A stretch of DNA of 54,685 nucleotides from Paracoccaceae bacterium (GTDB lineage Bacteria; Pseudomonadota; Alphaproteobacteria; Rhodobacterales; Rhodobacteraceae), in NCBI GenBank assembly GCA_020832655.1, contig JAFIEF010000016.1, positions 1 to 54,685 on the forward strand. The letters are read 5' to 3'. Under the pieces are notes generated by a model. The model was given only the letters and a program-made list of their open reading frames with translations, made no database searches and was not told where the DNA came from. Within the stretch, counting starts at the first letter, position 1; the number at the start of each line of letters is the position of its first letter. The position numbers and the translations under genes were made by a program. Below, piece after piece: positions 1-54,685 of this stretch.

Positions 1-58
1 GCGCTTCAACCAACCGTCAAGCCTCGCTGCATAGGGGCTCGCCGTCGCGCTTACACTG

Positions 59-490
59 CTTGATCAGCATGGCATAGTCCACATCACCCGAAAATGCGTC
101 TGTGACGGCCTTGAGGTAGCCACCATGTCCATCCGTAGTCAGTTGAATGCGGGTTGCGAGGCGCGAAGCCAGATCGAACATGAACTCGCGAGCGGTTGCG
201 GCCGAACGGTCGCCGACCGTGTAGCTGATCATCAGCTTGCTATCCCGATCCATCGCGGTCCAGGTCCATATGTCGCCTGCATCGACCGGGGCCGCCTTGG
301 CATCTTTCACGTTGCGCTCTTTGGCGTAGCAGAAAGCCCAGATTTCATCCGCCTGAACGTGGTTCGCTTTCACGCCCCGCACATGCTCGTCATGGTAGGC
401 GGCGCAGGCTTTCCCGGCATCTTCAAGCAACTTGGTCACGGTGTTCTTGGACACGTCCGCGATGCGCGTCGTGGCGCGGATGCTGTTGCC
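59..490 (-). mobile_element. IS1-family transposase remnant, both ends lost
   Basis: This reverse-strand frame encodes the middle of an IS1-type DDE transposase: a helix-turn-helix stretch (GNSIRATTRIADVSKNTV), then the catalytic-core stretches QADEIWAF, DIWTWTAMD and QLTTDGHGGYL. Homology stops at about position 490 on the N-terminal side, where the usual ~19 N-terminal residues are absent and neighbouring permease sequence begins. It stops at about 59 on the C-terminal side, where YAMLIK runs into unrelated residues and a stop at 17-19. The usual C-terminal part of the family (a few dozen to about 100 residues) is missing, so the element is inactive. I see no intact terminal inverted repeats. 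The breakpoints are estimated from family knowledge, not from an alignment. Confidence 0.8.
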
Positions 491-491
491 T

Positions 492-857
492 GTCTTTTCG
501 GGCATTCCGCGCTCGCGGGTTGTGTTCATGACCTATCTTATCTCGGCGCTGTGTGTGGCCATTGCCGCAATCATATTGGGCAGTCGCGTCATGGGGTCGC
601 AGAACAATGTCGGCCAGGGCTATGAATTGCAGGTGCTGGCCGCTGTCATACTGGGGGGCACGTCGCTTCTGGGCGGGTCCGGCAGCATCCTGCGCACGGT
701 TCTGGGCGTCTTGATGCTGGCCTTCATCCAGAATGGCCTAATCCTGATGGGGCAGCCCTATTACACGCAATGGCTGGTGACATGGGCGGTGATCATCGTC
801 GCGGTCTGGCTTGACGTGGCAGCCAAGCGCGGCCGCCTGTTTTCACCCATAGCATGA
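492..857 (+). pseudogene. Truncated RbsC-like sugar ABC permease (C-terminal part)
   Basis: The frame encodes about 120 C-terminal residues of a BPD_transp_2 (RbsC-type) permease. Family landmarks are SGIPRSRV, the stretch GYELQVLAAVILGGTSLLGG and two further hydrophobic helices. Homology begins at about 492, exactly where the IS1 remnant on the other strand ends, so the 5' portion was removed by insertion plus deletion. The stop codon overlaps the next permease by four bases (ATGA), which keeps the original operon structure. A complete protein would be roughly 320-340 residues with 8-10 membrane segments. Unless the missing half lies left of the window, the transporter has lost one permease, and no substrate-binding protein is visible. 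Confidence 0.8.
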
Positions 858-1855
858 GGCGCGCGATGGCATATTTCTATCAAAACCCGCTGCTTCGCTG
901 GCTGATGCGCAACCCGATCTGGGGCTTCGTGCTGATCGTCTTCATCTTCTTCAGCCTGTCGTCGGACCATTTCTTTGCCGCGCGCAATCTGCAAAACATC
1001 CTTGTGCAGACCTCGACCATCGGGCTGATCGCGCTGGGCATGACGCTGGTGATGATCAACGGAAATATCGACCTGTCGGTGGGTGCGACACTGGCGCTGG
1101 CGGCGGCCTTCGCGGTCGATGTGCAATCCTGGGCGATGTTCGCGACATGGGGCAACTGGCAGATATTGCCTGCTGTCTGTCTGGCGCTTCTGGTGGGCAT
1201 CTTGATGGGCGCGATCAACGGCTTCATTGTCTGGAAAACCGGGGTCGATGCGTTCATCGTCACGCTGGGCGCGATGCTGGGCATTCGCGGGCTGGTCTTT
1301 GTCTATACAGGCGAGCAGTCCTTTTATGCGATGAACTTCGCCTATTCGGATTTCAGCGCGCTGTCTGTCGGCCCCCTGCCCGTGCTGGCGCTGATTTTCC
1401 TGCTATGTGTGCTGGCGGTGCATTGGCTGCTGTCGCGCACAGTGCATGGCCGCAATACCTATGCGGTCGGTGGCAACCGCGAGGCGGCGGTGAATGCGGG
1501 CATTCGTGTTGGCCCGCATATGATGATCAATTTCATGATCATTGGCTTTCTGGCCGCGCTGTCTGGCGTTCTGCTATCCACGCAGATGGGCGCCGCCACG
1601 CCCAATCTGGGCCGCGACTATGAACTGTGGGTGATCACGGCTGTGGTGCTGGGCGGCACCAAGCTGACCGGCGGCAAGGGCGATATCATCGGCACGCTGG
1701 GGGGCGTTCTGGCCATTGGTATTCTGCGCAACGGCATGAACCTGATGCAGGTGCCTGCCTTCTATGTCTATGTCATCCTTGGCAGCATCCTGATTGCGGT
1801 CCTGTTTCTGGATAAACGCTTCAACCGCACTGCTGATGGGGGGCTGCGCCTATGA
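854..1855 (+). CDS. Sugar-type ABC transporter permease (RbsC/XylH family)
   Basis: This 333-residue inner-membrane protein has many hydrophobic segments and the family-typical stretches LIALGMTLVMINGNIDLSVG near residues 55-75 and ELWVITAVVLGGTKLTGG near residue 258. It would form the membrane channel of a CUT2-type importer for a sugar, polyol or related small molecule. The start overlaps the upstream truncated permease by four bases, and the stop overlaps the ATPase start by four bases, indicating translational coupling. An alternative ATG at 866 follows a GAGG and could be the true start. The neighbouring permease gene is broken, so this permease may now work alone or be non-functional; the substrate cannot be deduced. 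Confidence 0.9.
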   Translation: MRRAMAYFYQNPLLRWLMRNPIWGFVLIVFIFFSLSSDHFFAARNLQNILVQTSTIGLIALGMTLVMINGNIDLSVGATLALAAAFAVDVQSWAMFATWGNWQILPAVCLALLVGILMGAINGFIVWKTGVDAFIVTLGAMLGIRGLVFVYTGEQSFYAMNFAYSDFSALSVGPLPVLALIFLLCVLAVHWLLSRTVHGRNTYAVGGNREAAVNAGIRVGPHMMINFMIIGFLAALSGVLLSTQMGAATPNLGRDYELWVITAVVLGGTKLTGGKGDIIGTLGGVLAIGILRNGMNLMQVPAFYVYVILGSILIAVLFLDKRFNRTADGGLRL

Positions 1856-3366
1856 GTGATATGCTGCAACCGGCCCTGCGCCTGCAGGGCATCGTCAAGA
1901 CCTTCCCCGGCGTGCGCGCCCTTGATGGCGTGGATTTCGAGGTCATGCCCGGAGAGGTTCATGCCCTGCTGGGTGAAAACGGGGCCGGAAAATCCACGCT
2001 GATGAAAGTGCTGGCGGGAATGTATCAGCCCGATGACGGCCAGATCATCATCGCGGGCCAGCCGGTGCGCATGACCACGCCGATCGAGGCCAAGGCCCAG
2101 GGCGTTGTCCTGATCCACCAGGAGCTGAGCCTTGTGCCGGAAATGTCGGCGGCAGAGAACATATATCTGGGCGAATTGCCGCGCAAATCCTTCGGGCGGG
2201 TGGACTGGAAGACGCTTGAAGAACGCTCCAACGCCATTCTCAAACGCCTGAAATGCAGTTTCCGCGCCGAAATGACCGTGGCGAAGCTGTCCATCGCCAA
2301 CCAGCAGATGGTCGAAATCGCCCGCGCGCTGACGGTCGATGCCCGCGTTGTGGTGTTTGATGAACCAACAGCGTCGCTGACAGATGCCGAAAAGGTCGTG
2401 CTGTTCGATATCATCAATGATCTGAAAGCCCAGGGTGTGGGCATCGTCTATATCTCTCACCGCATGGACGAGATCTTCACCCTGTCCGACCGCATCACCG
2501 TGTTGCGCGATGGCGCCTATCGCGGCACCCTGACCACAGCCGAAACGGATGAGGACGAAGTCACTCGCCTGATGATCGGGCGCAGCCTGGATCTGTCGCG
2601 CAACGAGGCCGCGCCGGATTTCGGCGAAACCATGCTGGAGGTGCGCAATCTTACCTGTCCGGGGCTGTTCGAGGATGTCAGCTTCACCGTGCGAACCGGC
2701 GAAATCGTCGGGTTTTACGGGCTTGTCGGCGCGGGCCGGACCGAAATTGCCGAGACGCTGTTCGGTCTTCGGACCCCCAGCGCGGGCGACGTGTTGGTCG
2801 ATGGCAAGAAGGTCGACATCACCTCGCCGCGCGATGCGATTGCGCTGGGTGTGTCGCTGGTGCCGGAAAACCGCAAGGAACAGGGTCTGGTATTGCAAAT
2901 GAACTGCCGCGACAACATGACCCTGCCGCAGGTGCAGGATCTGACTGCCGGTCCTTTTGTCGCAAAGGGCGCGGAACTTGCCATTTTCGATCAGTATCGC
3001 CACCGGCTGGCCATCAAGACGCCAAGCTGGAAGCAACCCGCAGGTGTCTTGTCGGGCGGCAATCAGCAAAAGATTGTCATCGGCAAATGGCTGTCCATGC
3101 AGCCGCGCGTGCTGATCGTGGATGAACCTACGCGCGGCATTGATGTGGGGTCGAAATCCGAGATTCACCAATTGCTGCGCGAATTGGCGGCGCAGGGCTA
3201 TGCGGTGATCGTGATCAGTTCGGAAATGCCCGAGGTGCTGCGCGTCTCTGACCGGATCGTGGCAATGTATCACGGACGCATCATGCGCGAATTCGATATC
3301 CACGAAGTGACAGAGGATTTGCTGGTGCAGGCGATATCCGGCATCAGGACGACAGAGCCTGCCTGA
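1852..3366 (+). CDS. Sugar ABC transporter ATP-binding protein (RbsA/MglA type)
   Basis: This 504-residue duplicated ATPase is typical of CUT2 importers. The first half has Walker A GENGAGKST (residues 41-49), a degenerate signature (KLSIANQQ) and Walker B VVVFDEPTAS. The second half has a degenerate Walker A (GLVGAGRTE, about residue 291), a good signature LSGGNQQK (about residue 400) and VLIVDEPTRG. The unequal halves are normal for RbsA/MglA proteins, in which only one site hydrolyses ATP efficiently. The gene overlaps the permease by four bases and ends the operon. The periplasmic binding protein expected for such an operon would lie left of the window or be lost. Confidence 0.93.
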   Translation: MSDMLQPALRLQGIVKTFPGVRALDGVDFEVMPGEVHALLGENGAGKSTLMKVLAGMYQPDDGQIIIAGQPVRMTTPIEAKAQGVVLIHQELSLVPEMSAAENIYLGELPRKSFGRVDWKTLEERSNAILKRLKCSFRAEMTVAKLSIANQQMVEIARALTVDARVVVFDEPTASLTDAEKVVLFDIINDLKAQGVGIVYISHRMDEIFTLSDRITVLRDGAYRGTLTTAETDEDEVTRLMIGRSLDLSRNEAAPDFGETMLEVRNLTCPGLFEDVSFTVRTGEIVGFYGLVGAGRTEIAETLFGLRTPSAGDVLVDGKKVDITSPRDAIALGVSLVPENRKEQGLVLQMNCRDNMTLPQVQDLTAGPFVAKGAELAIFDQYRHRLAIKTPSWKQPAGVLSGGNQQKIVIGKWLSMQPRVLIVDEPTRGIDVGSKSEIHQLLRELAAQGYAVIVISSEMPEVLRVSDRIVAMYHGRIMREFDIHEVTEDLLVQAISGIRTTEPA

Positions 3367-3471
3367 TACGGGGCCGTGATGACCGCGGCGCAAGCGCGCG
3401 TCGTGCGCGCATCCACTTGCCCGCCGCGCGCGCCGATCAGGCTTTTGTCACGTTCATCCGCGCGACAGAGA

Positions 3472-4092
3472 TCAAGCCGCTTCCTGCGGATCAACGACCG
3501 GGTCCAGCACCAGCAGCAGCCGGGTCTCGCCGCTGCCTTCGATGGGCGGGGAGCGGTGTTTAAGGGTCGATGGCGGCGTGGTCGGCCAGCGCGTCCCGCG
3601 CAGCATGGTCGGCTGCCCCGTGGGCACAGTATGAATCCGCTCTGGCTCTGCCCCAATTGCGGCCAACCCGTATTGCGTGCCAGTGCCCCGATAGGTGCAC
3701 ACCAGCCGCGCCGTGACATGGTCGATATGGAATCTGCGGCAGGCATTGCCGGTCACGGCCTCCAACCGCAAGCGCAGGCGGGGCGCGGCCATGATTTGCG
3801 CAAACCGCGCCGCCAGCGCCGTGATGCTTTCGATGAAGCGCGTACGCTCCGGGCAGTCGGGCAGCGCTGCGCACAGCCGGTCCAGCGTCGCGCGGATATC
3901 CTCTGGGTACAGAACCTCGCGCGTTTGCGGCAAGGCATCGGCAGGCAAACCGGCCAGCCAGTTGCTCAACGCCGGGTCTTGCGGACGCGCCAGAATCACG
4001 GCGGCGCAATCGGCGTCGTGGATCGCGTCCAGCCCGGCAAGCGCATCCGCGATCCGAACACCGGCGACAGGATGATCGGCCAGATCCCTCAT
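3472..4092 (-). CDS. DUF1826-family protein, partner of ZigA
   Basis: This 206-residue soluble protein matches the DUF1826 family, which commonly sits beside COG0523 zinc GTPases in zinc-responsive operons. A conserved-looking block, CRRFHIDHVTARLVCTYRG, lies at about residues 118-136 and contains two histidines, a cysteine and an aspartate that could bind metal. The C-terminal part (GTRWPTTPPSTLKHRSPP) is also family-like. The start codon overlaps the zigA stop by four bases (ATGA), so the two are co-translated. The biochemical function is unknown; a role in adaptation to zinc shortage is inferred from the partnership and the upstream Zur-like site. Confidence 0.8.
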   Translation of the reverse strand: MRDLADHPVAGVRIADALAGLDAIHDADCAAVILARPQDPALSNWLAGLPADALPQTREVLYPEDIRATLDRLCAALPDCPERTRFIESITALAARFAQIMAAPRLRLRLEAVTGNACRRFHIDHVTARLVCTYRGTGTQYGLAAIGAEPERIHTVPTGQPTMLRGTRWPTTPPSTLKHRSPPIEGSGETRLLLVLDPVVDPQEAA

Positions 4093-5282
4093 CTTGCGCC
4101 CCAGCGCGGAAACGGGTCGGCCAGCCCGGTCCAGTCGCCGGGCGTGAAATCGCCTGCATTCACCAGCGCTGCGTTCAGCCGCGCGCAGATCGCGTCACGG
4201 TCCATATCGACGCCGATAAAGACCAGTTCCTGCCGCCGGTCGCCCCACGGCTCGACCCAGTTGCGCGCAATCTCTGCCTGCGCGTCGGGGTGCTGTGGCA
4301 GCCGTTCTTCGGGAACCGAGGCCCACCAGCGGCCCAGCGGTGTAACCGATGACATCGCGCCAGCAAGGTTGAATTCGGCCGCCCAGTCGGGCCGGGTTGC
4401 CACCCAGAAATGCCCCTTGGCGCGGATCACACCGGGAAGCGGGCCGTTCAGCACCTCATGGATGCGGGCCGGGTGAAACGGGGCGCGGGCGTGAAACACA
4501 AAGCTGCTGACGCCATATTCCTCTGTTTCGGGCGTGTGATTGGCAAAACCGTAAAGCTCTTTGGCCCACATCGGATGCTCATGCGCGCGGTCGAAATCGA
4601 ACCGCCCCGTATTCAGGATCGCGCCTGCGGGCACATCGGCATGGGTGGTCTCGATAAGTTGGGCATCGCCATTCAGCGCGCGGATGATCTTGCACGCCGC
4701 ATCCACCCGCGCAGGGCCGGCATCTGCGCATTTGTTCAATATGATCACATCGGCGAATTCCATCTGCTCGGTCAGCAGGGTGACAAGGCTGCGGTCATCT
4801 TCCTCGCCCAGCGATTCGCCGCGATCGCGCAGAAAATCATGGCTGGAGAAATCCTTGAGCAGGTTCACGGCATCGACCACCGTCACCATCGTATCCAGCC
4901 GCGCCACATCGGACAGGCTGTCGCCGTTTTCATCGCGGAAATCGAATGTCGCGGCGACCGGCAGGGGTTCGGAAATCCCGGTCGATTCGATCAGCAGATA
5001 GTCGAAGCGTTCCTCGGCAGCGAGGCGACGAACCTCTTTCAGCAAATCGTCGCGCAGAGTGCAGCAGATGCAGCCATTCGACATCTCGACCAGCTTTTCG
5101 TCAGAGCGCGACAGCTCCGCCCCTTCGCGCACCAGATCGGCATCGATATTGACCTCTGACATATCGTTGACAATCACCGCCACGCGGCGGCCTTCGCGGT
5201 TGTTAAGCACGCGGTTCAGAAGCGTCGTCTTGCCCGCGCCCAGAAAGCCGGACAGAACTGTTACGGGAATGGGATCGGTCAT
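4089..5282 (-). CDS. zigA: Zinc metallochaperone GTPase (COG0523, ZigA type)
   Basis: This 397-residue G3E-family GTPase starts with SGFLGAGKTT (P-loop, residues 11-20). It carries the family metal-binding CxCC motif (C71-I-C73-C74 in NGCICCTLRDD) and ESTG, ILNKCAD and a CobW C-terminal domain from about residue 275. COG0523 proteins of this subgroup are thought to deliver zinc to client enzymes when zinc is scarce. The gene leads a two-gene operon with the DUF1826 gene, and a Zur-box-like palindrome lies 36 bases upstream of its ATG. The length and sequence around residues 130-175 (SLGEEDDRSLVTLLTEQ) fit ZigA better than CobW or HypB. Confidence 0.88.
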   Translation of the reverse strand: MTDPIPVTVLSGFLGAGKTTLLNRVLNNREGRRVAVIVNDMSEVNIDADLVREGAELSRSDEKLVEMSNGCICCTLRDDLLKEVRRLAAEERFDYLLIESTGISEPLPVAATFDFRDENGDSLSDVARLDTMVTVVDAVNLLKDFSSHDFLRDRGESLGEEDDRSLVTLLTEQMEFADVIILNKCADAGPARVDAACKIIRALNGDAQLIETTHADVPAGAILNTGRFDFDRAHEHPMWAKELYGFANHTPETEEYGVSSFVFHARAPFHPARIHEVLNGPLPGVIRAKGHFWVATRPDWAAEFNLAGAMSSVTPLGRWWASVPEERLPQHPDAQAEIARNWVEPWGDRRQELVFIGVDMDRDAICARLNAALVNAGDFTPGDWTGLADPFPRWGAR

Positions 5283-5318
5283 GATGGGCCTGGATTTGCT
5301 GATTGTGACAGGCGTGAT

Positions 5319-5333
5319 TGTTATAGTATAACA
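5319..5333. promoter_or_regulatory. Candidate Zur operator
   Basis: TGTTATAGTATAACA is a perfect 7-base dyad around one central base, in AT-rich sequence between the divergent zigA and iclR-type genes. It equals the core of the published gammaproteobacterial Zur consensus (TGTTATANTATAACA). It lies 36 bases upstream of the zigA start, where a Zur repressor would block transcription when zinc is plentiful. The site was found by eye; there is no binding evidence. Confidence 0.75.
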
Positions 5334-5523
5334 TAACTATCAGCAAGCCCGGATCAGACAGAAATCGCCCACCTGCCCCGCTGCAAACCGGTCCGCGACG
5401 CGCGGCCAGGAAGCTGCTATTTTGCGACCACATACAGACCGGGATGATTGCCATCCGAGGATCGGCCAATTAAGGTCAATCTGTTCTATTATGAAGAGAC
5501 GCAAAATCCGGGGGGTAATATTC

Positions 5524-6309
5524 GTGACTGATGCGGGAACCCAGTATTCGGTGCCACCTGTGCATCGCGCCTTTCGGTTGTTACGCCATATCGCGCAGGG
5601 CGGGCAATGCCGCAATGCGTCTGCCACCGCGCGTGAACTGGGGCTGAACCGCACCACGCTGATCCGCCTGCTGCACAGCCTTGAAGCCGAAGGCATGATC
5701 GAATCGCTTGATGGAGGTGCAAGCTGGCAATTGGGGCCGGGCATGATCGCACTGGCCGCCGATGCGCTGAAATCGCGCAATGTCATCCGGCTGGCACAAC
5801 CCGTCATGGCCGCCCTGTCAACCAGTTTGGGGCTGTCCTCGCATCTGGGCATTCTGGACCGGCGCGAGATCATCTATCTGCTGCGCGAGGCACCAAACAC
5901 GCATCTGGTCAGCAATGTGCGCGAAGGCTCGCGCCTGCCCGCCCATGCCACCACGGTCGGGCGGGTGCTGCTGGCGCATCTTCCGACAGAGGCGCTGCGG
6001 CAGCTTTACAGCGACGCCGCGCTGGCGTCCTATACCGACAAGACCGCCACATCGCTGGACGCGCTGGAACAGCAGCTTGCGTCCGACAAGGCGCAGGGTC
6101 ATGCGTGGAGCTATGGCAATTTCGAAGCCGGGATCGGTTCCTGCGCTGCCCCGATCTTTGATCATCGCGGCATGGTCATCGCCGCGCTGAACGTCACCGG
6201 ACCAATGGCGCAGTTCGAGCCGGGCACCGCGCAGGCCGACCGCATCCGCACCTCGGTGATGCAGGCGGCCGATCAAATCTCGGTCGGGCTGGGCTATCAG
6301 GCGCGGTAA
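5524..6309 (+). CDS. IclR-family transcriptional regulator
   Basis: From a GTG start this is a 261-residue protein. An N-terminal winged helix spans about residues 12-72 (ASATARELGLNRTTLIRLLH is the helix-turn-helix), followed by an IclR effector-binding domain to about residue 255. The GTG is preferred because GGGGGG lies eight bases upstream; an in-frame ATG at 5491 lacks a ribosome site. IclR regulators usually control neighbouring aromatic or organic-acid catabolic genes. Here the gene converges on the sulfatase at the end of the TRAP/catabolic operon. The likely target is the divergent promoter region near 12.0-12.2 kb, which carries two matching palindromes. Confidence 0.88.
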   Translation: MTDAGTQYSVPPVHRAFRLLRHIAQGGQCRNASATARELGLNRTTLIRLLHSLEAEGMIESLDGGASWQLGPGMIALAADALKSRNVIRLAQPVMAALSTSLGLSSHLGILDRREIIYLLREAPNTHLVSNVREGSRLPAHATTVGRVLLAHLPTEALRQLYSDAALASYTDKTATSLDALEQQLASDKAQGHAWSYGNFEAGIGSCAAPIFDHRGMVIAALNVTGPMAQFEPGTAQADRIRTSVMQAADQISVGLGYQAR

Positions 6310-6333
6310 CAGGGCGCGCGCCGGGTCAGTATG

Positions 6334-7911
6334 TCAGGCACGCCCGGTCGGACAAAGCGACAAGTTGCGCAATGCGATCTGGCGGCGCGCAAGCGCGTCA
6401 AGCAGACGCAGCTTGATCGCGGCGGCGGCGTCGTCATCCCACAGATTGACCGTTTCGTCGGGGTCATCATTCAAGTTGTAAAGCTCGCCCCAGTCAGGGG
6501 CATCTTCCAGCAGCGACAGCCGCCAGCCTTCATGCACCAGTGTCGTGATCGCGCTGCGGGCATCGGCATCGCCAAAGACCGCGATACCCGGATCCTCGAT
6601 CAATACTGGCGGGGCCGCGCCCTCTTCGGCAAATATGTCCTGCCCCTGCATCCCGATCGGGATTTGCAGCCCCGCGCGCTGAAGCAGGGTCGGGGCGAAG
6701 TCAATCGCGCTGGCCTGCCGGTGCAGCACGCCTGATCGCGCGCGCGCGGCTGTGTCGCGCCACAAAAAGGGCACGCGGATCACGCTGCGATAATGCAGGC
6801 CCATTTTCAGAACCGTGCCATGATCGCCCATATAGTCGCCATGATCAGACATGAAGATGATGACTGTATCCTTGTCCAGCCCTTGCGCCTGCAGAGCCGC
6901 CAGAATCCGGCCTATCGCAGCGTCAATGAAGCTGATCGCGCCGTAATTCAGCGCCAGAATGCGGCGCATCGCGGCTTCGTCAAGTTGAAATGGCCAATGC
7001 GAATGGGGGTCGCTGCCGCCCATCCGATACGCCCGAAGCGCGGCTTCAGGCAGGTCATTGCGCGCCAGAAGCGGGGTGTGGAATGTTGCGGGCAGTTCCA
7101 CATCCGCCGGATCATACATTGACCACCATTTGCCCGGCGGCGTGAAAGGATGATGCGGGTCGGGGAAAGAGACCTGCAACAGGAACGGCGCTGCGCCGGT
7201 CTGCGCACCAAGGAAGCGCGCGGCCTCGTCAGCGATATAGCTGGTGGGGTGCAGCGCTTCGGGAAGGGCGGTCTGCCAGCATTGCGCAACACGGGTTTCC
7301 GGGTCGTCCAGCGCATTGGCCGGGCCGCGCAGGCTGTCGGGGTCGCGATGGCGCGCGCGCAGCCAGGACGTGTAGTGCCCCTCGACCTGATCGCCATGCC
7401 CGATGCACAGCCGGACATGGTCAAAACCGTAATAGGGCACCGGCAGCGCGTGGTCGGGATTGCGCGCCCAGAGGCTGCGCACCTCATGCGCGTATTCGGG
7501 ACCGTCGCGCTGCGTGCGTCTGGCGCGCAACACGGCGCTGTCGGGCACGGCACCAATGCCGCGCGGCTTGCGCGGCGGGGCGGGAATATCGGTCACATTC
7601 TGGAAATGCGCCTTGCCGATCAGCGCAGTGCGCCAGCCCGCCACGCGCAGCACATCGGCATAGGTGGTGGTATCAAGCGCCAGCGGAATCCCGTTCTGGC
7701 GGCAGCCATTGACGGTCGAGATCTGGCCCGAAGCCAGACAGGCGCGGTTCGGCTGGCAGATCGGGTTCGCGACATGGAAGCCTTCCAGCCGCAGCCCGTT
7801 GCGGGCGATGCTGTCCAGATGCGGGGTCTGGACAACGCGGTTGCCATAAGCGCCCAGATGGTCCCAGCGCTGCTGGTCGGTCATGATCACCAGAAAATTC
7901 GGACGCGTCAT
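6334..7911 (-). CDS. Sulfatase-family hydrolase (aryl-sulfatase-like), cytoplasmic
   Basis: This 525-residue alkaline-phosphatase-superfamily enzyme has metal ligands in MTDQQ (D12, Q13) and SDHGDYMGDHG. It has the formylglycine-type motif C52-Q-P-N-R56, fitting CxPxR although the common Ser before Arg is Asn. I chose the ATG at 7911 because AAGG lies seven bases upstream; a TTG at 7929 is possible. There is no signal peptide, so it should act in the cytoplasm on an imported substrate. The gene follows dctM by 14 bases as the last gene of the TRAP operon, which suggests that the transporter brings in a sulfate ester. A phosphonate monoester hydrolase activity cannot be excluded. Activity would need a formylglycine-generating enzyme encoded elsewhere. 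Confidence 0.87.
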   Translation of the reverse strand: MTRPNFLVIMTDQQRWDHLGAYGNRVVQTPHLDSIARNGLRLEGFHVANPICQPNRACLASGQISTVNGCRQNGIPLALDTTTYADVLRVAGWRTALIGKAHFQNVTDIPAPPRKPRGIGAVPDSAVLRARRTQRDGPEYAHEVRSLWARNPDHALPVPYYGFDHVRLCIGHGDQVEGHYTSWLRARHRDPDSLRGPANALDDPETRVAQCWQTALPEALHPTSYIADEAARFLGAQTGAAPFLLQVSFPDPHHPFTPPGKWWSMYDPADVELPATFHTPLLARNDLPEAALRAYRMGGSDPHSHWPFQLDEAAMRRILALNYGAISFIDAAIGRILAALQAQGLDKDTVIIFMSDHGDYMGDHGTVLKMGLHYRSVIRVPFLWRDTAARARSGVLHRQASAIDFAPTLLQRAGLQIPIGMQGQDIFAEEGAAPPVLIEDPGIAVFGDADARSAITTLVHEGWRLSLLEDAPDWGELYNLNDDPDETVNLWDDDAAAAIKLRLLDALARRQIALRNLSLCPTGRA

Positions 7912-7925
7912 GGCAACACCTTGCG

Positions 7926-9236
7926 TCAAAGCAGGCTGAGTGGCCAGGTCACGATCTGCGGGAACGCAAAGACGATTGCGATGGCCAGCAGGTCGCAGAT
8001 CACGAAGGGCATCGCGGCGCGGTAGATGTCACCCATTGTGGTGTTGCGCGGTGCAACTGCCTTCATCACGAACAGCGCCGCCCCGAATGGCGGAGAGGTC
8101 GCCCCGGTTTCAATCGCGATCAGGAACAGCACCCCGAACCAGACCGGGTTGTAGCCCAGTTCGATCACCACCGGGATGTAGATCGGCAGGGTGATCAGCA
8201 TGATCGGCAGCGGCCCCATGAAGGTGCCCAGAACGATGACCGAGCCGATCATGATCAGGATAAGCATATCCGGCGACACATCCTGCCCCATCACGAAATC
8301 GACCATGCCGAAGGTCGCGCCGGTAAAGGACAGAAGCTGGCTGAACCCCACCGCGCCCGCCACGATCAGCAGCACCATGGCCGAGATGTTCGACGCGCTG
8401 AACAGGCTTTCGCCAAAGACCTTGGCCGACAACCGGCCGCGAATGGCCGCCAGAAGCAGCGTTGTCACCGCGCCCATCGCCGCCGCTTCGGTCGGCGTGG
8501 CGATGCCCAGCAGGATCAACCCCACCACCGAGAACACCACCACCGACAGCGGCAGGATGTTGACAGTGGTTGCTTTCAGCTTTTCGCGCATGGGGGTTTC
8601 GGGCACGTCGAATGACGGGGCCAGATGCGGCTGCAACCAGCACCGGCCCCAGATATAGGCGGCATAGATCACCGCCATCAGCAGCCCCGGCAGGATGATC
8701 GCGATCAGGATCTGCGCAATCGAAAGCCGCCCGATAACGCCCAGGATCACCGCCAGCGACGAGGGCGGGATCATGATCGCCAGCCCCGCCGAGCCAAGGA
8801 TCGGCCCCAGTGACATCGGCTTGGCATAGCCGCGCTTTTCCATCTCTGGTACCAGCGCCGAGCCAAGCAGCGCGGTCGAGCCCATCGAATTGCCGGTCAG
8901 CGTGGAAAACAGCACACCACCGCCCACCGCCATGAAGGCCAGCCGCCCGCGCACGCGCCCGATCCATTTGTCGACCGTATCCATCAGGTCGATGGCAATG
9001 CGCGAGCGAAACATCACCTCGCCCATGATCATGAACAGCGCAATGGGTACCAGCGTGAAGGACATCAGCGCCGAAGCAGTGTTCGAGATCAGTTGCTCGA
9101 CCCCCACAAAGCCGCCAAGCAGCAGATAGGCCGCCACCGCATTGACCAGCAGGAAGGAAAACGCGACCGGCAATCCCAGCAGCATCAGCCCCAGAAGTCC
9201 GGCGATAACGACAGCGAAGGTGGTATACCATTCCAT
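7926..9236 (-). CDS. dctM: TRAP transporter large permease (DctM)
   Basis: This 436-residue protein has about 12 hydrophobic segments and typical DctM features, including SRIAIDLMDTVDKWIGRVRG, GNSMGSTALLGSALVPEM and the ETGATSPPFGAALFVMK region near residue 380. It forms the sodium-driven channel of a TRAP importer for organic acids. The ATG overlaps the dctQ stop by one base (9236), and the sulfatase follows closely, so the genes form one operon. TRAP substrates are mostly carboxylates or sulfonates; the enzymes around it suggest an aromatic acid, but this is inference. Confidence 0.93.
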   Translation of the reverse strand: MEWYTTFAVVIAGLLGLMLLGLPVAFSFLLVNAVAAYLLLGGFVGVEQLISNTASALMSFTLVPIALFMIMGEVMFRSRIAIDLMDTVDKWIGRVRGRLAFMAVGGGVLFSTLTGNSMGSTALLGSALVPEMEKRGYAKPMSLGPILGSAGLAIMIPPSSLAVILGVIGRLSIAQILIAIILPGLLMAVIYAAYIWGRCWLQPHLAPSFDVPETPMREKLKATTVNILPLSVVVFSVVGLILLGIATPTEAAAMGAVTTLLLAAIRGRLSAKVFGESLFSASNISAMVLLIVAGAVGFSQLLSFTGATFGMVDFVMGQDVSPDMLILIMIGSVIVLGTFMGPLPIMLITLPIYIPVVIELGYNPVWFGVLFLIAIETGATSPPFGAALFVMKAVAPRNTTMGDIYRAAMPFVICDLLAIAIVFAFPQIVTWPLSLL

Positions 9237-9754
9237 TACGTTCTCTCCCGCCGGTTGCTGATCGCAGCAATCAACTGATCCAGGAATTGCAGCGCCATCA
9301 GCCCGGTGCCGATGGGGAAGGCGGCGAAGATATACCAGCTTCGCGGTGCCATGACCGAGATGCGCCTTGTGCCCATCGCATATTGGTCAAGCACCAGTTG
9401 TACCCCCTTGATGGTCAGCACCACACAAAGCGCGCCACCCAGCACCGCGATGACAACGCGCAGCGCGCGCGCGGAATTTCCGCCAAGACCGGACAGAAAC
9501 AGATCGACCGTAACATGGCGGTTGTGCTGCAACAGGTAAGGGGCCGCCAGAAAGGTGATGTAAAGCAGCGAGTATTCACTGACTTCCGTCACCCAAAGCT
9601 GCGAGCGCCCGCCCATATAGCGCCAGCTGACTTCTGCGAAGATCATCATCGCCACGGTGAACAGAACAGCCGCCGCGATGATTGCCAGACCAAGATTCAG
9701 ATAGCCTGCGGCAGCCATCACGCGGCGATAGGTCGAAGCGATGGCAGCGGGCAT
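9236..9754 (-). CDS. dctQ: TRAP transporter small permease (DctQ)
   Basis: This 172-residue protein has four hydrophobic segments (about residues 18-40, 60-78, 98-118 and 135-155). The family-typical stretch SQLWVTEVSEYSLLYITFLA is followed by the charged HNRHVTVD. It forms the membrane complex with DctM, whose start codon overlaps this stop. The ATG is preceded by GGAG (CAGGAGACGACA), a good ribosome site. It lies 95 bases downstream of dctP, with two hairpins in the gap that probably lower expression relative to the binding protein. Confidence 0.9.
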   Translation of the reverse strand: MPAAIASTYRRVMAAAGYLNLGLAIIAAAVLFTVAMMIFAEVSWRYMGGRSQLWVTEVSEYSLLYITFLAAPYLLQHNRHVTVDLFLSGLGGNSARALRVVIAVLGGALCVVLTIKGVQLVLDQYAMGTRRISVMAPRSWYIFAAFPIGTGLMALQFLDQLIAAISNRRERT

Positions 9755-9782
9755 TGTCGTCTCCTGTAGCTGGACAAGACGT

Positions 9783-9842
9783 GCAAGCCATAGCTTGCGG
9801 GGAAGCGCACACGGGCAGGCTGCATCGCACCCTGCCCGCGTG
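9783..9842 (-). terminator. Intra-operon hairpins between dctP and dctQ
   Basis: Two stem-loops lie between the TRAP binding-protein gene and the permease genes. The first after the dctP stop is a 12-pair stem (9831-9842 with 9808-9819, one G-U pair). The second is GCAAGC-CATA-GCTTGC (9783-9798). Neither has a long T run, so they look like a partial terminator or RNA-stabilising attenuator that lets the binding protein be made in excess. Confidence 0.55.
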
Positions 9843-9849
9843 ACAATCC

Positions 9850-10818
9850 TCAGTCCACCATAAAGGCGCGCAACTCGTCGGCATGTGCGGGCGCACGCTC
9901 TGCCATTGCCGCCCAGGCGGCATCCAGCGCGGTTGTCAGATAGGCGTCTGCCGCCGCACCTTCGAGGGTGATCCGTTCAAACCCGGCGGCTTCCATCTGG
10001 GCATCGCCCATCGCCAGCATCTCATCCCACATGCCGTCGATTTCGGGGGCCAGATCGGTCATGATGAAGTCGACAACGCGCGATTGCAGATCGGCGTCAA
10101 GGCGTGCCCAGGCGCGCGGGTTGACCAGGATCGGGAACCCGGCACGATAGAAGCTCGGGGCGATGTAATGGGTCACCACACCCTTGAACTGCTCGGCCCA
10201 GCCAACCGAACCGCGCACGAAGCCATCCACCAGCCCGCGTTCCATTGCGGTGAAGATTTCCTCTTGCGGCATCACGATGGGTTCTGCCCCCAATGCGCGC
10301 ACGAAGGGCAGCACGGTCGGAAACACCCGGATGCGGCGATTGGCCAGTTCCTCGACGCTGTCAAGCGGACGATTCAGGAAGATGTAGAACTGCACTTCGC
10401 TGGCGGGGACTTCGCCGATCAGTTCCAGCCCGACCTCGCGGTGAATTTCTGCCATGCGCTCGAAGTAGCCGCCATCGCGGATTTCCTCGAAGGATTTCAG
10501 CGACAGGTTCGGCGTCGCTGCCGCAGGCAACAGCCCCTCATAGAAGCTGGGGCTGACAAAAGCCATGTCGATGGCGCCTGCACGCACCGCATTGCCCTGC
10601 TCGAAAGGCGGGATGACTTCCGGCCCGCCGCGCCAGTTGATCTGCAACTCGCCTTCGAATTCGGTGTTGATGCGTTCCACGAAGTGGTGGAAGCCTTGCG
10701 AGATATCGGCAGCGGCGGGCGCGAAGGATACGGCATTGAGCCGCACTTCAGCCAGTGCCGTGCCCGCCAGCGACAGCATCGCCGCGCCCATGAGGGTGGA
10801 TTTCAGAAGCGTTTTCAT
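9850..10818 (-). CDS. dctP: TRAP transporter substrate-binding protein (DctP)
   Basis: The 322-residue protein has a Sec signal peptide (MKTLLKSTLMGAAMLSLAGTALA, 23 residues) and a DctP solute-binding domain. Landmarks are GAIDMAFVSPSFYEG and the helix-strand NRRIRVFPT, where the central Arg normally pairs with the substrate carboxylate. I chose the ATG at 10818 because GGGAGACGAC precedes it; longer in-frame starts run into the neighbouring gene. It captures the substrate in the periplasm for DctQM. It lies 43 bases after the FAD monooxygenase gene and should share its promoter, linking uptake to ring hydroxylation. Confidence 0.9.
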   Translation of the reverse strand: MKTLLKSTLMGAAMLSLAGTALAEVRLNAVSFAPAAADISQGFHHFVERINTEFEGELQINWRGGPEVIPPFEQGNAVRAGAIDMAFVSPSFYEGLLPAAATPNLSLKSFEEIRDGGYFERMAEIHREVGLELIGEVPASEVQFYIFLNRPLDSVEELANRRIRVFPTVLPFVRALGAEPIVMPQEEIFTAMERGLVDGFVRGSVGWAEQFKGVVTHYIAPSFYRAGFPILVNPRAWARLDADLQSRVVDFIMTDLAPEIDGMWDEMLAMGDAQMEAAGFERITLEGAAADAYLTTALDAAWAAMAERAPAHADELRAFMVD

Positions 10819-10861
10819 TGTCGTCTCCCTGTTGGTGATGGGGGTGTCCGGGGCAATCCTG

Positions 10862-11992
10862 TCAGGCCAGCTCTGCCGACCAGGCGTGGTAGCCATAAAC
10901 CCAATCGGCATTGCCCTTGGATTTAAGCCATTCATTGGCCAGCGAAGAGCGCTGGATTTCAGCGGTGCGCGGAATGCGCGCATTCTCATAGCGTTGCAGG
11001 GCGGCGGGCAGATCGGCGCTCGTGCAGCCTTCGACCGCGCGGGCCAGAACCACCGCATCCTCGATTGCCATGCAGGCGCCCTGCGCCATGAACGGCACCA
11101 TAGGATGCGCGGCATCGCCCAGCAGCGTCACGCGACCCACGGACCAGTGCTCCATCGGTTCGCGCACATGCAGCGCCGAACGGGTGACACTGTCACAGGC
11201 ATTTAGCAGGGCGCGGGCCTCGGGGTGGAAATCGGCATAGGCAGCGCGCAGTTCTTCAATGTCGCCCGGCAGGGTCCAGCCCTCTTCGGTCCAGCCTTCC
11301 TGCGCATTGGTGGCAAAGACGAAGATTTCCGCGCCATGCGTCAGCGGGAAAGTCACGATCTGACGGTCAGGTGTCGGCCCCCACCATTTGGTGAAGGCAT
11401 CAAGATCACGGATATCGCCTGCACGTTCGCGCGGGAATACGGCGCGCCATGACACAAGCCCGGTGAATTTCGGCGCATCCGGCCCGAACAGCGCGTTGCG
11501 CACGGCGGAATGTATCCCATCCGCGCCGATGACCAGATCAAAGCTTTCCTGCTGCCCGTCATCAAAGCGCACATGGGCCTTCCCGGCGTCCTGGGTGATA
11601 CCGGTGACGCGGGTGCCGAAGCGGATCACGCCTTCGGGCAGCTTTTCTTCCAGCGCGCCCAGCAGATCGGCGCGGTGGATGGTCAGTTGCGGTGCGCCAT
11701 AGCGCGATTCGGCCTCGGTGCTCATGGGCAGGCGCGAGGTTTCTTCGCCGGTATCCCAGGTGCGGCTGATGCGATGGGTGGGGCGCGCGGCATTCTCGCG
11801 CAGCTTTTCGCCCACCCCAAGGCGGTCAAGCGCATGAACGGCATTGGGGGTCAGGTTCACATCAGCGCCAACACGGCCGAACCGGGGTGCCTGTTCATAT
11901 ATCGTGACCTCGTGGCCCTGCGCGCGCAGCGCGATGGCCGCAGCCATGCCACCCACGCCCCCGCCGCAGATTGCGATAGAAAAAGCTGTCAT
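10862..11992 (-). CDS. FAD-dependent aromatic monooxygenase (salicylate / 6-hydroxynicotinate hydroxylase family)
   Basis: This 376-residue class A flavoprotein hydroxylase has an N-terminal dinucleotide site (GGGVGG at residues 10-15, acidic E33), the DLVIGADGIHSAVR motif and the flavin-binding GDAAHPMVPFMAQGA near residue 297. The family uses NAD(P)H and oxygen to hydroxylate, often with decarboxylation, aromatic acids such as salicylate or 6-hydroxynicotinate. The start at 11992 follows GGAGG with five bases spacing. It is the first gene of the leftward operon, directly behind a strong promoter, ahead of the TRAP genes. The C-terminal WVYGY stretch recalls NicC-type enzymes, but the 2,5-dihydroxypyridine genes nicX and nicF are absent, so the substrate stays open. 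Confidence 0.87.
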   Translation of the reverse strand: MTAFSIAICGGGVGGMAAAIALRAQGHEVTIYEQAPRFGRVGADVNLTPNAVHALDRLGVGEKLRENAARPTHRISRTWDTGEETSRLPMSTEAESRYGAPQLTIHRADLLGALEEKLPEGVIRFGTRVTGITQDAGKAHVRFDDGQQESFDLVIGADGIHSAVRNALFGPDAPKFTGLVSWRAVFPRERAGDIRDLDAFTKWWGPTPDRQIVTFPLTHGAEIFVFATNAQEGWTEEGWTLPGDIEELRAAYADFHPEARALLNACDSVTRSALHVREPMEHWSVGRVTLLGDAAHPMVPFMAQGACMAIEDAVVLARAVEGCTSADLPAALQRYENARIPRTAEIQRSSLANEWLKSKGNADWVYGYHAWSAELA

Positions 11993-12015
11993 CCTGGCCT
12001 CCGTTGCCCTGTCGG

Positions 12016-12027
12016 ATATGTTCATAT
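12016..12027. promoter_or_regulatory. Palindromic operator candidate, leftward promoter
   Basis: ATATGTTCATAT is a 5-base dyad with two central bases, at about +9 to +20 of the predicted leftward transcript. Read on the reverse strand with its flank (TGCAAATATGAACATAT), it resembles the site at 12160-12177 beside the rightward promoter. A regulator bound here would block initiation or clearance. The IclR protein encoded at 5.5 kb is the obvious candidate. Confidence 0.5.
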
Positions 12028-12042
12028 TTGCACGTATCGTTC

Positions 12043-12072
12043 ATAATATTTCGACCCCGACAGGACTGTCAA
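12043..12072 (-). promoter_or_regulatory. Leftward sigma-70-type promoter of the monooxygenase/TRAP operon
   Basis: On the reverse strand a perfect -35 TTGACA (12072-12067) is followed after 18 bases by -10 TATTAT (12048-12043). The predicted transcript starts near 12036, about 44 bases before the monooxygenase ATG. The match is unusually good for this GC-rich genome. Confidence 0.65.
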
Positions 12073-12127
12073 CCCCTGATTTCGGGCAGAGCGCAAAAGA
12101 AACCTGCCCGCCATCGGCATTCTGCAA

Positions 12128-12156
12128 TTGACAAGCCCCATTGTCGTGTTTATCAA
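12128..12156 (+). promoter_or_regulatory. Rightward promoter of the cupin-ALDH operon
   Basis: A perfect TTGACA (12128-12133), a 17-base spacer and TATCAA (12151-12156, four of six consensus bases) lie about 100 bases upstream of the cupin gene. Transcription would start near 12163, leaving an untranslated leader of some 85 bases. Confidence 0.6.
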
Positions 12157-12166
12157 TATTGCACAT

Positions 12167-12176
12167 TATGATCATA
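12167..12176. promoter_or_regulatory. Palindromic operator candidate, rightward promoter
   Basis: TATGATCATA is a perfect 10-base palindrome at about +4 to +14 of the predicted rightward transcript. Its context TGCACATTATGATCATAT (12160-12177) matches the leftward site on the opposite strand, and both fit TATGNNCATA. The mirrored arrangement suggests one repressor controls both operons. Confidence 0.5.
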
Positions 12177-12249
12177 TATGAACTATTCTGATCGGAACAG
12201 ACGGCCCCTGCCCCCCTTATGCAAGGCATGCAGCACAGGAGAGATGACC

Positions 12250-12804
12250 ATGACCGCAGCCCCCATCAAATTCCCCTCTATCGAACCCGAAGACGTGCAA
12301 ATCCCCAACGGCAAGACGCTTGCGGAATGGGTCGAGAGCCGCATTGCGCGCTATGAAACCCGCACGCTTGACTGGGATGCGCTGAAATTCCAGGCCGATC
12401 ATGACCCCAAATACCGCCGCGCCCAGATGCGCTATATCGGCACTGGCGCCACCGGCGTCACGGATGACGAGAATGTCGTCCCGGCCGAGCATTTCACCTT
12501 CTCGACTATGGTTCTGCCTGCGGGCTGCGAAGGACCGCTGCATATTCACCGCGACGCAGAGGAAGTGTTCTTCATCCTTAAGGGTCACAAGATCCGGCTG
12601 TTCATCGAACATAAGGGAGAGATGGTCGAGACCGTTCTGACCGAGCGCGACATCATCTCGGTGCCGCCGGGGCTGTATCGTGGCCTGCGCAATGAAGGGA
12701 TCGAAGAAGCCCTGATGTGCGTGATGATCGGCAACCCCAAGCCGGTGACGCCCACCTATCCCGAAGACCATCCGGTCTCGAAGATCAAGCGTCCGTCGAA
12801 ATAA
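12250..12804 (+). CDS. Cupin-domain protein
   Basis: This 184-residue protein has one conserved cupin barrel. Motif 1 is PLHIHRDAEEVFFILKG (residues about 96-112), with two His and a Glu as likely metal ligands; motif 2 lies near ISVPPGLYRGLRN. The ATG at 12250 is chosen because GGAG lies eight bases upstream; an ATG at 12244 is too close to it. It is the first gene of the rightward catabolic operon. Single-domain cupins of this kind can be dioxygenases, isomerases, decarboxylases or small-molecule sensors. The role here, perhaps a second ring-modifying step, is unknown. Confidence 0.82.
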   Translation: MTAAPIKFPSIEPEDVQIPNGKTLAEWVESRIARYETRTLDWDALKFQADHDPKYRRAQMRYIGTGATGVTDDENVVPAEHFTFSTMVLPAGCEGPLHIHRDAEEVFFILKGHKIRLFIEHKGEMVETVLTERDIISVPPGLYRGLRNEGIEEALMCVMIGNPKPVTPTYPEDHPVSKIKRPSK

Positions 12805-12819
12805 GCGGGGAACAGGGCG

Positions 12820-13635
12820 ATGCGCATGCAGATGACCAATGGCTTGGCCTGGCGGGAACGCCCCGGCACCGGGCCGGTGCTGGTCTGCCTGCACGGCATC
12901 GGCTCTGGGCCGCACGGCTTTGACGCGCTGGCAGCGCATCTGCCCGACGATATACGCATGATCGCCTGGTCGGCCCCCGGCTATGGCGACAGCCAGCCCC
13001 TTGCGCGCGACTGGCCCGTGGCGCGCGACTATGCCGAGGCGCTGGCCGCGCTGGTCGCGGCGCTGGGGCTGGGGCGGTTTCACCTGCTGGGCCATTCGCT
13101 GGGCACGCTGATCGCGGCAGACTACGCCGCGCACCATCCGCAGCAGGTGGCGGGGCTGATCCTTGTCTCCTGCGCGCAAGGCATGGGGGTGCCACCCGGC
13201 GCCGACCTGCCCGCGAAGGCAGCGGCGCGGCTTTCCGATCTGGAACAGATGGGGCCGCTGGCCTTTGCCCGCGCACGCGCGCCGCGGCTGGTTCACGAAC
13301 CTGCCGCGCATCCCGATCTTGTCGCCGCGATTGCCGACACAATGGCAAAAATCCGGCTTCCGGGCTACGCTCAGGCGGTGCGGATGCTGTCCTCGGGCGA
13401 TCTGGCGGGCGCAGTGCGCAGCCTTCGCGCGCCGACCACGATTGTCGTGGGTGCGCAAGACATCGTCACCCCGCCTGCGCAATCGCGCGGCGCATGGGAC
13501 GCGCTGCCCCCTGCCGCACGACGCCATTTCGCGCTGCTGCCGGAAACCGGCCACGCAGCCCCCCAACAAGCACCCGCGGCACTGGCCCGGATCATCACAA
13601 AGGCCATTCGCCAGCAACAGGGAGAGGAACAATGA
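12820..13635 (+). CDS. Alpha/beta-fold hydrolase
   Basis: This 271-residue hydrolase has the oxyanion motif LHGIGSG (from residue 24), nucleophile S93 in GHSLG, and likely triad partners D214 (GAQD) and H245 (ETGH). In meta-cleavage pathways such enzymes hydrolyse C-C bonds of the ring-fission product; other members are esterases or lactonases. Its position just before the extradiol dioxygenase gene, with a four-base ATGA overlap, supports action on the dioxygenase product. Three closely spaced in-frame ATGs (12820, 12826, 12832) leave the exact start uncertain. There is no signal peptide. Confidence 0.88.
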   Translation: MRMQMTNGLAWRERPGTGPVLVCLHGIGSGPHGFDALAAHLPDDIRMIAWSAPGYGDSQPLARDWPVARDYAEALAALVAALGLGRFHLLGHSLGTLIAADYAAHHPQQVAGLILVSCAQGMGVPPGADLPAKAAARLSDLEQMGPLAFARARAPRLVHEPAAHPDLVAAIADTMAKIRLPGYAQAVRMLSSGDLAGAVRSLRAPTTIVVGAQDIVTPPAQSRGAWDALPPAARRHFALLPETGHAAPQQAPAALARIITKAIRQQQGEEQ

Positions 13636-14558
13636 CCGAACTGGTTCGCGTCGCAGCATTGCGCGGCATCGTCATGCGGGCACCGGGCATCACCGCCACC
13701 CGCGATTTCTATATCGAGAATTGGGGCGTGTCCCTTGCACATGAAGAAGACGGCACCGTCTGGCTGCGCGGCACCGGGACCGAGCCTTTCATCTATGGGC
13801 TGAAGGACGGCCCGGTCTATGGCATCGAATATGTCCATTTCGCCATGCCCGACCGCGCCGCGATGGCCGCGCTGCACGCCCAGGTCGTGGCTGCCGGGGC
13901 GACAGTGCTGGGCGATCCCGGCCCGTTTGATGATTTTGCCGGCGGTTGGGGATTCGAGATGCTCGACCCCGATGACCGCCGCCTGCGTTTTCGCTGCGAA
14001 GCGCGCGACACTGCGCCGCTTGACGAATGGGCGCGGCCGAAAAAGGTCAGCCATGTGGTGCTCAACACCGCCGATATGGACGGGCTGGAAGCATGGTATC
14101 GCGATGTGCTGGGCTTTCGCGTATCGGATTACAGCGCCGATCAGATGGTGTTCCTGCGCTGCGCGTCAGACCATCATTCGATTGCGCTGGTGCGCGGGCA
14201 ATATCCCAGCGTCAACCATGTCGCATTCGAATTGCCGACGCTGAATGAATTCATGCGCTCGATCGGGCGGATGAAACAAAAGGGCATCGTGCCCACCTGG
14301 GGGCCGGGACGACACGGGCCGGGGGACAACCCCTTTGCCTATTTCTGCTCGCCCTCGGGCTTCGTGATCGAATTTACCAGCGAGTTGCAGCAGATCGACG
14401 AAGACACCCATGAAGCGCAGATCTGGTCGCGCGACGACCCCGAGGCGATGGACCGCTGGATGACCGCAGGCCCGCCGACATCTGCGCAACGCGCCATCAT
14501 GCAGGGCCGCCCCGATCCGGGCTGGCCGGAACTGCGCACCGGAAAGGACGCGACATGA
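13632..14558 (+). CDS. Type I extradiol ring-cleavage dioxygenase (two-domain VOC)
   Basis: The 308-residue protein has two vicinal-oxygen-chelate modules. The C-terminal one holds the Fe(II) triad H141 (KKVSHVV), H196 (VNHVAFE) and E247 (FVIEFTSE), as in 2,3-dihydroxybiphenyl and catechol 2,3-dioxygenases. The N-terminal module lacks the ligands, which is usual for type I extradiol enzymes. The start at 13632 follows GGAGAGGAACA and overlaps the hydrolase stop by four bases. It should open a catechol-like ring next to the two hydroxyls. A C-terminal extension of about 50 residues after the last ligand is family-typical. The exact diol substrate cannot be assigned. Confidence 0.88.
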   Translation: MTELVRVAALRGIVMRAPGITATRDFYIENWGVSLAHEEDGTVWLRGTGTEPFIYGLKDGPVYGIEYVHFAMPDRAAMAALHAQVVAAGATVLGDPGPFDDFAGGWGFEMLDPDDRRLRFRCEARDTAPLDEWARPKKVSHVVLNTADMDGLEAWYRDVLGFRVSDYSADQMVFLRCASDHHSIALVRGQYPSVNHVAFELPTLNEFMRSIGRMKQKGIVPTWGPGRHGPGDNPFAYFCSPSGFVIEFTSELQQIDEDTHEAQIWSRDDPEAMDRWMTAGPPTSAQRAIMQGRPDPGWPELRTGKDAT

Positions 14559-15340
14559 AACCCTATGAAGGTATGAGCACGGTCGTGACCGGCGGCTCCT
14601 CTGGCATCGGGCTGGCCACTGTGCGGCTATTGCTGGAACAGGGCGCGCGCGTGGCGCTTTGCGCCCGCAATGAAGGGCGGCTGAAGGACGTGGCACAGCT
14701 ACTGGCGCGCGATCATGGCGATGACCGGGTTCTGGCGCGCGCCTTTTCGGTGCTTGACCCAAGCGCAGTGCAGGGTTTCGCGCAAGAGGTCGAAAGCCGC
14801 TTCGGGGGCTGCGATCTGCTGGTGAACAATGCCGGACAGGGGCGTCAATCAACCTTTGCCGACACGAATGATGAAGACTGGCGCGCCGAATATGATCTGA
14901 AGCTTTTCAGCCAGATCCATCCGATCCGGGCCTTTCTGCCCATGCTGCGCAGCGCCAGGGGTGCGATTGTGGCGGTGAATTCATTGCTGGCCTATCAGCC
15001 AGAACCGCACATGGTCTGCACCTCCTCGGCGCGGGCCGGGGTGCAGAACCTGCTAAAATCGCTGAGCATCGAACTTGCCCCCGAAGTGCGGGTGAATTCG
15101 GTGCTGCTGGGTCTGGTCGGATCCGGCCAGTGGACGCGCCGCTTTGCCGAACGCCCCGACCAGTCGGTCAGCCGCAGCGAATGGTATGACGCGCTGGCGC
15201 GCGACAAGGGCATTCCGCTGGGCCGTCTGGGTGAACCGGAAGAAGCGGCATCGGCAATAGCCTTTCTGGGCAGCCGCGCCGCAAGCTACATCACCGGTGC
15301 GCAGCTCGATGTTTCGGGCGGCCTGTCACGGCATATCTGA
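14555..15340 (+). CDS. SDR-family protein with non-canonical active site
   Basis: This 261-residue Rossmann protein has the cofactor motif TGGSSGIG (residues 12-19), NNAG (91-94) and a C-terminal GAQLDVSGG, all typical of classical SDRs. The catalytic set is altered: Ser143 is present, but at the usual Tyr and Lys positions (S+13, S+17) the sequence VCTSSAR puts Thr156 and Arg160. It may therefore bind NAD(P) without classical dehydrogenase chemistry, or use other residues. It is coupled to the dioxygenase by a four-base overlap and followed by the ThDP enzyme 12 bases on. A dehydrogenase, isomerase or lyase-like role on a pathway intermediate is possible. Confidence 0.85.
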   Translation: MKPYEGMSTVVTGGSSGIGLATVRLLLEQGARVALCARNEGRLKDVAQLLARDHGDDRVLARAFSVLDPSAVQGFAQEVESRFGGCDLLVNNAGQGRQSTFADTNDEDWRAEYDLKLFSQIHPIRAFLPMLRSARGAIVAVNSLLAYQPEPHMVCTSSARAGVQNLLKSLSIELAPEVRVNSVLLGLVGSGQWTRRFAERPDQSVSRSEWYDALARDKGIPLGRLGEPEEAASAIAFLGSRAASYITGAQLDVSGGLSRHI

Positions 15341-15352
15341 AGGAAGAAGAAC

Positions 15353-17062
15353 ATGGAAAACCTGCTCGATCAGCCGCGCGCCCAGTCCGCCACCAGCACC
15401 TCGCCCACCCGCCCAGAGAGTGTGGGAGAATACATCGCCCGCTATCTGGCAGAGATCGGGGTGACAACGATTTTCGGTGTGATCTCTATCCACAACATGC
15501 CGATCCTGGACGCTGTGGCGCATCAGCGCCGCATCCGCTTTGTGCCTGCGCGCGGTGAAGCCGGGGCGATGAACATGGCCGATGCCTATGCGCGTGTGTC
15601 GGGCAGGCTGGGTGTGGTGCTGACCTCAACCGGCACGGCGGCGGGAAATGCCGCTGGCGCGCAGGTCGAGGCGCTGACCGCAGGCACGCCGCTTTTGCAT
15701 ATCACCTCGACCGTGGACAGCCAGTTCATGGACCGTGACCGCGCGCCGATCCATGATGTGCCGCGCCAGCCCGACATGCTGAAGGGCATTTCCAAGGCCT
15801 ATATCCGCATGTGGGATGCGGGCAGCGCCATCGGCGCGCTGACGGCGGCGGTTTCCGCGGCAATCAGCGCGCCCAGCGGCCCTGTGGCGCTGGAAATCCC
15901 GGTCGATGTGCAGCGCAGCCAGTTGGCACGCGCGGCGCGCATTCATGCGCCTGTCGCGCAACGCCCCCGCGCGGCGGCAGCTGCGGTGCAGGTCATGGCC
16001 GAGCGCATCCGCGCCGCCAAGCGCCCGATCCTGTGGCTGGGCGGTGGCGCGCGCGGGGCCACGGCAGAGGCCGAAGAGCTGGTGCGGCGCGGCTTTGTTG
16101 CTGTTACCTCGGTCAATGGGCGCGGGGTGGTGTCGGAAGAAAACCCCGCCAGTCTGGGCGCGTTCAACATGACCCCCGAGGCACAGGCGCTTTACCAGAA
16201 ATCCGACCTGCTGCTGGTGGTCGGCTCGCGCCTGCGCGGCAACGAGACGCTCAACAACATGATGCAGCTTCCCTGGCCGCTGATGCAGATCGACGCCGAC
16301 CCCTATCAGGGGGGACGCAATTATCCGGTGGATGTGTTTGCACATGGCGATGCTGCCGACACGCTGCATGCCCTTCTGGACCTGCTGCCCGAGCGTTTGG
16401 CCGTCGATCCCGACCACGCCTTCGAGGCCGCGATGGCGCGCGCCACCAGCGAAGGCGTCATGCGCACCAAGATGGGCCCCTATGAGGTGATGGCGCAGGC
16501 GCTGATGGAACGCGTCGGCCCCGGCCATCATCCGTGGGTGCGCGATGTCACCATCTCCAACTCGACCTTCGGCAATCGCTTTGTCAAGATCGCCGCGCCC
16601 CGGCTGGGCGTTCATGCGTTGGGCGGCGGGATCGGGCAAGGCGTGGCAATGGGCATTGGCGCGGCACTGGCCAGCGCCGGGCCGAAAGCGATTGTGCTGA
16701 TCGGCGATGGCGGCACGCAGCTTGGCATTGCCGAGATGATCACGGCGGTCGAGGAAAAGGCACCGCTGGTCTTCGTGCTGATGAATGATCAGGCCTATGG
16801 CGTGATCCGCAACATCCAGGATGCGCAATATGACAGCCGACACCATTATTCGGCGCTGCACACGCCCGATTTCGCCACGCATTGCGCAGCGATCGGCCTG
16901 TCGCATCGGCGCATTGACGATATCGCGCAATTCGCCCCTGCCCTTGATGCGGCGCTGGCTGCGGATGGGCCGCAATTGATCGAAGTGGACATGCTGGCCA
17001 TCGGCCCATTTGCCGAAAGCTTCTCTGGCCCGCCAGCGGGTGCGGCAGGGAACCGGTTCTGA
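15353..17062 (+). CDS. Thiamine-diphosphate-dependent enzyme (acetolactate synthase / decarboxylase-like)
   Basis: The 569-residue protein has the three-domain POX/ALS layout: N-terminal pyrimidine-binding domain with catalytic Glu69 (ARGEAGAMNMADAYAR), central domain about 200-330, and C-terminal domain with the ThDP/Mg motif GDGG (about residue 451) ending near the Asn of LMNDQAYG. Such enzymes decarboxylate 2-oxo acids or make and break bonds next to a ketone. There is no regulatory small subunit gene nearby and the gene lies in a catabolic operon, so biosynthetic acetolactate synthase is unlikely. A likely job is converting a 2-oxo acid from ring cleavage to an aldehyde for the downstream ALDH. 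AAGGAAG precedes the ATG. Confidence 0.88.
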   Translation: MENLLDQPRAQSATSTSPTRPESVGEYIARYLAEIGVTTIFGVISIHNMPILDAVAHQRRIRFVPARGEAGAMNMADAYARVSGRLGVVLTSTGTAAGNAAGAQVEALTAGTPLLHITSTVDSQFMDRDRAPIHDVPRQPDMLKGISKAYIRMWDAGSAIGALTAAVSAAISAPSGPVALEIPVDVQRSQLARAARIHAPVAQRPRAAAAAVQVMAERIRAAKRPILWLGGGARGATAEAEELVRRGFVAVTSVNGRGVVSEENPASLGAFNMTPEAQALYQKSDLLLVVGSRLRGNETLNNMMQLPWPLMQIDADPYQGGRNYPVDVFAHGDAADTLHALLDLLPERLAVDPDHAFEAAMARATSEGVMRTKMGPYEVMAQALMERVGPGHHPWVRDVTISNSTFGNRFVKIAAPRLGVHALGGGIGQGVAMGIGAALASAGPKAIVLIGDGGTQLGIAEMITAVEEKAPLVFVLMNDQAYGVIRNIQDAQYDSRHHYSALHTPDFATHCAAIGLSHRRIDDIAQFAPALDAALAADGPQLIEVDMLAIGPFAESFSGPPAGAAGNRF

Positions 17063-17063
17063 C

Positions 17064-17855
17064 ATGCGGCTTGGGGTGATCGGTTACGGCGCGATTGCGC
17101 GCGAATTGCTGTCGGTGCTGGCGCAGGAAGGCGCGATGCCCGAAGCCGTGATCGTGCTGATGCGCGAGCGGACACAGGCAAACTGCCAGATGCCGGGGCT
17201 GGAAACGGTCGGCACGGCGGGCGAACTGGTCGCGGCCCGCCCTGATCTGGTGATCGAATGCGCGGGCGCATCGGCCGTGCGGGAACATGTCGGCACCTGC
17301 CTTTCGGGTGGCATCAACACGGTCATCGCCTCGGTGGGCGCGCTGGCCGATGGCGGGCTGCATGACGCGCTGCGCGGCGCCGCGCGGGGCGGCAAAAGCC
17401 GCCTGATCCTGCCCGCCGGGGCGCTGGGCGGGGTCGATCTTCTGGCCGCGCTGCGCCCGTCGGGCATAGAAGAACTGATCTATACCGGGCGCAAACCGCC
17501 CGCCGCCTGGCGCGGCAGCCCGGCTGAAAAGCTGGTCGATCTTGATCATCTGGACGCGCCGGTGACCTTTTTTGAAGGCGATGCGGCACAGGCCGCGCGC
17601 GATTTCCCGAAAAACGCCAATGTCGCGGCCACGCTGGCGCTTGCCGGTCCCGGCTTTGCCGCGACACGGGTGCATCTGGTCGCCGATCCCGGCGCAAGCT
17701 GCAATCTGCACGAGGTGAGTGTCCGTGCAGGTGTCGGCAGTTTCCATATCCGCATCGAGGGCAAACCCGCCCCCGACAATCCCCGCTCTTCGCTGACGAC
17801 GGTCTATTCGCTGGCGCGCGAGGTGCTGAACCACAGCCGCGAGGTGGCGATATGA
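17064..17855 (+). CDS. L-aspartate dehydrogenase-like protein (DUF108 family)
   Basis: This 263-residue protein has an N-terminal Rossmann motif GVIGYGAIA (residues 4-12) and a C-terminal DUF108 domain with FPKNANVAATLALAG and the NLHEV stretch, where the His is a candidate active-site residue of the family. Known members interconvert oxaloacetate plus ammonia and L-aspartate, or feed NAD synthesis (NadX). NadA and NadC genes are not here. It sits between a ThDP enzyme and an aldehyde dehydrogenase, with a four-base overlap to the latter, so a catabolic role, perhaps on an amino or imino intermediate, is more likely. ATG 17064 is one base after the upstream stop. Confidence 0.83.
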   Translation: MRLGVIGYGAIARELLSVLAQEGAMPEAVIVLMRERTQANCQMPGLETVGTAGELVAARPDLVIECAGASAVREHVGTCLSGGINTVIASVGALADGGLHDALRGAARGGKSRLILPAGALGGVDLLAALRPSGIEELIYTGRKPPAAWRGSPAEKLVDLDHLDAPVTFFEGDAAQAARDFPKNANVAATLALAGPGFAATRVHLVADPGASCNLHEVSVRAGVGSFHIRIEGKPAPDNPRSSLTTVYSLAREVLNHSREVAI

Positions 17856-19339
17856 CCAGAATTTCCTTGCCCGATGGACGCCTGTTCATTGGCGGCGAAT
17901 GGCAACAGGGAAGCGGGGCCGAGATCGCCTCGGTCTACCCGGCCGATGGCAGCGTCAACATGGTGTTGCGCGGGGCCAGCCGCAGCGATGGAGAACTGGC
18001 CATAAGGCGCGCGCAGGCGGCGCAGGCCGATCCGGCCTGGCGCGGCATGAAGGCGCATGAACGCGCGCGGATCCTGCATCGCATTGCCGACGGGATCGAG
18101 TCCGCGGCCGAGCGCATCGCCCATATCCAGACCCGCGACACAGGCAAGACGCTGCGCGAAACCAGCGCGCTGGTGGCCTCTGCCACTGGCACGTTTCGCT
18201 ATACCGCAGCCGCGCTGGAAACACTGGATGATGCGCTGACCGTGCCGCGCGGCGATTACCTGACGATGTCGGTTTATGAACCCATCGGGCTGGTTGGGGC
18301 TATCACGCCCTGGAACTCGCCCATCGCATCGGACGCGCAGAAAGTGGCACCGGCGCTGGCCGCAGGCAATGCCGTGTTGCTAAAGCCTGCAAGCTGGTCG
18401 CCGCTGGTGGCGCTGGAACTTGCCCGCATCGTCGAAGCAGCGGGCCTGCCCAAGGGGTTGTTCTCTGTCCTGCCCGGCGCCGGGCGCGAGATCGGCAATC
18501 TGCTGGTCGAACACCCTGCCATCGGCAAGATCAGCTTCACCGGCGGCACCGAAACCGGCAGGATGCTGGCACGTCAGGCGGCTGAAAAGCTGATGCCGGT
18601 CTCGTTGGAACTGGGTGGCAAATCACCCAGCATCGTGTTCGCGGATGCCGATATCGAGCAGACCATTGCCGGGGTTCTGTATGGGGTGTTTTCCTCCAGC
18701 GGGCAAAGCTGCATTGCGGGCACAAGGCTGTTTGTGCAGCGTTCCATCTATGATGAATTTGTCGCGCGGCTGGTCAGCGCGACGAAAGCGCTGAAAACCG
18801 GCGATCCGTTTGATCCCGAAACGCAGGTGGCACCGCTGGTTCATGCCGATCACCGCGACGCCGTGGCCGCAATGGTCGAACAGGCCCGCGCAGAAGGGGC
18901 GGAACTGCTATGTGGCGGCGCAGCGCCCGAAGCTCTGGCGCAAGGCGCGTATTACCTGCCCACCATTCTGGCCGGTCTGCCCAATACCGCCACGATCTGC
19001 CGCGAGGAAGTCTTTGGCCCGGTGCTGTGCGTGCTGCCCTTCGAGGACGAGGCCGATGTCATCGCCCAGTCCAATGACAATGCCTATGGTCTGGCCTGCG
19101 GGATCTGGACCCGCGATTTCCCGCGCGCCTGGCGCGTGGCGCGCGCCATCACGACCGGCACGGTCTGGATCAACACCTACAAGCAGTTTTCCATCGCCAC
19201 GCCTTTTGGTGGCGAAAAGGATGCCGGGCTTGGCCGCGAGAAGGGGCGCGAAGGAATTCGCGCCTATATGGCGCAGAAATCCGTCTATGTGGATCTGACC
19301 GGTCGTCCCCTGCCCTGGGCGCGGCTTGCTGACAACTGA
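17852..19339 (+). CDS. NAD(P)-dependent aldehyde dehydrogenase
   Basis: This full-length 495-residue ALDH has a cofactor site (TPWNSPI, about residue 150), catalytic Glu253 (LELGGK) and nucleophile Cys287 (SGQSC). The C-terminal TPFGGEKDAGLGREKG motif is typical of the betaine/gamma-aminobutyraldehyde/hydroxymuconic-semialdehyde side of the superfamily. It is the last gene of the rightward operon and probably oxidises an aldehyde made by the ThDP enzyme, or a semialdehyde from ring cleavage, to the acid. The four-base overlap with the AspDH-like gene shows coupled translation. A strong hairpin follows the stop. Confidence 0.92.
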   Translation: MTRISLPDGRLFIGGEWQQGSGAEIASVYPADGSVNMVLRGASRSDGELAIRRAQAAQADPAWRGMKAHERARILHRIADGIESAAERIAHIQTRDTGKTLRETSALVASATGTFRYTAAALETLDDALTVPRGDYLTMSVYEPIGLVGAITPWNSPIASDAQKVAPALAAGNAVLLKPASWSPLVALELARIVEAAGLPKGLFSVLPGAGREIGNLLVEHPAIGKISFTGGTETGRMLARQAAEKLMPVSLELGGKSPSIVFADADIEQTIAGVLYGVFSSSGQSCIAGTRLFVQRSIYDEFVARLVSATKALKTGDPFDPETQVAPLVHADHRDAVAAMVEQARAEGAELLCGGAAPEALAQGAYYLPTILAGLPNTATICREEVFGPVLCVLPFEDEADVIAQSNDNAYGLACGIWTRDFPRAWRVARAITTGTVWINTYKQFSIATPFGGEKDAGLGREKGREGIRAYMAQKSVYVDLTGRPLPWARLADN

Positions 19340-19356
19340 CCGGCAGCACCGGGCGG

Positions 19357-19386
19357 GCGCATCCCGGCACCGGGGCCGGGATGCGC
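19357..19386. terminator. Bidirectional terminator-like hairpin
   Basis: A perfect 12-pair stem (19357-19368 with 19375-19386) and six-base loop lie between the convergent ALDH and cysNC genes. There is no T run on either side, so termination may need Rho, or the hairpin may protect both 3' ends. Confidence 0.6.
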
Positions 19387-19432
19387 GGCGCTGATCAATA
19401 GCGCGCCGCAGCGCCGGATGTCACCGCGCTGG

Positions 19433-21331
19433 TCAGGGAATGATCTTCGACACGATCAGTTCCGCGGCCTCCTCGGCGCTGATACTGGTGGTATCGATAC
19501 GGATTTCCGGCGCGTCAGGGGCTTCATAGGGGGAATCGATCCCGGTGAAGTTCTTCAGCTGGCCTGCACGCGCCTTGGCATAAAGCCCCTTCACATCGCG
19601 CTTCTCGGCCTCTTCCAGGGGGGTATCGATGAACACCTCGACGAACTCGCCCGGCTGCATCATGGCGCGCACCATCTCGCGTTCCGCCCGGAACGGAGAG
19701 ATGAAGGCCGTGATCACGATCAGCCCGGCATCGGTCATGAGCTTCGCCACCTCGCCCACGCGGCGGATATTCTCGACCCGGTCGGCCTCGGTAAAGCCCA
19801 GATCCTTGTTCAGCCCGTGGCGCACATTATCGCCATCGAGCAGGAAAGTATGGCGGTTCATCCGCGCCAGCTTCTTTTCCACCATATTGGCGATGGTCGA
19901 TTTGCCCGACCCCGACAGACCCGTCATCCACAAAACCAGCGGTTTCTGGTTCTTCATCGCGGCATGGTCATCGCGGCTGATATCGGTCGCCTGCCAATGG
20001 ATGTTCTGCGCCCGGCGCAGCGCGAAATGCAAAAGCCCCGCGCCGACCGTGCGGTTGGTCATCTTGTCGATCAGGATGAAACCGCCCAGATCGCGGCTGT
20101 CGGCATAGGCTTCGAACGGGATTTCGCGGTCCGTGGTGATATGCGCAACGCCGATTGCATTCAGATCCAGTGTCTTGGCAGCTTCATGCGCCATTGTGTT
20201 CACATTGACCTGATGCTTCGGTGCGGCGATAGCTGCGCTGACTGTCAGCGGGCCGAGCTTCAGCCAATAGGCACGCCCCGGCACCATGCTGTCTTCATCC
20301 ATCCAGATGACTGTGGCCTCGAACTGGTCGGCCACTTCCACCGGCTGGTTGGCAGCCGTGATCACCTGCCCGCGCGAGCAGTCAATCTCGTCTGCCAGGC
20401 ACAGCGTGACGGCCTGCCCGGCCACGGCGAGGTCCAGATCGCCCTCCATCGTGACGATGCGCGCGATGGTGCTGGTCTTGCCAGACGGCATGACCCGCAC
20501 CCCATCGCCGGGGCGGATCTGGCCAGTGGCGATGGTGCCGGCAAAGCCGCGAAAATTCAGATCGGGCCGGTTGACCCATTGCACCGGCATGCGGAAGGGC
20601 TTTTGCTGCTCGACGGTCTGGTCAAGCTCTACAGTTTCCAGATGCGCAAGCAGTGCCGGTCCGTCATACCAGGGCGTGCTGTCGCTGGGGCTGGTGATGT
20701 TGTCGCCCGCCAGCCCCGATATCGGGATGGCGGTGAAATCCTCGATCCCGATGGAGCGCGCGAATTCGGCATAATCGGCGATGATCTCGTCAAAGCGGGC
20801 CTGATCATAGCCTACCAGATCCATCTTGTTGACCGCGACGACAATGTGACGAATGCCGATCAGATGCGCCAGATAGCTGTGCCGCCTGGTCTGGGTCAGC
20901 ACGCCCTTGCGCGCATCGATCAGGATCACCGCCAGATCGGCAGTCGAGGCACCGGTGACCATGTTGCGGGTGTATTGTTCATGCCCCGGCGTGTCGGCGA
21001 CGATGAATTTGCGCTTTTCAGTGGCAAAGAAGCGATAGGCGACATCGATGGTGATACCCTGCTCGCGCTCGGCGGCCAGCCCGTCTACCAGAAGCGCGAA
21101 ATCGATGTTTTCGCCCTGCGTGCCCAGCCGCTTGCTGTCGCTTTCAAGGGCTGCAAGCTGATCTTCAAAGATCATCTTGCTGTCATAAAGCAGCCGCCCG
21201 ATCAGCGTGGATTTGCCGTCATCCACCGACCCGCAGGTGATGAAGCGCAGCATGGTCTTGTGCTGGTGGGTGTCCAGATAGCTGTCGATATCTTCGGCAA
21301 TCAGGGCGTCGGTCTTGTAGATCTCGTTCAT
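19433..21331 (-). CDS. cysNC: Bifunctional sulfate adenylyltransferase subunit 1 / APS kinase
   Basis: This 632-residue fusion has an N-terminal CysN GTPase (P-loop GSVDDGKST near residues 34-42, then DTPGHEQY and NKMDL) and a C-terminal APS kinase from about residue 455 (P-loop GLSGSGKST). With CysD it activates sulfate to APS, powered by GTP hydrolysis, and the kinase then makes PAPS. Fused CysNC (NodQ-like) is common in alphaproteobacteria. The ATG shares one base with the cysD stop (TGATG). PAPS could serve assimilation or sulfation; no sulfotransferase is visible here. Confidence 0.95.
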
Positions 21332-22233
21332 CAGAAATAGCCCTCTTGCTTCTTCTTCTCCATGGACGCAGCCTGATCATGGTCGATCGCGCGGCCCTGA
21401 CGTTCCGAGGTGGTGGTCAGCAGCATTTCCTGAATGATTTCAGGAAGGGTTTGCGCGCGGCTTTCCACGGCACCGGTCAGCGGGTAACAGCCCAGCGTGC
21501 GGAAGCGGACCGAGCGCATCACCGGCGTTTCGCCATTCAGCGGGAAGCGGTCATCATCGACCATCAGCAGCAACCCGTCGCGGATAACGGTGGGGCGCTC
21601 TGCGGCATAGTAAAGCGGCACGATCTCGATCTTTTCCAGATGGATATACTGCCAGATATCCAGCTCGGTCCAGTTCGACAGCGGAAAGACCCGCATCGAT
21701 TCGCCCTTGTTCTTGCGCGCATTGTAGCTGCGCCACAGTTCCGGGCGCTGGTTCTTGGGATCCCAGCGATGGGTCGAAGTCCGAAAGCTGAAGATACGTT
21801 CCTTGGCGCGGCTTTTTTCTTCATCGCGGCGCGCGCCACCGAAAGCCGCGTCAAAGCCATTCAGATCCAGCGCCTGTTTCAGCCCTTCGGTTTTCCACAT
21901 ATCGGTATGCAGGCTGCCATGATCGAAGGGGTTGATGCCCTGGCGCACCGCGTCGGGGTTCTGATGCACCAATAGCTGCATCCCCGCCTTGCGCGCGGCG
22001 CGGTCGCGTAAGCTGTACATGTCGCGGAATTTCCATGTCGTATCGACATGCAGCAGCGGAAAGGGCGGCGGGGCGGGGTAAAACGCCTTCCGGGCCAGAT
22101 GCAGCATGACGGCACTGTCCTTGCCCACCGAATACAGCATCACCGGGTTGTCGGCCTGGGCGACAACCTCGCGCATGATATGAATTGCCTCGGCTTCCAG
22201 CCGCTGCAAATGGGTCAGGGTAACAGCACTCAT
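21331..22233 (-). CDS. cysD: Sulfate adenylyltransferase subunit 2
   Basis: The 300-residue PP-loop ATP pyrophosphatase has SVGKDS at residues 35-40, the TTWKFRDMY stretch and the typical end [15 protein letters not shown]. It is the catalytic subunit that adenylates sulfate; CysNC supplies GTPase drive. It is the first gene of the pair. The upstream gap of about 100 bases contains CATATGGGAGGTGAGG and presumably the promoter or ribosome-site remnants, but I could not assign elements. Confidence 0.95.
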
Positions 22234-22334
22234 CGACAGACCTGCGTTTGATTTCAGTTCAGCCGCTGACTAGCCGGGCGCGCACACCAAGTCACCTCCC
22301 ATATGGGAGGTGAGGTCGAAATTCCGCGATCCGG

Positions 22335-23291
22335 CTATTGTGAAGGCGTGCTGATCTGCGCATCAAGCTGTGCGAGCACACGCTTGGCCAGCCCCATCCG
22401 CCCTGCGGATGCGCAGCGCTGGGTCAGTCGCGTCAGATAGGCCACATCCTGCCTGCGCGCCCGCATCAGCCGATGAAACAGCACAGGCGTCAGCTTGCCC
22501 TGCCCGGCAGCCAGGATCAGGGGTTCACTTGCCCCCAGCCGATGCAGCGCCTGCCCGGTATCCTCGCCCAACCCCCGACAGCGCAGCACAGTGACAAAGG
22601 GACGGCGGAACAGCATCGCATGCATGTGATCCAGCGGTTGCGCGGCATCATAGATGACAATGGCATTGCGGCTGCCATCCAGCATATCGGGCGCGAAACC
22701 GAAGCGGGTGGTGAAATCCAGCCCGCGGCTGGCCGCAAAGCGCGTGTCCCAACCGGCGATTTCCGGGGCCAGCGTCGCCTGTGGCGCAATCGCCAGTACC
22801 GTCGCCCCCGGCGCCGCCACCGAATAGGCGCAGGCCGCATAGGCGCACATGCCTTCACCATAGAACAGCACGCGGCGGAAGCGATCAAAGAAGCCATCAT
22901 CGATCTGCGCATCGAAATAGGCAAACAGATCGGCATCGCGATACCAGCGCGGCTGGCGCGCGATAAGGGTCAGGCTGGACCAGCCCTGCCCCCGCGCCAG
23001 GCTGAAGCCAAAGGGGCGGTGATCGGGCTGGCGGGCGCGGATGGTGCTGACCTGCTCGAAGCTGACCAGCAGCGTATCGCCTGCATCGTCATAAAACGCG
23101 GCATGATATGCACCCAGCGCCGCGAAGGCGCCGCCTTCCTCGTCGATCTCGTCGCCCAGCTCATCCAGACGGGCCAGCCATTCGGCATCGGTCAATGCCG
23201 TTGACAGGTCGATTTCCGGGGCAAGCGGCGCGGCGCCCTGCTCGGCGGATTTGTGCAGCACATTACTGCCAGCATCGACATGATCGGGCAT
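22335..23291 (-). CDS. Rhodobacterales protein often labelled PAPS reductase, function unknown
   Basis: This 318-residue protein resembles Rhodobacterales proteins that, from memory, carry the label phosphoadenosine phosphosulfate reductase. The sequence has no PP-loop (SGGKDS type) and no KRT-ECGLH-type redox motif, so that label is doubtful. A glycine-rich turn VLFYGEGMCAYAACAYSVAAPGA near residues 141-163 looks like an alpha/beta-hydrolase-type elbow without the classical nucleophile. An acidic N-terminus (about 50 residues) precedes the domain. AGGAG lies seven bases before the ATG. It follows the same direction as cysD, 101 bases upstream of it, which may be the origin of the transferred name. 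Confidence 0.7.
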   Translation of the reverse strand: MPDHVDAGSNVLHKSAEQGAAPLAPEIDLSTALTDAEWLARLDELGDEIDEEGGAFAALGAYHAAFYDDAGDTLLVSFEQVSTIRARQPDHRPFGFSLARGQGWSSLTLIARQPRWYRDADLFAYFDAQIDDGFFDRFRRVLFYGEGMCAYAACAYSVAAPGATVLAIAPQATLAPEIAGWDTRFAASRGLDFTTRFGFAPDMLDGSRNAIVIYDAAQPLDHMHAMLFRRPFVTVLRCRGLGEDTGQALHRLGASEPLILAAGQGKLTPVLFHRLMRARRQDVAYLTRLTQRCASAGRMGLAKRVLAQLDAQISTPSQ

Positions 23292-23627
23292 TGATATGCT
23301 CCTGACAGGCTGCGGGGCGGGGCGTTGGGTCAGAATACGGCGAAATCGGGGCTGCCAAAAGGGCTTGTGACCAAATCCGGGCGAAATAATGGCGGAAACC
23401 TGTCGCGGCTGTCGTTAATTGGTTAACAATTCCTTGCCAAAGCGCAGAGTGTTTCGCTGCGCAGCCCTGCACGGCAAGGCGGGCTTTATTGATCTGGGTC
23501 AATGCGGGGCGCCAAAATACATGCAAGTATCGTACATGTTTTGAAACACGGATGCATGGGGCATCTGCCTGCACCACCAGCGCCCGTGTTGCTTTTCCTC
23601 CCTGTCCCGCCGACGCGTGGGCACCTT
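23292..23627. other. Intergenic region, possible small RNA
   Basis: No convincing protein gene is visible. The stretch is AT-richer at 23395-23435, contains ACATG/CATGT inverted repeats around 23518-23540 and a pyrimidine run (TTTTCCTCCC, about 23593-23602) that could pair with ribosome-binding sites. It ends in a strong terminator on the + strand although no + strand gene lies upstream. A transcript from near 23500 to 23655 would be about 150 bases. This is a candidate only. Confidence 0.35.
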
Positions 23628-23654
23628 ACCCGCCCGGTTTCGGGCGGGTTTTTT
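23628..23654 (+). terminator. Strong Rho-independent terminator without upstream gene
   Basis: A perfect nine-pair GC-rich stem (ACCCGCCCG with CGGGCGGGT) with GTTT loop is followed by six Ts. It is the best intrinsic terminator in the window. It points rightward, but the upstream gene runs leftward, so it must end an unannotated transcript or limit readthrough into the helicase gene. Confidence 0.85.
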
Positions 23655-23715
23655 CTGGCCGTAGCTGCGGGCTTTGGGGTTCCCATTCGGCGCGCATCAT
23701 GGTGTAGAAGATGCG

Positions 23716-25290
23716 ATGACAGCGCCTGCCCCCCCTTCTGACCCGGCTGCCCTTGCGCGCGCGCCTGCCCCGGCCCTGTCGCCCGATCAGGCCGAGGCGT
23801 GGGACCGGATCGCCGCCATCCTGCAACGTGCCGGGATTGATCTGGTCGATGCCACCAGCCAGCCCGCAACGGATGAGCACTGCGAAGTTCTGGCCATTAC
23901 CGGCAAGGCCGGGTCGGGCAAGACCATGCTTCTGGCCGAACTGACCCGCGCCCTTGTCGAAGCAGGGGTCGAGATTGTGTCGGGCGATTACGAACCCCGG
24001 CGCAGCCGTCAAGCGCGCAGGCTGGCCATCCTGGCCCCGACCAACAAGGCGGCCTCGGTGCTGCGCGCGCGCGGCGTGCCCGCCACCACCATTCACCGCA
24101 TCCTTTACACCCCGGTCTATGACCCCGAATATGAAAAGATCGCCGAATGGCTGGCGGGCAATGCCCCCCGCCCCAGCATCGACGGGCTGAGCGACACAGC
24201 GCTGCAGCGCGCGCAAAGCTTTTATGAACAGGTCAAATCCATCCCCGGCGCGCTGGCCGCGGCCGGGCTGCGCGGGTCGGATTTCATTACCGGCTGGAAG
24301 CGGCGTGATGATCCGCTGGATATCGGCTTTGTCGATGAAAGCTCGATGCTGGATGCGCGCCAGCTAGAGGATCTGAAAGAGCTTTTCCCGACACTGATCC
24401 TGTTTGGCGACCCCGCCCAGCTTGCCCCGGTGGGCCAGTCGGGCGAGATGGTGTTCGACCGCCTGCCAGCGCCTTCCCGGCTGCATCTGTCGCGCATCCA
24501 CCGTCAGGCCCAGGACAACCCGATCCTGGATCTGGCGCATATGCTGGCTGACCCCGATCTGGGGTTTGAGGAATTCGAGCGCCAGATCGAGCAAGCCGCG
24601 CGGCGCGATGATCGTGTGCTGATGGCCGAACGCGTCAACAGCGATCTGATGGCGCGCTCGCCCGTTCTGGTGTGGCGCAACGCCACGCGGCTGCGGCTGA
24701 TCCATGCCTTTCGCCGCGCCCATGACGCGCCCGAAGCCGAATTGCTGCCCGGTGAACCGCTGATCTGCGACGGGCTGGAACTGCCGCTGAAGCACCGCAA
24801 GAAACGCATCGATCTGGAAGCGCGCGGGCTGATCAAGGGCGCGCAGGTGGTCTATCTTGGCCCCGGTCGCAAGCCCGGCTTTTCGCGCCTGCATATCTTC
24901 GGGGCGGAAGAGCCGCAAATCTCTGTCGCCTCGATCATCAAGATCGAAACCGACCCCGATGCCGAACCCTTCATCCCCTTTGCCGCGACGATGGGGGCGG
25001 CATTTGTGCATGGCGCGGCCTGCACGATCCACAAGGCGCAAGGCTCGCAATGGCGCGAAGTACAGGTTTTCGCACCGGATCTGTTTGCCGCAGCGCGCGC
25101 AGGACGCAGCGAAGCGGGCATCGCGTTGTGGAAGCGGCTGGCCTATGTCGCCATCACCCGCGCCGAGCATCGGCTGCATTGGGTCATCCGTAACCGGCTG
25201 GCGCGCCCGACCACAGCGCTGAATGTCGACGATCTGGTCAAAGTGGCGGCTCCGCTGCACCTGGCCCCGACCGATGGCGGCAGCGACTGA
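23716..25290 (+). CDS. ATP-dependent helicase, RecD2/ExoV-like (superfamily 1)
   Basis: The protein is 524 residues from the ATG at 23716. It has Walker A ITGKAGSGKT, motif Ia APTNKAAS, motif II with FVDESSM, motif III GDPAQLAPVG, a late HKAQGSQW stretch and the final VAITRAEH, which define a RecD-type SF1B 5'-3' DNA helicase with a UvrD_C2 tail. It lacks the long N-terminal domain of RecD2, so it is a short member widespread in alphaproteobacteria. A role in DNA repair or replication restart is likely. GAAG eight bases upstream is a weak ribosome site; an in-frame ATG at 23674 is less likely because it lies just after the terminator. Confidence 0.87.
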   Translation: MTAPAPPSDPAALARAPAPALSPDQAEAWDRIAAILQRAGIDLVDATSQPATDEHCEVLAITGKAGSGKTMLLAELTRALVEAGVEIVSGDYEPRRSRQARRLAILAPTNKAASVLRARGVPATTIHRILYTPVYDPEYEKIAEWLAGNAPRPSIDGLSDTALQRAQSFYEQVKSIPGALAAAGLRGSDFITGWKRRDDPLDIGFVDESSMLDARQLEDLKELFPTLILFGDPAQLAPVGQSGEMVFDRLPAPSRLHLSRIHRQAQDNPILDLAHMLADPDLGFEEFERQIEQAARRDDRVLMAERVNSDLMARSPVLVWRNATRLRLIHAFRRAHDAPEAELLPGEPLICDGLELPLKHRKKRIDLEARGLIKGAQVVYLGPGRKPGFSRLHIFGAEEPQISVASIIKIETDPDAEPFIPFAATMGAAFVHGAACTIHKAQGSQWREVQVFAPDLFAAARAGRSEAGIALWKRLAYVAITRAEHRLHWVIRNRLARPTTALNVDDLVKVAAPLHLAPTDGGSD

Positions 25291-25368
25291 CGGGCGCAGT
25301 TCCAAGGTACCGGGCCTGCATGCGATGGCCGGACAGGATCACCGCCATACCGGCGCGCTTTTGCCCAC

Positions 25369-26163
25369 CTATTCCCCGCGCAACAGGGTCAGCGCGACGC
25401 TGGCCGGGGTGATCGTGTTCTGAATGCTGTTGATCTGAGACATCACCAGAAAGCGCTGCGTCAGGCGTTCCAGCGCATCGGGCGCGGTCAGATCCGCCAT
25501 CTGCTCTGCGCCGAACTGGCGACGGGTGGCGGCTTTCAGGCGCGAAACCTGCTGATCGACATCCAGCGCGGCGAATTCGCGCGGCAGGCCCAGCGCCGTT
25601 TCCAGCGCCTTGCGCAGCGGCGGGTTGCCCAGTAGCGCGAACCAACGCGCATTCTCGGTGCTGTAATCCTCCAGCAGCTTTGGCAATTCGCGTTGCAAAT
25701 TCATCGCAATGCGCATCGACTGGTCCTGCTCGCCCACAGCCAGTTCGAAACTGCGCGCCTGATACCGGGTGATGATGTGGTCGCGCAGCCCGGAACCGGC
25801 GGGTTGTGCTGCATCGGGCGCCAGATGCTGCATCGCGCGCGCAAGCGCGGCATAGCGCTTGTCGGTCAGCCGGTTGGCCAGCGCGCGCGGATCTGAAACG
25901 CCATCTTCGATGATCCTGCCGATGAAGGCGCGGCTGTCAAGATCATCGTGCAAGCCGAACGCGCCCAGCACCACGCGCAGAACCCGCCGGTCGCTAACAA
26001 GTTCCTGCGCTGAACCGATCTGATCGAACCGGTCGCGAAAATACGCGACATCATTGCGCATTGCGGGCGCGTCGGCAAAGCTGGCCTGCTGGCGCTCCTG
26101 CGTGCGCGACAGAAACGCCCAGCCCGCCAGCCCGCCCAGCGGAATGACCGGCTGAAAGCTCAA
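25369..26163 (-). CDS. DUF1217 flagellar-cluster protein
   Basis: From the TTG at 26163 this is a 264-residue protein starting MSFQPVIPLGGLAGWAFL, the usual N-terminus of DUF1217 proteins found in Rhodobacterales flagellar clusters. The TTG overlaps the flbT stop by four bases (TTGA), which supports this start over the upstream ATG at 26226 that reaches far into flbT. It is mostly alpha-helical with no signal peptide. The molecular function is not established; its place behind flaF-flbT suggests a regulatory or assembly role in flagellin export. Confidence 0.75.
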   Translation of the reverse strand: MSFQPVIPLGGLAGWAFLSRTQERQQASFADAPAMRNDVAYFRDRFDQIGSAQELVSDRRVLRVVLGAFGLHDDLDSRAFIGRIIEDGVSDPRALANRLTDKRYAALARAMQHLAPDAAQPAGSGLRDHIITRYQARSFELAVGEQDQSMRIAMNLQRELPKLLEDYSTENARWFALLGNPPLRKALETALGLPREFAALDVDQQVSRLKAATRRQFGAEQMADLTAPDALERLTQRFLVMSQINSIQNTITPASVALTLLRGE

Positions 26164-26564
26164 TGCCGACCCGAGGCGAACAGCCTCGCCTCGCGCGGAA
26201 GAAGCGCGCGCAACGCTTTGAGGCATTGGTAATGCTCGCCGCCCATCACCGCCAGGGTTGCCGTATCCAGCAAGGTGCGGCTGTCACGGTCGGTGAAGAC
26301 CTGGCTGAGCTGCTCGATCGCGCGCAAAAGCGGTTGCTGCACATCTTCGGCCCTGCTGTCCCCCGACAGCACAAGCTGCGCCAGATAGCAGGTGCGCCTG
26401 ACCGGTGTGGTCGCCTGTTCGGGGTGGATGGCATCGCGCAGCCGCAGCACATTGGCATTGGGCGTACGGATCGACAGGCTGGCACGACGATCACCATTTT
26501 CGATGACCGCCCCGTTCAGCAACACACGTTCATGCGGGGCCAGACGGATGACAAGATTGGTCAT
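26160..26564 (-). CDS. flbT: Flagellin expression regulator FlbT
   Basis: The 134-residue protein matches FlbT over its full length (LVIRLAPHERVLLNGAVIENGDRRASL at the N-terminus). In Caulobacter, FlbT binds the flagellin mRNA leader and limits translation until the hook is finished. Four-base overlaps with flaF upstream and DUF1217 downstream show an operon of coupled genes. A Cys at about residue 59 (RRTCYLAQL) is usual in the family. Confidence 0.92.
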   Translation of the reverse strand: MTNLVIRLAPHERVLLNGAVIENGDRRASLSIRTPNANVLRLRDAIHPEQATTPVRRTCYLAQLVLSGDSRAEDVQQPLLRAIEQLSQVFTDRDSRTLLDTATLAVMGGEHYQCLKALRALLPREARLFASGRH

Positions 26565-26938
26565 GGCACGCCCCCTTTCCCCGACAGGCCGCGCAGAATG
26601 GCCAGATTGATGTCGATCAGCGCATCAGCGGTATCATCCCCTTTCAGAACGGCATCGGTGTGGCGCAGGCAGAACTGTGCCAGACCCAGAAGCTGCGCGC
26701 GCAACGTCTGCGGCAGGGCATTGCCGGGGGCCGCCAGATCAAGGGCAAGTTCGACCCATAGCTTTCGGTTGTCATACATGGCATCGGCCAGCGCGGCGAA
26801 GACAAAGGGGTTGGCATCGCGCGCCGCGCGCAAGCGCGATGTGATCCGCGACATTACCTCGTATTCCACGGAACGGGGGGATTTGCAGGCTGCAGAGGGC
26901 GCGCCATAGGCGGTCATGGCAAGTGCATGGGCATTCAT
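26561..26938 (-). CDS. flaF: Flagellin synthesis activator FlaF
   Basis: The 125-residue protein has the FlaF pattern: an N-terminal AYG, a helical VEYEVMSRITSRLRAA and a DALIDINLAILRGL tail. FlaF promotes flagellin translation or secretion, opposing FlbT. It lies 74 bases downstream of the flagellin gene, separated by a strong hairpin, and overlaps flbT by four bases. Confidence 0.9.
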   Translation of the reverse strand: MNAHALAMTAYGAPSAACKSPRSVEYEVMSRITSRLRAARDANPFVFAALADAMYDNRKLWVELALDLAAPGNALPQTLRAQLLGLAQFCLRHTDAVLKGDDTADALIDINLAILRGLSGKGGVP

Positions 26939-26977
26939 TCCGGTATCCTGTTGTGCAGTAGTGGGATTCGGGTCATC

Positions 26978-27004
26978 GGGTGGGCGGCCTCATGCCGCCC
27001 ACCC
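26978..27004 (-). terminator. Hairpin between flagellin and flaF-flbT
   Basis: A perfect 11-pair GC-rich stem with five-base loop lies just after the flagellin stop. There is no T run. It probably gives partial termination or stabilises the abundant flagellin mRNA, leaving flaF-flbT at lower level. Confidence 0.65.
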
Positions 27005-27012
27005 GCGCGGTA

Positions 27013-28302
27013 TCAGCGGAACAGGGCCAGAATGTTCTGCGGCTGCTGATTCGCGATCGACAGCGACTGCGTGGCAAGCTGCTGCTGCACTTGCAGCGCC
27101 TGCAGCCGTGCCGAGGCGGCCTCCATGTCCGCATCGACCAGACTGCCGATCCCGGTCGTCAGCGCATCCGACAGGTTCTTGACGAATTCTGCCTGGGTAT
27201 CGATCCGACCCTGTGCGGAGCCGAACACTGTCGCGGCATCGATGGCCTGATTGATCAACCCGTCAATCGCGCCAAGCGCACCGATTGCGTTGTTGGTCAC
27301 ATCGATGGTCTGCAACGCCCCCAGCCCGCCAGAAGACGGCGAGGAGCCGGCAGTGCCGCCCCCGGCCACCAGCAAGCCGATTTCAAGCGCGGGCGCCCCG
27401 GCACCATTGGTGATGGTCAGTTCGTTGCCATCGGTAGAGACGCTGTAGCCAGCGCCGGTGGCCGCACCGAAAAAGGCGTTGATCTGGTTTTCCAGATTGC
27501 GCGCAACATCGGCCGTGCCATCACCGGCGCTTGCGACATATTCGAAGACGCGCGTGCCCTGGGTGGTTCCGCCGCCGACGACATTCACTTCCACATCGTT
27601 GAGCGTGATCTGGAAGCTGATCCCTTCGGCGACCTGCCCGACCGTGATCGTCTCGGACGCGCCAGCGGCCACTGTCGCCGGGGCGTCGAGCGGGTCACCG
27701 CCTGCCGTGACCGTGGTGCCGCCAAAATCGAAATAATCATCCAGATCCGTCAGCACTCCGGCCCCGAAAGCCTGCGACGTGACCGGGGTGGTCACCGACA
27801 GGTTCTGCCGGGTTACCATGATGCTGTCGGGATTCATATTGCCCGCAGAATCACGGTTGAGCGATGAGAGCACCTCCACCGGGTCGGTGCTGGACCCGTC
27901 CACAAGGTTCAACCCGTTGAACTGCGCCGCCCCGACCACGGCCCCGATCTGTTCACGCAGCGCGACAATATCGGTCTGAATCTTGGTGCGGTCGACATTT
28001 TCTTCCTGCGCCGCAACGATCAACCCCTTCATCTGCGTCAGCAGATCGGTTGTGGTTTCGGCAGCCTGACGGGCAACCGCGACCGAGGATTGGCCCAGCG
28101 CAAGGCTGTCGCCAATGGCCTTGAAGCCCCTGACATCGGACTCCATCGTTCTGGAAATGGCCCAGACGGCGGCATTGTCGCGGGCATTGCCCACGGATTT
28201 GCCTGTCGAAATCTCGCTCTGGGTCTTGGCCAGGTTCTGGTTGATCCCGCGCATGGTTTGCAGCGCGACCATCGCGCTGGTATTGGTCAGAATGCTTGAC
28301 AT
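27013..28302 (-). CDS. fliC: Flagellin
   Basis: The 429-residue flagellin has conserved D0/D1 ends (MSSILTNTSAMVALQTMRGIN and QQLATQSLSIANQQPQNILALFR) and a variable Gly/Thr/Val-rich centre (about residues 175-330) that forms the exposed domain. It lacks a cleaved signal and is exported by the flagellar type III system. The ATG at 28302 is preceded by AAAGG at seven bases. The centre is longer than in the shortest alphaproteobacterial flagellins (about 270 residues). FlaF, FlbT and a DUF1217 protein follow, the usual alphaproteobacterial arrangement for post-transcriptional control. Confidence 0.95.
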   Translation of the reverse strand: MSSILTNTSAMVALQTMRGINQNLAKTQSEISTGKSVGNARDNAAVWAISRTMESDVRGFKAIGDSLALGQSSVAVARQAAETTTDLLTQMKGLIVAAQEENVDRTKIQTDIVALREQIGAVVGAAQFNGLNLVDGSSTDPVEVLSSLNRDSAGNMNPDSIMVTRQNLSVTTPVTSQAFGAGVLTDLDDYFDFGGTTVTAGGDPLDAPATVAAGASETITVGQVAEGISFQITLNDVEVNVVGGGTTQGTRVFEYVASAGDGTADVARNLENQINAFFGAATGAGYSVSTDGNELTITNGAGAPALEIGLLVAGGGTAGSSPSSGGLGALQTIDVTNNAIGALGAIDGLINQAIDAATVFGSAQGRIDTQAEFVKNLSDALTTGIGSLVDADMEAASARLQALQVQQQLATQSLSIANQQPQNILALFR

Positions 28303-28448
28303 GGTAAAGCCTTTCGAAGCGTGCATTTTGCACAAGTTTCTGAAGCAACCCGGCGGGCTGCTGCGATATGCCTTCTGCATTCCAGCGCTTCGGACGACCC
28401 GAACCCGCCAAATCGGCTTTCTGCCGACAAGGGCAGCATGATCCGAAT

Positions 28449-28462
28449 GACTTTAAAAAGTC
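28449..28462. promoter_or_regulatory. Dyad upstream of flagellin
   Basis: GACTTTAAAAAGTC is a perfect six-base dyad with two central bases, about 150 bases upstream of the flagellin ATG. It could be an activator site or part of a promoter. A GCCGAT resembling a sigma-28 -10 lies near 28411-28416 on the reverse strand, but no TAAA stands at the expected distance. Confidence 0.3.
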
Positions 28463-28524
28463 TGAACAGAATCAGGGCCGCGACGCACCGTGTCAGGATT
28501 TTTTCTACAGTGGTAAATGCGCCC

Positions 28525-28860
28525 TCAAAGCCGCCGCGTCAGACGCAGGCGCGGGGCGCCAAGGGGCTGCGCCGACCCGTCGGGATGATAGACAGATGTC
28601 CCCTGCCCATTGGCCTGAAGCAGCGCGCGCACGCCACCTATTCCGGCCAGCGCTGACGCCAGCAGAACTTCATTGCGCTGCTGCTGTCGGCGCAACACCG
28701 AAAGCTCGGCCTCGGTAGCAGATGCCCCGGCCAGCGCATCAAGACAGGCGTCCTTGCGCGCAGCCAGATCCGCCAGCCGTGCCAGATCGCCCCCCAGCAG
28801 CGCGCGGCGTTCCTGTGCCAGAAGCTGTTGCAGGCGCTGAACCGCGCTAGCTGTCGTCAT
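28525..28860 (-). CDS. FlgN-like flagellar chaperone candidate
   Basis: This 111-residue, strongly helical protein has an N-terminal heptad pattern (VQRLQQLLAQERRALLGGDLARLADLAARKDACLDAL), the form of FlgN-type export chaperones for hook-associated proteins. It overlaps the FlgJ-like gene by 14 bases and lies between rod-binding and flagellin genes, which supports the call. The C-terminus (LGAPRLRLTRRL) is basic. Similarity is in pattern and context rather than in clear sequence motifs. Confidence 0.65.
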   Translation of the reverse strand: MTTASAVQRLQQLLAQERRALLGGDLARLADLAARKDACLDALAGASATEAELSVLRRQQQRNEVLLASALAGIGGVRALLQANGQGTSVYHPDGSAQPLGAPRLRLTRRL

Positions 28861-29146
28861 GACCCGCCCCATCCTGCAAGCTGGCGCGAAGCAGCATCTC
28901 TGCCAGACCCAGACCACCGCGCGCCGCAATCGCGCGCGCCTGTACATCCACCAGCATCGAGGCAAACTGCGCTTCGCCCACACCGCCGCCGCCCAGCCCC
29001 GAAAGCGGCTTGCCCGCCCCTGCGGCTTGCAGCATCTGCGACAGGAACACGGCCTCGAACTCCTCGAATACCTGCCGCAATTGCGGTTCTCGGGCGGTCG
29101 GGGCGGGTGGCATTGCCTGCGCCAGTGTCAGTTTCGGTTCCAGCAT
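28847..29146 (-). CDS. Flagellar rod-binding protein (FlgJ N-terminal domain type)
   Basis: The 99-residue protein matches the rod-binding domain of FlgJ (FEEFEAVFLSQMLQAAG at about residues 27-43, then the small-residue loop and FASMLVDVQARAIAARGGLGLAEML). It lacks the muramidase domain, as in most alphaproteobacteria, so peptidoglycan is cut by another enzyme. It would cap or scaffold rod assembly in the periplasm. It starts a short leftward unit with the FlgN-like gene and is divergent from fliK. Confidence 0.82.
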   Translation of the reverse strand: MLEPKLTLAQAMPPAPTAREPQLRQVFEEFEAVFLSQMLQAAGAGKPLSGLGGGGVGEAQFASMLVDVQARAIAARGGLGLAEMLLRASLQDGAGHDDS

Positions 29147-29244
29147 GAGCCTGCCTGCAAAATCATCAATTACGCGCAGTTTGCCGGTCAGGCGTAAAGA
29201 ATTGGTAACGCCTTTGTCGCAAACTGATCTGACAGGAGGGCCGG

Positions 29245-30423
29245 ATGATTATTGCAGATCTGTTTTCCACCCAGCGCCCCACATCAGAACCAGCGGCGAC
29301 GGGGGGCACGCTTGCTGCAAGTCCGGGCTTTGCCGCCCTGATGGCCGCATCTGACGACGCACACACGCCAGAGCATGAGGGGCAGCTTGCGGCCGAGGAC
29401 ATGATCGACGACATGCCGGTTCTGGCCGCATCCGACGACATGCTTTCCGATATCGCGCCGGATAAGGGGCAGGAAAGAAGCGCGCGCGCAACTGCGGGCG
29501 ACACGCAAGCGCGGATGGACCCGCCAGCAGATGCCGAAGCAGGCGACAGCCCTGCCCCCGATCTACCCAAGGCAGCGCTTGCATCGGCGGGCAGCGGCAC
29601 TGTGCCGGACCCGGCGGCCGTGAAGCTGCGCGCGGCAGATCTGCCCACACACCCGCTTGCAGCCACGCTTGCCGGCGCAAACGCCTCTGGCCGCGCCCTG
29701 GCGTTCGCGCCGGTGCCCGCTGCCACCCAGCGCTACCTGCTGCCAGACCCCGCATCGCCCCGCCTCGCGCCAGTGCAATTGGGCCAGACCAGCATCACAT
29801 TGGGGGGCATTGCGCCGAAACTGGGCGCAGCATGGCAATCCGCGCCCGCACCCCAGCCCCTGCCATTGCAAGAGGCAGAATTGCCACAACTGCAAGCATG
29901 GGTGACGCCAGAGGATGCAATCGACGACAGGGCAAGCGCGCCCACGCCGGTTTCGGGGCCGGCCGTTTGGGCGCCGGAGCCGGGGCAGATGACACCATCG
30001 CGCGCCATCACCCCGCCACCGACATCAGACGATACCCGGCTGTCATTGCTGCGCCATGCCCTGCAAATGGCCGCCGACCAGCCCGACGGAAGCATCGAGA
30101 TCGAACTCGGCGATGACCAGCAGGGCCGCATCCGCATCACCTTGCTGCGTCACGATGGCGGGGTGCAGCTTGCCCTGTTGTCAGGCCGCGCAGAGCTTCA
30201 GGAAATGATGCGCAAATCGCTGTCATTGCTGCGCGATGATCTGGTGCAGCTTGGCTGCGACGATATTCACCTGACCGTGCGTGACGCCGACACCCGGCAG
30301 ACACTGGCCAGCCTTGGGCAGCGCGAACCGCGCACTGGCACGGTTTCGGGCAGCACCGCAGGCGGGCAGGCGATGCAGTCCCTGCCGTTGGTCATGCCGG
30401 TATCGATGGATCTGCGGATATGA
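29245..30423 (+). CDS. fliK: Flagellar hook-length control protein (FliK)
   Basis: The 392-residue protein has a long, Ala/Pro-rich disordered N-terminal part (about 1-250) and a C-terminal Flg_hook domain (about 255-345) containing GSIEIELGDDQQGRIRITL and RDDLVQLGCDDIHLTV. FliK measures hook length and switches export to filament substrates. AGGAGG lies five bases before the ATG. The low-complexity N-terminus is normal for FliK rulers, though the protein is at the short end of the range. Confidence 0.85.
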   Translation: MIIADLFSTQRPTSEPAATGGTLAASPGFAALMAASDDAHTPEHEGQLAAEDMIDDMPVLAASDDMLSDIAPDKGQERSARATAGDTQARMDPPADAEAGDSPAPDLPKAALASAGSGTVPDPAAVKLRAADLPTHPLAATLAGANASGRALAFAPVPAATQRYLLPDPASPRLAPVQLGQTSITLGGIAPKLGAAWQSAPAPQPLPLQEAELPQLQAWVTPEDAIDDRASAPTPVSGPAVWAPEPGQMTPSRAITPPPTSDDTRLSLLRHALQMAADQPDGSIEIELGDDQQGRIRITLLRHDGGVQLALLSGRAELQEMMRKSLSLLRDDLVQLGCDDIHLTVRDADTRQTLASLGQREPRTGTVSGSTAGGQAMQSLPLVMPVSMDLRI

Positions 30424-30757
30424 GGTGTCACCGGCCCCATAACACCGCGCTGAATGGGCCGCCGCCAGTCGCAGGCGGGTCTGAATCTGCCCTTTTCCGG
30501 CGGGGTTACACGCCAGCGCCGCGCAACCGGACGTCGCCATGCACAGACAACAGCCGCCGCCGCGTCAGCGATGCGCGGCCAACTGCCTTCCAGCGATCGG
30601 CGCTCGCAGCGAAGCAGCATATTCCAGGCAGCTGCCCCGCTTTTGACGCGGTGAAACACCACCTGATGGCAGCCCGCGCGCGCCTGTGCGCGATGCGCCA
30701 GCCCATTTCCGCCCGTCGCCCGGAACGCCCTCGCTGCCCCGCATCGGAGATGTTATC
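30424..30757 (+). other. fliK-flgD gap with a bridging 113-codon open frame
   Basis: An open frame 30420-30761 begins at an ATG overlapping the fliK stop by four bases and ends overlapping the flgD start by four bases, as coupled genes do. The predicted protein is rich in Pro, Arg, Ser and Ala with no recognisable domain and looks like non-coding high-GC sequence. I do not call it a gene. No terminator is present, so fliK and flgD are probably one transcript. Confidence 0.3.
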
Positions 30758-31435
30758 ATGATAGAGATGAACCCGGTCGCAGCCGCGACCGCAGCCCGCA
30801 CCGCACCGGCTGCGCGAACCGATACACGGCCCGGCGGCTTCACCGAAGGGGCGGATTTCAAGATGTTCCTGCGCATGCTGACCACGCAGATGCAGAACCA
30901 GAACCCGCTCGACCCTACCGAAGCCTCGGATTTCGCGGTCCAGCTGGCCACATTTTCCGGGGTCGAGCAGCAGACCATGACCAACCATCTTCTGGGCAGG
31001 TTGGCAGAATACATGGCGCTGGGGGATCTGACGGGCTGGCTGGGACGGGAAGTCGCCACGGATGGTCCGGTCCGACATGACGGGCAGGGGCTGAGCCTTT
31101 ATGCTGCGCCGACCCCCGGTGCGACGCGCCGCGACCTTGTCGTGACCGATACACGCGAGGCAGAGTTGATGCGCATCGCTGTTGCCCCTGATCGCACCCG
31201 TCTTTCCATATCCGCACAGGAATTGCAGGGGCTTCTGCCAGGTGCGGACTACCACCTGTCGGTCGAGGATTATCGCGGTACCGAAAAGCTTTCCAGCACC
31301 GCAGCGCGGCAATATCATCTGGTGCAGGAAGTCCATAACAATGCAGGGCAGATCGATCTGGTTCTGGACAATGGCAGCAAGGTGCCGGCCAGTCAGGTGA
31401 CGGGCATTCGCGCCGGGACCGGCGCAGAACCCTGA
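30758..31435 (+). CDS. flgD: Flagellar hook assembly protein FlgD
   Basis: The 225-residue hook-capping protein has the hallmark N-terminal stretch FKMFLRMLTTQMQNQNPLDP and EASDFAVQLATFSGVEQQ (about residues 30-70). A tail about residues 90-215 would form the tudor/fibronectin-like FlgD Ig-type domains. The ATG at 30758 has GGAGA eight bases upstream; a second ATG lies at 30767. FlgD caps the growing hook while FlgE subunits are added. The hook gene flgE itself is not in the window. Confidence 0.92.
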   Translation: MIEMNPVAAATAARTAPAARTDTRPGGFTEGADFKMFLRMLTTQMQNQNPLDPTEASDFAVQLATFSGVEQQTMTNHLLGRLAEYMALGDLTGWLGREVATDGPVRHDGQGLSLYAAPTPGATRRDLVVTDTREAELMRIAVAPDRTRLSISAQELQGLLPGADYHLSVEDYRGTEKLSSTAARQYHLVQEVHNNAGQIDLVLDNGSKVPASQVTGIRAGTGAEP

Positions 31436-31547
31436 CCCTGCCCGCGCTAACGCATGCGGCGGATCCCCCTGCGCGCGGCGTGCCATCTCAGGCGCGGCCA
31501 CGGCACGCACGGACTTCGCGCCCGATTGGGTGCGAACCGGCGCGACA

Positions 31548-32759
31548 TCAGGGCGTGCGGCGCAGCACCAGAACCGCATTCAGCCCGCCAAAGGCAAAGG
31601 CGTTCGACATTGCGACATCGACCTTTGCCGCGCGGGCAGTATTGGCAACCGGGTCGGGCACGCAATCGGGGTCGTGGGCCTGATGGTTGATGGTGGGCGC
31701 AATCACCCCCTGCTGCAGCGCCATCAGGCAGGCGAGCAATTCCACCGCGCTGGTCCCGCCGATCAGATGCCCATGCATGGATTTGGTTGACGACACCGGC
31801 AGGCGGTCCAGATGCGCGCCCATCACCACCCGCAGCGCCTGCGATTCCACCCGGTCATTGGCCAAGGTGCCGGTGCCATGCGCATTGACATAGCCGATAT
31901 CTTCGGGCGCAACCCTTGCGTCAGAAAGCGCGGCGCGCATTGCGCGCACTGGCCCGTCAAGATCGGGCATGACGATATCACCGGCATCCGCGCTCATGCC
32001 AAAGCCTGCAACCTCTGCCAGAATCGCCGCGCCACGGGCCTGCGCATGCTCCAGCGTCTCGAAGACGAACACCGCCCCGCCTTCGCCCTGCACCATTCCG
32101 GCGCGATCTGCCGAAAACGGGCGGCAGGTGTCGCGCGCCATCACCCGCAGCCCTTCCCATGCCTTGATGCCACCGAAACACAGCATCGCCTCTGACCCGC
32201 CGCTCAGCATGACATCGGCCATGCCACTGCGCAAAAGCGCCAGCGCCTGGCCCATTGCGTGATTGCTGGACGCACAGGCCGTGGAAACCGTAAAGGCCGG
32301 TCCTTTCAGCCCGAACTCCATCGAGATATGCGAAGCTGCGGCGTTATGCATCAGCCGCGGCACGACAAAGGGATGCACCCGGTTCTTGCCCTGTTCATAG
32401 ACAGTGCGGTAGTTGTCGTCGACCGTGGTGTTGCCGCCCCCGGCCGTGCCCATCACCACGCCTGCGCGCAGCGCGGCTTCCCCGGCCAGTTCCAGCCCCG
32501 CTTGCGCCACCGCCTGACGCGCGGAAACCAGTGCGATCTGGGTGAAGCGGTCCAGCAATGGCAGGCGGGTGCGGGGGAAATGTGCTTCCGGGTCGAAACC
32601 GCGTATCTCGGCCCCGATCTGAACCGACAGCCGATCAACATCCGCGCAGGTCAGCGGGCCGATCGCGCCGCGCCCTTCGCGCATCGCGGCGAAGGTTGCC
32701 GCGACATCCGCCCCCAGCGGGTTGAGCGTCCCCGCGCCCGTAATGACCACACGCTTCAT
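31548..32759 (-). CDS. Beta-ketoacyl-ACP synthase (FabF/NodE-like)
   Basis: This 403-residue thiolase-fold condensing enzyme has nucleophile Cys162 (STACASSN), His294 (NAHGTGT) and His331 (KSMHGHLIGG), the full decarboxylating KAS II triad. It overlaps the dedicated acyl carrier protein gene by four bases. A separate KAS-ACP pair outside the main fab cluster points to a special acyl chain, as NodE-NodF does for Nod factors or as in envelope lipid synthesis. Downstream and upstream genes concern the flagellum and cell wall, so the product is unknown. The main FabF for growth should be elsewhere. Confidence 0.9.
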   Translation of the reverse strand: MKRVVITGAGTLNPLGADVAATFAAMREGRGAIGPLTCADVDRLSVQIGAEIRGFDPEAHFPRTRLPLLDRFTQIALVSARQAVAQAGLELAGEAALRAGVVMGTAGGGNTTVDDNYRTVYEQGKNRVHPFVVPRLMHNAAASHISMEFGLKGPAFTVSTACASSNHAMGQALALLRSGMADVMLSGGSEAMLCFGGIKAWEGLRVMARDTCRPFSADRAGMVQGEGGAVFVFETLEHAQARGAAILAEVAGFGMSADAGDIVMPDLDGPVRAMRAALSDARVAPEDIGYVNAHGTGTLANDRVESQALRVVMGAHLDRLPVSSTKSMHGHLIGGTSAVELLACLMALQQGVIAPTINHQAHDPDCVPDPVANTARAAKVDVAMSNAFAFGGLNAVLVLRRTP

Positions 32760-33028
32760 GCGGCCTGACGGGCGATCAGCTTTTCAACCTCGGCGATGAT
32801 GCTGCCCACGGAAGAGATATCGATACCCGACATATCGGGCGTGTTGGCGTTGAACGGAATCGCAATGTCAAAGGCTTCCTCGATCCCGAAAATGCACTCG
32901 ACCAGACCCAGACTGTCCAGCCCCAGATCGGCCAGTGATTTGTCGGCCGTGACCTCGGACGGATCAACCAAGGCCTGTTCGGCGATGATTTCAATCACAC
33001 TTTGGCGGATTGCGTCACAGTTGTGCAT
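32756..33028 (-). CDS. Acyl carrier protein (specialised)
   Basis: The 90-residue, acidic helical protein has the phosphopantetheine serine S39 in GLDSLG and a typical four-helix layout. It diverges from housekeeping AcpP (which has DSLD) by GLDSLGLVECIFGIEEAFDI. It is coupled to the ketosynthase by a four-base overlap and is the first gene of the pair. It would carry the acyl chain extended by that enzyme. Confidence 0.92.
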   Translation of the reverse strand: MHNCDAIRQSVIEIIAEQALVDPSEVTADKSLADLGLDSLGLVECIFGIEEAFDIAIPFNANTPDMSGIDISSVGSIIAEVEKLIARQAA

Positions 33029-33287
33029 GGCGGCTCATCTCTCATAAGCAGGGGGCTGCCCCCCGGCCTTCACATCGCACCGGAATGTATCAGCTTCGTA
33101 ACAGAGGGCAACTCAAATCGCTGTTGATGCGCCACATCCGCGCCCGACAGAGCAAACCCGCGACGCGGGCCGCCGCACCGGCCTGCGATCTTTGTGCCAG
33201 TTGGGTGCCACGCCACAGCCGCGCGCAGCACGGTCATGCACGCGCCGTCCGCCCCAATCGCCAAGCTTCCACCTGAAATGATCTGCC

Positions 33288-34916
33288 CTAGCTGCGCAGC
33301 GCCCCGTTGACCGCCCCGGCCCGCATCAGCGCATCAAAGATGCGCGCATCGCGGCCATAGACATCATCGCGGAAGTTCAACTCGCCGCGCACATTGGTAA
33401 AGGCCGTGCGATAGACCAGATGAATCTGCACCGGCTCGTCCAGATAGACCCGTGTCTGCTGGCGCGTGTTCAGCACCGAATGATACAGCCCCTGCGGGTC
33501 ATCGGTCTGGCGCGAAAGCAACTCATAAGCCATGCCGCGCGGATCGCTGAGCCGCACACAGCCCGATGAATGCGTGCGCACTGTGGTGTTGAACAGATGG
33601 CGTTCAGGCGTGTCATGCAGATAGATTGCATAGGGGTTGGGGAACATGAATTTCACCTCGCCCAGCGCATTGCTCGGCCCCGGCGGCTGGCGCACATTGA
33701 AGGGGAAATTGGCCGGGGTGTAACGGCCGAAATTGATTGCGCTGCGCGGCACCACCCGCCCCTGTGCATCGACAATTTCCAGATGCCGCGCGCCGCCAGA
33801 GGCCAGCGCCCCCCAATAGGAGCGCGCCAGAATAGAGCGCGGCAGCGTCCAGTCGGGGTTGATTTCCAGATAGGTCATGCGGTGCGAAAACTCGGGCGTC
33901 TGCCGGTCATTGGGCTGCGCACCGACAATGGCGTTGGTCTCGAACGTCACCTGATCATGATCGATGATCTTCGCCGTAAAATCGACCATGTTGACCCAGA
34001 CATGACGGTCCTCGCGCGGGATGTTCAGCCAGCGTTCACGCTCCATCGCGACGATGACCGATTTCAGCCGTTCTTCGGGGGCGACATTCATCGCGCGGAT
34101 CGTGGCCGGGCCGGCAATCCCGTCCCCTTCGATGCCGTGATTGATCTGGAAATCCAGCACCGCCTGCTGCAAGGCCGCGTCGTAGCTGGCGGATGCAGAG
34201 CGTTCCAGATACCCCATCGCGATCAGACGGTTGCGCAGCGCGATGACGGCATTGCCCGAAGTGCCGGGCGAAAAGCGGGTTTCAGGCACACGTGCGCCCC
34301 AGCCCCCGGCGGCGATGACCTGTTCAAGCTGCTGGCGGGCGCGGAACAGCCGCGCATATTCCGGCGAAGACGGCGCCAGATTGCGGATGAAGGCGGCGGG
34401 CGGGCTTGCAGCAAATTCGGTCAGCAAGACTTCCGGGTCGGGACGGGGAAGCTGGCGCACGATGTTGCGGTCCACGCGCTGCGGGTCCACCACACCGCTG
34501 GTCAGATCCGACGCGAATTTCAGGAATGTCTCGGTGATGCGGGCCTCGACCATGCCGCGATCACGCTCGCTGCGGATCCGGGCCACGGCCTCCAGCAAGC
34601 CGTCGATATCATAGCGCGCGACTGGCAAACCATGATCCGCGGCGCGCGACAGCGCGGTGATGAACGCAGTGCGGCGCTCTGCATGATCTTCGCCTGTCCA
34701 GAGCGGGGCGTAGTCATGTGCGCGGTAAAACGCCGAGATGCCCTCATTCGCCGATGCTCCTTCGGCCAGCGCCTGTCGGAAAGCGGGGAATTGCTGCGCA
34801 TCGGCGGGAAGCGGTGCCAGCAGATGGGACGTGCTGACCAGTGCGGCAAGAGCCAGCCCGACAGCGGTTTTGCGCGTGGCCGCGCCCCATGACAACACAC
34901 TCGTTCTTTGCACCAT
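33288..34916 (-). CDS. L,D-transpeptidase, YcbB-like
   Basis: This 542-residue secreted enzyme has a hydrophobic signal segment (about residues 17-40, ending ADA), a scaffold domain, a peptidoglycan-binding_1 domain (about 217-280) and a YkuD catalytic domain (about 303-475). Conserved residues are H434, H449 and Cys453 (HSSGCVRLSDP). It makes 3-3 peptide cross-links in peptidoglycan or attaches proteins. The start at 34916 follows GGGGGG by five bases. The next gene on the other side is a DUF882 peptidase-like protein, giving a divergent pair of wall enzymes. Confidence 0.92.
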   Translation of the reverse strand: MVQRTSVLSWGAATRKTAVGLALAALVSTSHLLAPLPADAQQFPAFRQALAEGASANEGISAFYRAHDYAPLWTGEDHAERRTAFITALSRAADHGLPVARYDIDGLLEAVARIRSERDRGMVEARITETFLKFASDLTSGVVDPQRVDRNIVRQLPRPDPEVLLTEFAASPPAAFIRNLAPSSPEYARLFRARQQLEQVIAAGGWGARVPETRFSPGTSGNAVIALRNRLIAMGYLERSASASYDAALQQAVLDFQINHGIEGDGIAGPATIRAMNVAPEERLKSVIVAMERERWLNIPREDRHVWVNMVDFTAKIIDHDQVTFETNAIVGAQPNDRQTPEFSHRMTYLEINPDWTLPRSILARSYWGALASGGARHLEIVDAQGRVVPRSAINFGRYTPANFPFNVRQPPGPSNALGEVKFMFPNPYAIYLHDTPERHLFNTTVRTHSSGCVRLSDPRGMAYELLSRQTDDPQGLYHSVLNTRQQTRVYLDEPVQIHLVYRTAFTNVRGELNFRDDVYGRDARIFDALMRAGAVNGALRS

Positions 34917-35348
34917 ATCTGCCCCCCAGCAATGACTGCGCGCTTGAATACAAGGTCTCAAATAGGCAATTTATCGCCGATCACGTCCACTCACAACCCC
35001 GCGAGGTCCGGCCGCGTTGCAGCAGAACGACAGCTTAGGGATGTCTTTATCCCTTCAGGGCATAGTTCCTGCGATGACACAGACTGTTCTTGCCCCCCGG
35101 CGCATGACATCAGGGTTCCGTTTGCAGATACCAGTTTGGCAAAATTCCGCCGAGCAAACCATCGGGCAGGATTTTTCACATCGCCGGGGGTTGGGCGGGA
35201 TCACAGAGTATGTCAATACTGTTTCACACAACAGCGTAGCACTGTGGCGAAAGCGATACGCCCCGACAGGCGGAATCGGCCGATGCCATCAGGGCGAGCA
35301 AGGCGACCGAACCAAGCTGCGCAACAGGAAATAGGGACGAACGCAACG
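34917..35348. other. Divergent intergenic region of the cell-wall gene pair
   Basis: This 432-base stretch carries no convincing gene. It must hold the promoters of the L,D-transpeptidase (leftward) and DUF882 gene (rightward), but I found no good -35/-10 pair. The only structure noted is the small dyad AGTAT-GTCA-ATACT (35207-35220), about 130 bases before the DUF882 start. Confidence 0.4.
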
Positions 35349-35918
35349 ATGTCTACCACAACGCCATCCGGGCTGACCCGGCGCGCAATCTTGGGTGCAT
35401 TCGCGGCAACAGCAGTTTCGGCAGCACCGTTCTTTCCAGGGGTTACGGCCTATGCCCGCGGATCAGGCGATATTCGCAGCCTGAACTTCTATTCTGGCCG
35501 AACCGGCGAACGGATGAATGTCGTCTACTGGATCGACGGAAAATACGTTCCTGAATCACTGGCCGAGATCAACCATTTCTTCCGCGACTGGCGCAACAAC
35601 GCCGTGCATGACATCGACACCCGCACAGTTGACTTTCTGGCCGCGACGCACCGCCTGCTGCGCGTGAACGAACCTTACATGCTGCTCTCTGGCTACCGCT
35701 CTCCGCAGACCAATGCGATGCTGCGCGCGCGCTCGCGCAATGTCGCGCAGAATTCGCTGCATCTTCGCGGTCAGGCTGCGGATGTGCGTCTGCAATCACG
35801 CAGCGTCAGCGAAATCGCCCGCGCGGCGATTGCCTTCAATGCGGGCGGGGTGGGCCGCTACAGCCGGTCGGATTTCGTGCATCTGGATTGCGGCGCAAAC
35901 CGCAGCTGGGGAAGGTAA
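35349..35918 (+). CDS. DUF882 / M15-type peptidoglycan peptidase, Tat-exported
   Basis: The 189-residue protein starts with a Tat-type signal (R11-R12, LTRRAIL, hydrophobic to about residue 36). A domain of the DUF882/peptidase M15 (YcbK/MepK) family follows, with zinc ligands H138 (SLHLRG), D145 (AADVR) and H178 (FVHLD). Relatives cut 3-3 cross-links, the very bonds made by L,D-transpeptidases. This fits its divergent neighbour. Tat export would mean folding with zinc in the cytoplasm. The start codon has only a distant GGGA upstream. Confidence 0.87.
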   Translation: MSTTTPSGLTRRAILGAFAATAVSAAPFFPGVTAYARGSGDIRSLNFYSGRTGERMNVVYWIDGKYVPESLAEINHFFRDWRNNAVHDIDTRTVDFLAATHRLLRVNEPYMLLSGYRSPQTNAMLRARSRNVAQNSLHLRGQAADVRLQSRSVSEIARAAIAFNAGGVGRYSRSDFVHLDCGANRSWGR

Positions 35919-36183
35919 GCGGCGGCACCGGTTAAAAGGGGGTGCGCTGTGCTCTCTTTGGCGGATACCAGGTTCCCGCCGACGCGCGTTGCACCCAAAT
36001 ACCACGGATCGGCCACAATACTGCCTTAACCATTGCGCAAGCATTACCCTGCATGCTTTCCCAGTTGTGATGTCACATCCGCGCGCAGAATGTGTAATGT
36101 CACGCCGCTGCCCTGACATAACAAACCAAAGCAGGGGCCGCGAATGGGAGGCAGCAGCGTAATGGTTTTCTGGGCAGTCAGGC

Positions 36184-36837
36184 ATGTTAAGCTTTGAGAA
36201 TGTCAGCAAGTCCTTCTGGACCGGGTCGCAGCGCAAGGTCATCCTTGAAGGCGCCAGCTTCGCCGTAGAGCCTGGAATGCGTCTGGGAATTCTGGCCCAG
36301 AACGGCACCGGCAAGACGACCATCATCAACATGATGGCCGGACTGGAAAAGCCTGATCACGGCAAGATAATCCGAAGCTGCACCGTGTCTTTTCCGCTTG
36401 GCTTCATGGGCGGGCTGGTCACAAAGCACAGCGCGACCGAAAACATCCGCTATCTTGCGACGCTCTACAGTCTTGATCCCGATCATGTCGAAGCCTTCTG
36501 CCGCTGGATGTGCGACATCGGCGAGTATTTCGACATGCCGCTGGGCACCTACAGTTCGGGCATGCGCGCGCGCCTGTCGCTGGCGCTGATGCTGGCGATG
36601 AATTTCGACATCTATCTGATTGATGAGGGGATGCCCTCGACATCGGATGTCGGCTTCAACCGACGCGCCGGGGCGGTGATGCGCGAGCGGTTTGAAAAGT
36701 CAGGGCTTGTTATCGTATCGCATCAGGCCGATATACTTGAACAGTTCTGCAATTCTGCAGCCGTGCTGCGGGACGGGAAGATATTCTTCTTTGACACGCT
36801 TGAGCAGGCGAAGGAACTCTATGACTACGCCGATTAA
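36184..36837 (+). CDS. kpsT: Polysaccharide export ABC ATPase (KpsT-like)
   Basis: This 217-residue ATPase is of the capsule/O-antigen exporter type. It has a P-loop AQNGTGKTT (residues 38-46, Ala in place of the first Gly), a signature YSSGMRARLSLAL and Walker B IYLIDEGMPS. It would drive export of a lipid-linked polysaccharide through a KpsM-type permease. No kpsM lies next to it; the DUF882 gene is upstream and kpsE overlaps by 17 bases downstream. The ribosome site is poor. The ATPase could team with a permease encoded elsewhere. Confidence 0.88.
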   Translation: MLSFENVSKSFWTGSQRKVILEGASFAVEPGMRLGILAQNGTGKTTIINMMAGLEKPDHGKIIRSCTVSFPLGFMGGLVTKHSATENIRYLATLYSLDPDHVEAFCRWMCDIGEYFDMPLGTYSSGMRARLSLALMLAMNFDIYLIDEGMPSTSDVGFNRRAGAVMRERFEKSGLVIVSHQADILEQFCNSAAVLRDGKIFFFDTLEQAKELYDYAD

Positions 36838-38668
36838 ATCACAGCGTTTCAGGCTGCGCCGCACACGGCCTCGGGCTGCCGGGCAACCGGCGCGCTTCGT
36901 GAATCTGGAACCACGGCCAGATGAGCTGGTCGATGAAGACCACGACGACATGGTCGAAGCTGTTGGCGCGCCTGAAAGCGCCCCTGTGGTGGTCAAGGCG
37001 CGCAAGACCGCAAAGCCCCAGCCCGCGCAACCCCGGCGCGGCGCGGCCAAGAAGGAACATCCTTCCAAACCTGCCGGGGGTGGCGCCGAAACAGCGGATG
37101 CGCCGGATCACCCCGATACAGTGACCGAAGCGCGTGACACGCCGCCGTCAGCAGAGCCGCCGGACGATAGCGACGCCGCGCATATGGCAGATCTGGAAGG
37201 ATCGGCCAATACTGCCAAGGAACTCGACGCCATCCGCGCAGAGGGGCTGACCGCGCGGCAGCTGCGCATGGCGATGCGGGTCGCCAAGAAGAACGGCATC
37301 CGCGCCAGCTCTGGCTTCGAGGCGGTGCTGATGCTGCGCAAACGCGGCATAGACCCTTTTGCACGCAACACCTTGCTGGAACTGGCCACGGACAAATCGC
37401 CCGCGCCGTCGCGCGATCTGGCCCTGCGCAAGGACACCACGCCCGCCACCCGCGGCGATGACGACCCGCTGGATGCCGCGCAGGCGCGAATGAACAAGAT
37501 TGCCGCGCAGCGCGAACGCGAATTGGCGAAAGTGCGGCGCGATATCGCCCGGCGCCGGCGCAAAAGGCTGATGCTGCTGGGCGCGCGGCTGCTTGCCTTC
37601 GTGACCCTGCCGACATTCATCGTGACATGGTATTTCTACATGATAGCGACGCCCATGTACGCCACGGTCACGGAATTCGTGGTCCAGCAAGCTGACAGCC
37701 AAAGCGGCATGGGCGCGCTTTCGGGGATGCTGCCCTCGGCGGGCGGGATGGGCATGGGGGGCCAGAACGAGGCGACCTCGGTGCAAAGCTTTCTGCAATC
37801 GCGCGGGGCAATGCTGCGGCTGGATGAGGAAGAAGGCTTCAAAGAGCATTTCCGCGCCCCTGAAATCGACATCCTGCGCAGGCTTGATGACGATGCGACA
37901 ACCGAAGCCACCTACAAGCTGTATCAGCGCCAGGTCCAGATCGGCTATGACCCGACCGAGGGTGTGATCCGCATGGAGGTGATCGCCGCCTCGCCCGAAG
38001 ACAGCGAACGCTTTGCGCGTGCACTGTTGCGCTATGCCGAAGAACATGTCGACATGATGACCCAGCGCCTGCGCGACAGCCAGATGCACGAAGCCCGCCA
38101 AAGCCTTGAGGAAGCACAGGAAAAACTGGTCGAGGCACGGCAGGCCGCTGTCGCGTTGCAGGAACAGTCCGCCGTCATCTCTGGCGAGGTGGAGCTGTCG
38201 CTGCTGTCGCAGCGCCTGTCCGCGCTGGAGGCCGAACTGTCGGATACGCGGCTGAGCCTTCAGGCGCTGCGCGCCAACCCCCGCCCCAATCAGGCCCGCG
38301 TCCGCCCGCTGGAATTGCGCGAACAGGCGCTTCAGGATGAAATCTCGATGCTGCGTGCCGGCATGACGCAGGGCAATGGCGAGGGCGCATCGCTGGCGCG
38401 TATCCAGAGCCAGCTGATCATGGCAGAGGCCGAAGTCCAGACCCGAGAGATGATGCGCGCCCAGGCGATGCAGCAGCTTGAAAGCGCACGGCTCGAAGTC
38501 AGCCGCCAGGTGCGCTATCTGGCGATGTCGGTCGAACCCATCGCGCCCGATGAACCCAGCTATCCGCGCAAGCTTGAAAACTCGATCGTCGCCTTCCTGA
38601 TCTTTCTGGGGATATATATGCTGATGACGATGACGGCATCAGTGCTGCGCGAGCAGATTTCCGGGTAA
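36821..38668 (+). CDS. kpsE: Capsule export inner-membrane protein (KpsE-like), long N-terminus
   Basis: The 615-residue protein has two membrane segments (about 247-272 and 587-609) enclosing a periplasmic coiled-coil region (about 400-570, rich in EAQEKLVEARQAAV-type heptads), the polysaccharide co-polymerase plan of KpsE/WcbD. AAGGA precedes the ATG by five bases. The 245-residue cytoplasmic N-terminus is unusually long, Pro/Lys/Glu-rich and mostly disordered. It has one folded-looking part (about 135-195) including LTARQLRMAMRVAKKNGIRASS. Such an extension might bind the ATPase or a regulator. It links the inner-membrane exporter to an outer-membrane KpsD. Confidence 0.85.
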   Translation: MTTPIKSQRFRLRRTRPRAAGQPARFVNLEPRPDELVDEDHDDMVEAVGAPESAPVVVKARKTAKPQPAQPRRGAAKKEHPSKPAGGGAETADAPDHPDTVTEARDTPPSAEPPDDSDAAHMADLEGSANTAKELDAIRAEGLTARQLRMAMRVAKKNGIRASSGFEAVLMLRKRGIDPFARNTLLELATDKSPAPSRDLALRKDTTPATRGDDDPLDAAQARMNKIAAQRERELAKVRRDIARRRRKRLMLLGARLLAFVTLPTFIVTWYFYMIATPMYATVTEFVVQQADSQSGMGALSGMLPSAGGMGMGGQNEATSVQSFLQSRGAMLRLDEEEGFKEHFRAPEIDILRRLDDDATTEATYKLYQRQVQIGYDPTEGVIRMEVIAASPEDSERFARALLRYAEEHVDMMTQRLRDSQMHEARQSLEEAQEKLVEARQAAVALQEQSAVISGEVELSLLSQRLSALEAELSDTRLSLQALRANPRPNQARVRPLELREQALQDEISMLRAGMTQGNGEGASLARIQSQLIMAEAEVQTREMMRAQAMQQLESARLEVSRQVRYLAMSVEPIAPDEPSYPRKLENSIVAFLIFLGIYMLMTMTASVLREQISG

Positions 38669-38680
38669 GACACGAATGAA

Positions 38681-38709
38681 CCGCCGACAGCCGGTTGGAC
38701 TGTCGGCGG
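38681..38709 (+). terminator. Hairpin after kpsE
   Basis: A perfect 10-pair stem (CCGCCGACAG with CTGTCGGCGG) and nine-base loop lie 12 bases after the kpsE stop. No T run follows, so it may end transcription with Rho or protect the 3' end. Confidence 0.55.
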
Positions 38710-39100
38710 CGTGGTCGTCCGCGCTGGGCAACAGTCGGCCATGACCGCTTCGGCTGCCGCGCGGATGTGTCCTCGTCTCTTCCGGCCTGGTAGAGTTGCC
38801 CCTGATCAGCTTGCGCCAGATGAAACCTTCATCCGCGCCCCGACTTCATCTTGCGCCAAATACTCTCACCGAAGGTAGCGGGCCGGAAGGCCCGCTTCCC
38901 CGCGCAGACAGGGCCACGGCGCTGCAACCAGCGCCCTGCCAAAGCCGCAATGCAGCCAACTGCTTGGCATGGTCGAGAGTCACCATAGCAACCACCGCAA
39001 GGAAGACGCCGGCTTCGGTGATGTCGGTGACGGGCGGCATGTGCAAGGTCATCGCGATGGCTGTTGCACCCCGGCATGTCGTTGCATTCCGGTCGGTCGC
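38710..39100. other. Intergenic region with repeats between kpsE and cdsA
   Basis: No convincing gene is visible. There are two direct copies of CTTGCGCCARAT (38810-38821 and 38850-38861). An eight-pair hairpin AGCGGGCC-GGAA-GGCCCGCT lies at 38877-38896. The second copy, read as GAGTATTTGGCGCAAGATGAAG on the reverse strand, recalls a short sequence I believe is scattered between genes in Rhodobacteraceae. A 68-codon leftward frame (38846-39052) has no recognisable features. Confidence 0.35.
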
Positions 39101-40048
39101 TCAGCCGCCCCACCACAGCCGCGTCAGGTGGAAAAACACCGGCGCTGCGAAGATGGTGCTGTCAAGCTGGTTCAGGAACCCGCCCTGGCCGGGGATCAGA
39201 TGCGACCAGTCCCTGACCCCTTTTTCGCGCCTGATCGCGGTCAGCACCAATGTCCCGCATTGCCCGATGGCAGCGGCAATCACCGCCATCACGGCCGCGC
39301 CCGCAAAGCCGAAGGGCGTCAACCAGGACAGCACCGCCCCCAGAAGCGCAGCCGCCCCCAGCCCTGCCCCCGCGCCTTCCCATGTCTTGGGCGACAGTGC
39401 CCCGACAATACGCCGCTGGCCCCAAAAGCGGCCGACAAAGTAATCCACAAGATCGGCCGATTGCACGACGATGATCAGGAAGGCAATCAGCAATACGCCT
39501 GCACGCGCGCTGTCCTGACCCAGCCAGATCAGCGCCGGAATATGGCTCAGGCAGAAGGCGCAGATCATCAGCCCCCATTGCGTTTCCGACACCCGCGACA
39601 GAAAGCGCTGCGCATCGCCGCGGATTGCCGCCAGCACCGGCAACAGCAGAAATACATAGACCGGGATAAACACGGCAAAGGCGCGCTGCCAGTCCAGCGC
39701 AACAAACAGGAACTGCAAGGGCAGCACCAGATAGAACGCCGCCGCCAAGGCCCAGTGATCGGCAGGCGCATGGTCGGAATAGGTGTAGAATTCGCGCAGC
39801 GCCGCGAAACCTGCCACCGCAAACAGCAGCACCACGGCCCATCCCCCCAGCATCAGCGCGAAGGTGAACAGGATCACCATTGCCCACCAGCTATTGACCC
39901 GCGTCATGAAAAGATCAAGCGCCGGGGCCATCCGGTCCGACCGGCTGCGGGCGCGCAACAGCAGGCCCAGCACCGTCAGCCCCAGCAACACCGCCATCGC
40001 GCCCAGCGCCAGCAACATCAGATCAAGCCATGCCCCCCCACCCATCAT
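39101..40048 (-). CDS. cdsA: CdsA-like phosphatidate cytidylyltransferase family protein
   Basis: This 315-residue membrane protein has about eight helices and the CDP-DAG synthase C-terminal region (SPKTWEGAGAG, then REKGVRDWSHLIPGQGGFLNQLDS). The catalytic Asp of the REKGVRD part is kept, but the signature GHGG and DRLD appear as GQGG and NQLD. That suggests a paralogue with altered substrate rather than the housekeeping CdsA. It overlaps plsC by four bases and is the third gene of a comEC-plsC-cdsA chain. Start may be the ATG at 40048 or 40045. Confidence 0.85.
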   Translation of the reverse strand: MMGGGAWLDLMLLALGAMAVLLGLTVLGLLLRARSRSDRMAPALDLFMTRVNSWWAMVILFTFALMLGGWAVVLLFAVAGFAALREFYTYSDHAPADHWALAAAFYLVLPLQFLFVALDWQRAFAVFIPVYVFLLLPVLAAIRGDAQRFLSRVSETQWGLMICAFCLSHIPALIWLGQDSARAGVLLIAFLIIVVQSADLVDYFVGRFWGQRRIVGALSPKTWEGAGAGLGAAALLGAVLSWLTPFGFAGAAVMAVIAAAIGQCGTLVLTAIRREKGVRDWSHLIPGQGGFLNQLDSTIFAAPVFFHLTRLWWGG

Positions 40049-40767
40049 GCACCCCCTGTCGGGGTGCGCAGGGCTTCGGGGGCCAGCATCAGCAACTCTG
40101 CCGCTGCGCGGTCCAGAAACGCGCCACGATCCTCGCCCGCGCGCAGCGCCACCGGCGCGCCAAAGGCCACGGTGCACATCAGCGGCAGGGGGATGACCTC
40201 TCCCTTCGGCATGACTGCGTTGAGATTGGCAATCCAGCTTGGGATCAGTTCCACCTCTGGGCGTTCGCGCGCGATCCGGTAAAGCCCCGAACGGAAGCGC
40301 TGCAATGGCTCTGGCCCCTGATTGCGCAGCCCTTCGGGAAAGATGATCAGCGACCAGCCTTCATCCAGCGCCTTCAGGATTGCCACCATCGGGTCTTCGC
40401 TGCGGTGTTCGGGGCGGCGGTCAATCAGCACGGCGCGGAACACCTCTACCCCCGCAAAGCGGCGCAGCGGCGATTGCAGCCAGTAATCCGCCGCCGCAAC
40501 AGGGCGGGTCATGCGGCGGATATGCGCAGGCAGCACCGACCACAAAACCGGCATGTCGCCGTTCGAGACATGATTAGCGAAATAGACCCGCTGGCGCGGC
40601 ACCGGCTCTGCACCCTGCCAATCAGCGCGCACGGCGGTAATGCCGCGCGCAAACAGAACCAGCGCATTGCCGCAGATACGCGCCGCATTGCGGCGCAGAA
40701 AATTGGTGGGTGCATCCGACATCGCTATGTTATGGCGCGATGTCGGCGCCTGGGGAAGAGGCTTCAC
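40045..40767 (-). CDS. plsC: 1-acyl-glycerol-3-phosphate acyltransferase family (PlsC)
   Basis: The 240-residue protein has the acyltransferase motifs NHVSNGD (H-x4-D) and FPEG, with a hydrophobic helix before them. It should acylate a lysophosphatidic acid or related alcohol at the membrane. Two starts are possible: GTG at 40767, overlapping the comEC stop by four bases (GTGA), or ATG at 40722 (MSDAPTNF), which is 15 codons shorter. With the CdsA-like gene it forms a small lipid-synthesis unit. Confidence 0.87.
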   Translation of the reverse strand: MKPLPQAPTSRHNIAMSDAPTNFLRRNAARICGNALVLFARGITAVRADWQGAEPVPRQRVYFANHVSNGDMPVLWSVLPAHIRRMTRPVAAADYWLQSPLRRFAGVEVFRAVLIDRRPEHRSEDPMVAILKALDEGWSLIIFPEGLRNQGPEPLQRFRSGLYRIARERPEVELIPSWIANLNAVMPKGEVIPLPLMCTVAFGAPVALRAGEDRGAFLDRAAAELLMLAPEALRTPTGGA

Positions 40768-42881
40768 GCGCGCTTGCCGCGCGGGCGCACCCAGGGGCGC
40801 TGGCCCGCGCGGGCATTGGCGCCCTCTATCACCCAGCCGCCCACCCCGTCCGGGGCAATCGCCAGCGCCCCGCTATCGCGCAGCATCTGCGGCGTGATCA
40901 GCAGGCAGGGTCCGGGCGGCACCCGGTCGGGCCGGGCAGAGGTCACGACAATGCGCCCCGGCAGGCACAGCGCCGCCAGATGCTGCAAGCCGCGCTGGCC
41001 GGACAGATGCACCACATCCATCCCCCCCCACGCCAGATGCGCAACCGGGCTGGCCGGGTCGGCGCGGCTGCGCGCAAAGGCAGTGGCCTGATCCGCGCCA
41101 TCGCCATCAGCCTGCAACCAGCGCGTCACGGTAAAGCTGGCGCTGCGCGCGCGGCTGATCATGCGCCCCTCTGGCCCCGAAAGCCCCAGCACTGCCCCGT
41201 CTTCGGCCACCAAGAGCGTCGGGCGCGGGGTTTCGGCCCAGATCAATAGCGCCAGCGCCACCCCGGCACAGCCCAGCCAGCGCGCCCTGCCCTGCCAGAT
41301 TGCCAGCCACAGCCCCGACAGCGCCATCAGCGGCATCACCAGCGGCGCGGGCTGGGCAATCGGCATCACCGCGCCATCCAGCCCGCTGATAGTGCCGGCC
41401 ACGCCGAGTATCCACAAGATCGCGGGTTCCATGATCTTCAGCCCGACCCAGCCCCAGCCCAGCGGGGCCAGCAACGCGGCCAGAACGGCCGCAGGCATCA
41501 CCACCAGCCCCATCAGCGGCACCGCCAGCAGATTGGCCAGCAGCCCGTATTCGGCAATGCGGTTGAAGCTGGCCGCCGCCACAGGGGCGGTGGCAATGCC
41601 TGCCACCAGCGAACACAGCGCCACGCTCAGCACCGGCCATGCCCAGCGCGGGATCGATTGCCGCCATTCGCGCTGATCGGCCAGCGCGCGGAACACCGCG
41701 ACCAGCGCCACGGTTGCGGCAAAGCTCATCTGAAAACCCGCCTGGGTCAGCGCCTCTGGCCGCAGCGCCAGAATCACGCAGGCCGCAATCGCGACAGAGC
41801 GCAGCGAGATCGCGCGCCGGTCCAGCAGCACGGCAACGAGCATCACCGCCACCATGATGAAGGCGCGTTCGGTTGCGACATTGCCGCCCGAAAGCAGCAG
41901 GTAAAAGATCCCCGCCGCCAGCGCCCCCAGCGCTGCCAGCTTGCGCGTGGGCGCGCGCAGCGCAACATAGGGCACCAGCGCCATCATCAGCCGCAGCAGG
42001 CCAAAGACAAACCCCGTCAGCAGCCCCATATGCAGCCCCGAAATGGCCAGCAGATGCGCCAGGTTGGAACGGCGCAGCTCTTCCATGCGGTCTTGCGCGA
42101 TACCAGAGCGGTCGCCGGTCATGATCGCGGCGGCAAATGCCCCGGCATCGCCCGGCAGTTCGCGCTGCACGGCAGCGGAAACCCGCATCCGCAGCCGGTG
42201 CAGCCCCAGCCCCTGCGCCCCGGCCTGCGCAGGTGCCAGCGCCAGCACCGGGCTGCGGGTATAGCCCACTGCGCCCAAACCTTCGAACCAGGCATGGCGG
42301 CGGAAATCGAAGCCGCCGGGTTCTGCCGGGCCGGGCGGGGGCGAAAGATGCCCCGTCAGCATCACCCGCAAGCCCGGTTCGGGCGAGATGAAGCCTTGGG
42401 TGCCATGCAGGCTGACGCGGATTTGCGCAGGCGTCACTGCCGCCCCGCGCCCCTGCAACACCACCCTGTCCAGTGTCAGGCGCAGCGCGTCACTGGCGGA
42501 ACGGTCGATCTTGACGATGCGTCCTTCTATCGGGCCGTAATAGCGCCCTTCCAGCACCGGGGCGGCGACCAGATGCGCGCGCAAGCCTGCCAGCATCAGC
42601 CCCAGTGCCACCAGCGCGCAGGCCAGCAGCAGCGGCGCGCCCTGTTCCGGGCACCAGCGCCGCACCGCCAGCAGTGCCAGTGCCAGCACGGCCAGCGACC
42701 CCCATTCCAGCGCCTCGGGTTCGCGCGGCAGGGCGAAGTAAAGCCCGATTCCCACCGCCATCAGCACCGGCACGAACAGCAGAAACCGCCCGCGCTGCGC
42801 GGCAATCGCCCGCAGCGGCGCAAAGGCCAGACGCGCCGGCGACATGGCAGAAAAGGTCAGCATTTGCACCCTTGTTTCCAT
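40764..42881 (-). CDS. comEC: ComEC/Rec2 family DNA-uptake channel protein
   Basis: The 705-residue protein has an N-terminal DUF4131 region with OB-like fold (about 110-190) and the Competence membrane domain (LLAISGLHMGLLTG at about 270, many helices to about 515). The C-terminal 190 residues show no HxHxDH metallo-beta-lactamase motif, so the nuclease-like domain appears degenerate. It would pass single-stranded DNA across the inner membrane. It is the first gene of the leftward chain, divergent from gltX with 70 bases between the start codons. Confidence 0.88.
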   Translation of the reverse strand: METRVQMLTFSAMSPARLAFAPLRAIAAQRGRFLLFVPVLMAVGIGLYFALPREPEALEWGSLAVLALALLAVRRWCPEQGAPLLLACALVALGLMLAGLRAHLVAAPVLEGRYYGPIEGRIVKIDRSASDALRLTLDRVVLQGRGAAVTPAQIRVSLHGTQGFISPEPGLRVMLTGHLSPPPGPAEPGGFDFRRHAWFEGLGAVGYTRSPVLALAPAQAGAQGLGLHRLRMRVSAAVQRELPGDAGAFAAAIMTGDRSGIAQDRMEELRRSNLAHLLAISGLHMGLLTGFVFGLLRLMMALVPYVALRAPTRKLAALGALAAGIFYLLLSGGNVATERAFIMVAVMLVAVLLDRRAISLRSVAIAACVILALRPEALTQAGFQMSFAATVALVAVFRALADQREWRQSIPRWAWPVLSVALCSLVAGIATAPVAAASFNRIAEYGLLANLLAVPLMGLVVMPAAVLAALLAPLGWGWVGLKIMEPAILWILGVAGTISGLDGAVMPIAQPAPLVMPLMALSGLWLAIWQGRARWLGCAGVALALLIWAETPRPTLLVAEDGAVLGLSGPEGRMISRARSASFTVTRWLQADGDGADQATAFARSRADPASPVAHLAWGGMDVVHLSGQRGLQHLAALCLPGRIVVTSARPDRVPPGPCLLITPQMLRDSGALAIAPDGVGGWVIEGANARAGQRPWVRPRGKRA

Positions 42882-42951
42882 CCCGCGCCTTGCCTAAAAC
42901 CCGATGACAAGAAGAGTGTCTACTCATGGTTACCAAAAGGTAAATTTTCGG

Positions 42952-44355
42952 ATGTCCCAACCGCCCGTTGTCACGCGCTTTGCCCCCTCGCCCACCGGGT
43001 TTCTGCATATCGGGGGCGCGCGCACGGCGCTGTTCAACTGGCTTTATGCGCGCGGGCGGGGCGGGAAGTTCCTGTTGCGGATAGAAGATACCGACCGCGC
43101 GCGCTCGACCCCCGAAGCGACCGAGGCGATTGTGACCGGGCTGACATGGCTGGGGCTGGACTGGGATGGCGAGGTGGTCAGCCAGGCCGCCCGCACCGAA
43201 CGCCATGCCCAGGTGGCACATCAGATGCTGGCCGCAGGCCATGCCTATAAGTGCTTTGCCACCCAGGACGACATCGCAGCCTTCCGCGAGGCTGCAAAGG
43301 CCGAGGGGCGTTCGACCCTCTATCGCTCGCCCTGGCGCGATGCCGACCCCGCCACCCACCCCGATGCGCCCTATGCGATCCGCGTCAAGGCGCCCCAGAC
43401 GGGCGAGACGATCATTCGCGACCAGGTGCAGGGCGATGTACGCATCCGCAATGACCAGCTTGACGACATGATCGTGCTGCGCTCGGACGGGACGCCGACC
43501 TATATGCTGGCCGTGGTGGTGGATGACCACGATATGGGCGTAACCCATGTCATTCGCGGCGACGACCATCTGAACAACGCCGCGCGGCAGATGCTGGTCT
43601 ATGCGGCGATGGGCTGGCCGCTGCCGGTCTTCGCGCATATCCCGCTGATTCACGGCCCCGATGGCAAGAAGCTGTCCAAGCGCCACGGCGCGCTTGGGGT
43701 CGAGGAATATCAGCGCATGGGCTATCCGGCGGCGGCGATGCGCAACTATCTGGCGCGGCTGGGCTGGAGCCACGGCAATGACGAGTTCTTCACCGATGCG
43801 CAGGCGCAGGAGTGGTTTGACATCAGCGGCATCGGCAAATCCCCGGCGCGGCTGGACTTCAAGAAACTCGACCATCTGACCGCCCAACATATGAGCGTTG
43901 CAGACAATGCTGCACTGCTGCATGAACTGCGTGCCTATCTGCACGCCAATAGCCAGCCCGAATTGACAAAAGCGCAGGAAGTGGCACTATTGGCAGCCAT
44001 GCCCGTGCTGAAGGAAAAGGCCAAGGGGTTTCAGCAAATCATTGAAAAGGCGCATTTTATACTGGTGAAGCGCCCCCTGGACTATGACGCGAAAGCGGCG
44101 CAGACGCTTGATGATGTATCCCGCGGTATACTGAAGGAATTGACGCCGCGCCTGCAAACTGCTACGTGGAGCCGAGAAAATCTGGAGGGGGTTGTCAGCG
44201 AAGTCGCGCAAGCTAGGGAACTGGGTCTTGGCAAGCTGGCGCAGCCCTTGCGCGCCGCGCTTTGCGGGCGAAGCACCAGCCCCAGCGTGTTTGACATGCT
44301 GATCTTGCTGGGCCGGGACGAAAGTCTTGCCCGCATAAAGGATGCACTGGCCTGA
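42952..44355 (+). CDS. gltX: Glutamyl-tRNA synthetase
   Basis: The 467-residue class I aminoacyl-tRNA synthetase has HIGG (residues 19-22, in [14 protein letters not shown]) and the KLSKR motif (about residue 240, GKKLSKRHG). The C-terminal half is the anticodon-binding helical domain. AAAGG lies about 11 bases before the ATG at 42952. Alphaproteobacteria often have two GltX forms, one also charging tRNA-Gln for amidation; which this is cannot be told here. Its neighbour gltA is a common companion in this order. Confidence 0.96.
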
Positions 44356-44443
44356 ACTTCGCCTGCCAAGCGCGGGGAGTTCACGCTGGTTCTGGTTCGC
44401 CTGAGGGTGCCTTGCCCGCAGGCCTTAGGGGAAAGGATACGCG

Positions 44444-45739
44444 ATGGCGAATGAAACCAAGAATGCGACGCTGCATATCGGCGAGAAGGTCATCGACCTT
44501 CCGGTCTTGAAACCATCGATCGGCCCCGATGTGCTGGACATCCGCAAGCTCTATGCCCAGGGCGACGTGTTCACCTATGATCCCGGATTCACATCGACGG
44601 CGTCCTGTTCTTCGACCATCACCTATATCGACGGCGATGTCGGCGAATTGCTGTATCGCGGCTATCCCATCGAACAGCTTGCGGAAATGTCGCATTTTCT
44701 GGAAGTGTGCTATCTGCTGCTATACGGCGACCTGCCCAACGCCTCGCAACTGGAAGATTTCGAACAGCGCGTCACCCGCCACACAATGGTGCATGAGCAG
44801 ATGCACTATTTCTTCCGCGGTTTCCGCCGCGACAGCCACCCGATGGCGATCATGACCGGGGTGGTCGGTGCGATGTCGGCCTTCTATCACGACTCGACCG
44901 ATGTTGGCGATCCGTGGCAGCGCGAGGTGGCGGCCATTCGCATGATTGCCAAGATGCCGACCATCGCGGCGATGGCCTACAAATACTCGATTGGCCAGCC
45001 CTTTGTGTATCCGAATAACAGCCTTGATTATGCAGGCAATTTCCTGAACATGTGCTTCGCGGTTCCTGCCGAGGAATATGTCGTCGATCCGATCCTGAGC
45101 CGCGCGATGGACCGGATCATGATGCTGCACGCGGATCACGAGCAAAATGCCTCTACCTCGACCGTGCGTCTGGCAGGCTCATCGGGCGCCAACCCGTTCG
45201 CCTGCATCGCGGCAGGGATTGCCTGCCTGTGGGGGCCGGCACATGGTGGCGCGAATCAGGCGTGCCTGGAAATGCTGCGCGAAATCGGCACAGTGGATCG
45301 CATTCCCGAATTCATCGCGCGCGCCAAGGACAAGGATGACCCGTTCCGCCTGATGGGCTTCGGCCATCGCGTCTACAAGAATTTCGACCCGCGCGCCAAG
45401 GTGATGAAGGAATCCGCCGACGAGGTTCTGGGCCTTCTGGGGATCGAGGATAACGAGACCCTGAAAGTCGCCAAGGAGCTGGAGCGCATCGCGCTGGAGG
45501 ATGAGTATTTCGTTTCCAAGAAGCTTTATCCCAATGTCGATTTCTATTCCGGCATCATCCTGGAAGCGATGGGCTTCCCCACCTCGATGTTCACGCCGAT
45601 CTTTGCGCTGTCGCGCACAGTGGGCTGGATTTCGCAGTGGAAAGAGATGATTTCCGACCCGGAACTGAAAATCGGCCGTCCGCGCCAGCGCTACACGGGT
45701 GCCGCGCGCCGCGACTATCAGGAAATCGAAACGCGCTGA
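44444..45739 (+). CDS. gltA: Citrate synthase
   Basis: The 431-residue type II citrate synthase has full-length family sequence, including the GPAHGGANQ histidine, [14 protein letters not shown] histidine/arginine stretch, the later VDFYSG catalytic Asp region, and GMD-like N-terminal beta strands ([18 protein letters not shown]). It condenses acetyl-CoA and oxaloacetate in the TCA cycle. AAAGGA lies seven bases upstream of the ATG. A strong terminator with a GAAA tetraloop follows the stop, so this is a transcription unit end. Confidence 0.97.
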
Positions 45740-45760
45740 CGCTTGCGCCAGCATGCTGTG

Positions 45761-45788
45761 AACGTCGCCTCGAAAGGGGCGGCGTTTT
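45761..45788 (+). terminator. Rho-independent terminator of gltA
   Basis: An 11-pair stem with a GAAA tetraloop closed by C-G (45761-45771 with 45776-45786, two G-U pairs) is followed by TTTT. It begins 21 bases after the gltA stop. Confidence 0.8.
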
Positions 45789-45836
45789 GTCATGCGCGGG
45801 GTTGGAACCGGGGGTTGCGACATTACGTTACGCGGC

Positions 45837-46559
45837 ATGAGACCTGCCCTGCCCTATCTGGCCCTGATCGCCACAGCCGCGTTCGTGCTGTCGCCGCTGG
45901 TGACTGACCCGTTCAGCGGGTTTGACCCCGACCGCTTTCCGCTGCCGCAGACCGAACCGCCGGTGCAGCCCGCAGGCTATGCGTTTTCGATCTGGGGGCT
46001 GATCTATCTGTGGCTTGCGGTTTCTGCGCTGTTCGGGGTCATGGCGCGGCGGGCGGATGCGGGTTGGCAGCGGATGCGCCTGCCTCTGATCGTCAGCCTT
46101 GGCCCCGGCGCGGCGTGGCTGTGGGTGGCGGGCATTTCACCGATATGGGCAACAGTGCTGATCTTCTGGATGCTGGGATTTGCCGTGCTGGCGATGCTGC
46201 GCGCACCCCAGACTGATCGCTGGCTGGCGCAAGCGCCTGTGGCGATTTACGCTGGCTGGCTGACGGCAGCGGCGCATGTGTCGCTGGGGGTCAGCATGGG
46301 GGGCTTTGGCCTGGCCCCGCCTGATATTGCCGCGGTTCTGTGCCTGACGCTGGCGGCGGGTGTCGCCTTGACGATCCTTCATTACCGCGCTGATCTGTCG
46401 CTTTACGGGGCTGCGGTGATATGGGCGGTGTTCGGCGTTCTGGTAGCCAATCTGGGCGGCAGCATCATGGTGCAGATCGCGGCAGTGGTGGCGCTTGGGC
46501 TTGTCGGGCTGGCAATCGCGCGCGGGCTTTGGGCTGGACAGCGCGCGCGCGGGCTGTAA
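45837..46559 (+). CDS. TspO/MBR-like tryptophan-rich membrane protein
   Basis: The 240-residue protein has about seven hydrophobic helices and a Trp-rich first half with AFSIWGLIYLWLAVSAL (about residues 49-65), typical of the TspO/MBR-related family annotated in Rhodobacterales. TspO proteins bind porphyrins or similar ligands and modulate pigment or stress genes; this protein is longer than the 160-residue TspO of Rhodobacter, so it is a relative. The ATG at 45837 is chosen because the one at 45792 lies directly behind the gltA terminator. Neither has a good ribosome site. Confidence 0.72.
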   Translation: MRPALPYLALIATAAFVLSPLVTDPFSGFDPDRFPLPQTEPPVQPAGYAFSIWGLIYLWLAVSALFGVMARRADAGWQRMRLPLIVSLGPGAAWLWVAGISPIWATVLIFWMLGFAVLAMLRAPQTDRWLAQAPVAIYAGWLTAAAHVSLGVSMGGFGLAPPDIAAVLCLTLAAGVALTILHYRADLSLYGAAVIWAVFGVLVANLGGSIMVQIAAVVALGLVGLAIARGLWAGQRARGL

Positions 46560-46589
46560 CAGATGGCCGCGACAGACAGGAGCACGCCC

Positions 46590-47417
46590 ATGCCCCATGA
46601 TCCGCTGATCTTCGCCCCCGATGGCAGCCTGACGCGCCTGCGCGCCATCATGGCCGCGCTGCGCGACCCCGAAACCGGTTGCCCCTGGGATATCGAGCAG
46701 GATTTCGCCTCTATCGCGCCCTATACGATCGAGGAAGCCTATGAAGTGGCCGACGCCATCGACCAGCAGGACTGGCCCGCGCTGATGGCCGAGCTGGGCG
46801 ATTTGCTGTTGCAGGTGGTCTATCACACACAAATGGCCGAAGAGGCCGGGCATTTCACGCTGGATGATGTCGCCCGCGCAATTTCCGACAAGATGGTCGC
46901 GCGTCATCCGCATGTTTTTGGCAATGACAGCCGCGACAAATCCGCAGCCCAGCAGGTGCAGGACTGGGAAGCGGTCAAGGCCGCCGAACGCGCCGCGCGC
47001 GCGCAGGCCGGGGTGCTGGATGATGTGGCGCTGGGACTGCCTGCGCTGATGCGCGCGGTCAAGCTGCAAAAGCGCGCCGCGCGGGTGGGGTTTGACTGGC
47101 CGCAAACCGATCAGGTGATCGACAAGATCGCCGAGGAAGCGCGCGAATTGCGCGAAGCCCGCGACCATTTGACCGAAACCGAAATGGCCGAGGAATTCGG
47201 CGATCTGCTGTTTGTCATGGCCAATCTGGCCCGCCATCTGGAAATTGACCCCGAAGCCGCGCTGCGCGCCGCCAATGCCAAGTTCACCCGCCGCTTCCGC
47301 ACCATCGAGGCGGCGCTTGCGGCCCAGAACCGTCGCCCAGAGGACAGTAATCTGGATGAAATGGATGCGCTATGGAACGCAGCCAAGGCCGCGGAGAAAG
47401 CCAATGCAGCCGAATGA
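46590..47417 (+). CDS. mazG: Nucleoside triphosphate pyrophosphohydrolase MazG
   Basis: The 275-residue protein has two MazG domains. The first holds EEAYEVADAI and ELGDLLLQVVYH (about residues 47-78), the second EEARELREARDH and EEFGDLLFVMANLARH (about 177-215), both with the acidic Mg-binding pattern. It hydrolyses NTPs and dNTPs, cleaning damaged nucleotides. AGGAG is seven bases from the ATG at 46590. The stop overlaps the DUF1638 gene by 14 bases. Confidence 0.94.
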   Translation: MPHDPLIFAPDGSLTRLRAIMAALRDPETGCPWDIEQDFASIAPYTIEEAYEVADAIDQQDWPALMAELGDLLLQVVYHTQMAEEAGHFTLDDVARAISDKMVARHPHVFGNDSRDKSAAQQVQDWEAVKAAERAARAQAGVLDDVALGLPALMRAVKLQKRAARVGFDWPQTDQVIDKIAEEARELREARDHLTETEMAEEFGDLLFVMANLARHLEIDPEAALRAANAKFTRRFRTIEAALAAQNRRPEDSNLDEMDALWNAAKAAEKANAAE

Positions 47418-48054
47418 CCGGACGCTGACCGAAACCGGACTGACTGCGCAGGCGGGCGGGTCGATCCTGCTTCTGGCCTGCGGGGCGCTGGCGCGCGAGA
47501 TACTGGCGCTGAAGGCCGCAAATGGCTGGACGCATATGGATCTGCTGTGCCTGCCCGCCAATCTGCATCTGTGGCCAGACCGCATCCCCGATGCGGTGGA
47601 AAAGGCCGTCAGCGAAAACCGCGACCGATATGATACGATATTTGTGGTCTATGCCGATTGCGGCACTGGCGGGCTGTTGCAGGCGCGCTGCGCCGCGCTG
47701 GGGGTCGAAATGGTGCCCGGCCCGCATTGCTATGCCTTCTTCGAAGGGGTCGAGGAATTTGCAGCTAGGGCAGAAGAGGAAATGACGGCCTTCTATCTGA
47801 CCGATTTTCTGGTGCGCCAGTTCGATGCCTTTGTGTGGAAACCGATGGGGTTTGACCGCCACCCCGAACTGATCCCGATGATGTTCGGAAATTACACCAG
47901 GCTGATCTATCAGGCCCAGACCGATGACCCGGTGCTGGATGCAAAGGCGCGCGACTGCGCCGGTCGGCTGGGGCTGGATTATGAGCGGCGTTTTACCGGC
48001 TATGGCGATCTGGAAACCGCGCTGGCGCGGCTGGGCGACAAGTCGCGGGGCTGA
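47404..48054 (+). CDS. DUF1638-family protein
   Basis: This 216-residue protein of the DUF1638 family has conserved stretches LLACGALAREI (about residues 23-33), YADCGTGG, HCYAFFEG and ALGVEMVPGP. Conserved Cys and His residues suggest a metal or cofactor site. From memory, DUF1638 proteins occur beside corrinoid methyltransferase genes in some anaerobes and alphaproteobacteria; no such gene is in this window. The start at 47404 lies inside the end of mazG, so the two are translated together. Function unknown. Confidence 0.83.
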   Translation: MQPNDRTLTETGLTAQAGGSILLLACGALAREILALKAANGWTHMDLLCLPANLHLWPDRIPDAVEKAVSENRDRYDTIFVVYADCGTGGLLQARCAALGVEMVPGPHCYAFFEGVEEFAARAEEEMTAFYLTDFLVRQFDAFVWKPMGFDRHPELIPMMFGNYTRLIYQAQTDDPVLDAKARDCAGRLGLDYERRFTGYGDLETALARLGDKSRG

Positions 48055-48075
48055 CGGGTGCAGCTCATGCACGCC

Positions 48076-49062
48076 TCATCGCAGCCCCATGCGTCGCGGC
48101 AGGTCTGACGCCGCGATCAGCCCCTCGACCCGTGCGGCCCAGCCGCGGCGCTCGGTGGTCATGGCAGCAAGCGATGCCGCCCAGGCTTCGGCCAGCGCCG
48201 CCAGCAAATCGCGCTCGGTGGCGACATGCTCGATCAGCACCCATCGATTCCATTCATAGGAAAGCGACCAGCCATCCTCGTCCAGCCGCGCCTCTGGCAG
48301 GCGGTAGTGAAAGGCTGGGCGGGCACCTTTCAGGTGGTCGTCGGGCACCCCGGCCAGCGCGTCGGGGCACCGATGCTGCAATGCGGGCAGCACATCCAGC
48401 CCGAAATGCCGCGAGGGCGCATGCACGACAATCGCGCGCGCCAGATCGCGCGGCCCCCAGCCTTTGGCCTGGGCCAGATGGGCCACCAGCCCGGATGGAA
48501 ACGGGGCGACGAAAGGCAGGATGCGGCGGGCCGGGTCCAGCGGATCGGCATGGCGCAGCCAATCCTCGCACAGCGCATAGGCGCGGGTCGTCGCGACCAG
48601 CGCAGCCCCGTCATCTGCCGACAATTCGACATTGAAATGGATGCCGAACCCATAGGCCAGCTTCTCGCCCGTGCCAACTGCGCCCGAGGCAACCAGCGTC
48701 TTGATCAGCCGCTCGACGCGGGGAAGGTCGGATTGCGCCAAGGGTTGGGTGACAACCTCGACCGGGATCAGATCGCCCAGCAGCTGCGCCGCCAGATCCT
48801 CGGCCCAATGCTGTTTCAGTGCGATGTCCAGCTCGACGCGGACATCCCCCAGCGCAGTATCGTTCAGCGTGATCTCGCGCGCATCCTCTTCGGCCCTGCG
48901 TCCGCCATAACCACGCGCAATGACATCCGCGGCCTGGGCCACGCCAAGCCCTGCGAATTCCACCTCGACCCCGACGCGCCGCGCAGCACTGGCGGCAGCA
49001 CCGTGATCAGGCAAGGGCAAGAAGCGATCATGGGGCAGCAATAATGAGTGCAGTCCGGGCAT
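48076..49062 (-). CDS. Putative amidoligase (COOH-NH2 ligase family)
   Basis: The 328-residue protein matches the putative amidoligase family (PF12224), related to glutamine synthetase and gamma-glutamylcysteine ligase in fold. The start of the domain is RRVGVEVEFAGL (about residues 28-39), where Glu residues bind metal, followed by YGFGIHFNVELS (about 155), where the His and Asn are family-typical. It likely joins a carboxylate and an amine using ATP. AGGAGG precedes the ATG at 49062. It follows the gamma-glutamylcyclotransferase-like gene by 16 bases, a pairing noted by Aravind and colleagues for peptide-modifying or metabolite-making loci. Confidence 0.85.
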   Translation of the reverse strand: MPGLHSLLLPHDRFLPLPDHGAAASAARRVGVEVEFAGLGVAQAADVIARGYGGRRAEEDAREITLNDTALGDVRVELDIALKQHWAEDLAAQLLGDLIPVEVVTQPLAQSDLPRVERLIKTLVASGAVGTGEKLAYGFGIHFNVELSADDGAALVATTRAYALCEDWLRHADPLDPARRILPFVAPFPSGLVAHLAQAKGWGPRDLARAIVVHAPSRHFGLDVLPALQHRCPDALAGVPDDHLKGARPAFHYRLPEARLDEDGWSLSYEWNRWVLIEHVATERDLLAALAEAWAASLAAMTTERRGWAARVEGLIAASDLPRRMGLR

Positions 49063-49078
49063 CGGCCCCTCCTGTCGG

Positions 49079-49525
49079 TCAGTCTTGCAGCGCGTCCACG
49101 CCGGACTCGCCAATCAGACGATAGACCCAGGCAAGCGTTCCATCTTCCAGCGCCAGCAAGTCGCGCCGGTATTTTCGCCCGGTTCGTTCATATCGGTCAA
49201 GTCGGCGCAGCTCTTGCGGGCTGACGCGGAACCGGACCCCTTCAAGCACCTGATCGGGGCTGTCGCGCAGATCGCGATGATAGCGCGCAACCCCACGCAA
49301 CGCGGCCTTTTCGGCGGGCACGGGGCGGCCGACCACGACAAGCCGCACCAGCGGGCTGGTCAGCGTGGCAAAGCCGAACACATAGCTGTCTTCTTCGGGC
49401 AAGGGCGGCGCGTTGCTATCCAGCGCGGGCAGATAGAACGGCGCGCGCATAACGGCAAAGCCAAGTGCCAGCAACAGGGCAAGCAGGGCAAAGGCATACA
49501 TGGGTTTATATGTCATCCATCTCAT
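49079..49525 (-). CDS. Gamma-glutamylcyclotransferase-like (AIG2) protein with membrane anchor
   Basis: From the ATG at 49525 this is a 148-residue protein; starts at 49516 and further upstream are possible. A hydrophobic segment (about residues 8-25, MYAFALLALLLALGFAVM) precedes an AIG2-like domain. The substrate loop is YVFGFATL in place of YGSL, and the likely catalytic Glu is in LDRYE. Family members cyclise gamma-glutamyl groups, releasing the amine as 5-oxoproline. Placed before an amidoligase gene, it could trim or recycle the amide product. The membrane anchor is uncommon in the family. Confidence 0.78.
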   Translation of the reverse strand: MRWMTYKPMYAFALLALLLALGFAVMRAPFYLPALDSNAPPLPEEDSYVFGFATLTSPLVRLVVVGRPVPAEKAALRGVARYHRDLRDSPDQVLEGVRFRVSPQELRRLDRYERTGRKYRRDLLALEDGTLAWVYRLIGESGVDALQD

Positions 49526-49648
49526 GAGGGCTTGGTTCTGTGCCGGGGCCAATGCGCGCCCCCCGTTTCGGATGCAGCCTGTCTTGCAGGAAGCCAAGTT
49601 CATGACACAAGCTAGGCTTTCTGCAACCAGATGCCAGCAACACTGTTG

Positions 49649-49885
49649 TCAACAACGGATGAAATAGGCCGTGACGCTGTCATCCTGCCGGGCTGTCGCA
49701 ATCAGATCATGCCCGGCCTCGGCGCAGAAATGCGGGAAATCCACCACGGCGACAGGGTCGCTGGCCAGCACGCACAGAACCTGCCCCGGCGACATCGCCA
49801 ACAGCCGCTTGCGCGCCTTCAGCACCGGCAGCGGGCATAACAGCCCGATGGCATCCAGCATCTGATCGGCGGTTTCAGGACTCAT
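49649..49885 (-). CDS. TusA-family sulfurtransferase
   Basis: The 78-residue protein has the TusA core CPLPVLKARK (CPxP, residues about 17-26), with the cysteine that carries persulfide sulfur, and the usual beta-alpha pattern. TusA relatives pass sulfur to tRNA thiolation, molybdenum cofactor or sulfur oxidation. The start overlaps the small upstream gene by four bases, so it belongs to the glnE operon. No tusBCDE genes are nearby. Confidence 0.88.
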   Translation of the reverse strand: MSPETADQMLDAIGLLCPLPVLKARKRLLAMSPGQVLCVLASDPVAVVDFPHFCAEAGHDLIATARQDDSVTAYFIRC

Positions 49886-50136
49886 CGGGCGCGCTTGCGG
49901 CTTCGCCCCTGCCGCGCGGGCGGCGCCAGCCCCTGTTCCATCAGCCGGGTCATGGGGTGTTCGGGGTCGCCTGCCCCGTATTGCGCCAGCAGCGCGCCAA
50001 GGGCCGCCCTCTGATCCACCCCGTCAGGCAGGCTGAGCGCCCAGTCGATCAGGATCGAGCGGCATTCGGCATCCGAGATCGCCTCGATGCGGAAGCTTTC
50101 GCGGATCAGCCCCTTGGGATCATGTCTGTCGATCAT
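49882..50136 (-). CDS. Small conserved-looking protein between glnE and tusA-like gene
   Basis: This 84-residue protein (MIDRHDPKGLIRESFRIEAI at the start, basic RQGRSRKRAR at the end) has no motif that I recognise. The ATG overlaps the glnE stop by four bases and its stop overlaps the TusA-like start by four bases, so it is almost certainly translated. The acidic-helical body and basic tail might bind a protein partner or RNA; that is a guess. Confidence 0.7.
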   Translation of the reverse strand: MIDRHDPKGLIRESFRIEAISDAECRSILIDWALSLPDGVDQRAALGALLAQYGAGDPEHPMTRLMEQGLAPPARQGRSRKRAR

Positions 50137-52940
50137 GCGCGCGCGCCTTGTTCGGTGCCCGAGGGGGCAGTTGGGTCCAGCAGTGCCGTTATCACACGCT
50201 CGGCGTCCCGGCACGCGCCGGAAAGCGCATCTGCCAGCGCCTCGGGCGTGTCCGATCCGGCAGATGACAAGATAAACCGCTGCCCGCTGGTGCCAAGATC
50301 GGCAATATCAGAAATCCGGTCAGCCAGCAGCCGACCCGTGGCCTGCATCGTCCAGCACAGACGATAGGCTTTCAGCAGCGCCGCCTCGGTGTCCTGATCC
50401 AGCAAGCCCGCCTTGCGCCCGGCGCGAAGCTGCGCCTCGACCCGGCGGGCATGATGGCCCGCGCGCAGCGCACAATACTGGGCGGCAAGCTCGATCTCCA
50501 TCAACCGGCCCGGCCCGGCCTTGGCATCCCACAGCCCATGCGCGGGCTTGGCCTGTGCCAGCCTTGCGCGCATATCGGCGACATCGCGGGCAATCTGCGG
50601 CCCGGTCGATTTTTCGACCAGCAACTCGCGGCGGAACGCCTCGACCTTTTCGCCCAGCGCGACCGACCCCGCCACCCGCCTTGCGCGGGTCAGCGCCAGA
50701 TGCTCCCACGTCCAGGCGTCATCGTGCTGATACTGCCGGAACGCGGCCAGGCTGGTCGCTACCGGTCCCTGCCGCCCCGAAGGGCGCAGCCGCATATCGA
50801 CCTCGTAAAGCCGCCCCTCGGCGGTGGGGGCCGTGATCGCGGTCAGAAGCGCCTTGGTCAGACGCGCATAATAGCTGCGCGCATCCAGCGGGCGGCGCCC
50901 GTCAGAGATGTCATTGGCATCGGCATCATAGATGATGATCAGATCCAGATCAGACGCCGCATTCAGCCGCGCCGCCCCCAGCGACCCCATCCCCAGCACC
51001 ACCGCCCCCTGCCCCGGCGGCGGGCCGTGCTTGGCGCTGAATTCCGCCACCACCACGGGCCAGAGCGCGCCCATCGCGGCCTCTGCCAGTGACGCGTATT
51101 CCGCCCCGGCCTCATCTGCGTCGATCAGCCCGCGCAGATGGTGTACGCCGACACGAAAATGCCATTCCCGCGCCCAGATGCGCGCGGCATCAAGCTGGCG
51201 TTCGTAATCATCGAGTTCGGCCAGCCGGTCGGCCAGTTCCCGTTGCAGCGCGGCAGTGCCGGGCCAGGGGGAAAAGAACCCGCCGCCGATCACAGCATCA
51301 AACACTGCTGCATTGCGCCCCAGATACGCGGCCAGACGCGGGGCAGTGGCGCAGATATCCACGATCAGATCGATCAGTTGCGGATTGGCATCGAACAGCG
51401 AAAACAGCTGCACCCCGGCAGGCAGGCCACCCAGAAAACGGTCGAACTGGACCAGAGCGGCCTCGGGGTCGGCGGCGTCATGCAGCTTGCGCAATATGGT
51501 CGGGCGCAGGCGCTTGAAGATTTCCTTCGCCCGCCCTGAACGCAGCGCGGCATAGCCGCGCCAGCCTTCGACAATGTCCTGCGCGGCCTGTGACAGGGGC
51601 GGTTCCTGCTCTGCGCCGTCATCGGGCGCAAAGAAGCCTTCGGTCAGTTCGGCCACATCCTGCAACCGCCCCAGCAGGCGGGCGCGAAACGCATCGGTAT
51701 CGCCCTGCCCGCAAAACCGCGCGATCCGGTCCAGCCCTTCGGGTGTCGCGGGCAGTTTCTGCGTCTGGGCATCCTGCACCATTTGCAGCCGATGCTCTAT
51801 CTCGCGGTGCTCGACGTAATGCGCGCTCAGCTTCTCGGCCACATCTTGCGGAATCCAGCCCTTGGCCGCCAGCGCGGCCAGCCCCTCTAGCGTGCGCGGG
51901 CTGCGCAGGTCGGGGTCGCGCCCGCCTGCGATCAACTGGCGCGTCTGGGTAAAGAACTCTATCTCGCGAATGCCGCCCTGCCCCAGCTTGATGTCATGCC
52001 CTTCAAGCACCAGCGCGCCGCCCAGCCCCTTATGCGCCTTGATCTTCAGGCGCATGTCATGGGCATCCTGAATCGCCGCGAAATCCAGATGTTTGCGCCA
52101 CACGAACGGGCGCAGCGTTTCGACAAACCGCGCACCCGCCGCCAGATCACCCGCACAGGGCCGCGCCTTGATGAAGGCCGCGCGTTCCCATGTGCGGCCA
52201 AGACTTTCATAATAGCGCTCGGCCGCTTCCATTGACAGGCAGACCGGCGTGACCGACGGGTCGGGGCGCAGGCGCAGGTCTGTGCGAAACACATAGCCTT
52301 CCGCCGTGTGATCCGACAGCAGGCCACATAATTTGCGCGTGACGCGAATGAAGGCCGCGCGGGCATCGTGATATTCATCGGCGCTGAAGCGGGTTTCGTC
52401 GAACAGGCAGATCAGGTCGATGTCAGAGGAATAGTTCAGCTCTCTCGCGCCCATCTTGCCCATTGCCAGCACCACCATGCCCGCGCCGGTGGCGGCATCT
52501 TCAGGGGCGGCGGGCAGTTTCTTGCGCCGGATTTCTTCGGCAACCAGAGCGGTTAGCGCCACATGCACAGCGCGGTCTGCCAGATCGCTCAGTGCGCCTG
52601 TCACCTGATCCAGCGACCAGACCCCGCCCAGATCGGCCAGCGCCGCCAGCAGCGCGATGCGCCGCTTGGCCTGCCGCAGCCGCGCCGACAATTCCGCAAG
52701 CGGGACATCCGGCAGTTCTGCCAGTTCGGCCGATACGCTGTCTTGCGGCGCGCGCTCCAGCGCGGCGCCGATCCAGTCACGCTCGCGCAGCAGCAATGCA
52801 CGCAGATAGGGGCTGCACCCGGCGGCCCCATCGATCAATGCCGCGCGCGCATCGTCAAGATCAGGAAACAGCGCACGCGCCTCGGCACCGGATTCGGCAT
52901 CATGGGGCAGCGGAAGGCGGGATATGTCACCAAAACTCAT
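50133..52940 (-). CDS. glnE: Glutamine synthetase adenylyltransferase / adenylyl-removing enzyme
   Basis: The 935-residue protein has two nucleotidyltransferase domains, each followed by a helical GlnD-like linker. The N-terminal adenylyl-removing one holds LAMGKMGARELNYSSDIDLI (about residue 160). The C-terminal adenylylating one holds GMGSLGAARLNAASDLDLII (about residue 650). It tunes glutamine synthetase to nitrogen status with PII. ATG 52940 (MSFGDIS) is preferred; a longer frame to 53003 adds 21 residues with little family character. It heads an operon with the 84-residue and TusA-like genes. Confidence 0.94.
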   Translation of the reverse strand: MSFGDISRLPLPHDAESGAEARALFPDLDDARAALIDGAAGCSPYLRALLLRERDWIGAALERAPQDSVSAELAELPDVPLAELSARLRQAKRRIALLAALADLGGVWSLDQVTGALSDLADRAVHVALTALVAEEIRRKKLPAAPEDAATGAGMVVLAMGKMGARELNYSSDIDLICLFDETRFSADEYHDARAAFIRVTRKLCGLLSDHTAEGYVFRTDLRLRPDPSVTPVCLSMEAAERYYESLGRTWERAAFIKARPCAGDLAAGARFVETLRPFVWRKHLDFAAIQDAHDMRLKIKAHKGLGGALVLEGHDIKLGQGGIREIEFFTQTRQLIAGGRDPDLRSPRTLEGLAALAAKGWIPQDVAEKLSAHYVEHREIEHRLQMVQDAQTQKLPATPEGLDRIARFCGQGDTDAFRARLLGRLQDVAELTEGFFAPDDGAEQEPPLSQAAQDIVEGWRGYAALRSGRAKEIFKRLRPTILRKLHDAADPEAALVQFDRFLGGLPAGVQLFSLFDANPQLIDLIVDICATAPRLAAYLGRNAAVFDAVIGGGFFSPWPGTAALQRELADRLAELDDYERQLDAARIWAREWHFRVGVHHLRGLIDADEAGAEYASLAEAAMGALWPVVVAEFSAKHGPPPGQGAVVLGMGSLGAARLNAASDLDLIIIYDADANDISDGRRPLDARSYYARLTKALLTAITAPTAEGRLYEVDMRLRPSGRQGPVATSLAAFRQYQHDDAWTWEHLALTRARRVAGSVALGEKVEAFRRELLVEKSTGPQIARDVADMRARLAQAKPAHGLWDAKAGPGRLMEIELAAQYCALRAGHHARRVEAQLRAGRKAGLLDQDTEAALLKAYRLCWTMQATGRLLADRISDIADLGTSGQRFILSSAGSDTPEALADALSGACRDAERVITALLDPTAPSGTEQGARA

Positions 52941-53256
52941 GATCAGAGCATGCCCGCAGTTGATGGCGGGGTCAATCACATCAAGATAATGAATTGCCTG
53001 CAAAAATACCGCAAGCCACAGCCCGAAACCGCCATTGCCGACGAACTAATCAGTGCGGGGTTATATTTTTTCCTTGCCAATATTGGTAAAATTACCTTAC
53101 CAATACCGGCAGGGGAGAGAGGCACTTCAAGCCAACAGCGCAGAGACAGGTATTTTGCGCAGTTGCAGCATTCTTTCCTTGACGTGGCGACCCAGTTGCG
53201 TGTCGATATCCATACAATGCCGCCTAAGCGCATTGTCCAACGAGTGGAGGAACAGA
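52941..53256 (+). other. Divergent intergenic region glnE / dctP, AT-rich
   Basis: The middle (about 53040-53105) is much AT-richer than its surroundings (TTATATTTTTTCC and nested dyads) and probably carries the TRAP operon promoter and operator. No small gene is seen. The last 120 bases form a long leader before dctP with GGAGG at its end. Confidence 0.6.
53077..53103. promoter_or_regulatory. Nested palindromes upstream of dctP, operator candidate
   Basis: Overlapping dyads occur: CCAATATTGG (53077-53086), GGTAAAATTACC (53085-53096) and TTGGTAA-7-TTACCAA (53083-53103). TTGGT...ACCAA half-sites recall GntR/FadR-type operators, which often control TRAP operons. The site lies 154 bases before the dctP start. 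Confidence 0.55.
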
Positions 53257-54318
53257 ATGAATAAACTTCTTATCACAACCGCCCTGAGCGCCAGCCTTGT
53301 GGCCGGTGCCGTTCAGGCGCAGGAGCGCGTGCGCTGGCAGGTGCCGATGGCATTTCCGTCCACGCTGGCAGGTCTGGCTGACGCAATGCCCTGGATGGCC
53401 GACCAGATGCGCGCCATGACGGACGGTGCGATTGATCTGCGCGTGGCCGAACCGGGCACAGTTGTGCCTGCACTCGCGGCGTTTGATGCAGTCAGCGATG
53501 GATCGATTGACGCGGCATATTCGTGGATGGGGTATGAGCTTGGGTCGCTGCCCTCTGCGTCATTGTTCGGGGCAACACCCTTTGGTCTTGAATCAATCGA
53601 ATATCTGGCCTGGATGTATTTCCACGGCGGGCGTGAATTGATGGCTGAGGCTTATGAGCCGTTCAACATTCACATGATCCCTTGCGGAACGATCAGCCCG
53701 GAAACAGCGGGCTGGTTCCGCAGTGAATTGCAAAGCGTCGAGGATTTCGACGGCATGCGCTTCCGTGCCGCAGGCATTGGTGGCGAGATCATGATGGAAC
53801 TTGGCAAATCGGTCACCATGCTGCCCGGCGGCGAGTTGTATCAGGCCCTTGAAACCGGCGTGCTGGATGCAACTGAATTCTCGTTGCCTTCAGCAGACCT
53901 TCAGCTTGGGTTCTATCAAGTAGCCAAATACCTGTATTTGCCCGGCTGGCACCAACCATCGACCAACCAAGCGTTGTACGTGAACATGGATAGCTGGAAT
54001 TCGCTGAATCCGCAAACACAAGCCATGTTCGAAACAAGCTGCATGGCCGCAAATGCTTATGCCATTGCAAAGGCCGAAGCAATGCAAGGCCCCGCACTGC
54101 AAGAGCTTGAAGAGAAGGGTGCAATTATCAACACCTATCCCGACGAGTTCATCGCGGCCTTCCGCGAAGCGCATAACGTGGTCATCGAGCGCCGTTCGGC
54201 CGAGGATGAAATGTTTGCGCGGGTGTATAATTCGATGATGGAGTTCCAGGCGCTGAATCGCCCCTGGAAAGAAATGGGCTATCTGCCGCGCGACTGGCAA
54301 ACCCGTATCGGCGAGTAA
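53257..54318 (+). CDS. dctP: TRAP transporter substrate-binding protein (second system)
   Basis: The 353-residue periplasmic protein has a signal peptide (MNKLLITTALSASLVAGAVQA, cut near residue 21-22) and a DctP domain of the longer DctP/YiaO type seen in TRAP systems for 2-oxo acids and chloroaromatic/mannitol-labelled systems. Landmarks are DFDGMRFRAAGIGGEIM (Arg contacting the substrate carboxylate) and ETGVLDATEFS. GGAGG is six bases from the ATG. It differs clearly from the DctP at 9.9-10.8 kb, so substrates differ. The small permease follows after a hairpin. Confidence 0.93.
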   Translation: MNKLLITTALSASLVAGAVQAQERVRWQVPMAFPSTLAGLADAMPWMADQMRAMTDGAIDLRVAEPGTVVPALAAFDAVSDGSIDAAYSWMGYELGSLPSASLFGATPFGLESIEYLAWMYFHGGRELMAEAYEPFNIHMIPCGTISPETAGWFRSELQSVEDFDGMRFRAAGIGGEIMMELGKSVTMLPGGELYQALETGVLDATEFSLPSADLQLGFYQVAKYLYLPGWHQPSTNQALYVNMDSWNSLNPQTQAMFETSCMAANAYAIAKAEAMQGPALQELEEKGAIINTYPDEFIAAFREAHNVVIERRSAEDEMFARVYNSMMEFQALNRPWKEMGYLPRDWQTRIGE

Positions 54319-54339
54319 TCGCACGCAACAGGATGAAGG

Positions 54340-54361
54340 CCGCGCCCTTGCCGGGGCGCGG
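54340..54361 (+). terminator. Hairpin between dctP and dctQ
   Basis: An eight-pair GC stem (CCGCGCCC with GGGCGCGG, six-base loop) is followed by TTCTTT, 21 bases after the dctP stop. Like the hairpins in the first TRAP operon, it probably makes the binding protein outnumber the permease. Confidence 0.65.
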
Positions 54362-54402
54362 TTCTTTGCAAAACAGCCCTCTTACGAGCAAGGATGTGCC
54401 GC

Positions 54403-54685
54403 ATGAGCCAACTCCAACCTCAGATCGACATTGATCTCGACAAGGTCGAGGATGCCGGCGCGCGCAGTCACGGGCTGGATTTCCCACGCACATGGGCCTC
54501 GGACGTGATCGAGAAAGCGCTCGAGCTGCTGTCTTATGTGCTCAATTCCATCTGGATCGTGCTGATCCTGATCATCGTCGTCAATGTCATCATGCGCTAT
54601 GCGCTGAACGTGAATTACATCTGGATCGAGGAAGTGCAGTGGCACATGTATGCCGTGGGCTTCATGTTCGGGATCGGCTATGCGC
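54403..54685 (+). CDS. dctQ: TRAP transporter small permease, partial
   Basis: The first 94 residues are present and the gene runs off the window. A hydrophilic N-terminus of about 40 residues (MSQLQPQIDIDLDKVED) precedes the first membrane helix (SIWIVLILIIVVNVIMRYAL). The second helix begins after IWIEEVQWHMYAVGF, a family-typical stretch. AAGGA is eight bases before the ATG. It should be followed by dctM. Confidence 0.88.
   Translation, partial: MSQLQPQIDIDLDKVEDAGARSHGLDFPRTWASDVIEKALELLSYVLNSIWIVLILIIVVNVIMRYALNVNYIWIEEVQWHMYAVGFMFGIGYA

Follow-up and report, generated by a model that had tools for sequence, protein, structure and literature searches.

A conserved aromatic-acid degradation module in a Paracoccaceae bacterium, tentatively linked to kynurenate and xanthurenate

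Genetic Organization of the Island

The window, i.e., the whole stretch of 54,685 nucleotides analyzed here (contig JAFIEF010000016.1 of a Paracoccaceae bacterium), carries at positions 5491-19339 an island of 12 intact genes arranged as two divergent operons, plus a gene for an IclR-family regulator; its features are compiled in Table 1. All 13 open reading frames begin at an ATG, are free of internal stops and lie densely packed. On the plus strand, the order is cupin, alpha/beta hydrolase, extradiol dioxygenase (EDO), SDR, ThDP enzyme, L-aspartate-dehydrogenase-like enzyme (AspDH-like) and aldehyde dehydrogenase (ALDH), with successive gaps of +15, -4, -4, +12, +1 and -4 bases. The minus-strand operon is transcribed in the order FAD monooxygenase (FMO), DctP, DctQ, DctM and sulfatase, with gaps of +43, +95, -1 and +14 bases. 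This layout and the gene families had been proposed in the original prediction, and both are borne out by the reading frames, the gaps and the Pfam and NCBIfam profiles.

Table 1. Features of the island, with positions in the window
Feature	Position	Strand	Evidence and remarks
IclR-family regulator (PcaR/PobR/BhcR-like)	5491..6309	+	Pfam IclR_C 7e-40; NCBIfam TIGR02431 2e-46, below cut-off
Cytosolic-type sulfatase-family hydrolase	6334..7911	-	Pfam Sulfatase 3e-40; directly behind dctM
TRAP large permease DctM	7926..9236	-	Pfam DctM 1.7e-70
TRAP small permease DctQ	9236..9754	-	Pfam DctQ 4e-26
TRAP solute-binding protein DctP	9850..10818	-	Pfam DctP 1e-21; NCBIfam NF037995 over cut-off
Group A FAD monooxygenase (FMO)	10862..11992	-	5eow E 3.2e-81, residues 5-375; alternative start 12025
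Divergent promoter region	11993..12249		Consensus match only
Module-specific cupin	12250..12804	+	AlphaFold model nearest Ni-quercetinase QueD; alternative start 12178
Alpha/beta hydrolase, PcaD-like	12820..13635	+	Pfam Abhydrolase_1 1e-24
VOC-type extradiol dioxygenase (EDO)	13632..14558	+	3b59 E 1e-59; HpaD/catechol 2,3-dioxygenase profiles below cut-off
Non-canonical SDR, TxxxR for YxxxK	14555..15340	+	NCBIfam PRK07062 over cut-off
ThDP-dependent 2-oxoacid decarboxylase-like enzyme	15353..17062	+	NCBIfam PRK07064 over cut-off; 5-guanidino-2-oxopentanoate decarboxylase profile second
L-aspartate-dehydrogenase-like enzyme	17064..17855	+	NCBIfam PRK13303.1-3 and 1-2 over cut-off
Aldehyde dehydrogenase, BADH/HpaE-like	17852..19339	+	Pfam Aldedh 1.6e-164

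The regulator gene stands apart from both operons and is convergent to the sulfatase gene; IclR neighbours are present in 47 of the 49 full-length related loci. The divergent gap holds a near-consensus sigma-70-like site on the minus strand (TTGACA-18-TATTAT, 12072-12043) and a 12-nt inverted repeat, 83% complementary, at 12078-12115. Promoter-like sites are not enriched in this region over shuffled sequences (3 found, mean 3.1 in shuffles).

Enzymes of the Two Operons

The nearest solved relative of the FMO, which displays the motifs GGGVGG, GADG and GDAAH, is 6-hydroxynicotinate 3-monooxygenase (NicC), an enzyme acting on an N-heteroaromatic compound. The sulfatase carries the C-x-P-x-R activation motif of type I formylglycine sulfatases as C-Q-P-N-R at Cys52, with Cys, Asn and Arg conserved in 8/8 and Pro in 7/8 sequences. 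Its gene is a recurrent partner of related TRAP systems, where it likewise lies behind dctM, usually directly after the permease gene, and it occurs in 7 of 13 TRAP loci vs 1 of 79 other loci. A search of the source genome with profile PF03781 alone gave no match for an FGE-type sulfatase-activating enzyme, and this counts against the reading preferred below.

The catalytic residues of the plus-strand enzymes are well kept: Ser and His of the alpha/beta hydrolase in 66/66 sequences, the metal ligands His, His and Glu of the EDO in 47/47, Glu69 of the ThDP enzyme in 89/89, the His of N-x-H in the AspDH-like protein in 67/67, and Cys and Glu of the ALDH in 62/62. The SDR lacks the classical YxxxK pair and shows TxxxR instead, both in the island and in 65 of 69 rows of the alignment, with the other four lying outside the module; this fits chemistry different from the usual dehydrogenation of alcohols. 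The AlphaFold model of the cupin finds its best fold matches in quercetinase and 5-nitrosalicylate dioxygenase, i.e., in cleavers of heteroaromatic and aromatic rings. Its relatives include 23 plasmid records that match it at 60% identity or more over nearly the full length, 20 of which also appear among the ThDP-enzyme matches listed. The PDB relatives of the AspDH-like protein are the AspDH enzymes of T. maritima and A. fulgidus. EDOs 35-39% identical to that of the island lie in other aromatic clusters.

Distribution of the Module

The downstream half of the island, the seven genes from cupin to ALDH, is shared by members of the alpha-, beta- and gammaproteobacteria, in many cases with the gene order kept, and a more distant version of the block is found in Streptomyces. 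Non-pathogenic carriers include Pseudosulfitobacter sp. DSM 107133, Nitratireductor and Paracoccus sp. MA, and the P. aeruginosa genes PA3504-PA3514 probably represent the module as well. The entry oxygenase is exchangeable: it is an FMO in some carriers, and others use a Rieske oxygenase accompanied by a YxxxK dehydrogenase of its own; at the level of enzyme class, one or the other is encoded in 49/49 full-length related loci. The Rieske protein of the other carriers is nearest to carbazole dioxygenase. At the thresholds used, the AspDH-like gene is present in 41/49 full-length loci and missing nearby in 8/49, the EDO is missing nearby in 9/49 and the ALDH in 12/49. A search for co-occurrence across genomes, put forward with the original prediction, found the set to recur widely with an exchangeable entry enzyme, and it is not peculiar to the source genome.

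Of the congeners, one shares both divergent operons and a second shares part of them, the two contigs stopping inside the sulfatase gene; congener G179 retains every part that its contig covers. A clean insertion site did not emerge, as CobW is not beside CysNC in the examined stretches of the island-less congeners G161, G166 and G187.

In Acinetobacter baumannii, the available portions of two reports (PMC5757984, PMC3758355) list A1S_0956, 0957 and 0958 among the genes that mucin raises, and A1S_0945, 0946 and 0956 among those whose expression is confined to biofilm; these portions name no substrate. Going by gene names and order, these tags probably denote the equivalent cluster. The kynU cluster of A. 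baumannii, as far as described in the part of PMC9162365 consulted, is a different one. The original prediction would have been refuted by a published pathway of known substrate that the genes match in order; none was found in the literature searched, among the matches listed, and within this scope, the module represents a widespread, conserved aromatic pathway without an assigned function.

A Possible Kynurenate/Xanthurenate Pathway

We tentatively propose, giving it somewhat less than an even chance, that the module is dedicated to an aromatic acid with a benzo-fused ring system and nitrogen, in all likelihood of the kynurenate type (4-hydroxyquinoline-2-carboxylate), and in this bacterium to xanthurenate (the 8-hydroxy form) and probably its sulfate ester. 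Kynurenate degradation involves the enzymes EC 1.14.99.2, 1.3.1.18 and 1.13.11.10, and its later intermediates carry oxopropenyl, oxopropyl and formylethyl groups in turn, ending in carboxyethyl-dihydroxypicolinate. A kynurenate route via 7,8-dihydroxykynurenate was reported for Pseudomonas by the group of Hayaishi (Horibata 1961; Taniuchi 1963). The original prediction held that sulfatase, cupin and AspDH-like enzymes in one extradiol pathway match no familiar pathway; that they belong to one pathway still stands, yet the steps can be ordered to fit this route.

Every substrate and product of the following scheme is one that we infer, while the genes, their families, conservation and order, the entry exchange and the sulfatase-TRAP linkage are observed. 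The TRAP transporter would import the substrate, and the cytosolic sulfatase would then remove the sulfate from the hydroxy compound. The FMO may hydroxylate xanthurenate at C7 to 7,8-dihydroxykynurenate, which in other carriers would be made from kynurenate by the Rieske oxygenase and the YxxxK dehydrogenase. The EDO would cleave this catechol between C8 and C8a, the TxxxR SDR, proposed to be the reductase of the ring-opened intermediate, would reduce the C=C bond of the side chain, the ThDP enzyme would decarboxylate the 2-oxoacid, and the ALDH would oxidize the aldehyde to 5-(2-carboxyethyl)-4,6-dihydroxypicolinate. The remaining N-ring could be opened by the cupin and/or the alpha/beta hydrolase, the latter proposed as a lactam/lactone or C-C hydrolase, and the AspDH-like enzyme may handle the nitrogen, as an alpha-imino or alpha-amino acid arising from that opening.

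Several observations argue for this assignment. The gene order EDO-SDR-ThDP-AspDH-ALDH is, AspDH excepted, the order of the intermediates, and genes of the right class for the 2-oxoacid decarboxylase and aldehyde dehydrogenase steps are present with their catalytic residues kept. An entry oxygenase of either type at every full-length locus is as expected if arene and hydroxy form converge on one catechol, and the frequency of the AspDH-like gene, with its invariant His, implies nitrogen. The affinities of the FMO and the Rieske protein, the fold of the cupin, the altered catalytic pair of the SDR, the conservation of the block across proteobacterial classes and the bias of the sulfatase gene toward TRAP loci point the same way, whereas the loci without EDO, ALDH or AspDH nearby argue against it.

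Linkage to kynurenine genes was checked in three ways, through module neighbours, same-genome positions in 36 carriers and TDO neighbourhoods, and none was supportive. TDO or kynureninase lies within 20 kb of the module in 0/36 carriers, the nearest at 24 kb, which speaks against kynurenate, and no kynurenine-pathway family occurs among the 25 of 72 neighbour families listed (93 proteins, chosen from 126 listed of 378). Three of the 4 Acetobacteraceae genomes whose ThDP enzyme reaches at least 66% identity contain TDO, vs 12 of 116 others; no weight is given to this pattern since the four genomes are near relatives and ThDP proteins of 43-50% identity also occur there. The idea of TDO without kynureninase in Roseomonas was dropped, as a divergent kynureninase-like gene lies beside TDO in the one genome checked.

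A more specific version is rather doubtful: that the module is the kynurenate/xanthurenate branch of tryptophan catabolism, here in a marine and saline variant in which a hydroxyquinoline acid would be imported in sulfated form by the TRAP transporter and freed by the cytosolic sulfatase coupled to it, with the TxxxR SDR, the module-specific cupin and the AspDH-like enzyme taking steps for which no enzyme has been described.

Alternative Readings

Another nitrogen-containing aromatic, e.g., an indole-, pyridine- or aminobenzoate-type acid, could be handled by the same logic, for the AspDH-like gene and the NicC-like FMO indicate nitrogen and no particular ring system; a separate cupin, a hydrolase and a non-canonical SDR after the EDO suggest, on the other hand, a second ring or a long side chain, and we hold such a substrate to be unlikely. 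The nicotinate pathway was discarded, as the island has no other member of it besides the NicC-like FMO. The poor fit to nicotinate, gentisate and classical meta routes noted in the original prediction holds, with further nicotinate genes as well as hydratase and aldolase missing. Absence of the latter two from the island's 13 proteins also weakens the idea that the substrate is a monocyclic aromatic acid and the route a modified meta pathway, where a ThDP decarboxylase and ALDH replace them and the AspDH-like enzyme feeds a side reaction (e.g., NAD synthesis or an unrelated reduction). It gains from the resemblance of EDO and ALDH to HpaD and HpaE above all other curated families, or nearly so, and loses by the AspDH-like gene being a constant operon member across diverse taxa; we consider it improbable.

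The naringenin fde operon, a first lead as to identity, contains a cyclase and is not known to contain an AspDH; it was set back by this and kept as a rival. In a flavonoid- or chromone-type pathway like fde (Herbaspirillum) or ifc (Variovorax), the FMO would hydroxylate the A-ring at C8, the glyoxalase-type EDO would open that ring and the cupin the pyranone. According to the accessible part of PMC11069340, these three enzymes act in that order and an alpha/beta hydrolase lies in the cluster; the island, too, combines FMO, glyoxalase-type EDO and cupin, the predicted structure of the latter being nearest quercetinase. The AspDH-like enzyme would, however, have no obvious role where nitrogen is absent, and the main text of PMC11069340 mentions no thiamine, aspartate or aldehyde dehydrogenase and describes no Rieske entry. 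Such a pathway is quite unlikely here; it and the monocyclic route are the chief competitors of the kynurenate reading. Single components missing in several loci might finally suggest chance neighbours, with TRAP-sulfatase unit, aromatic pathway and AspDH gene acting separately. This already disfavoured view is very improbable in light of the ordered co-occurrence repeated in unrelated lineages and of G179 keeping the parts on its contig; the grouping exceeds chance because the plus-strand block recurs in order elsewhere and the congener operons are alike.

Should the kynurenate assignment be true, the island would supply genes for enzymes of tryptophan breakdown described some sixty years ago, to which, as far as we know, no sequences have yet been assigned. 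Animals, plants and algae produce kynurenate and xanthurenate as signalling and redox-active metabolites, and it would be of ecological and medical interest if marine roseobacters, Klebsiella, Acinetobacter and Burkholderia possessed a module for their removal. If the substrate differs, the island still brings to light an SDR family whose catalytic pair is altered, as well as a new cupin, and places an AspDH-like enzyme in a pathway.

Comparison with Known Systems

With classical meta-cleavage (xyl/nah/bph/hpa) the island shares a VOC-type EDO, an alpha/beta hydrolase and an HpaE-like ALDH; in contrast, it does without dienoate hydratase and aldolase and has the ThDP enzyme, non-canonical SDR, cupin and AspDH-like enzyme. 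The AspDH-like protein resembles NadX-type L-aspartate dehydrogenase in family profile, the putative catalytic His and the N-P-[KR]-[ST]-S region, as judged from sequence, but its gene sits in a catabolic operon and not with nadA/nadC; a characterized AspDH of P. aeruginosa presumably adjoins the SDR Q9HYA2. Compared by the descriptions in the parts of PMC11069340 and PMC11303751 consulted, ifc and fde also use FMO, glyoxalase-type EDO, cupin and alpha/beta hydrolase and open the ring beside a hetero-ring, whereas their substrates are flavonoids and AspDH-like, ThDP enzyme and Rieske entry go unmentioned there. Lumichrome (riboflavin) catabolism of Nocardioides, in the section of PMC12746152 available, is likewise a single N-heteroaromatic pathway that combines a Rieske dioxygenase with an EDO, a ThDP decarboxylase and a cupin; it differs in its P450, amidases, xanthine-oxidase-type enzyme and aldolase, in a two-subunit ThDP enzyme acting on the heterocycle, and in having no AspDH.

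The Pseudomonas kynurenate/xanthurenate ("quinoline") pathway is biochemistry for which we know of no genes. Its arene (di)hydroxylation, extradiol cleavage, reduction, 2-oxoacid decarboxylation and aldehyde oxidation, with the nitrogen left in the second ring, would have their counterparts in the island, which differs in adding a sulfatase and TRAP uptake.

Gene content and conserved residues

The island predicted to hold twelve genes in two divergent operons plus an IclR regulator comprises thirteen intact genes, which are compiled in the table. The family assignments of the original prediction are borne out by Pfam and NCBIfam profiles. Most island proteins do not reach the named-equivalog cut-offs of NCBIfam, so that the matches define class only, not substrate; those over the cut-off are all generic, namely PRK07062 for the short-chain dehydrogenase (SDR), PRK07064 for the 2-oxoacid decarboxylase-like enzyme (ThDP), PRK13303 for the L-aspartate-dehydrogenase-like protein (AspDH), and TRAP_S1.

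Features of the island and of related loci (L-numbers, with their own coordinates)
Feature	Record	Position	Strand	Remark
Island, 13 intact genes	window	5491-19339		IclR regulator and two divergent operons
Operon, transcription order	window		-	FMO-dctP-dctQ-dctM-sulfatase
Operon	window		+	cupin-hydrolase-EDO-SDR-ThDP-AspDH-ALDH
CysNC (fused sulfate adenylyltransferase/APS kinase) and CysD-like PAPS-reductase-domain protein	window	19433-22233	-	sulfate activation genes directly adjoining the island
ThDP gene	V. nigripulchritudo, L007	10745-12419		annotated as two genes
Small recombinase-like HTH protein (PF20552)	L004	6437-6736		adjoins Rieske gene, as in many loci
GltD-like flavoprotein, flavodoxin, pentapeptide-repeat protein	L004	17732-20042		end of Rieske locus; equivalents in other marine alphaproteobacteria
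Cupin piece	Novosphingobium sp. KA1 plasmid, NC_008308.1 and NZ_CP021249.1	97118-97234		21% of query, 74% identity
Divergent kynureninase-like protein	Roseomonas-group genome, L111	6356-7501		adjoins TDO; not called by TIGR01814

Key catalytic residues are kept throughout the related loci: the AspDH histidine (67/67), the ligands of the extradiol dioxygenase (EDO, 47/47), Cys and Glu of the aldehyde dehydrogenase (ALDH, 62/62), the ThDP glutamate (89/89), Ser and His of the hydrolase (66/66) and the sulfatase cysteine (8/8). The special feature of the SDR is the replacement of the classical YxxxK pair by Thr and Arg, with TxxxR in 65 of 69 aligned rows; the other four, two SxxxR, one YxxxK and one unrelated, all lie outside the module, and the Rieske-associated SDR is YxxxK in the four rows listed. 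Its closest solved structure is 3lf1 (Q9HYA2), which we take to be PA3507 of P. aeruginosa, Q9HYA4 presumably being PA3505, a biochemically studied L-aspartate dehydrogenase. If these identities are correct, P. aeruginosa carries the module; the literature search found no publication naming two of these tags.

Recurrence of the module

The island is accessory within its genus, the cupin being found in 2 of 35 genomes. On one contig (G179), which stops inside the sulfatase, all parts present keep the window's order; the other (G190) carries SDR to sulfatase only. Across genomes the co-occurring dioxygenase, ThDP and AspDH set recurs, often with identical order. The plus-strand order is the same on plasmids of Nitratireductor sp. 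OM-1, Pseudosulfitobacter sp. DSM 107133, Paracoccus sp. MA and Vibrio nigripulchritudo (EDO identity 78, 75, 73 and 63%, respectively), and the clusters of the first three also contain, at another position, a further cupin unlike this one; another V. nigripulchritudo record matches the ThDP gene unbroken. Remoter versions occur in Caballeronia, Cupriavidus, Novosphingobium, Acinetobacter and Klebsiella, with still weaker ones in Streptomyces.

GTDB species genomes were scanned with a ThDP alignment, and of 543 confirmed matches the 80 highest-ranking were retained. The top match is a Natronohydrobacter MAG (92%), which makes this group the probable origin of the window. Of the 80 loci, 49 span 21.5 kb or more; in these, tblastn with fixed thresholds found an entry oxygenase, either a Rieske oxygenase or an FAD monooxygenase (FMO), in 49 cases, hydrolase in 48, SDR and IclR in 47 each, AspDH in 41, either EDO type in 40, either cupin type in 38 and ALDH in 37. 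Loci without nearby EDO and ALDH are mostly from freshwater Rhizobiales/Beijerinckiaceae, and those without AspDH include Roseomonas relatives; the missing genes may lie elsewhere, have diverged below threshold, or reflect a different pathway end. A freshwater Rhizobiales group (L049, L053, L066, L067, L071, L078) has another divergent layout, with an ABC transporter and Rieske protein opposite cupin-SDR-ThDP-AspDH, and its full-length members lack both EDO and ALDH in the vicinity. In Klebsiella pneumoniae and K. aerogenes (L099, L100) the Rieske version sits between speB and an MFS/porin region. The GltD-like flavoprotein, flavodoxin and pentapeptide-repeat protein that close the Rieske loci of marine alphaproteobacteria are an uncommon way to deliver electrons to such an oxygenase.

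The cupin matched 32 plasmid records, 23 near full length at at least 60% identity, two as short fragments at 74% and the others lower. Twenty of the 23 are also among the listed ThDP matches; the other three are Klebsiella, and both of the two examined carry the module. The Novosphingobium sp. KA1 piece is perhaps a remnant. Among the best 40 of 390 Rieske matches, 26 records have at least 44% identity and the next has 28%.

The sulfatase belongs to the module. Among 92 loci mapped by heuristic gene calls, it occurs in 7 of 13 with the TRAP transporter (dctPQM) versus 1 of 79 without (Fisher p = 1.5e-6, kinship ignored), and this single exception is only ~38-40% identical to the others. Six of the seven TRAP loci that have it place it immediately behind dctM, and in Limimaricola it is separate; the top plasmid match beyond these loci is 45%. 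ThDP rows with sulfatase belong to one clade of Rhodobacterales, to another of marine gammaproteobacteria, or to the branch of the window itself. As regards entry, FMO stands alone in four cases among the window and the Rhodobacterales loci with sulfatase; two gammaproteobacterial loci with sulfatase rely on a Rieske oxygenase alone, and another combines it with FMO. No signal peptide was recognised in the sulfatase by eye, and a profile search for sulfatase activation gave no PF03781 match in the window's genome.

Proposed pathway and comparison with known systems

The module is real, conserved and catabolic, and almost certainly encodes one coherent ring-cleavage pathway. Two alternative entry enzymes suggest that an arene and its hydroxy derivative converge on one catechol. 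In classical pathways extradiol cleavage is followed by a hydratase and an aldolase, whereas the module has SDR, ThDP and ALDH, in that order. Pseudomonas kynurenate degradation reportedly passes through 7,8-dihydroxykynurenate, which yields 5-(3-carboxy-3-oxopropenyl)-4,6-dihydroxypicolinate and then the oxopropyl, 2-formylethyl and 2-carboxyethyl compounds. As a substrate, kynurenate/xanthurenate is the leading candidate, though a tentative one. The Rieske oxygenase or FMO would give the common catechol, EDO would cleave it, and SDR, ThDP and ALDH would convert oxopropenyl to oxopropyl, 2-formylethyl and 2-carboxyethyl in gene order. A dihydroxypicolinate ring would be left over, calling for a ring-opening enzyme and one for an alpha-imino or alpha-amino acid; cupin and/or hydrolase could open the ring, and AspDH, whose natural chemistry this is, could take the resulting acid. 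At TM scores of ~0.4, the predicted cupin structure (mean pLDDT 78) has Ni-quercetinase as its nearest match and resembles 5-nitrosalicylate dioxygenase as well. FMO is closest to 6-hydroxynicotinate 3-monooxygenase (NicC), with Asn at the site of the active-site histidine, presumably His47.

Counting against the kynurenate proposal, kynurenine-pathway genes lie within 20 kb of the module in none of 36 carriers; TDO is present in 28 of these genomes and kynureninase over cut-off in 20, the window's own genome having both. The original prediction had found no matching pathway for sulfatase, cupin and AspDH combined with extradiol cleavage. No publication assigning the set was found among the matches listed in a search of mainly open-access papers; the set is unassigned in passages from PMC11303751, PMC5757984, PMC3758355, PMC9162365, PMC11354673, PMC5610271 and PMC12746152, and PMC4440368 held no matching passage. 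A flavonoid-type pathway would follow identical logic with oxygen as the ring heteroatom; AspDH implies nitrogen, which makes this less probable, the separation resting on that argument and not on sequence comparison. Like the module, the ifc cluster employs FMO, a glyoxalase-type EDO and a cupin (PMC11069340).
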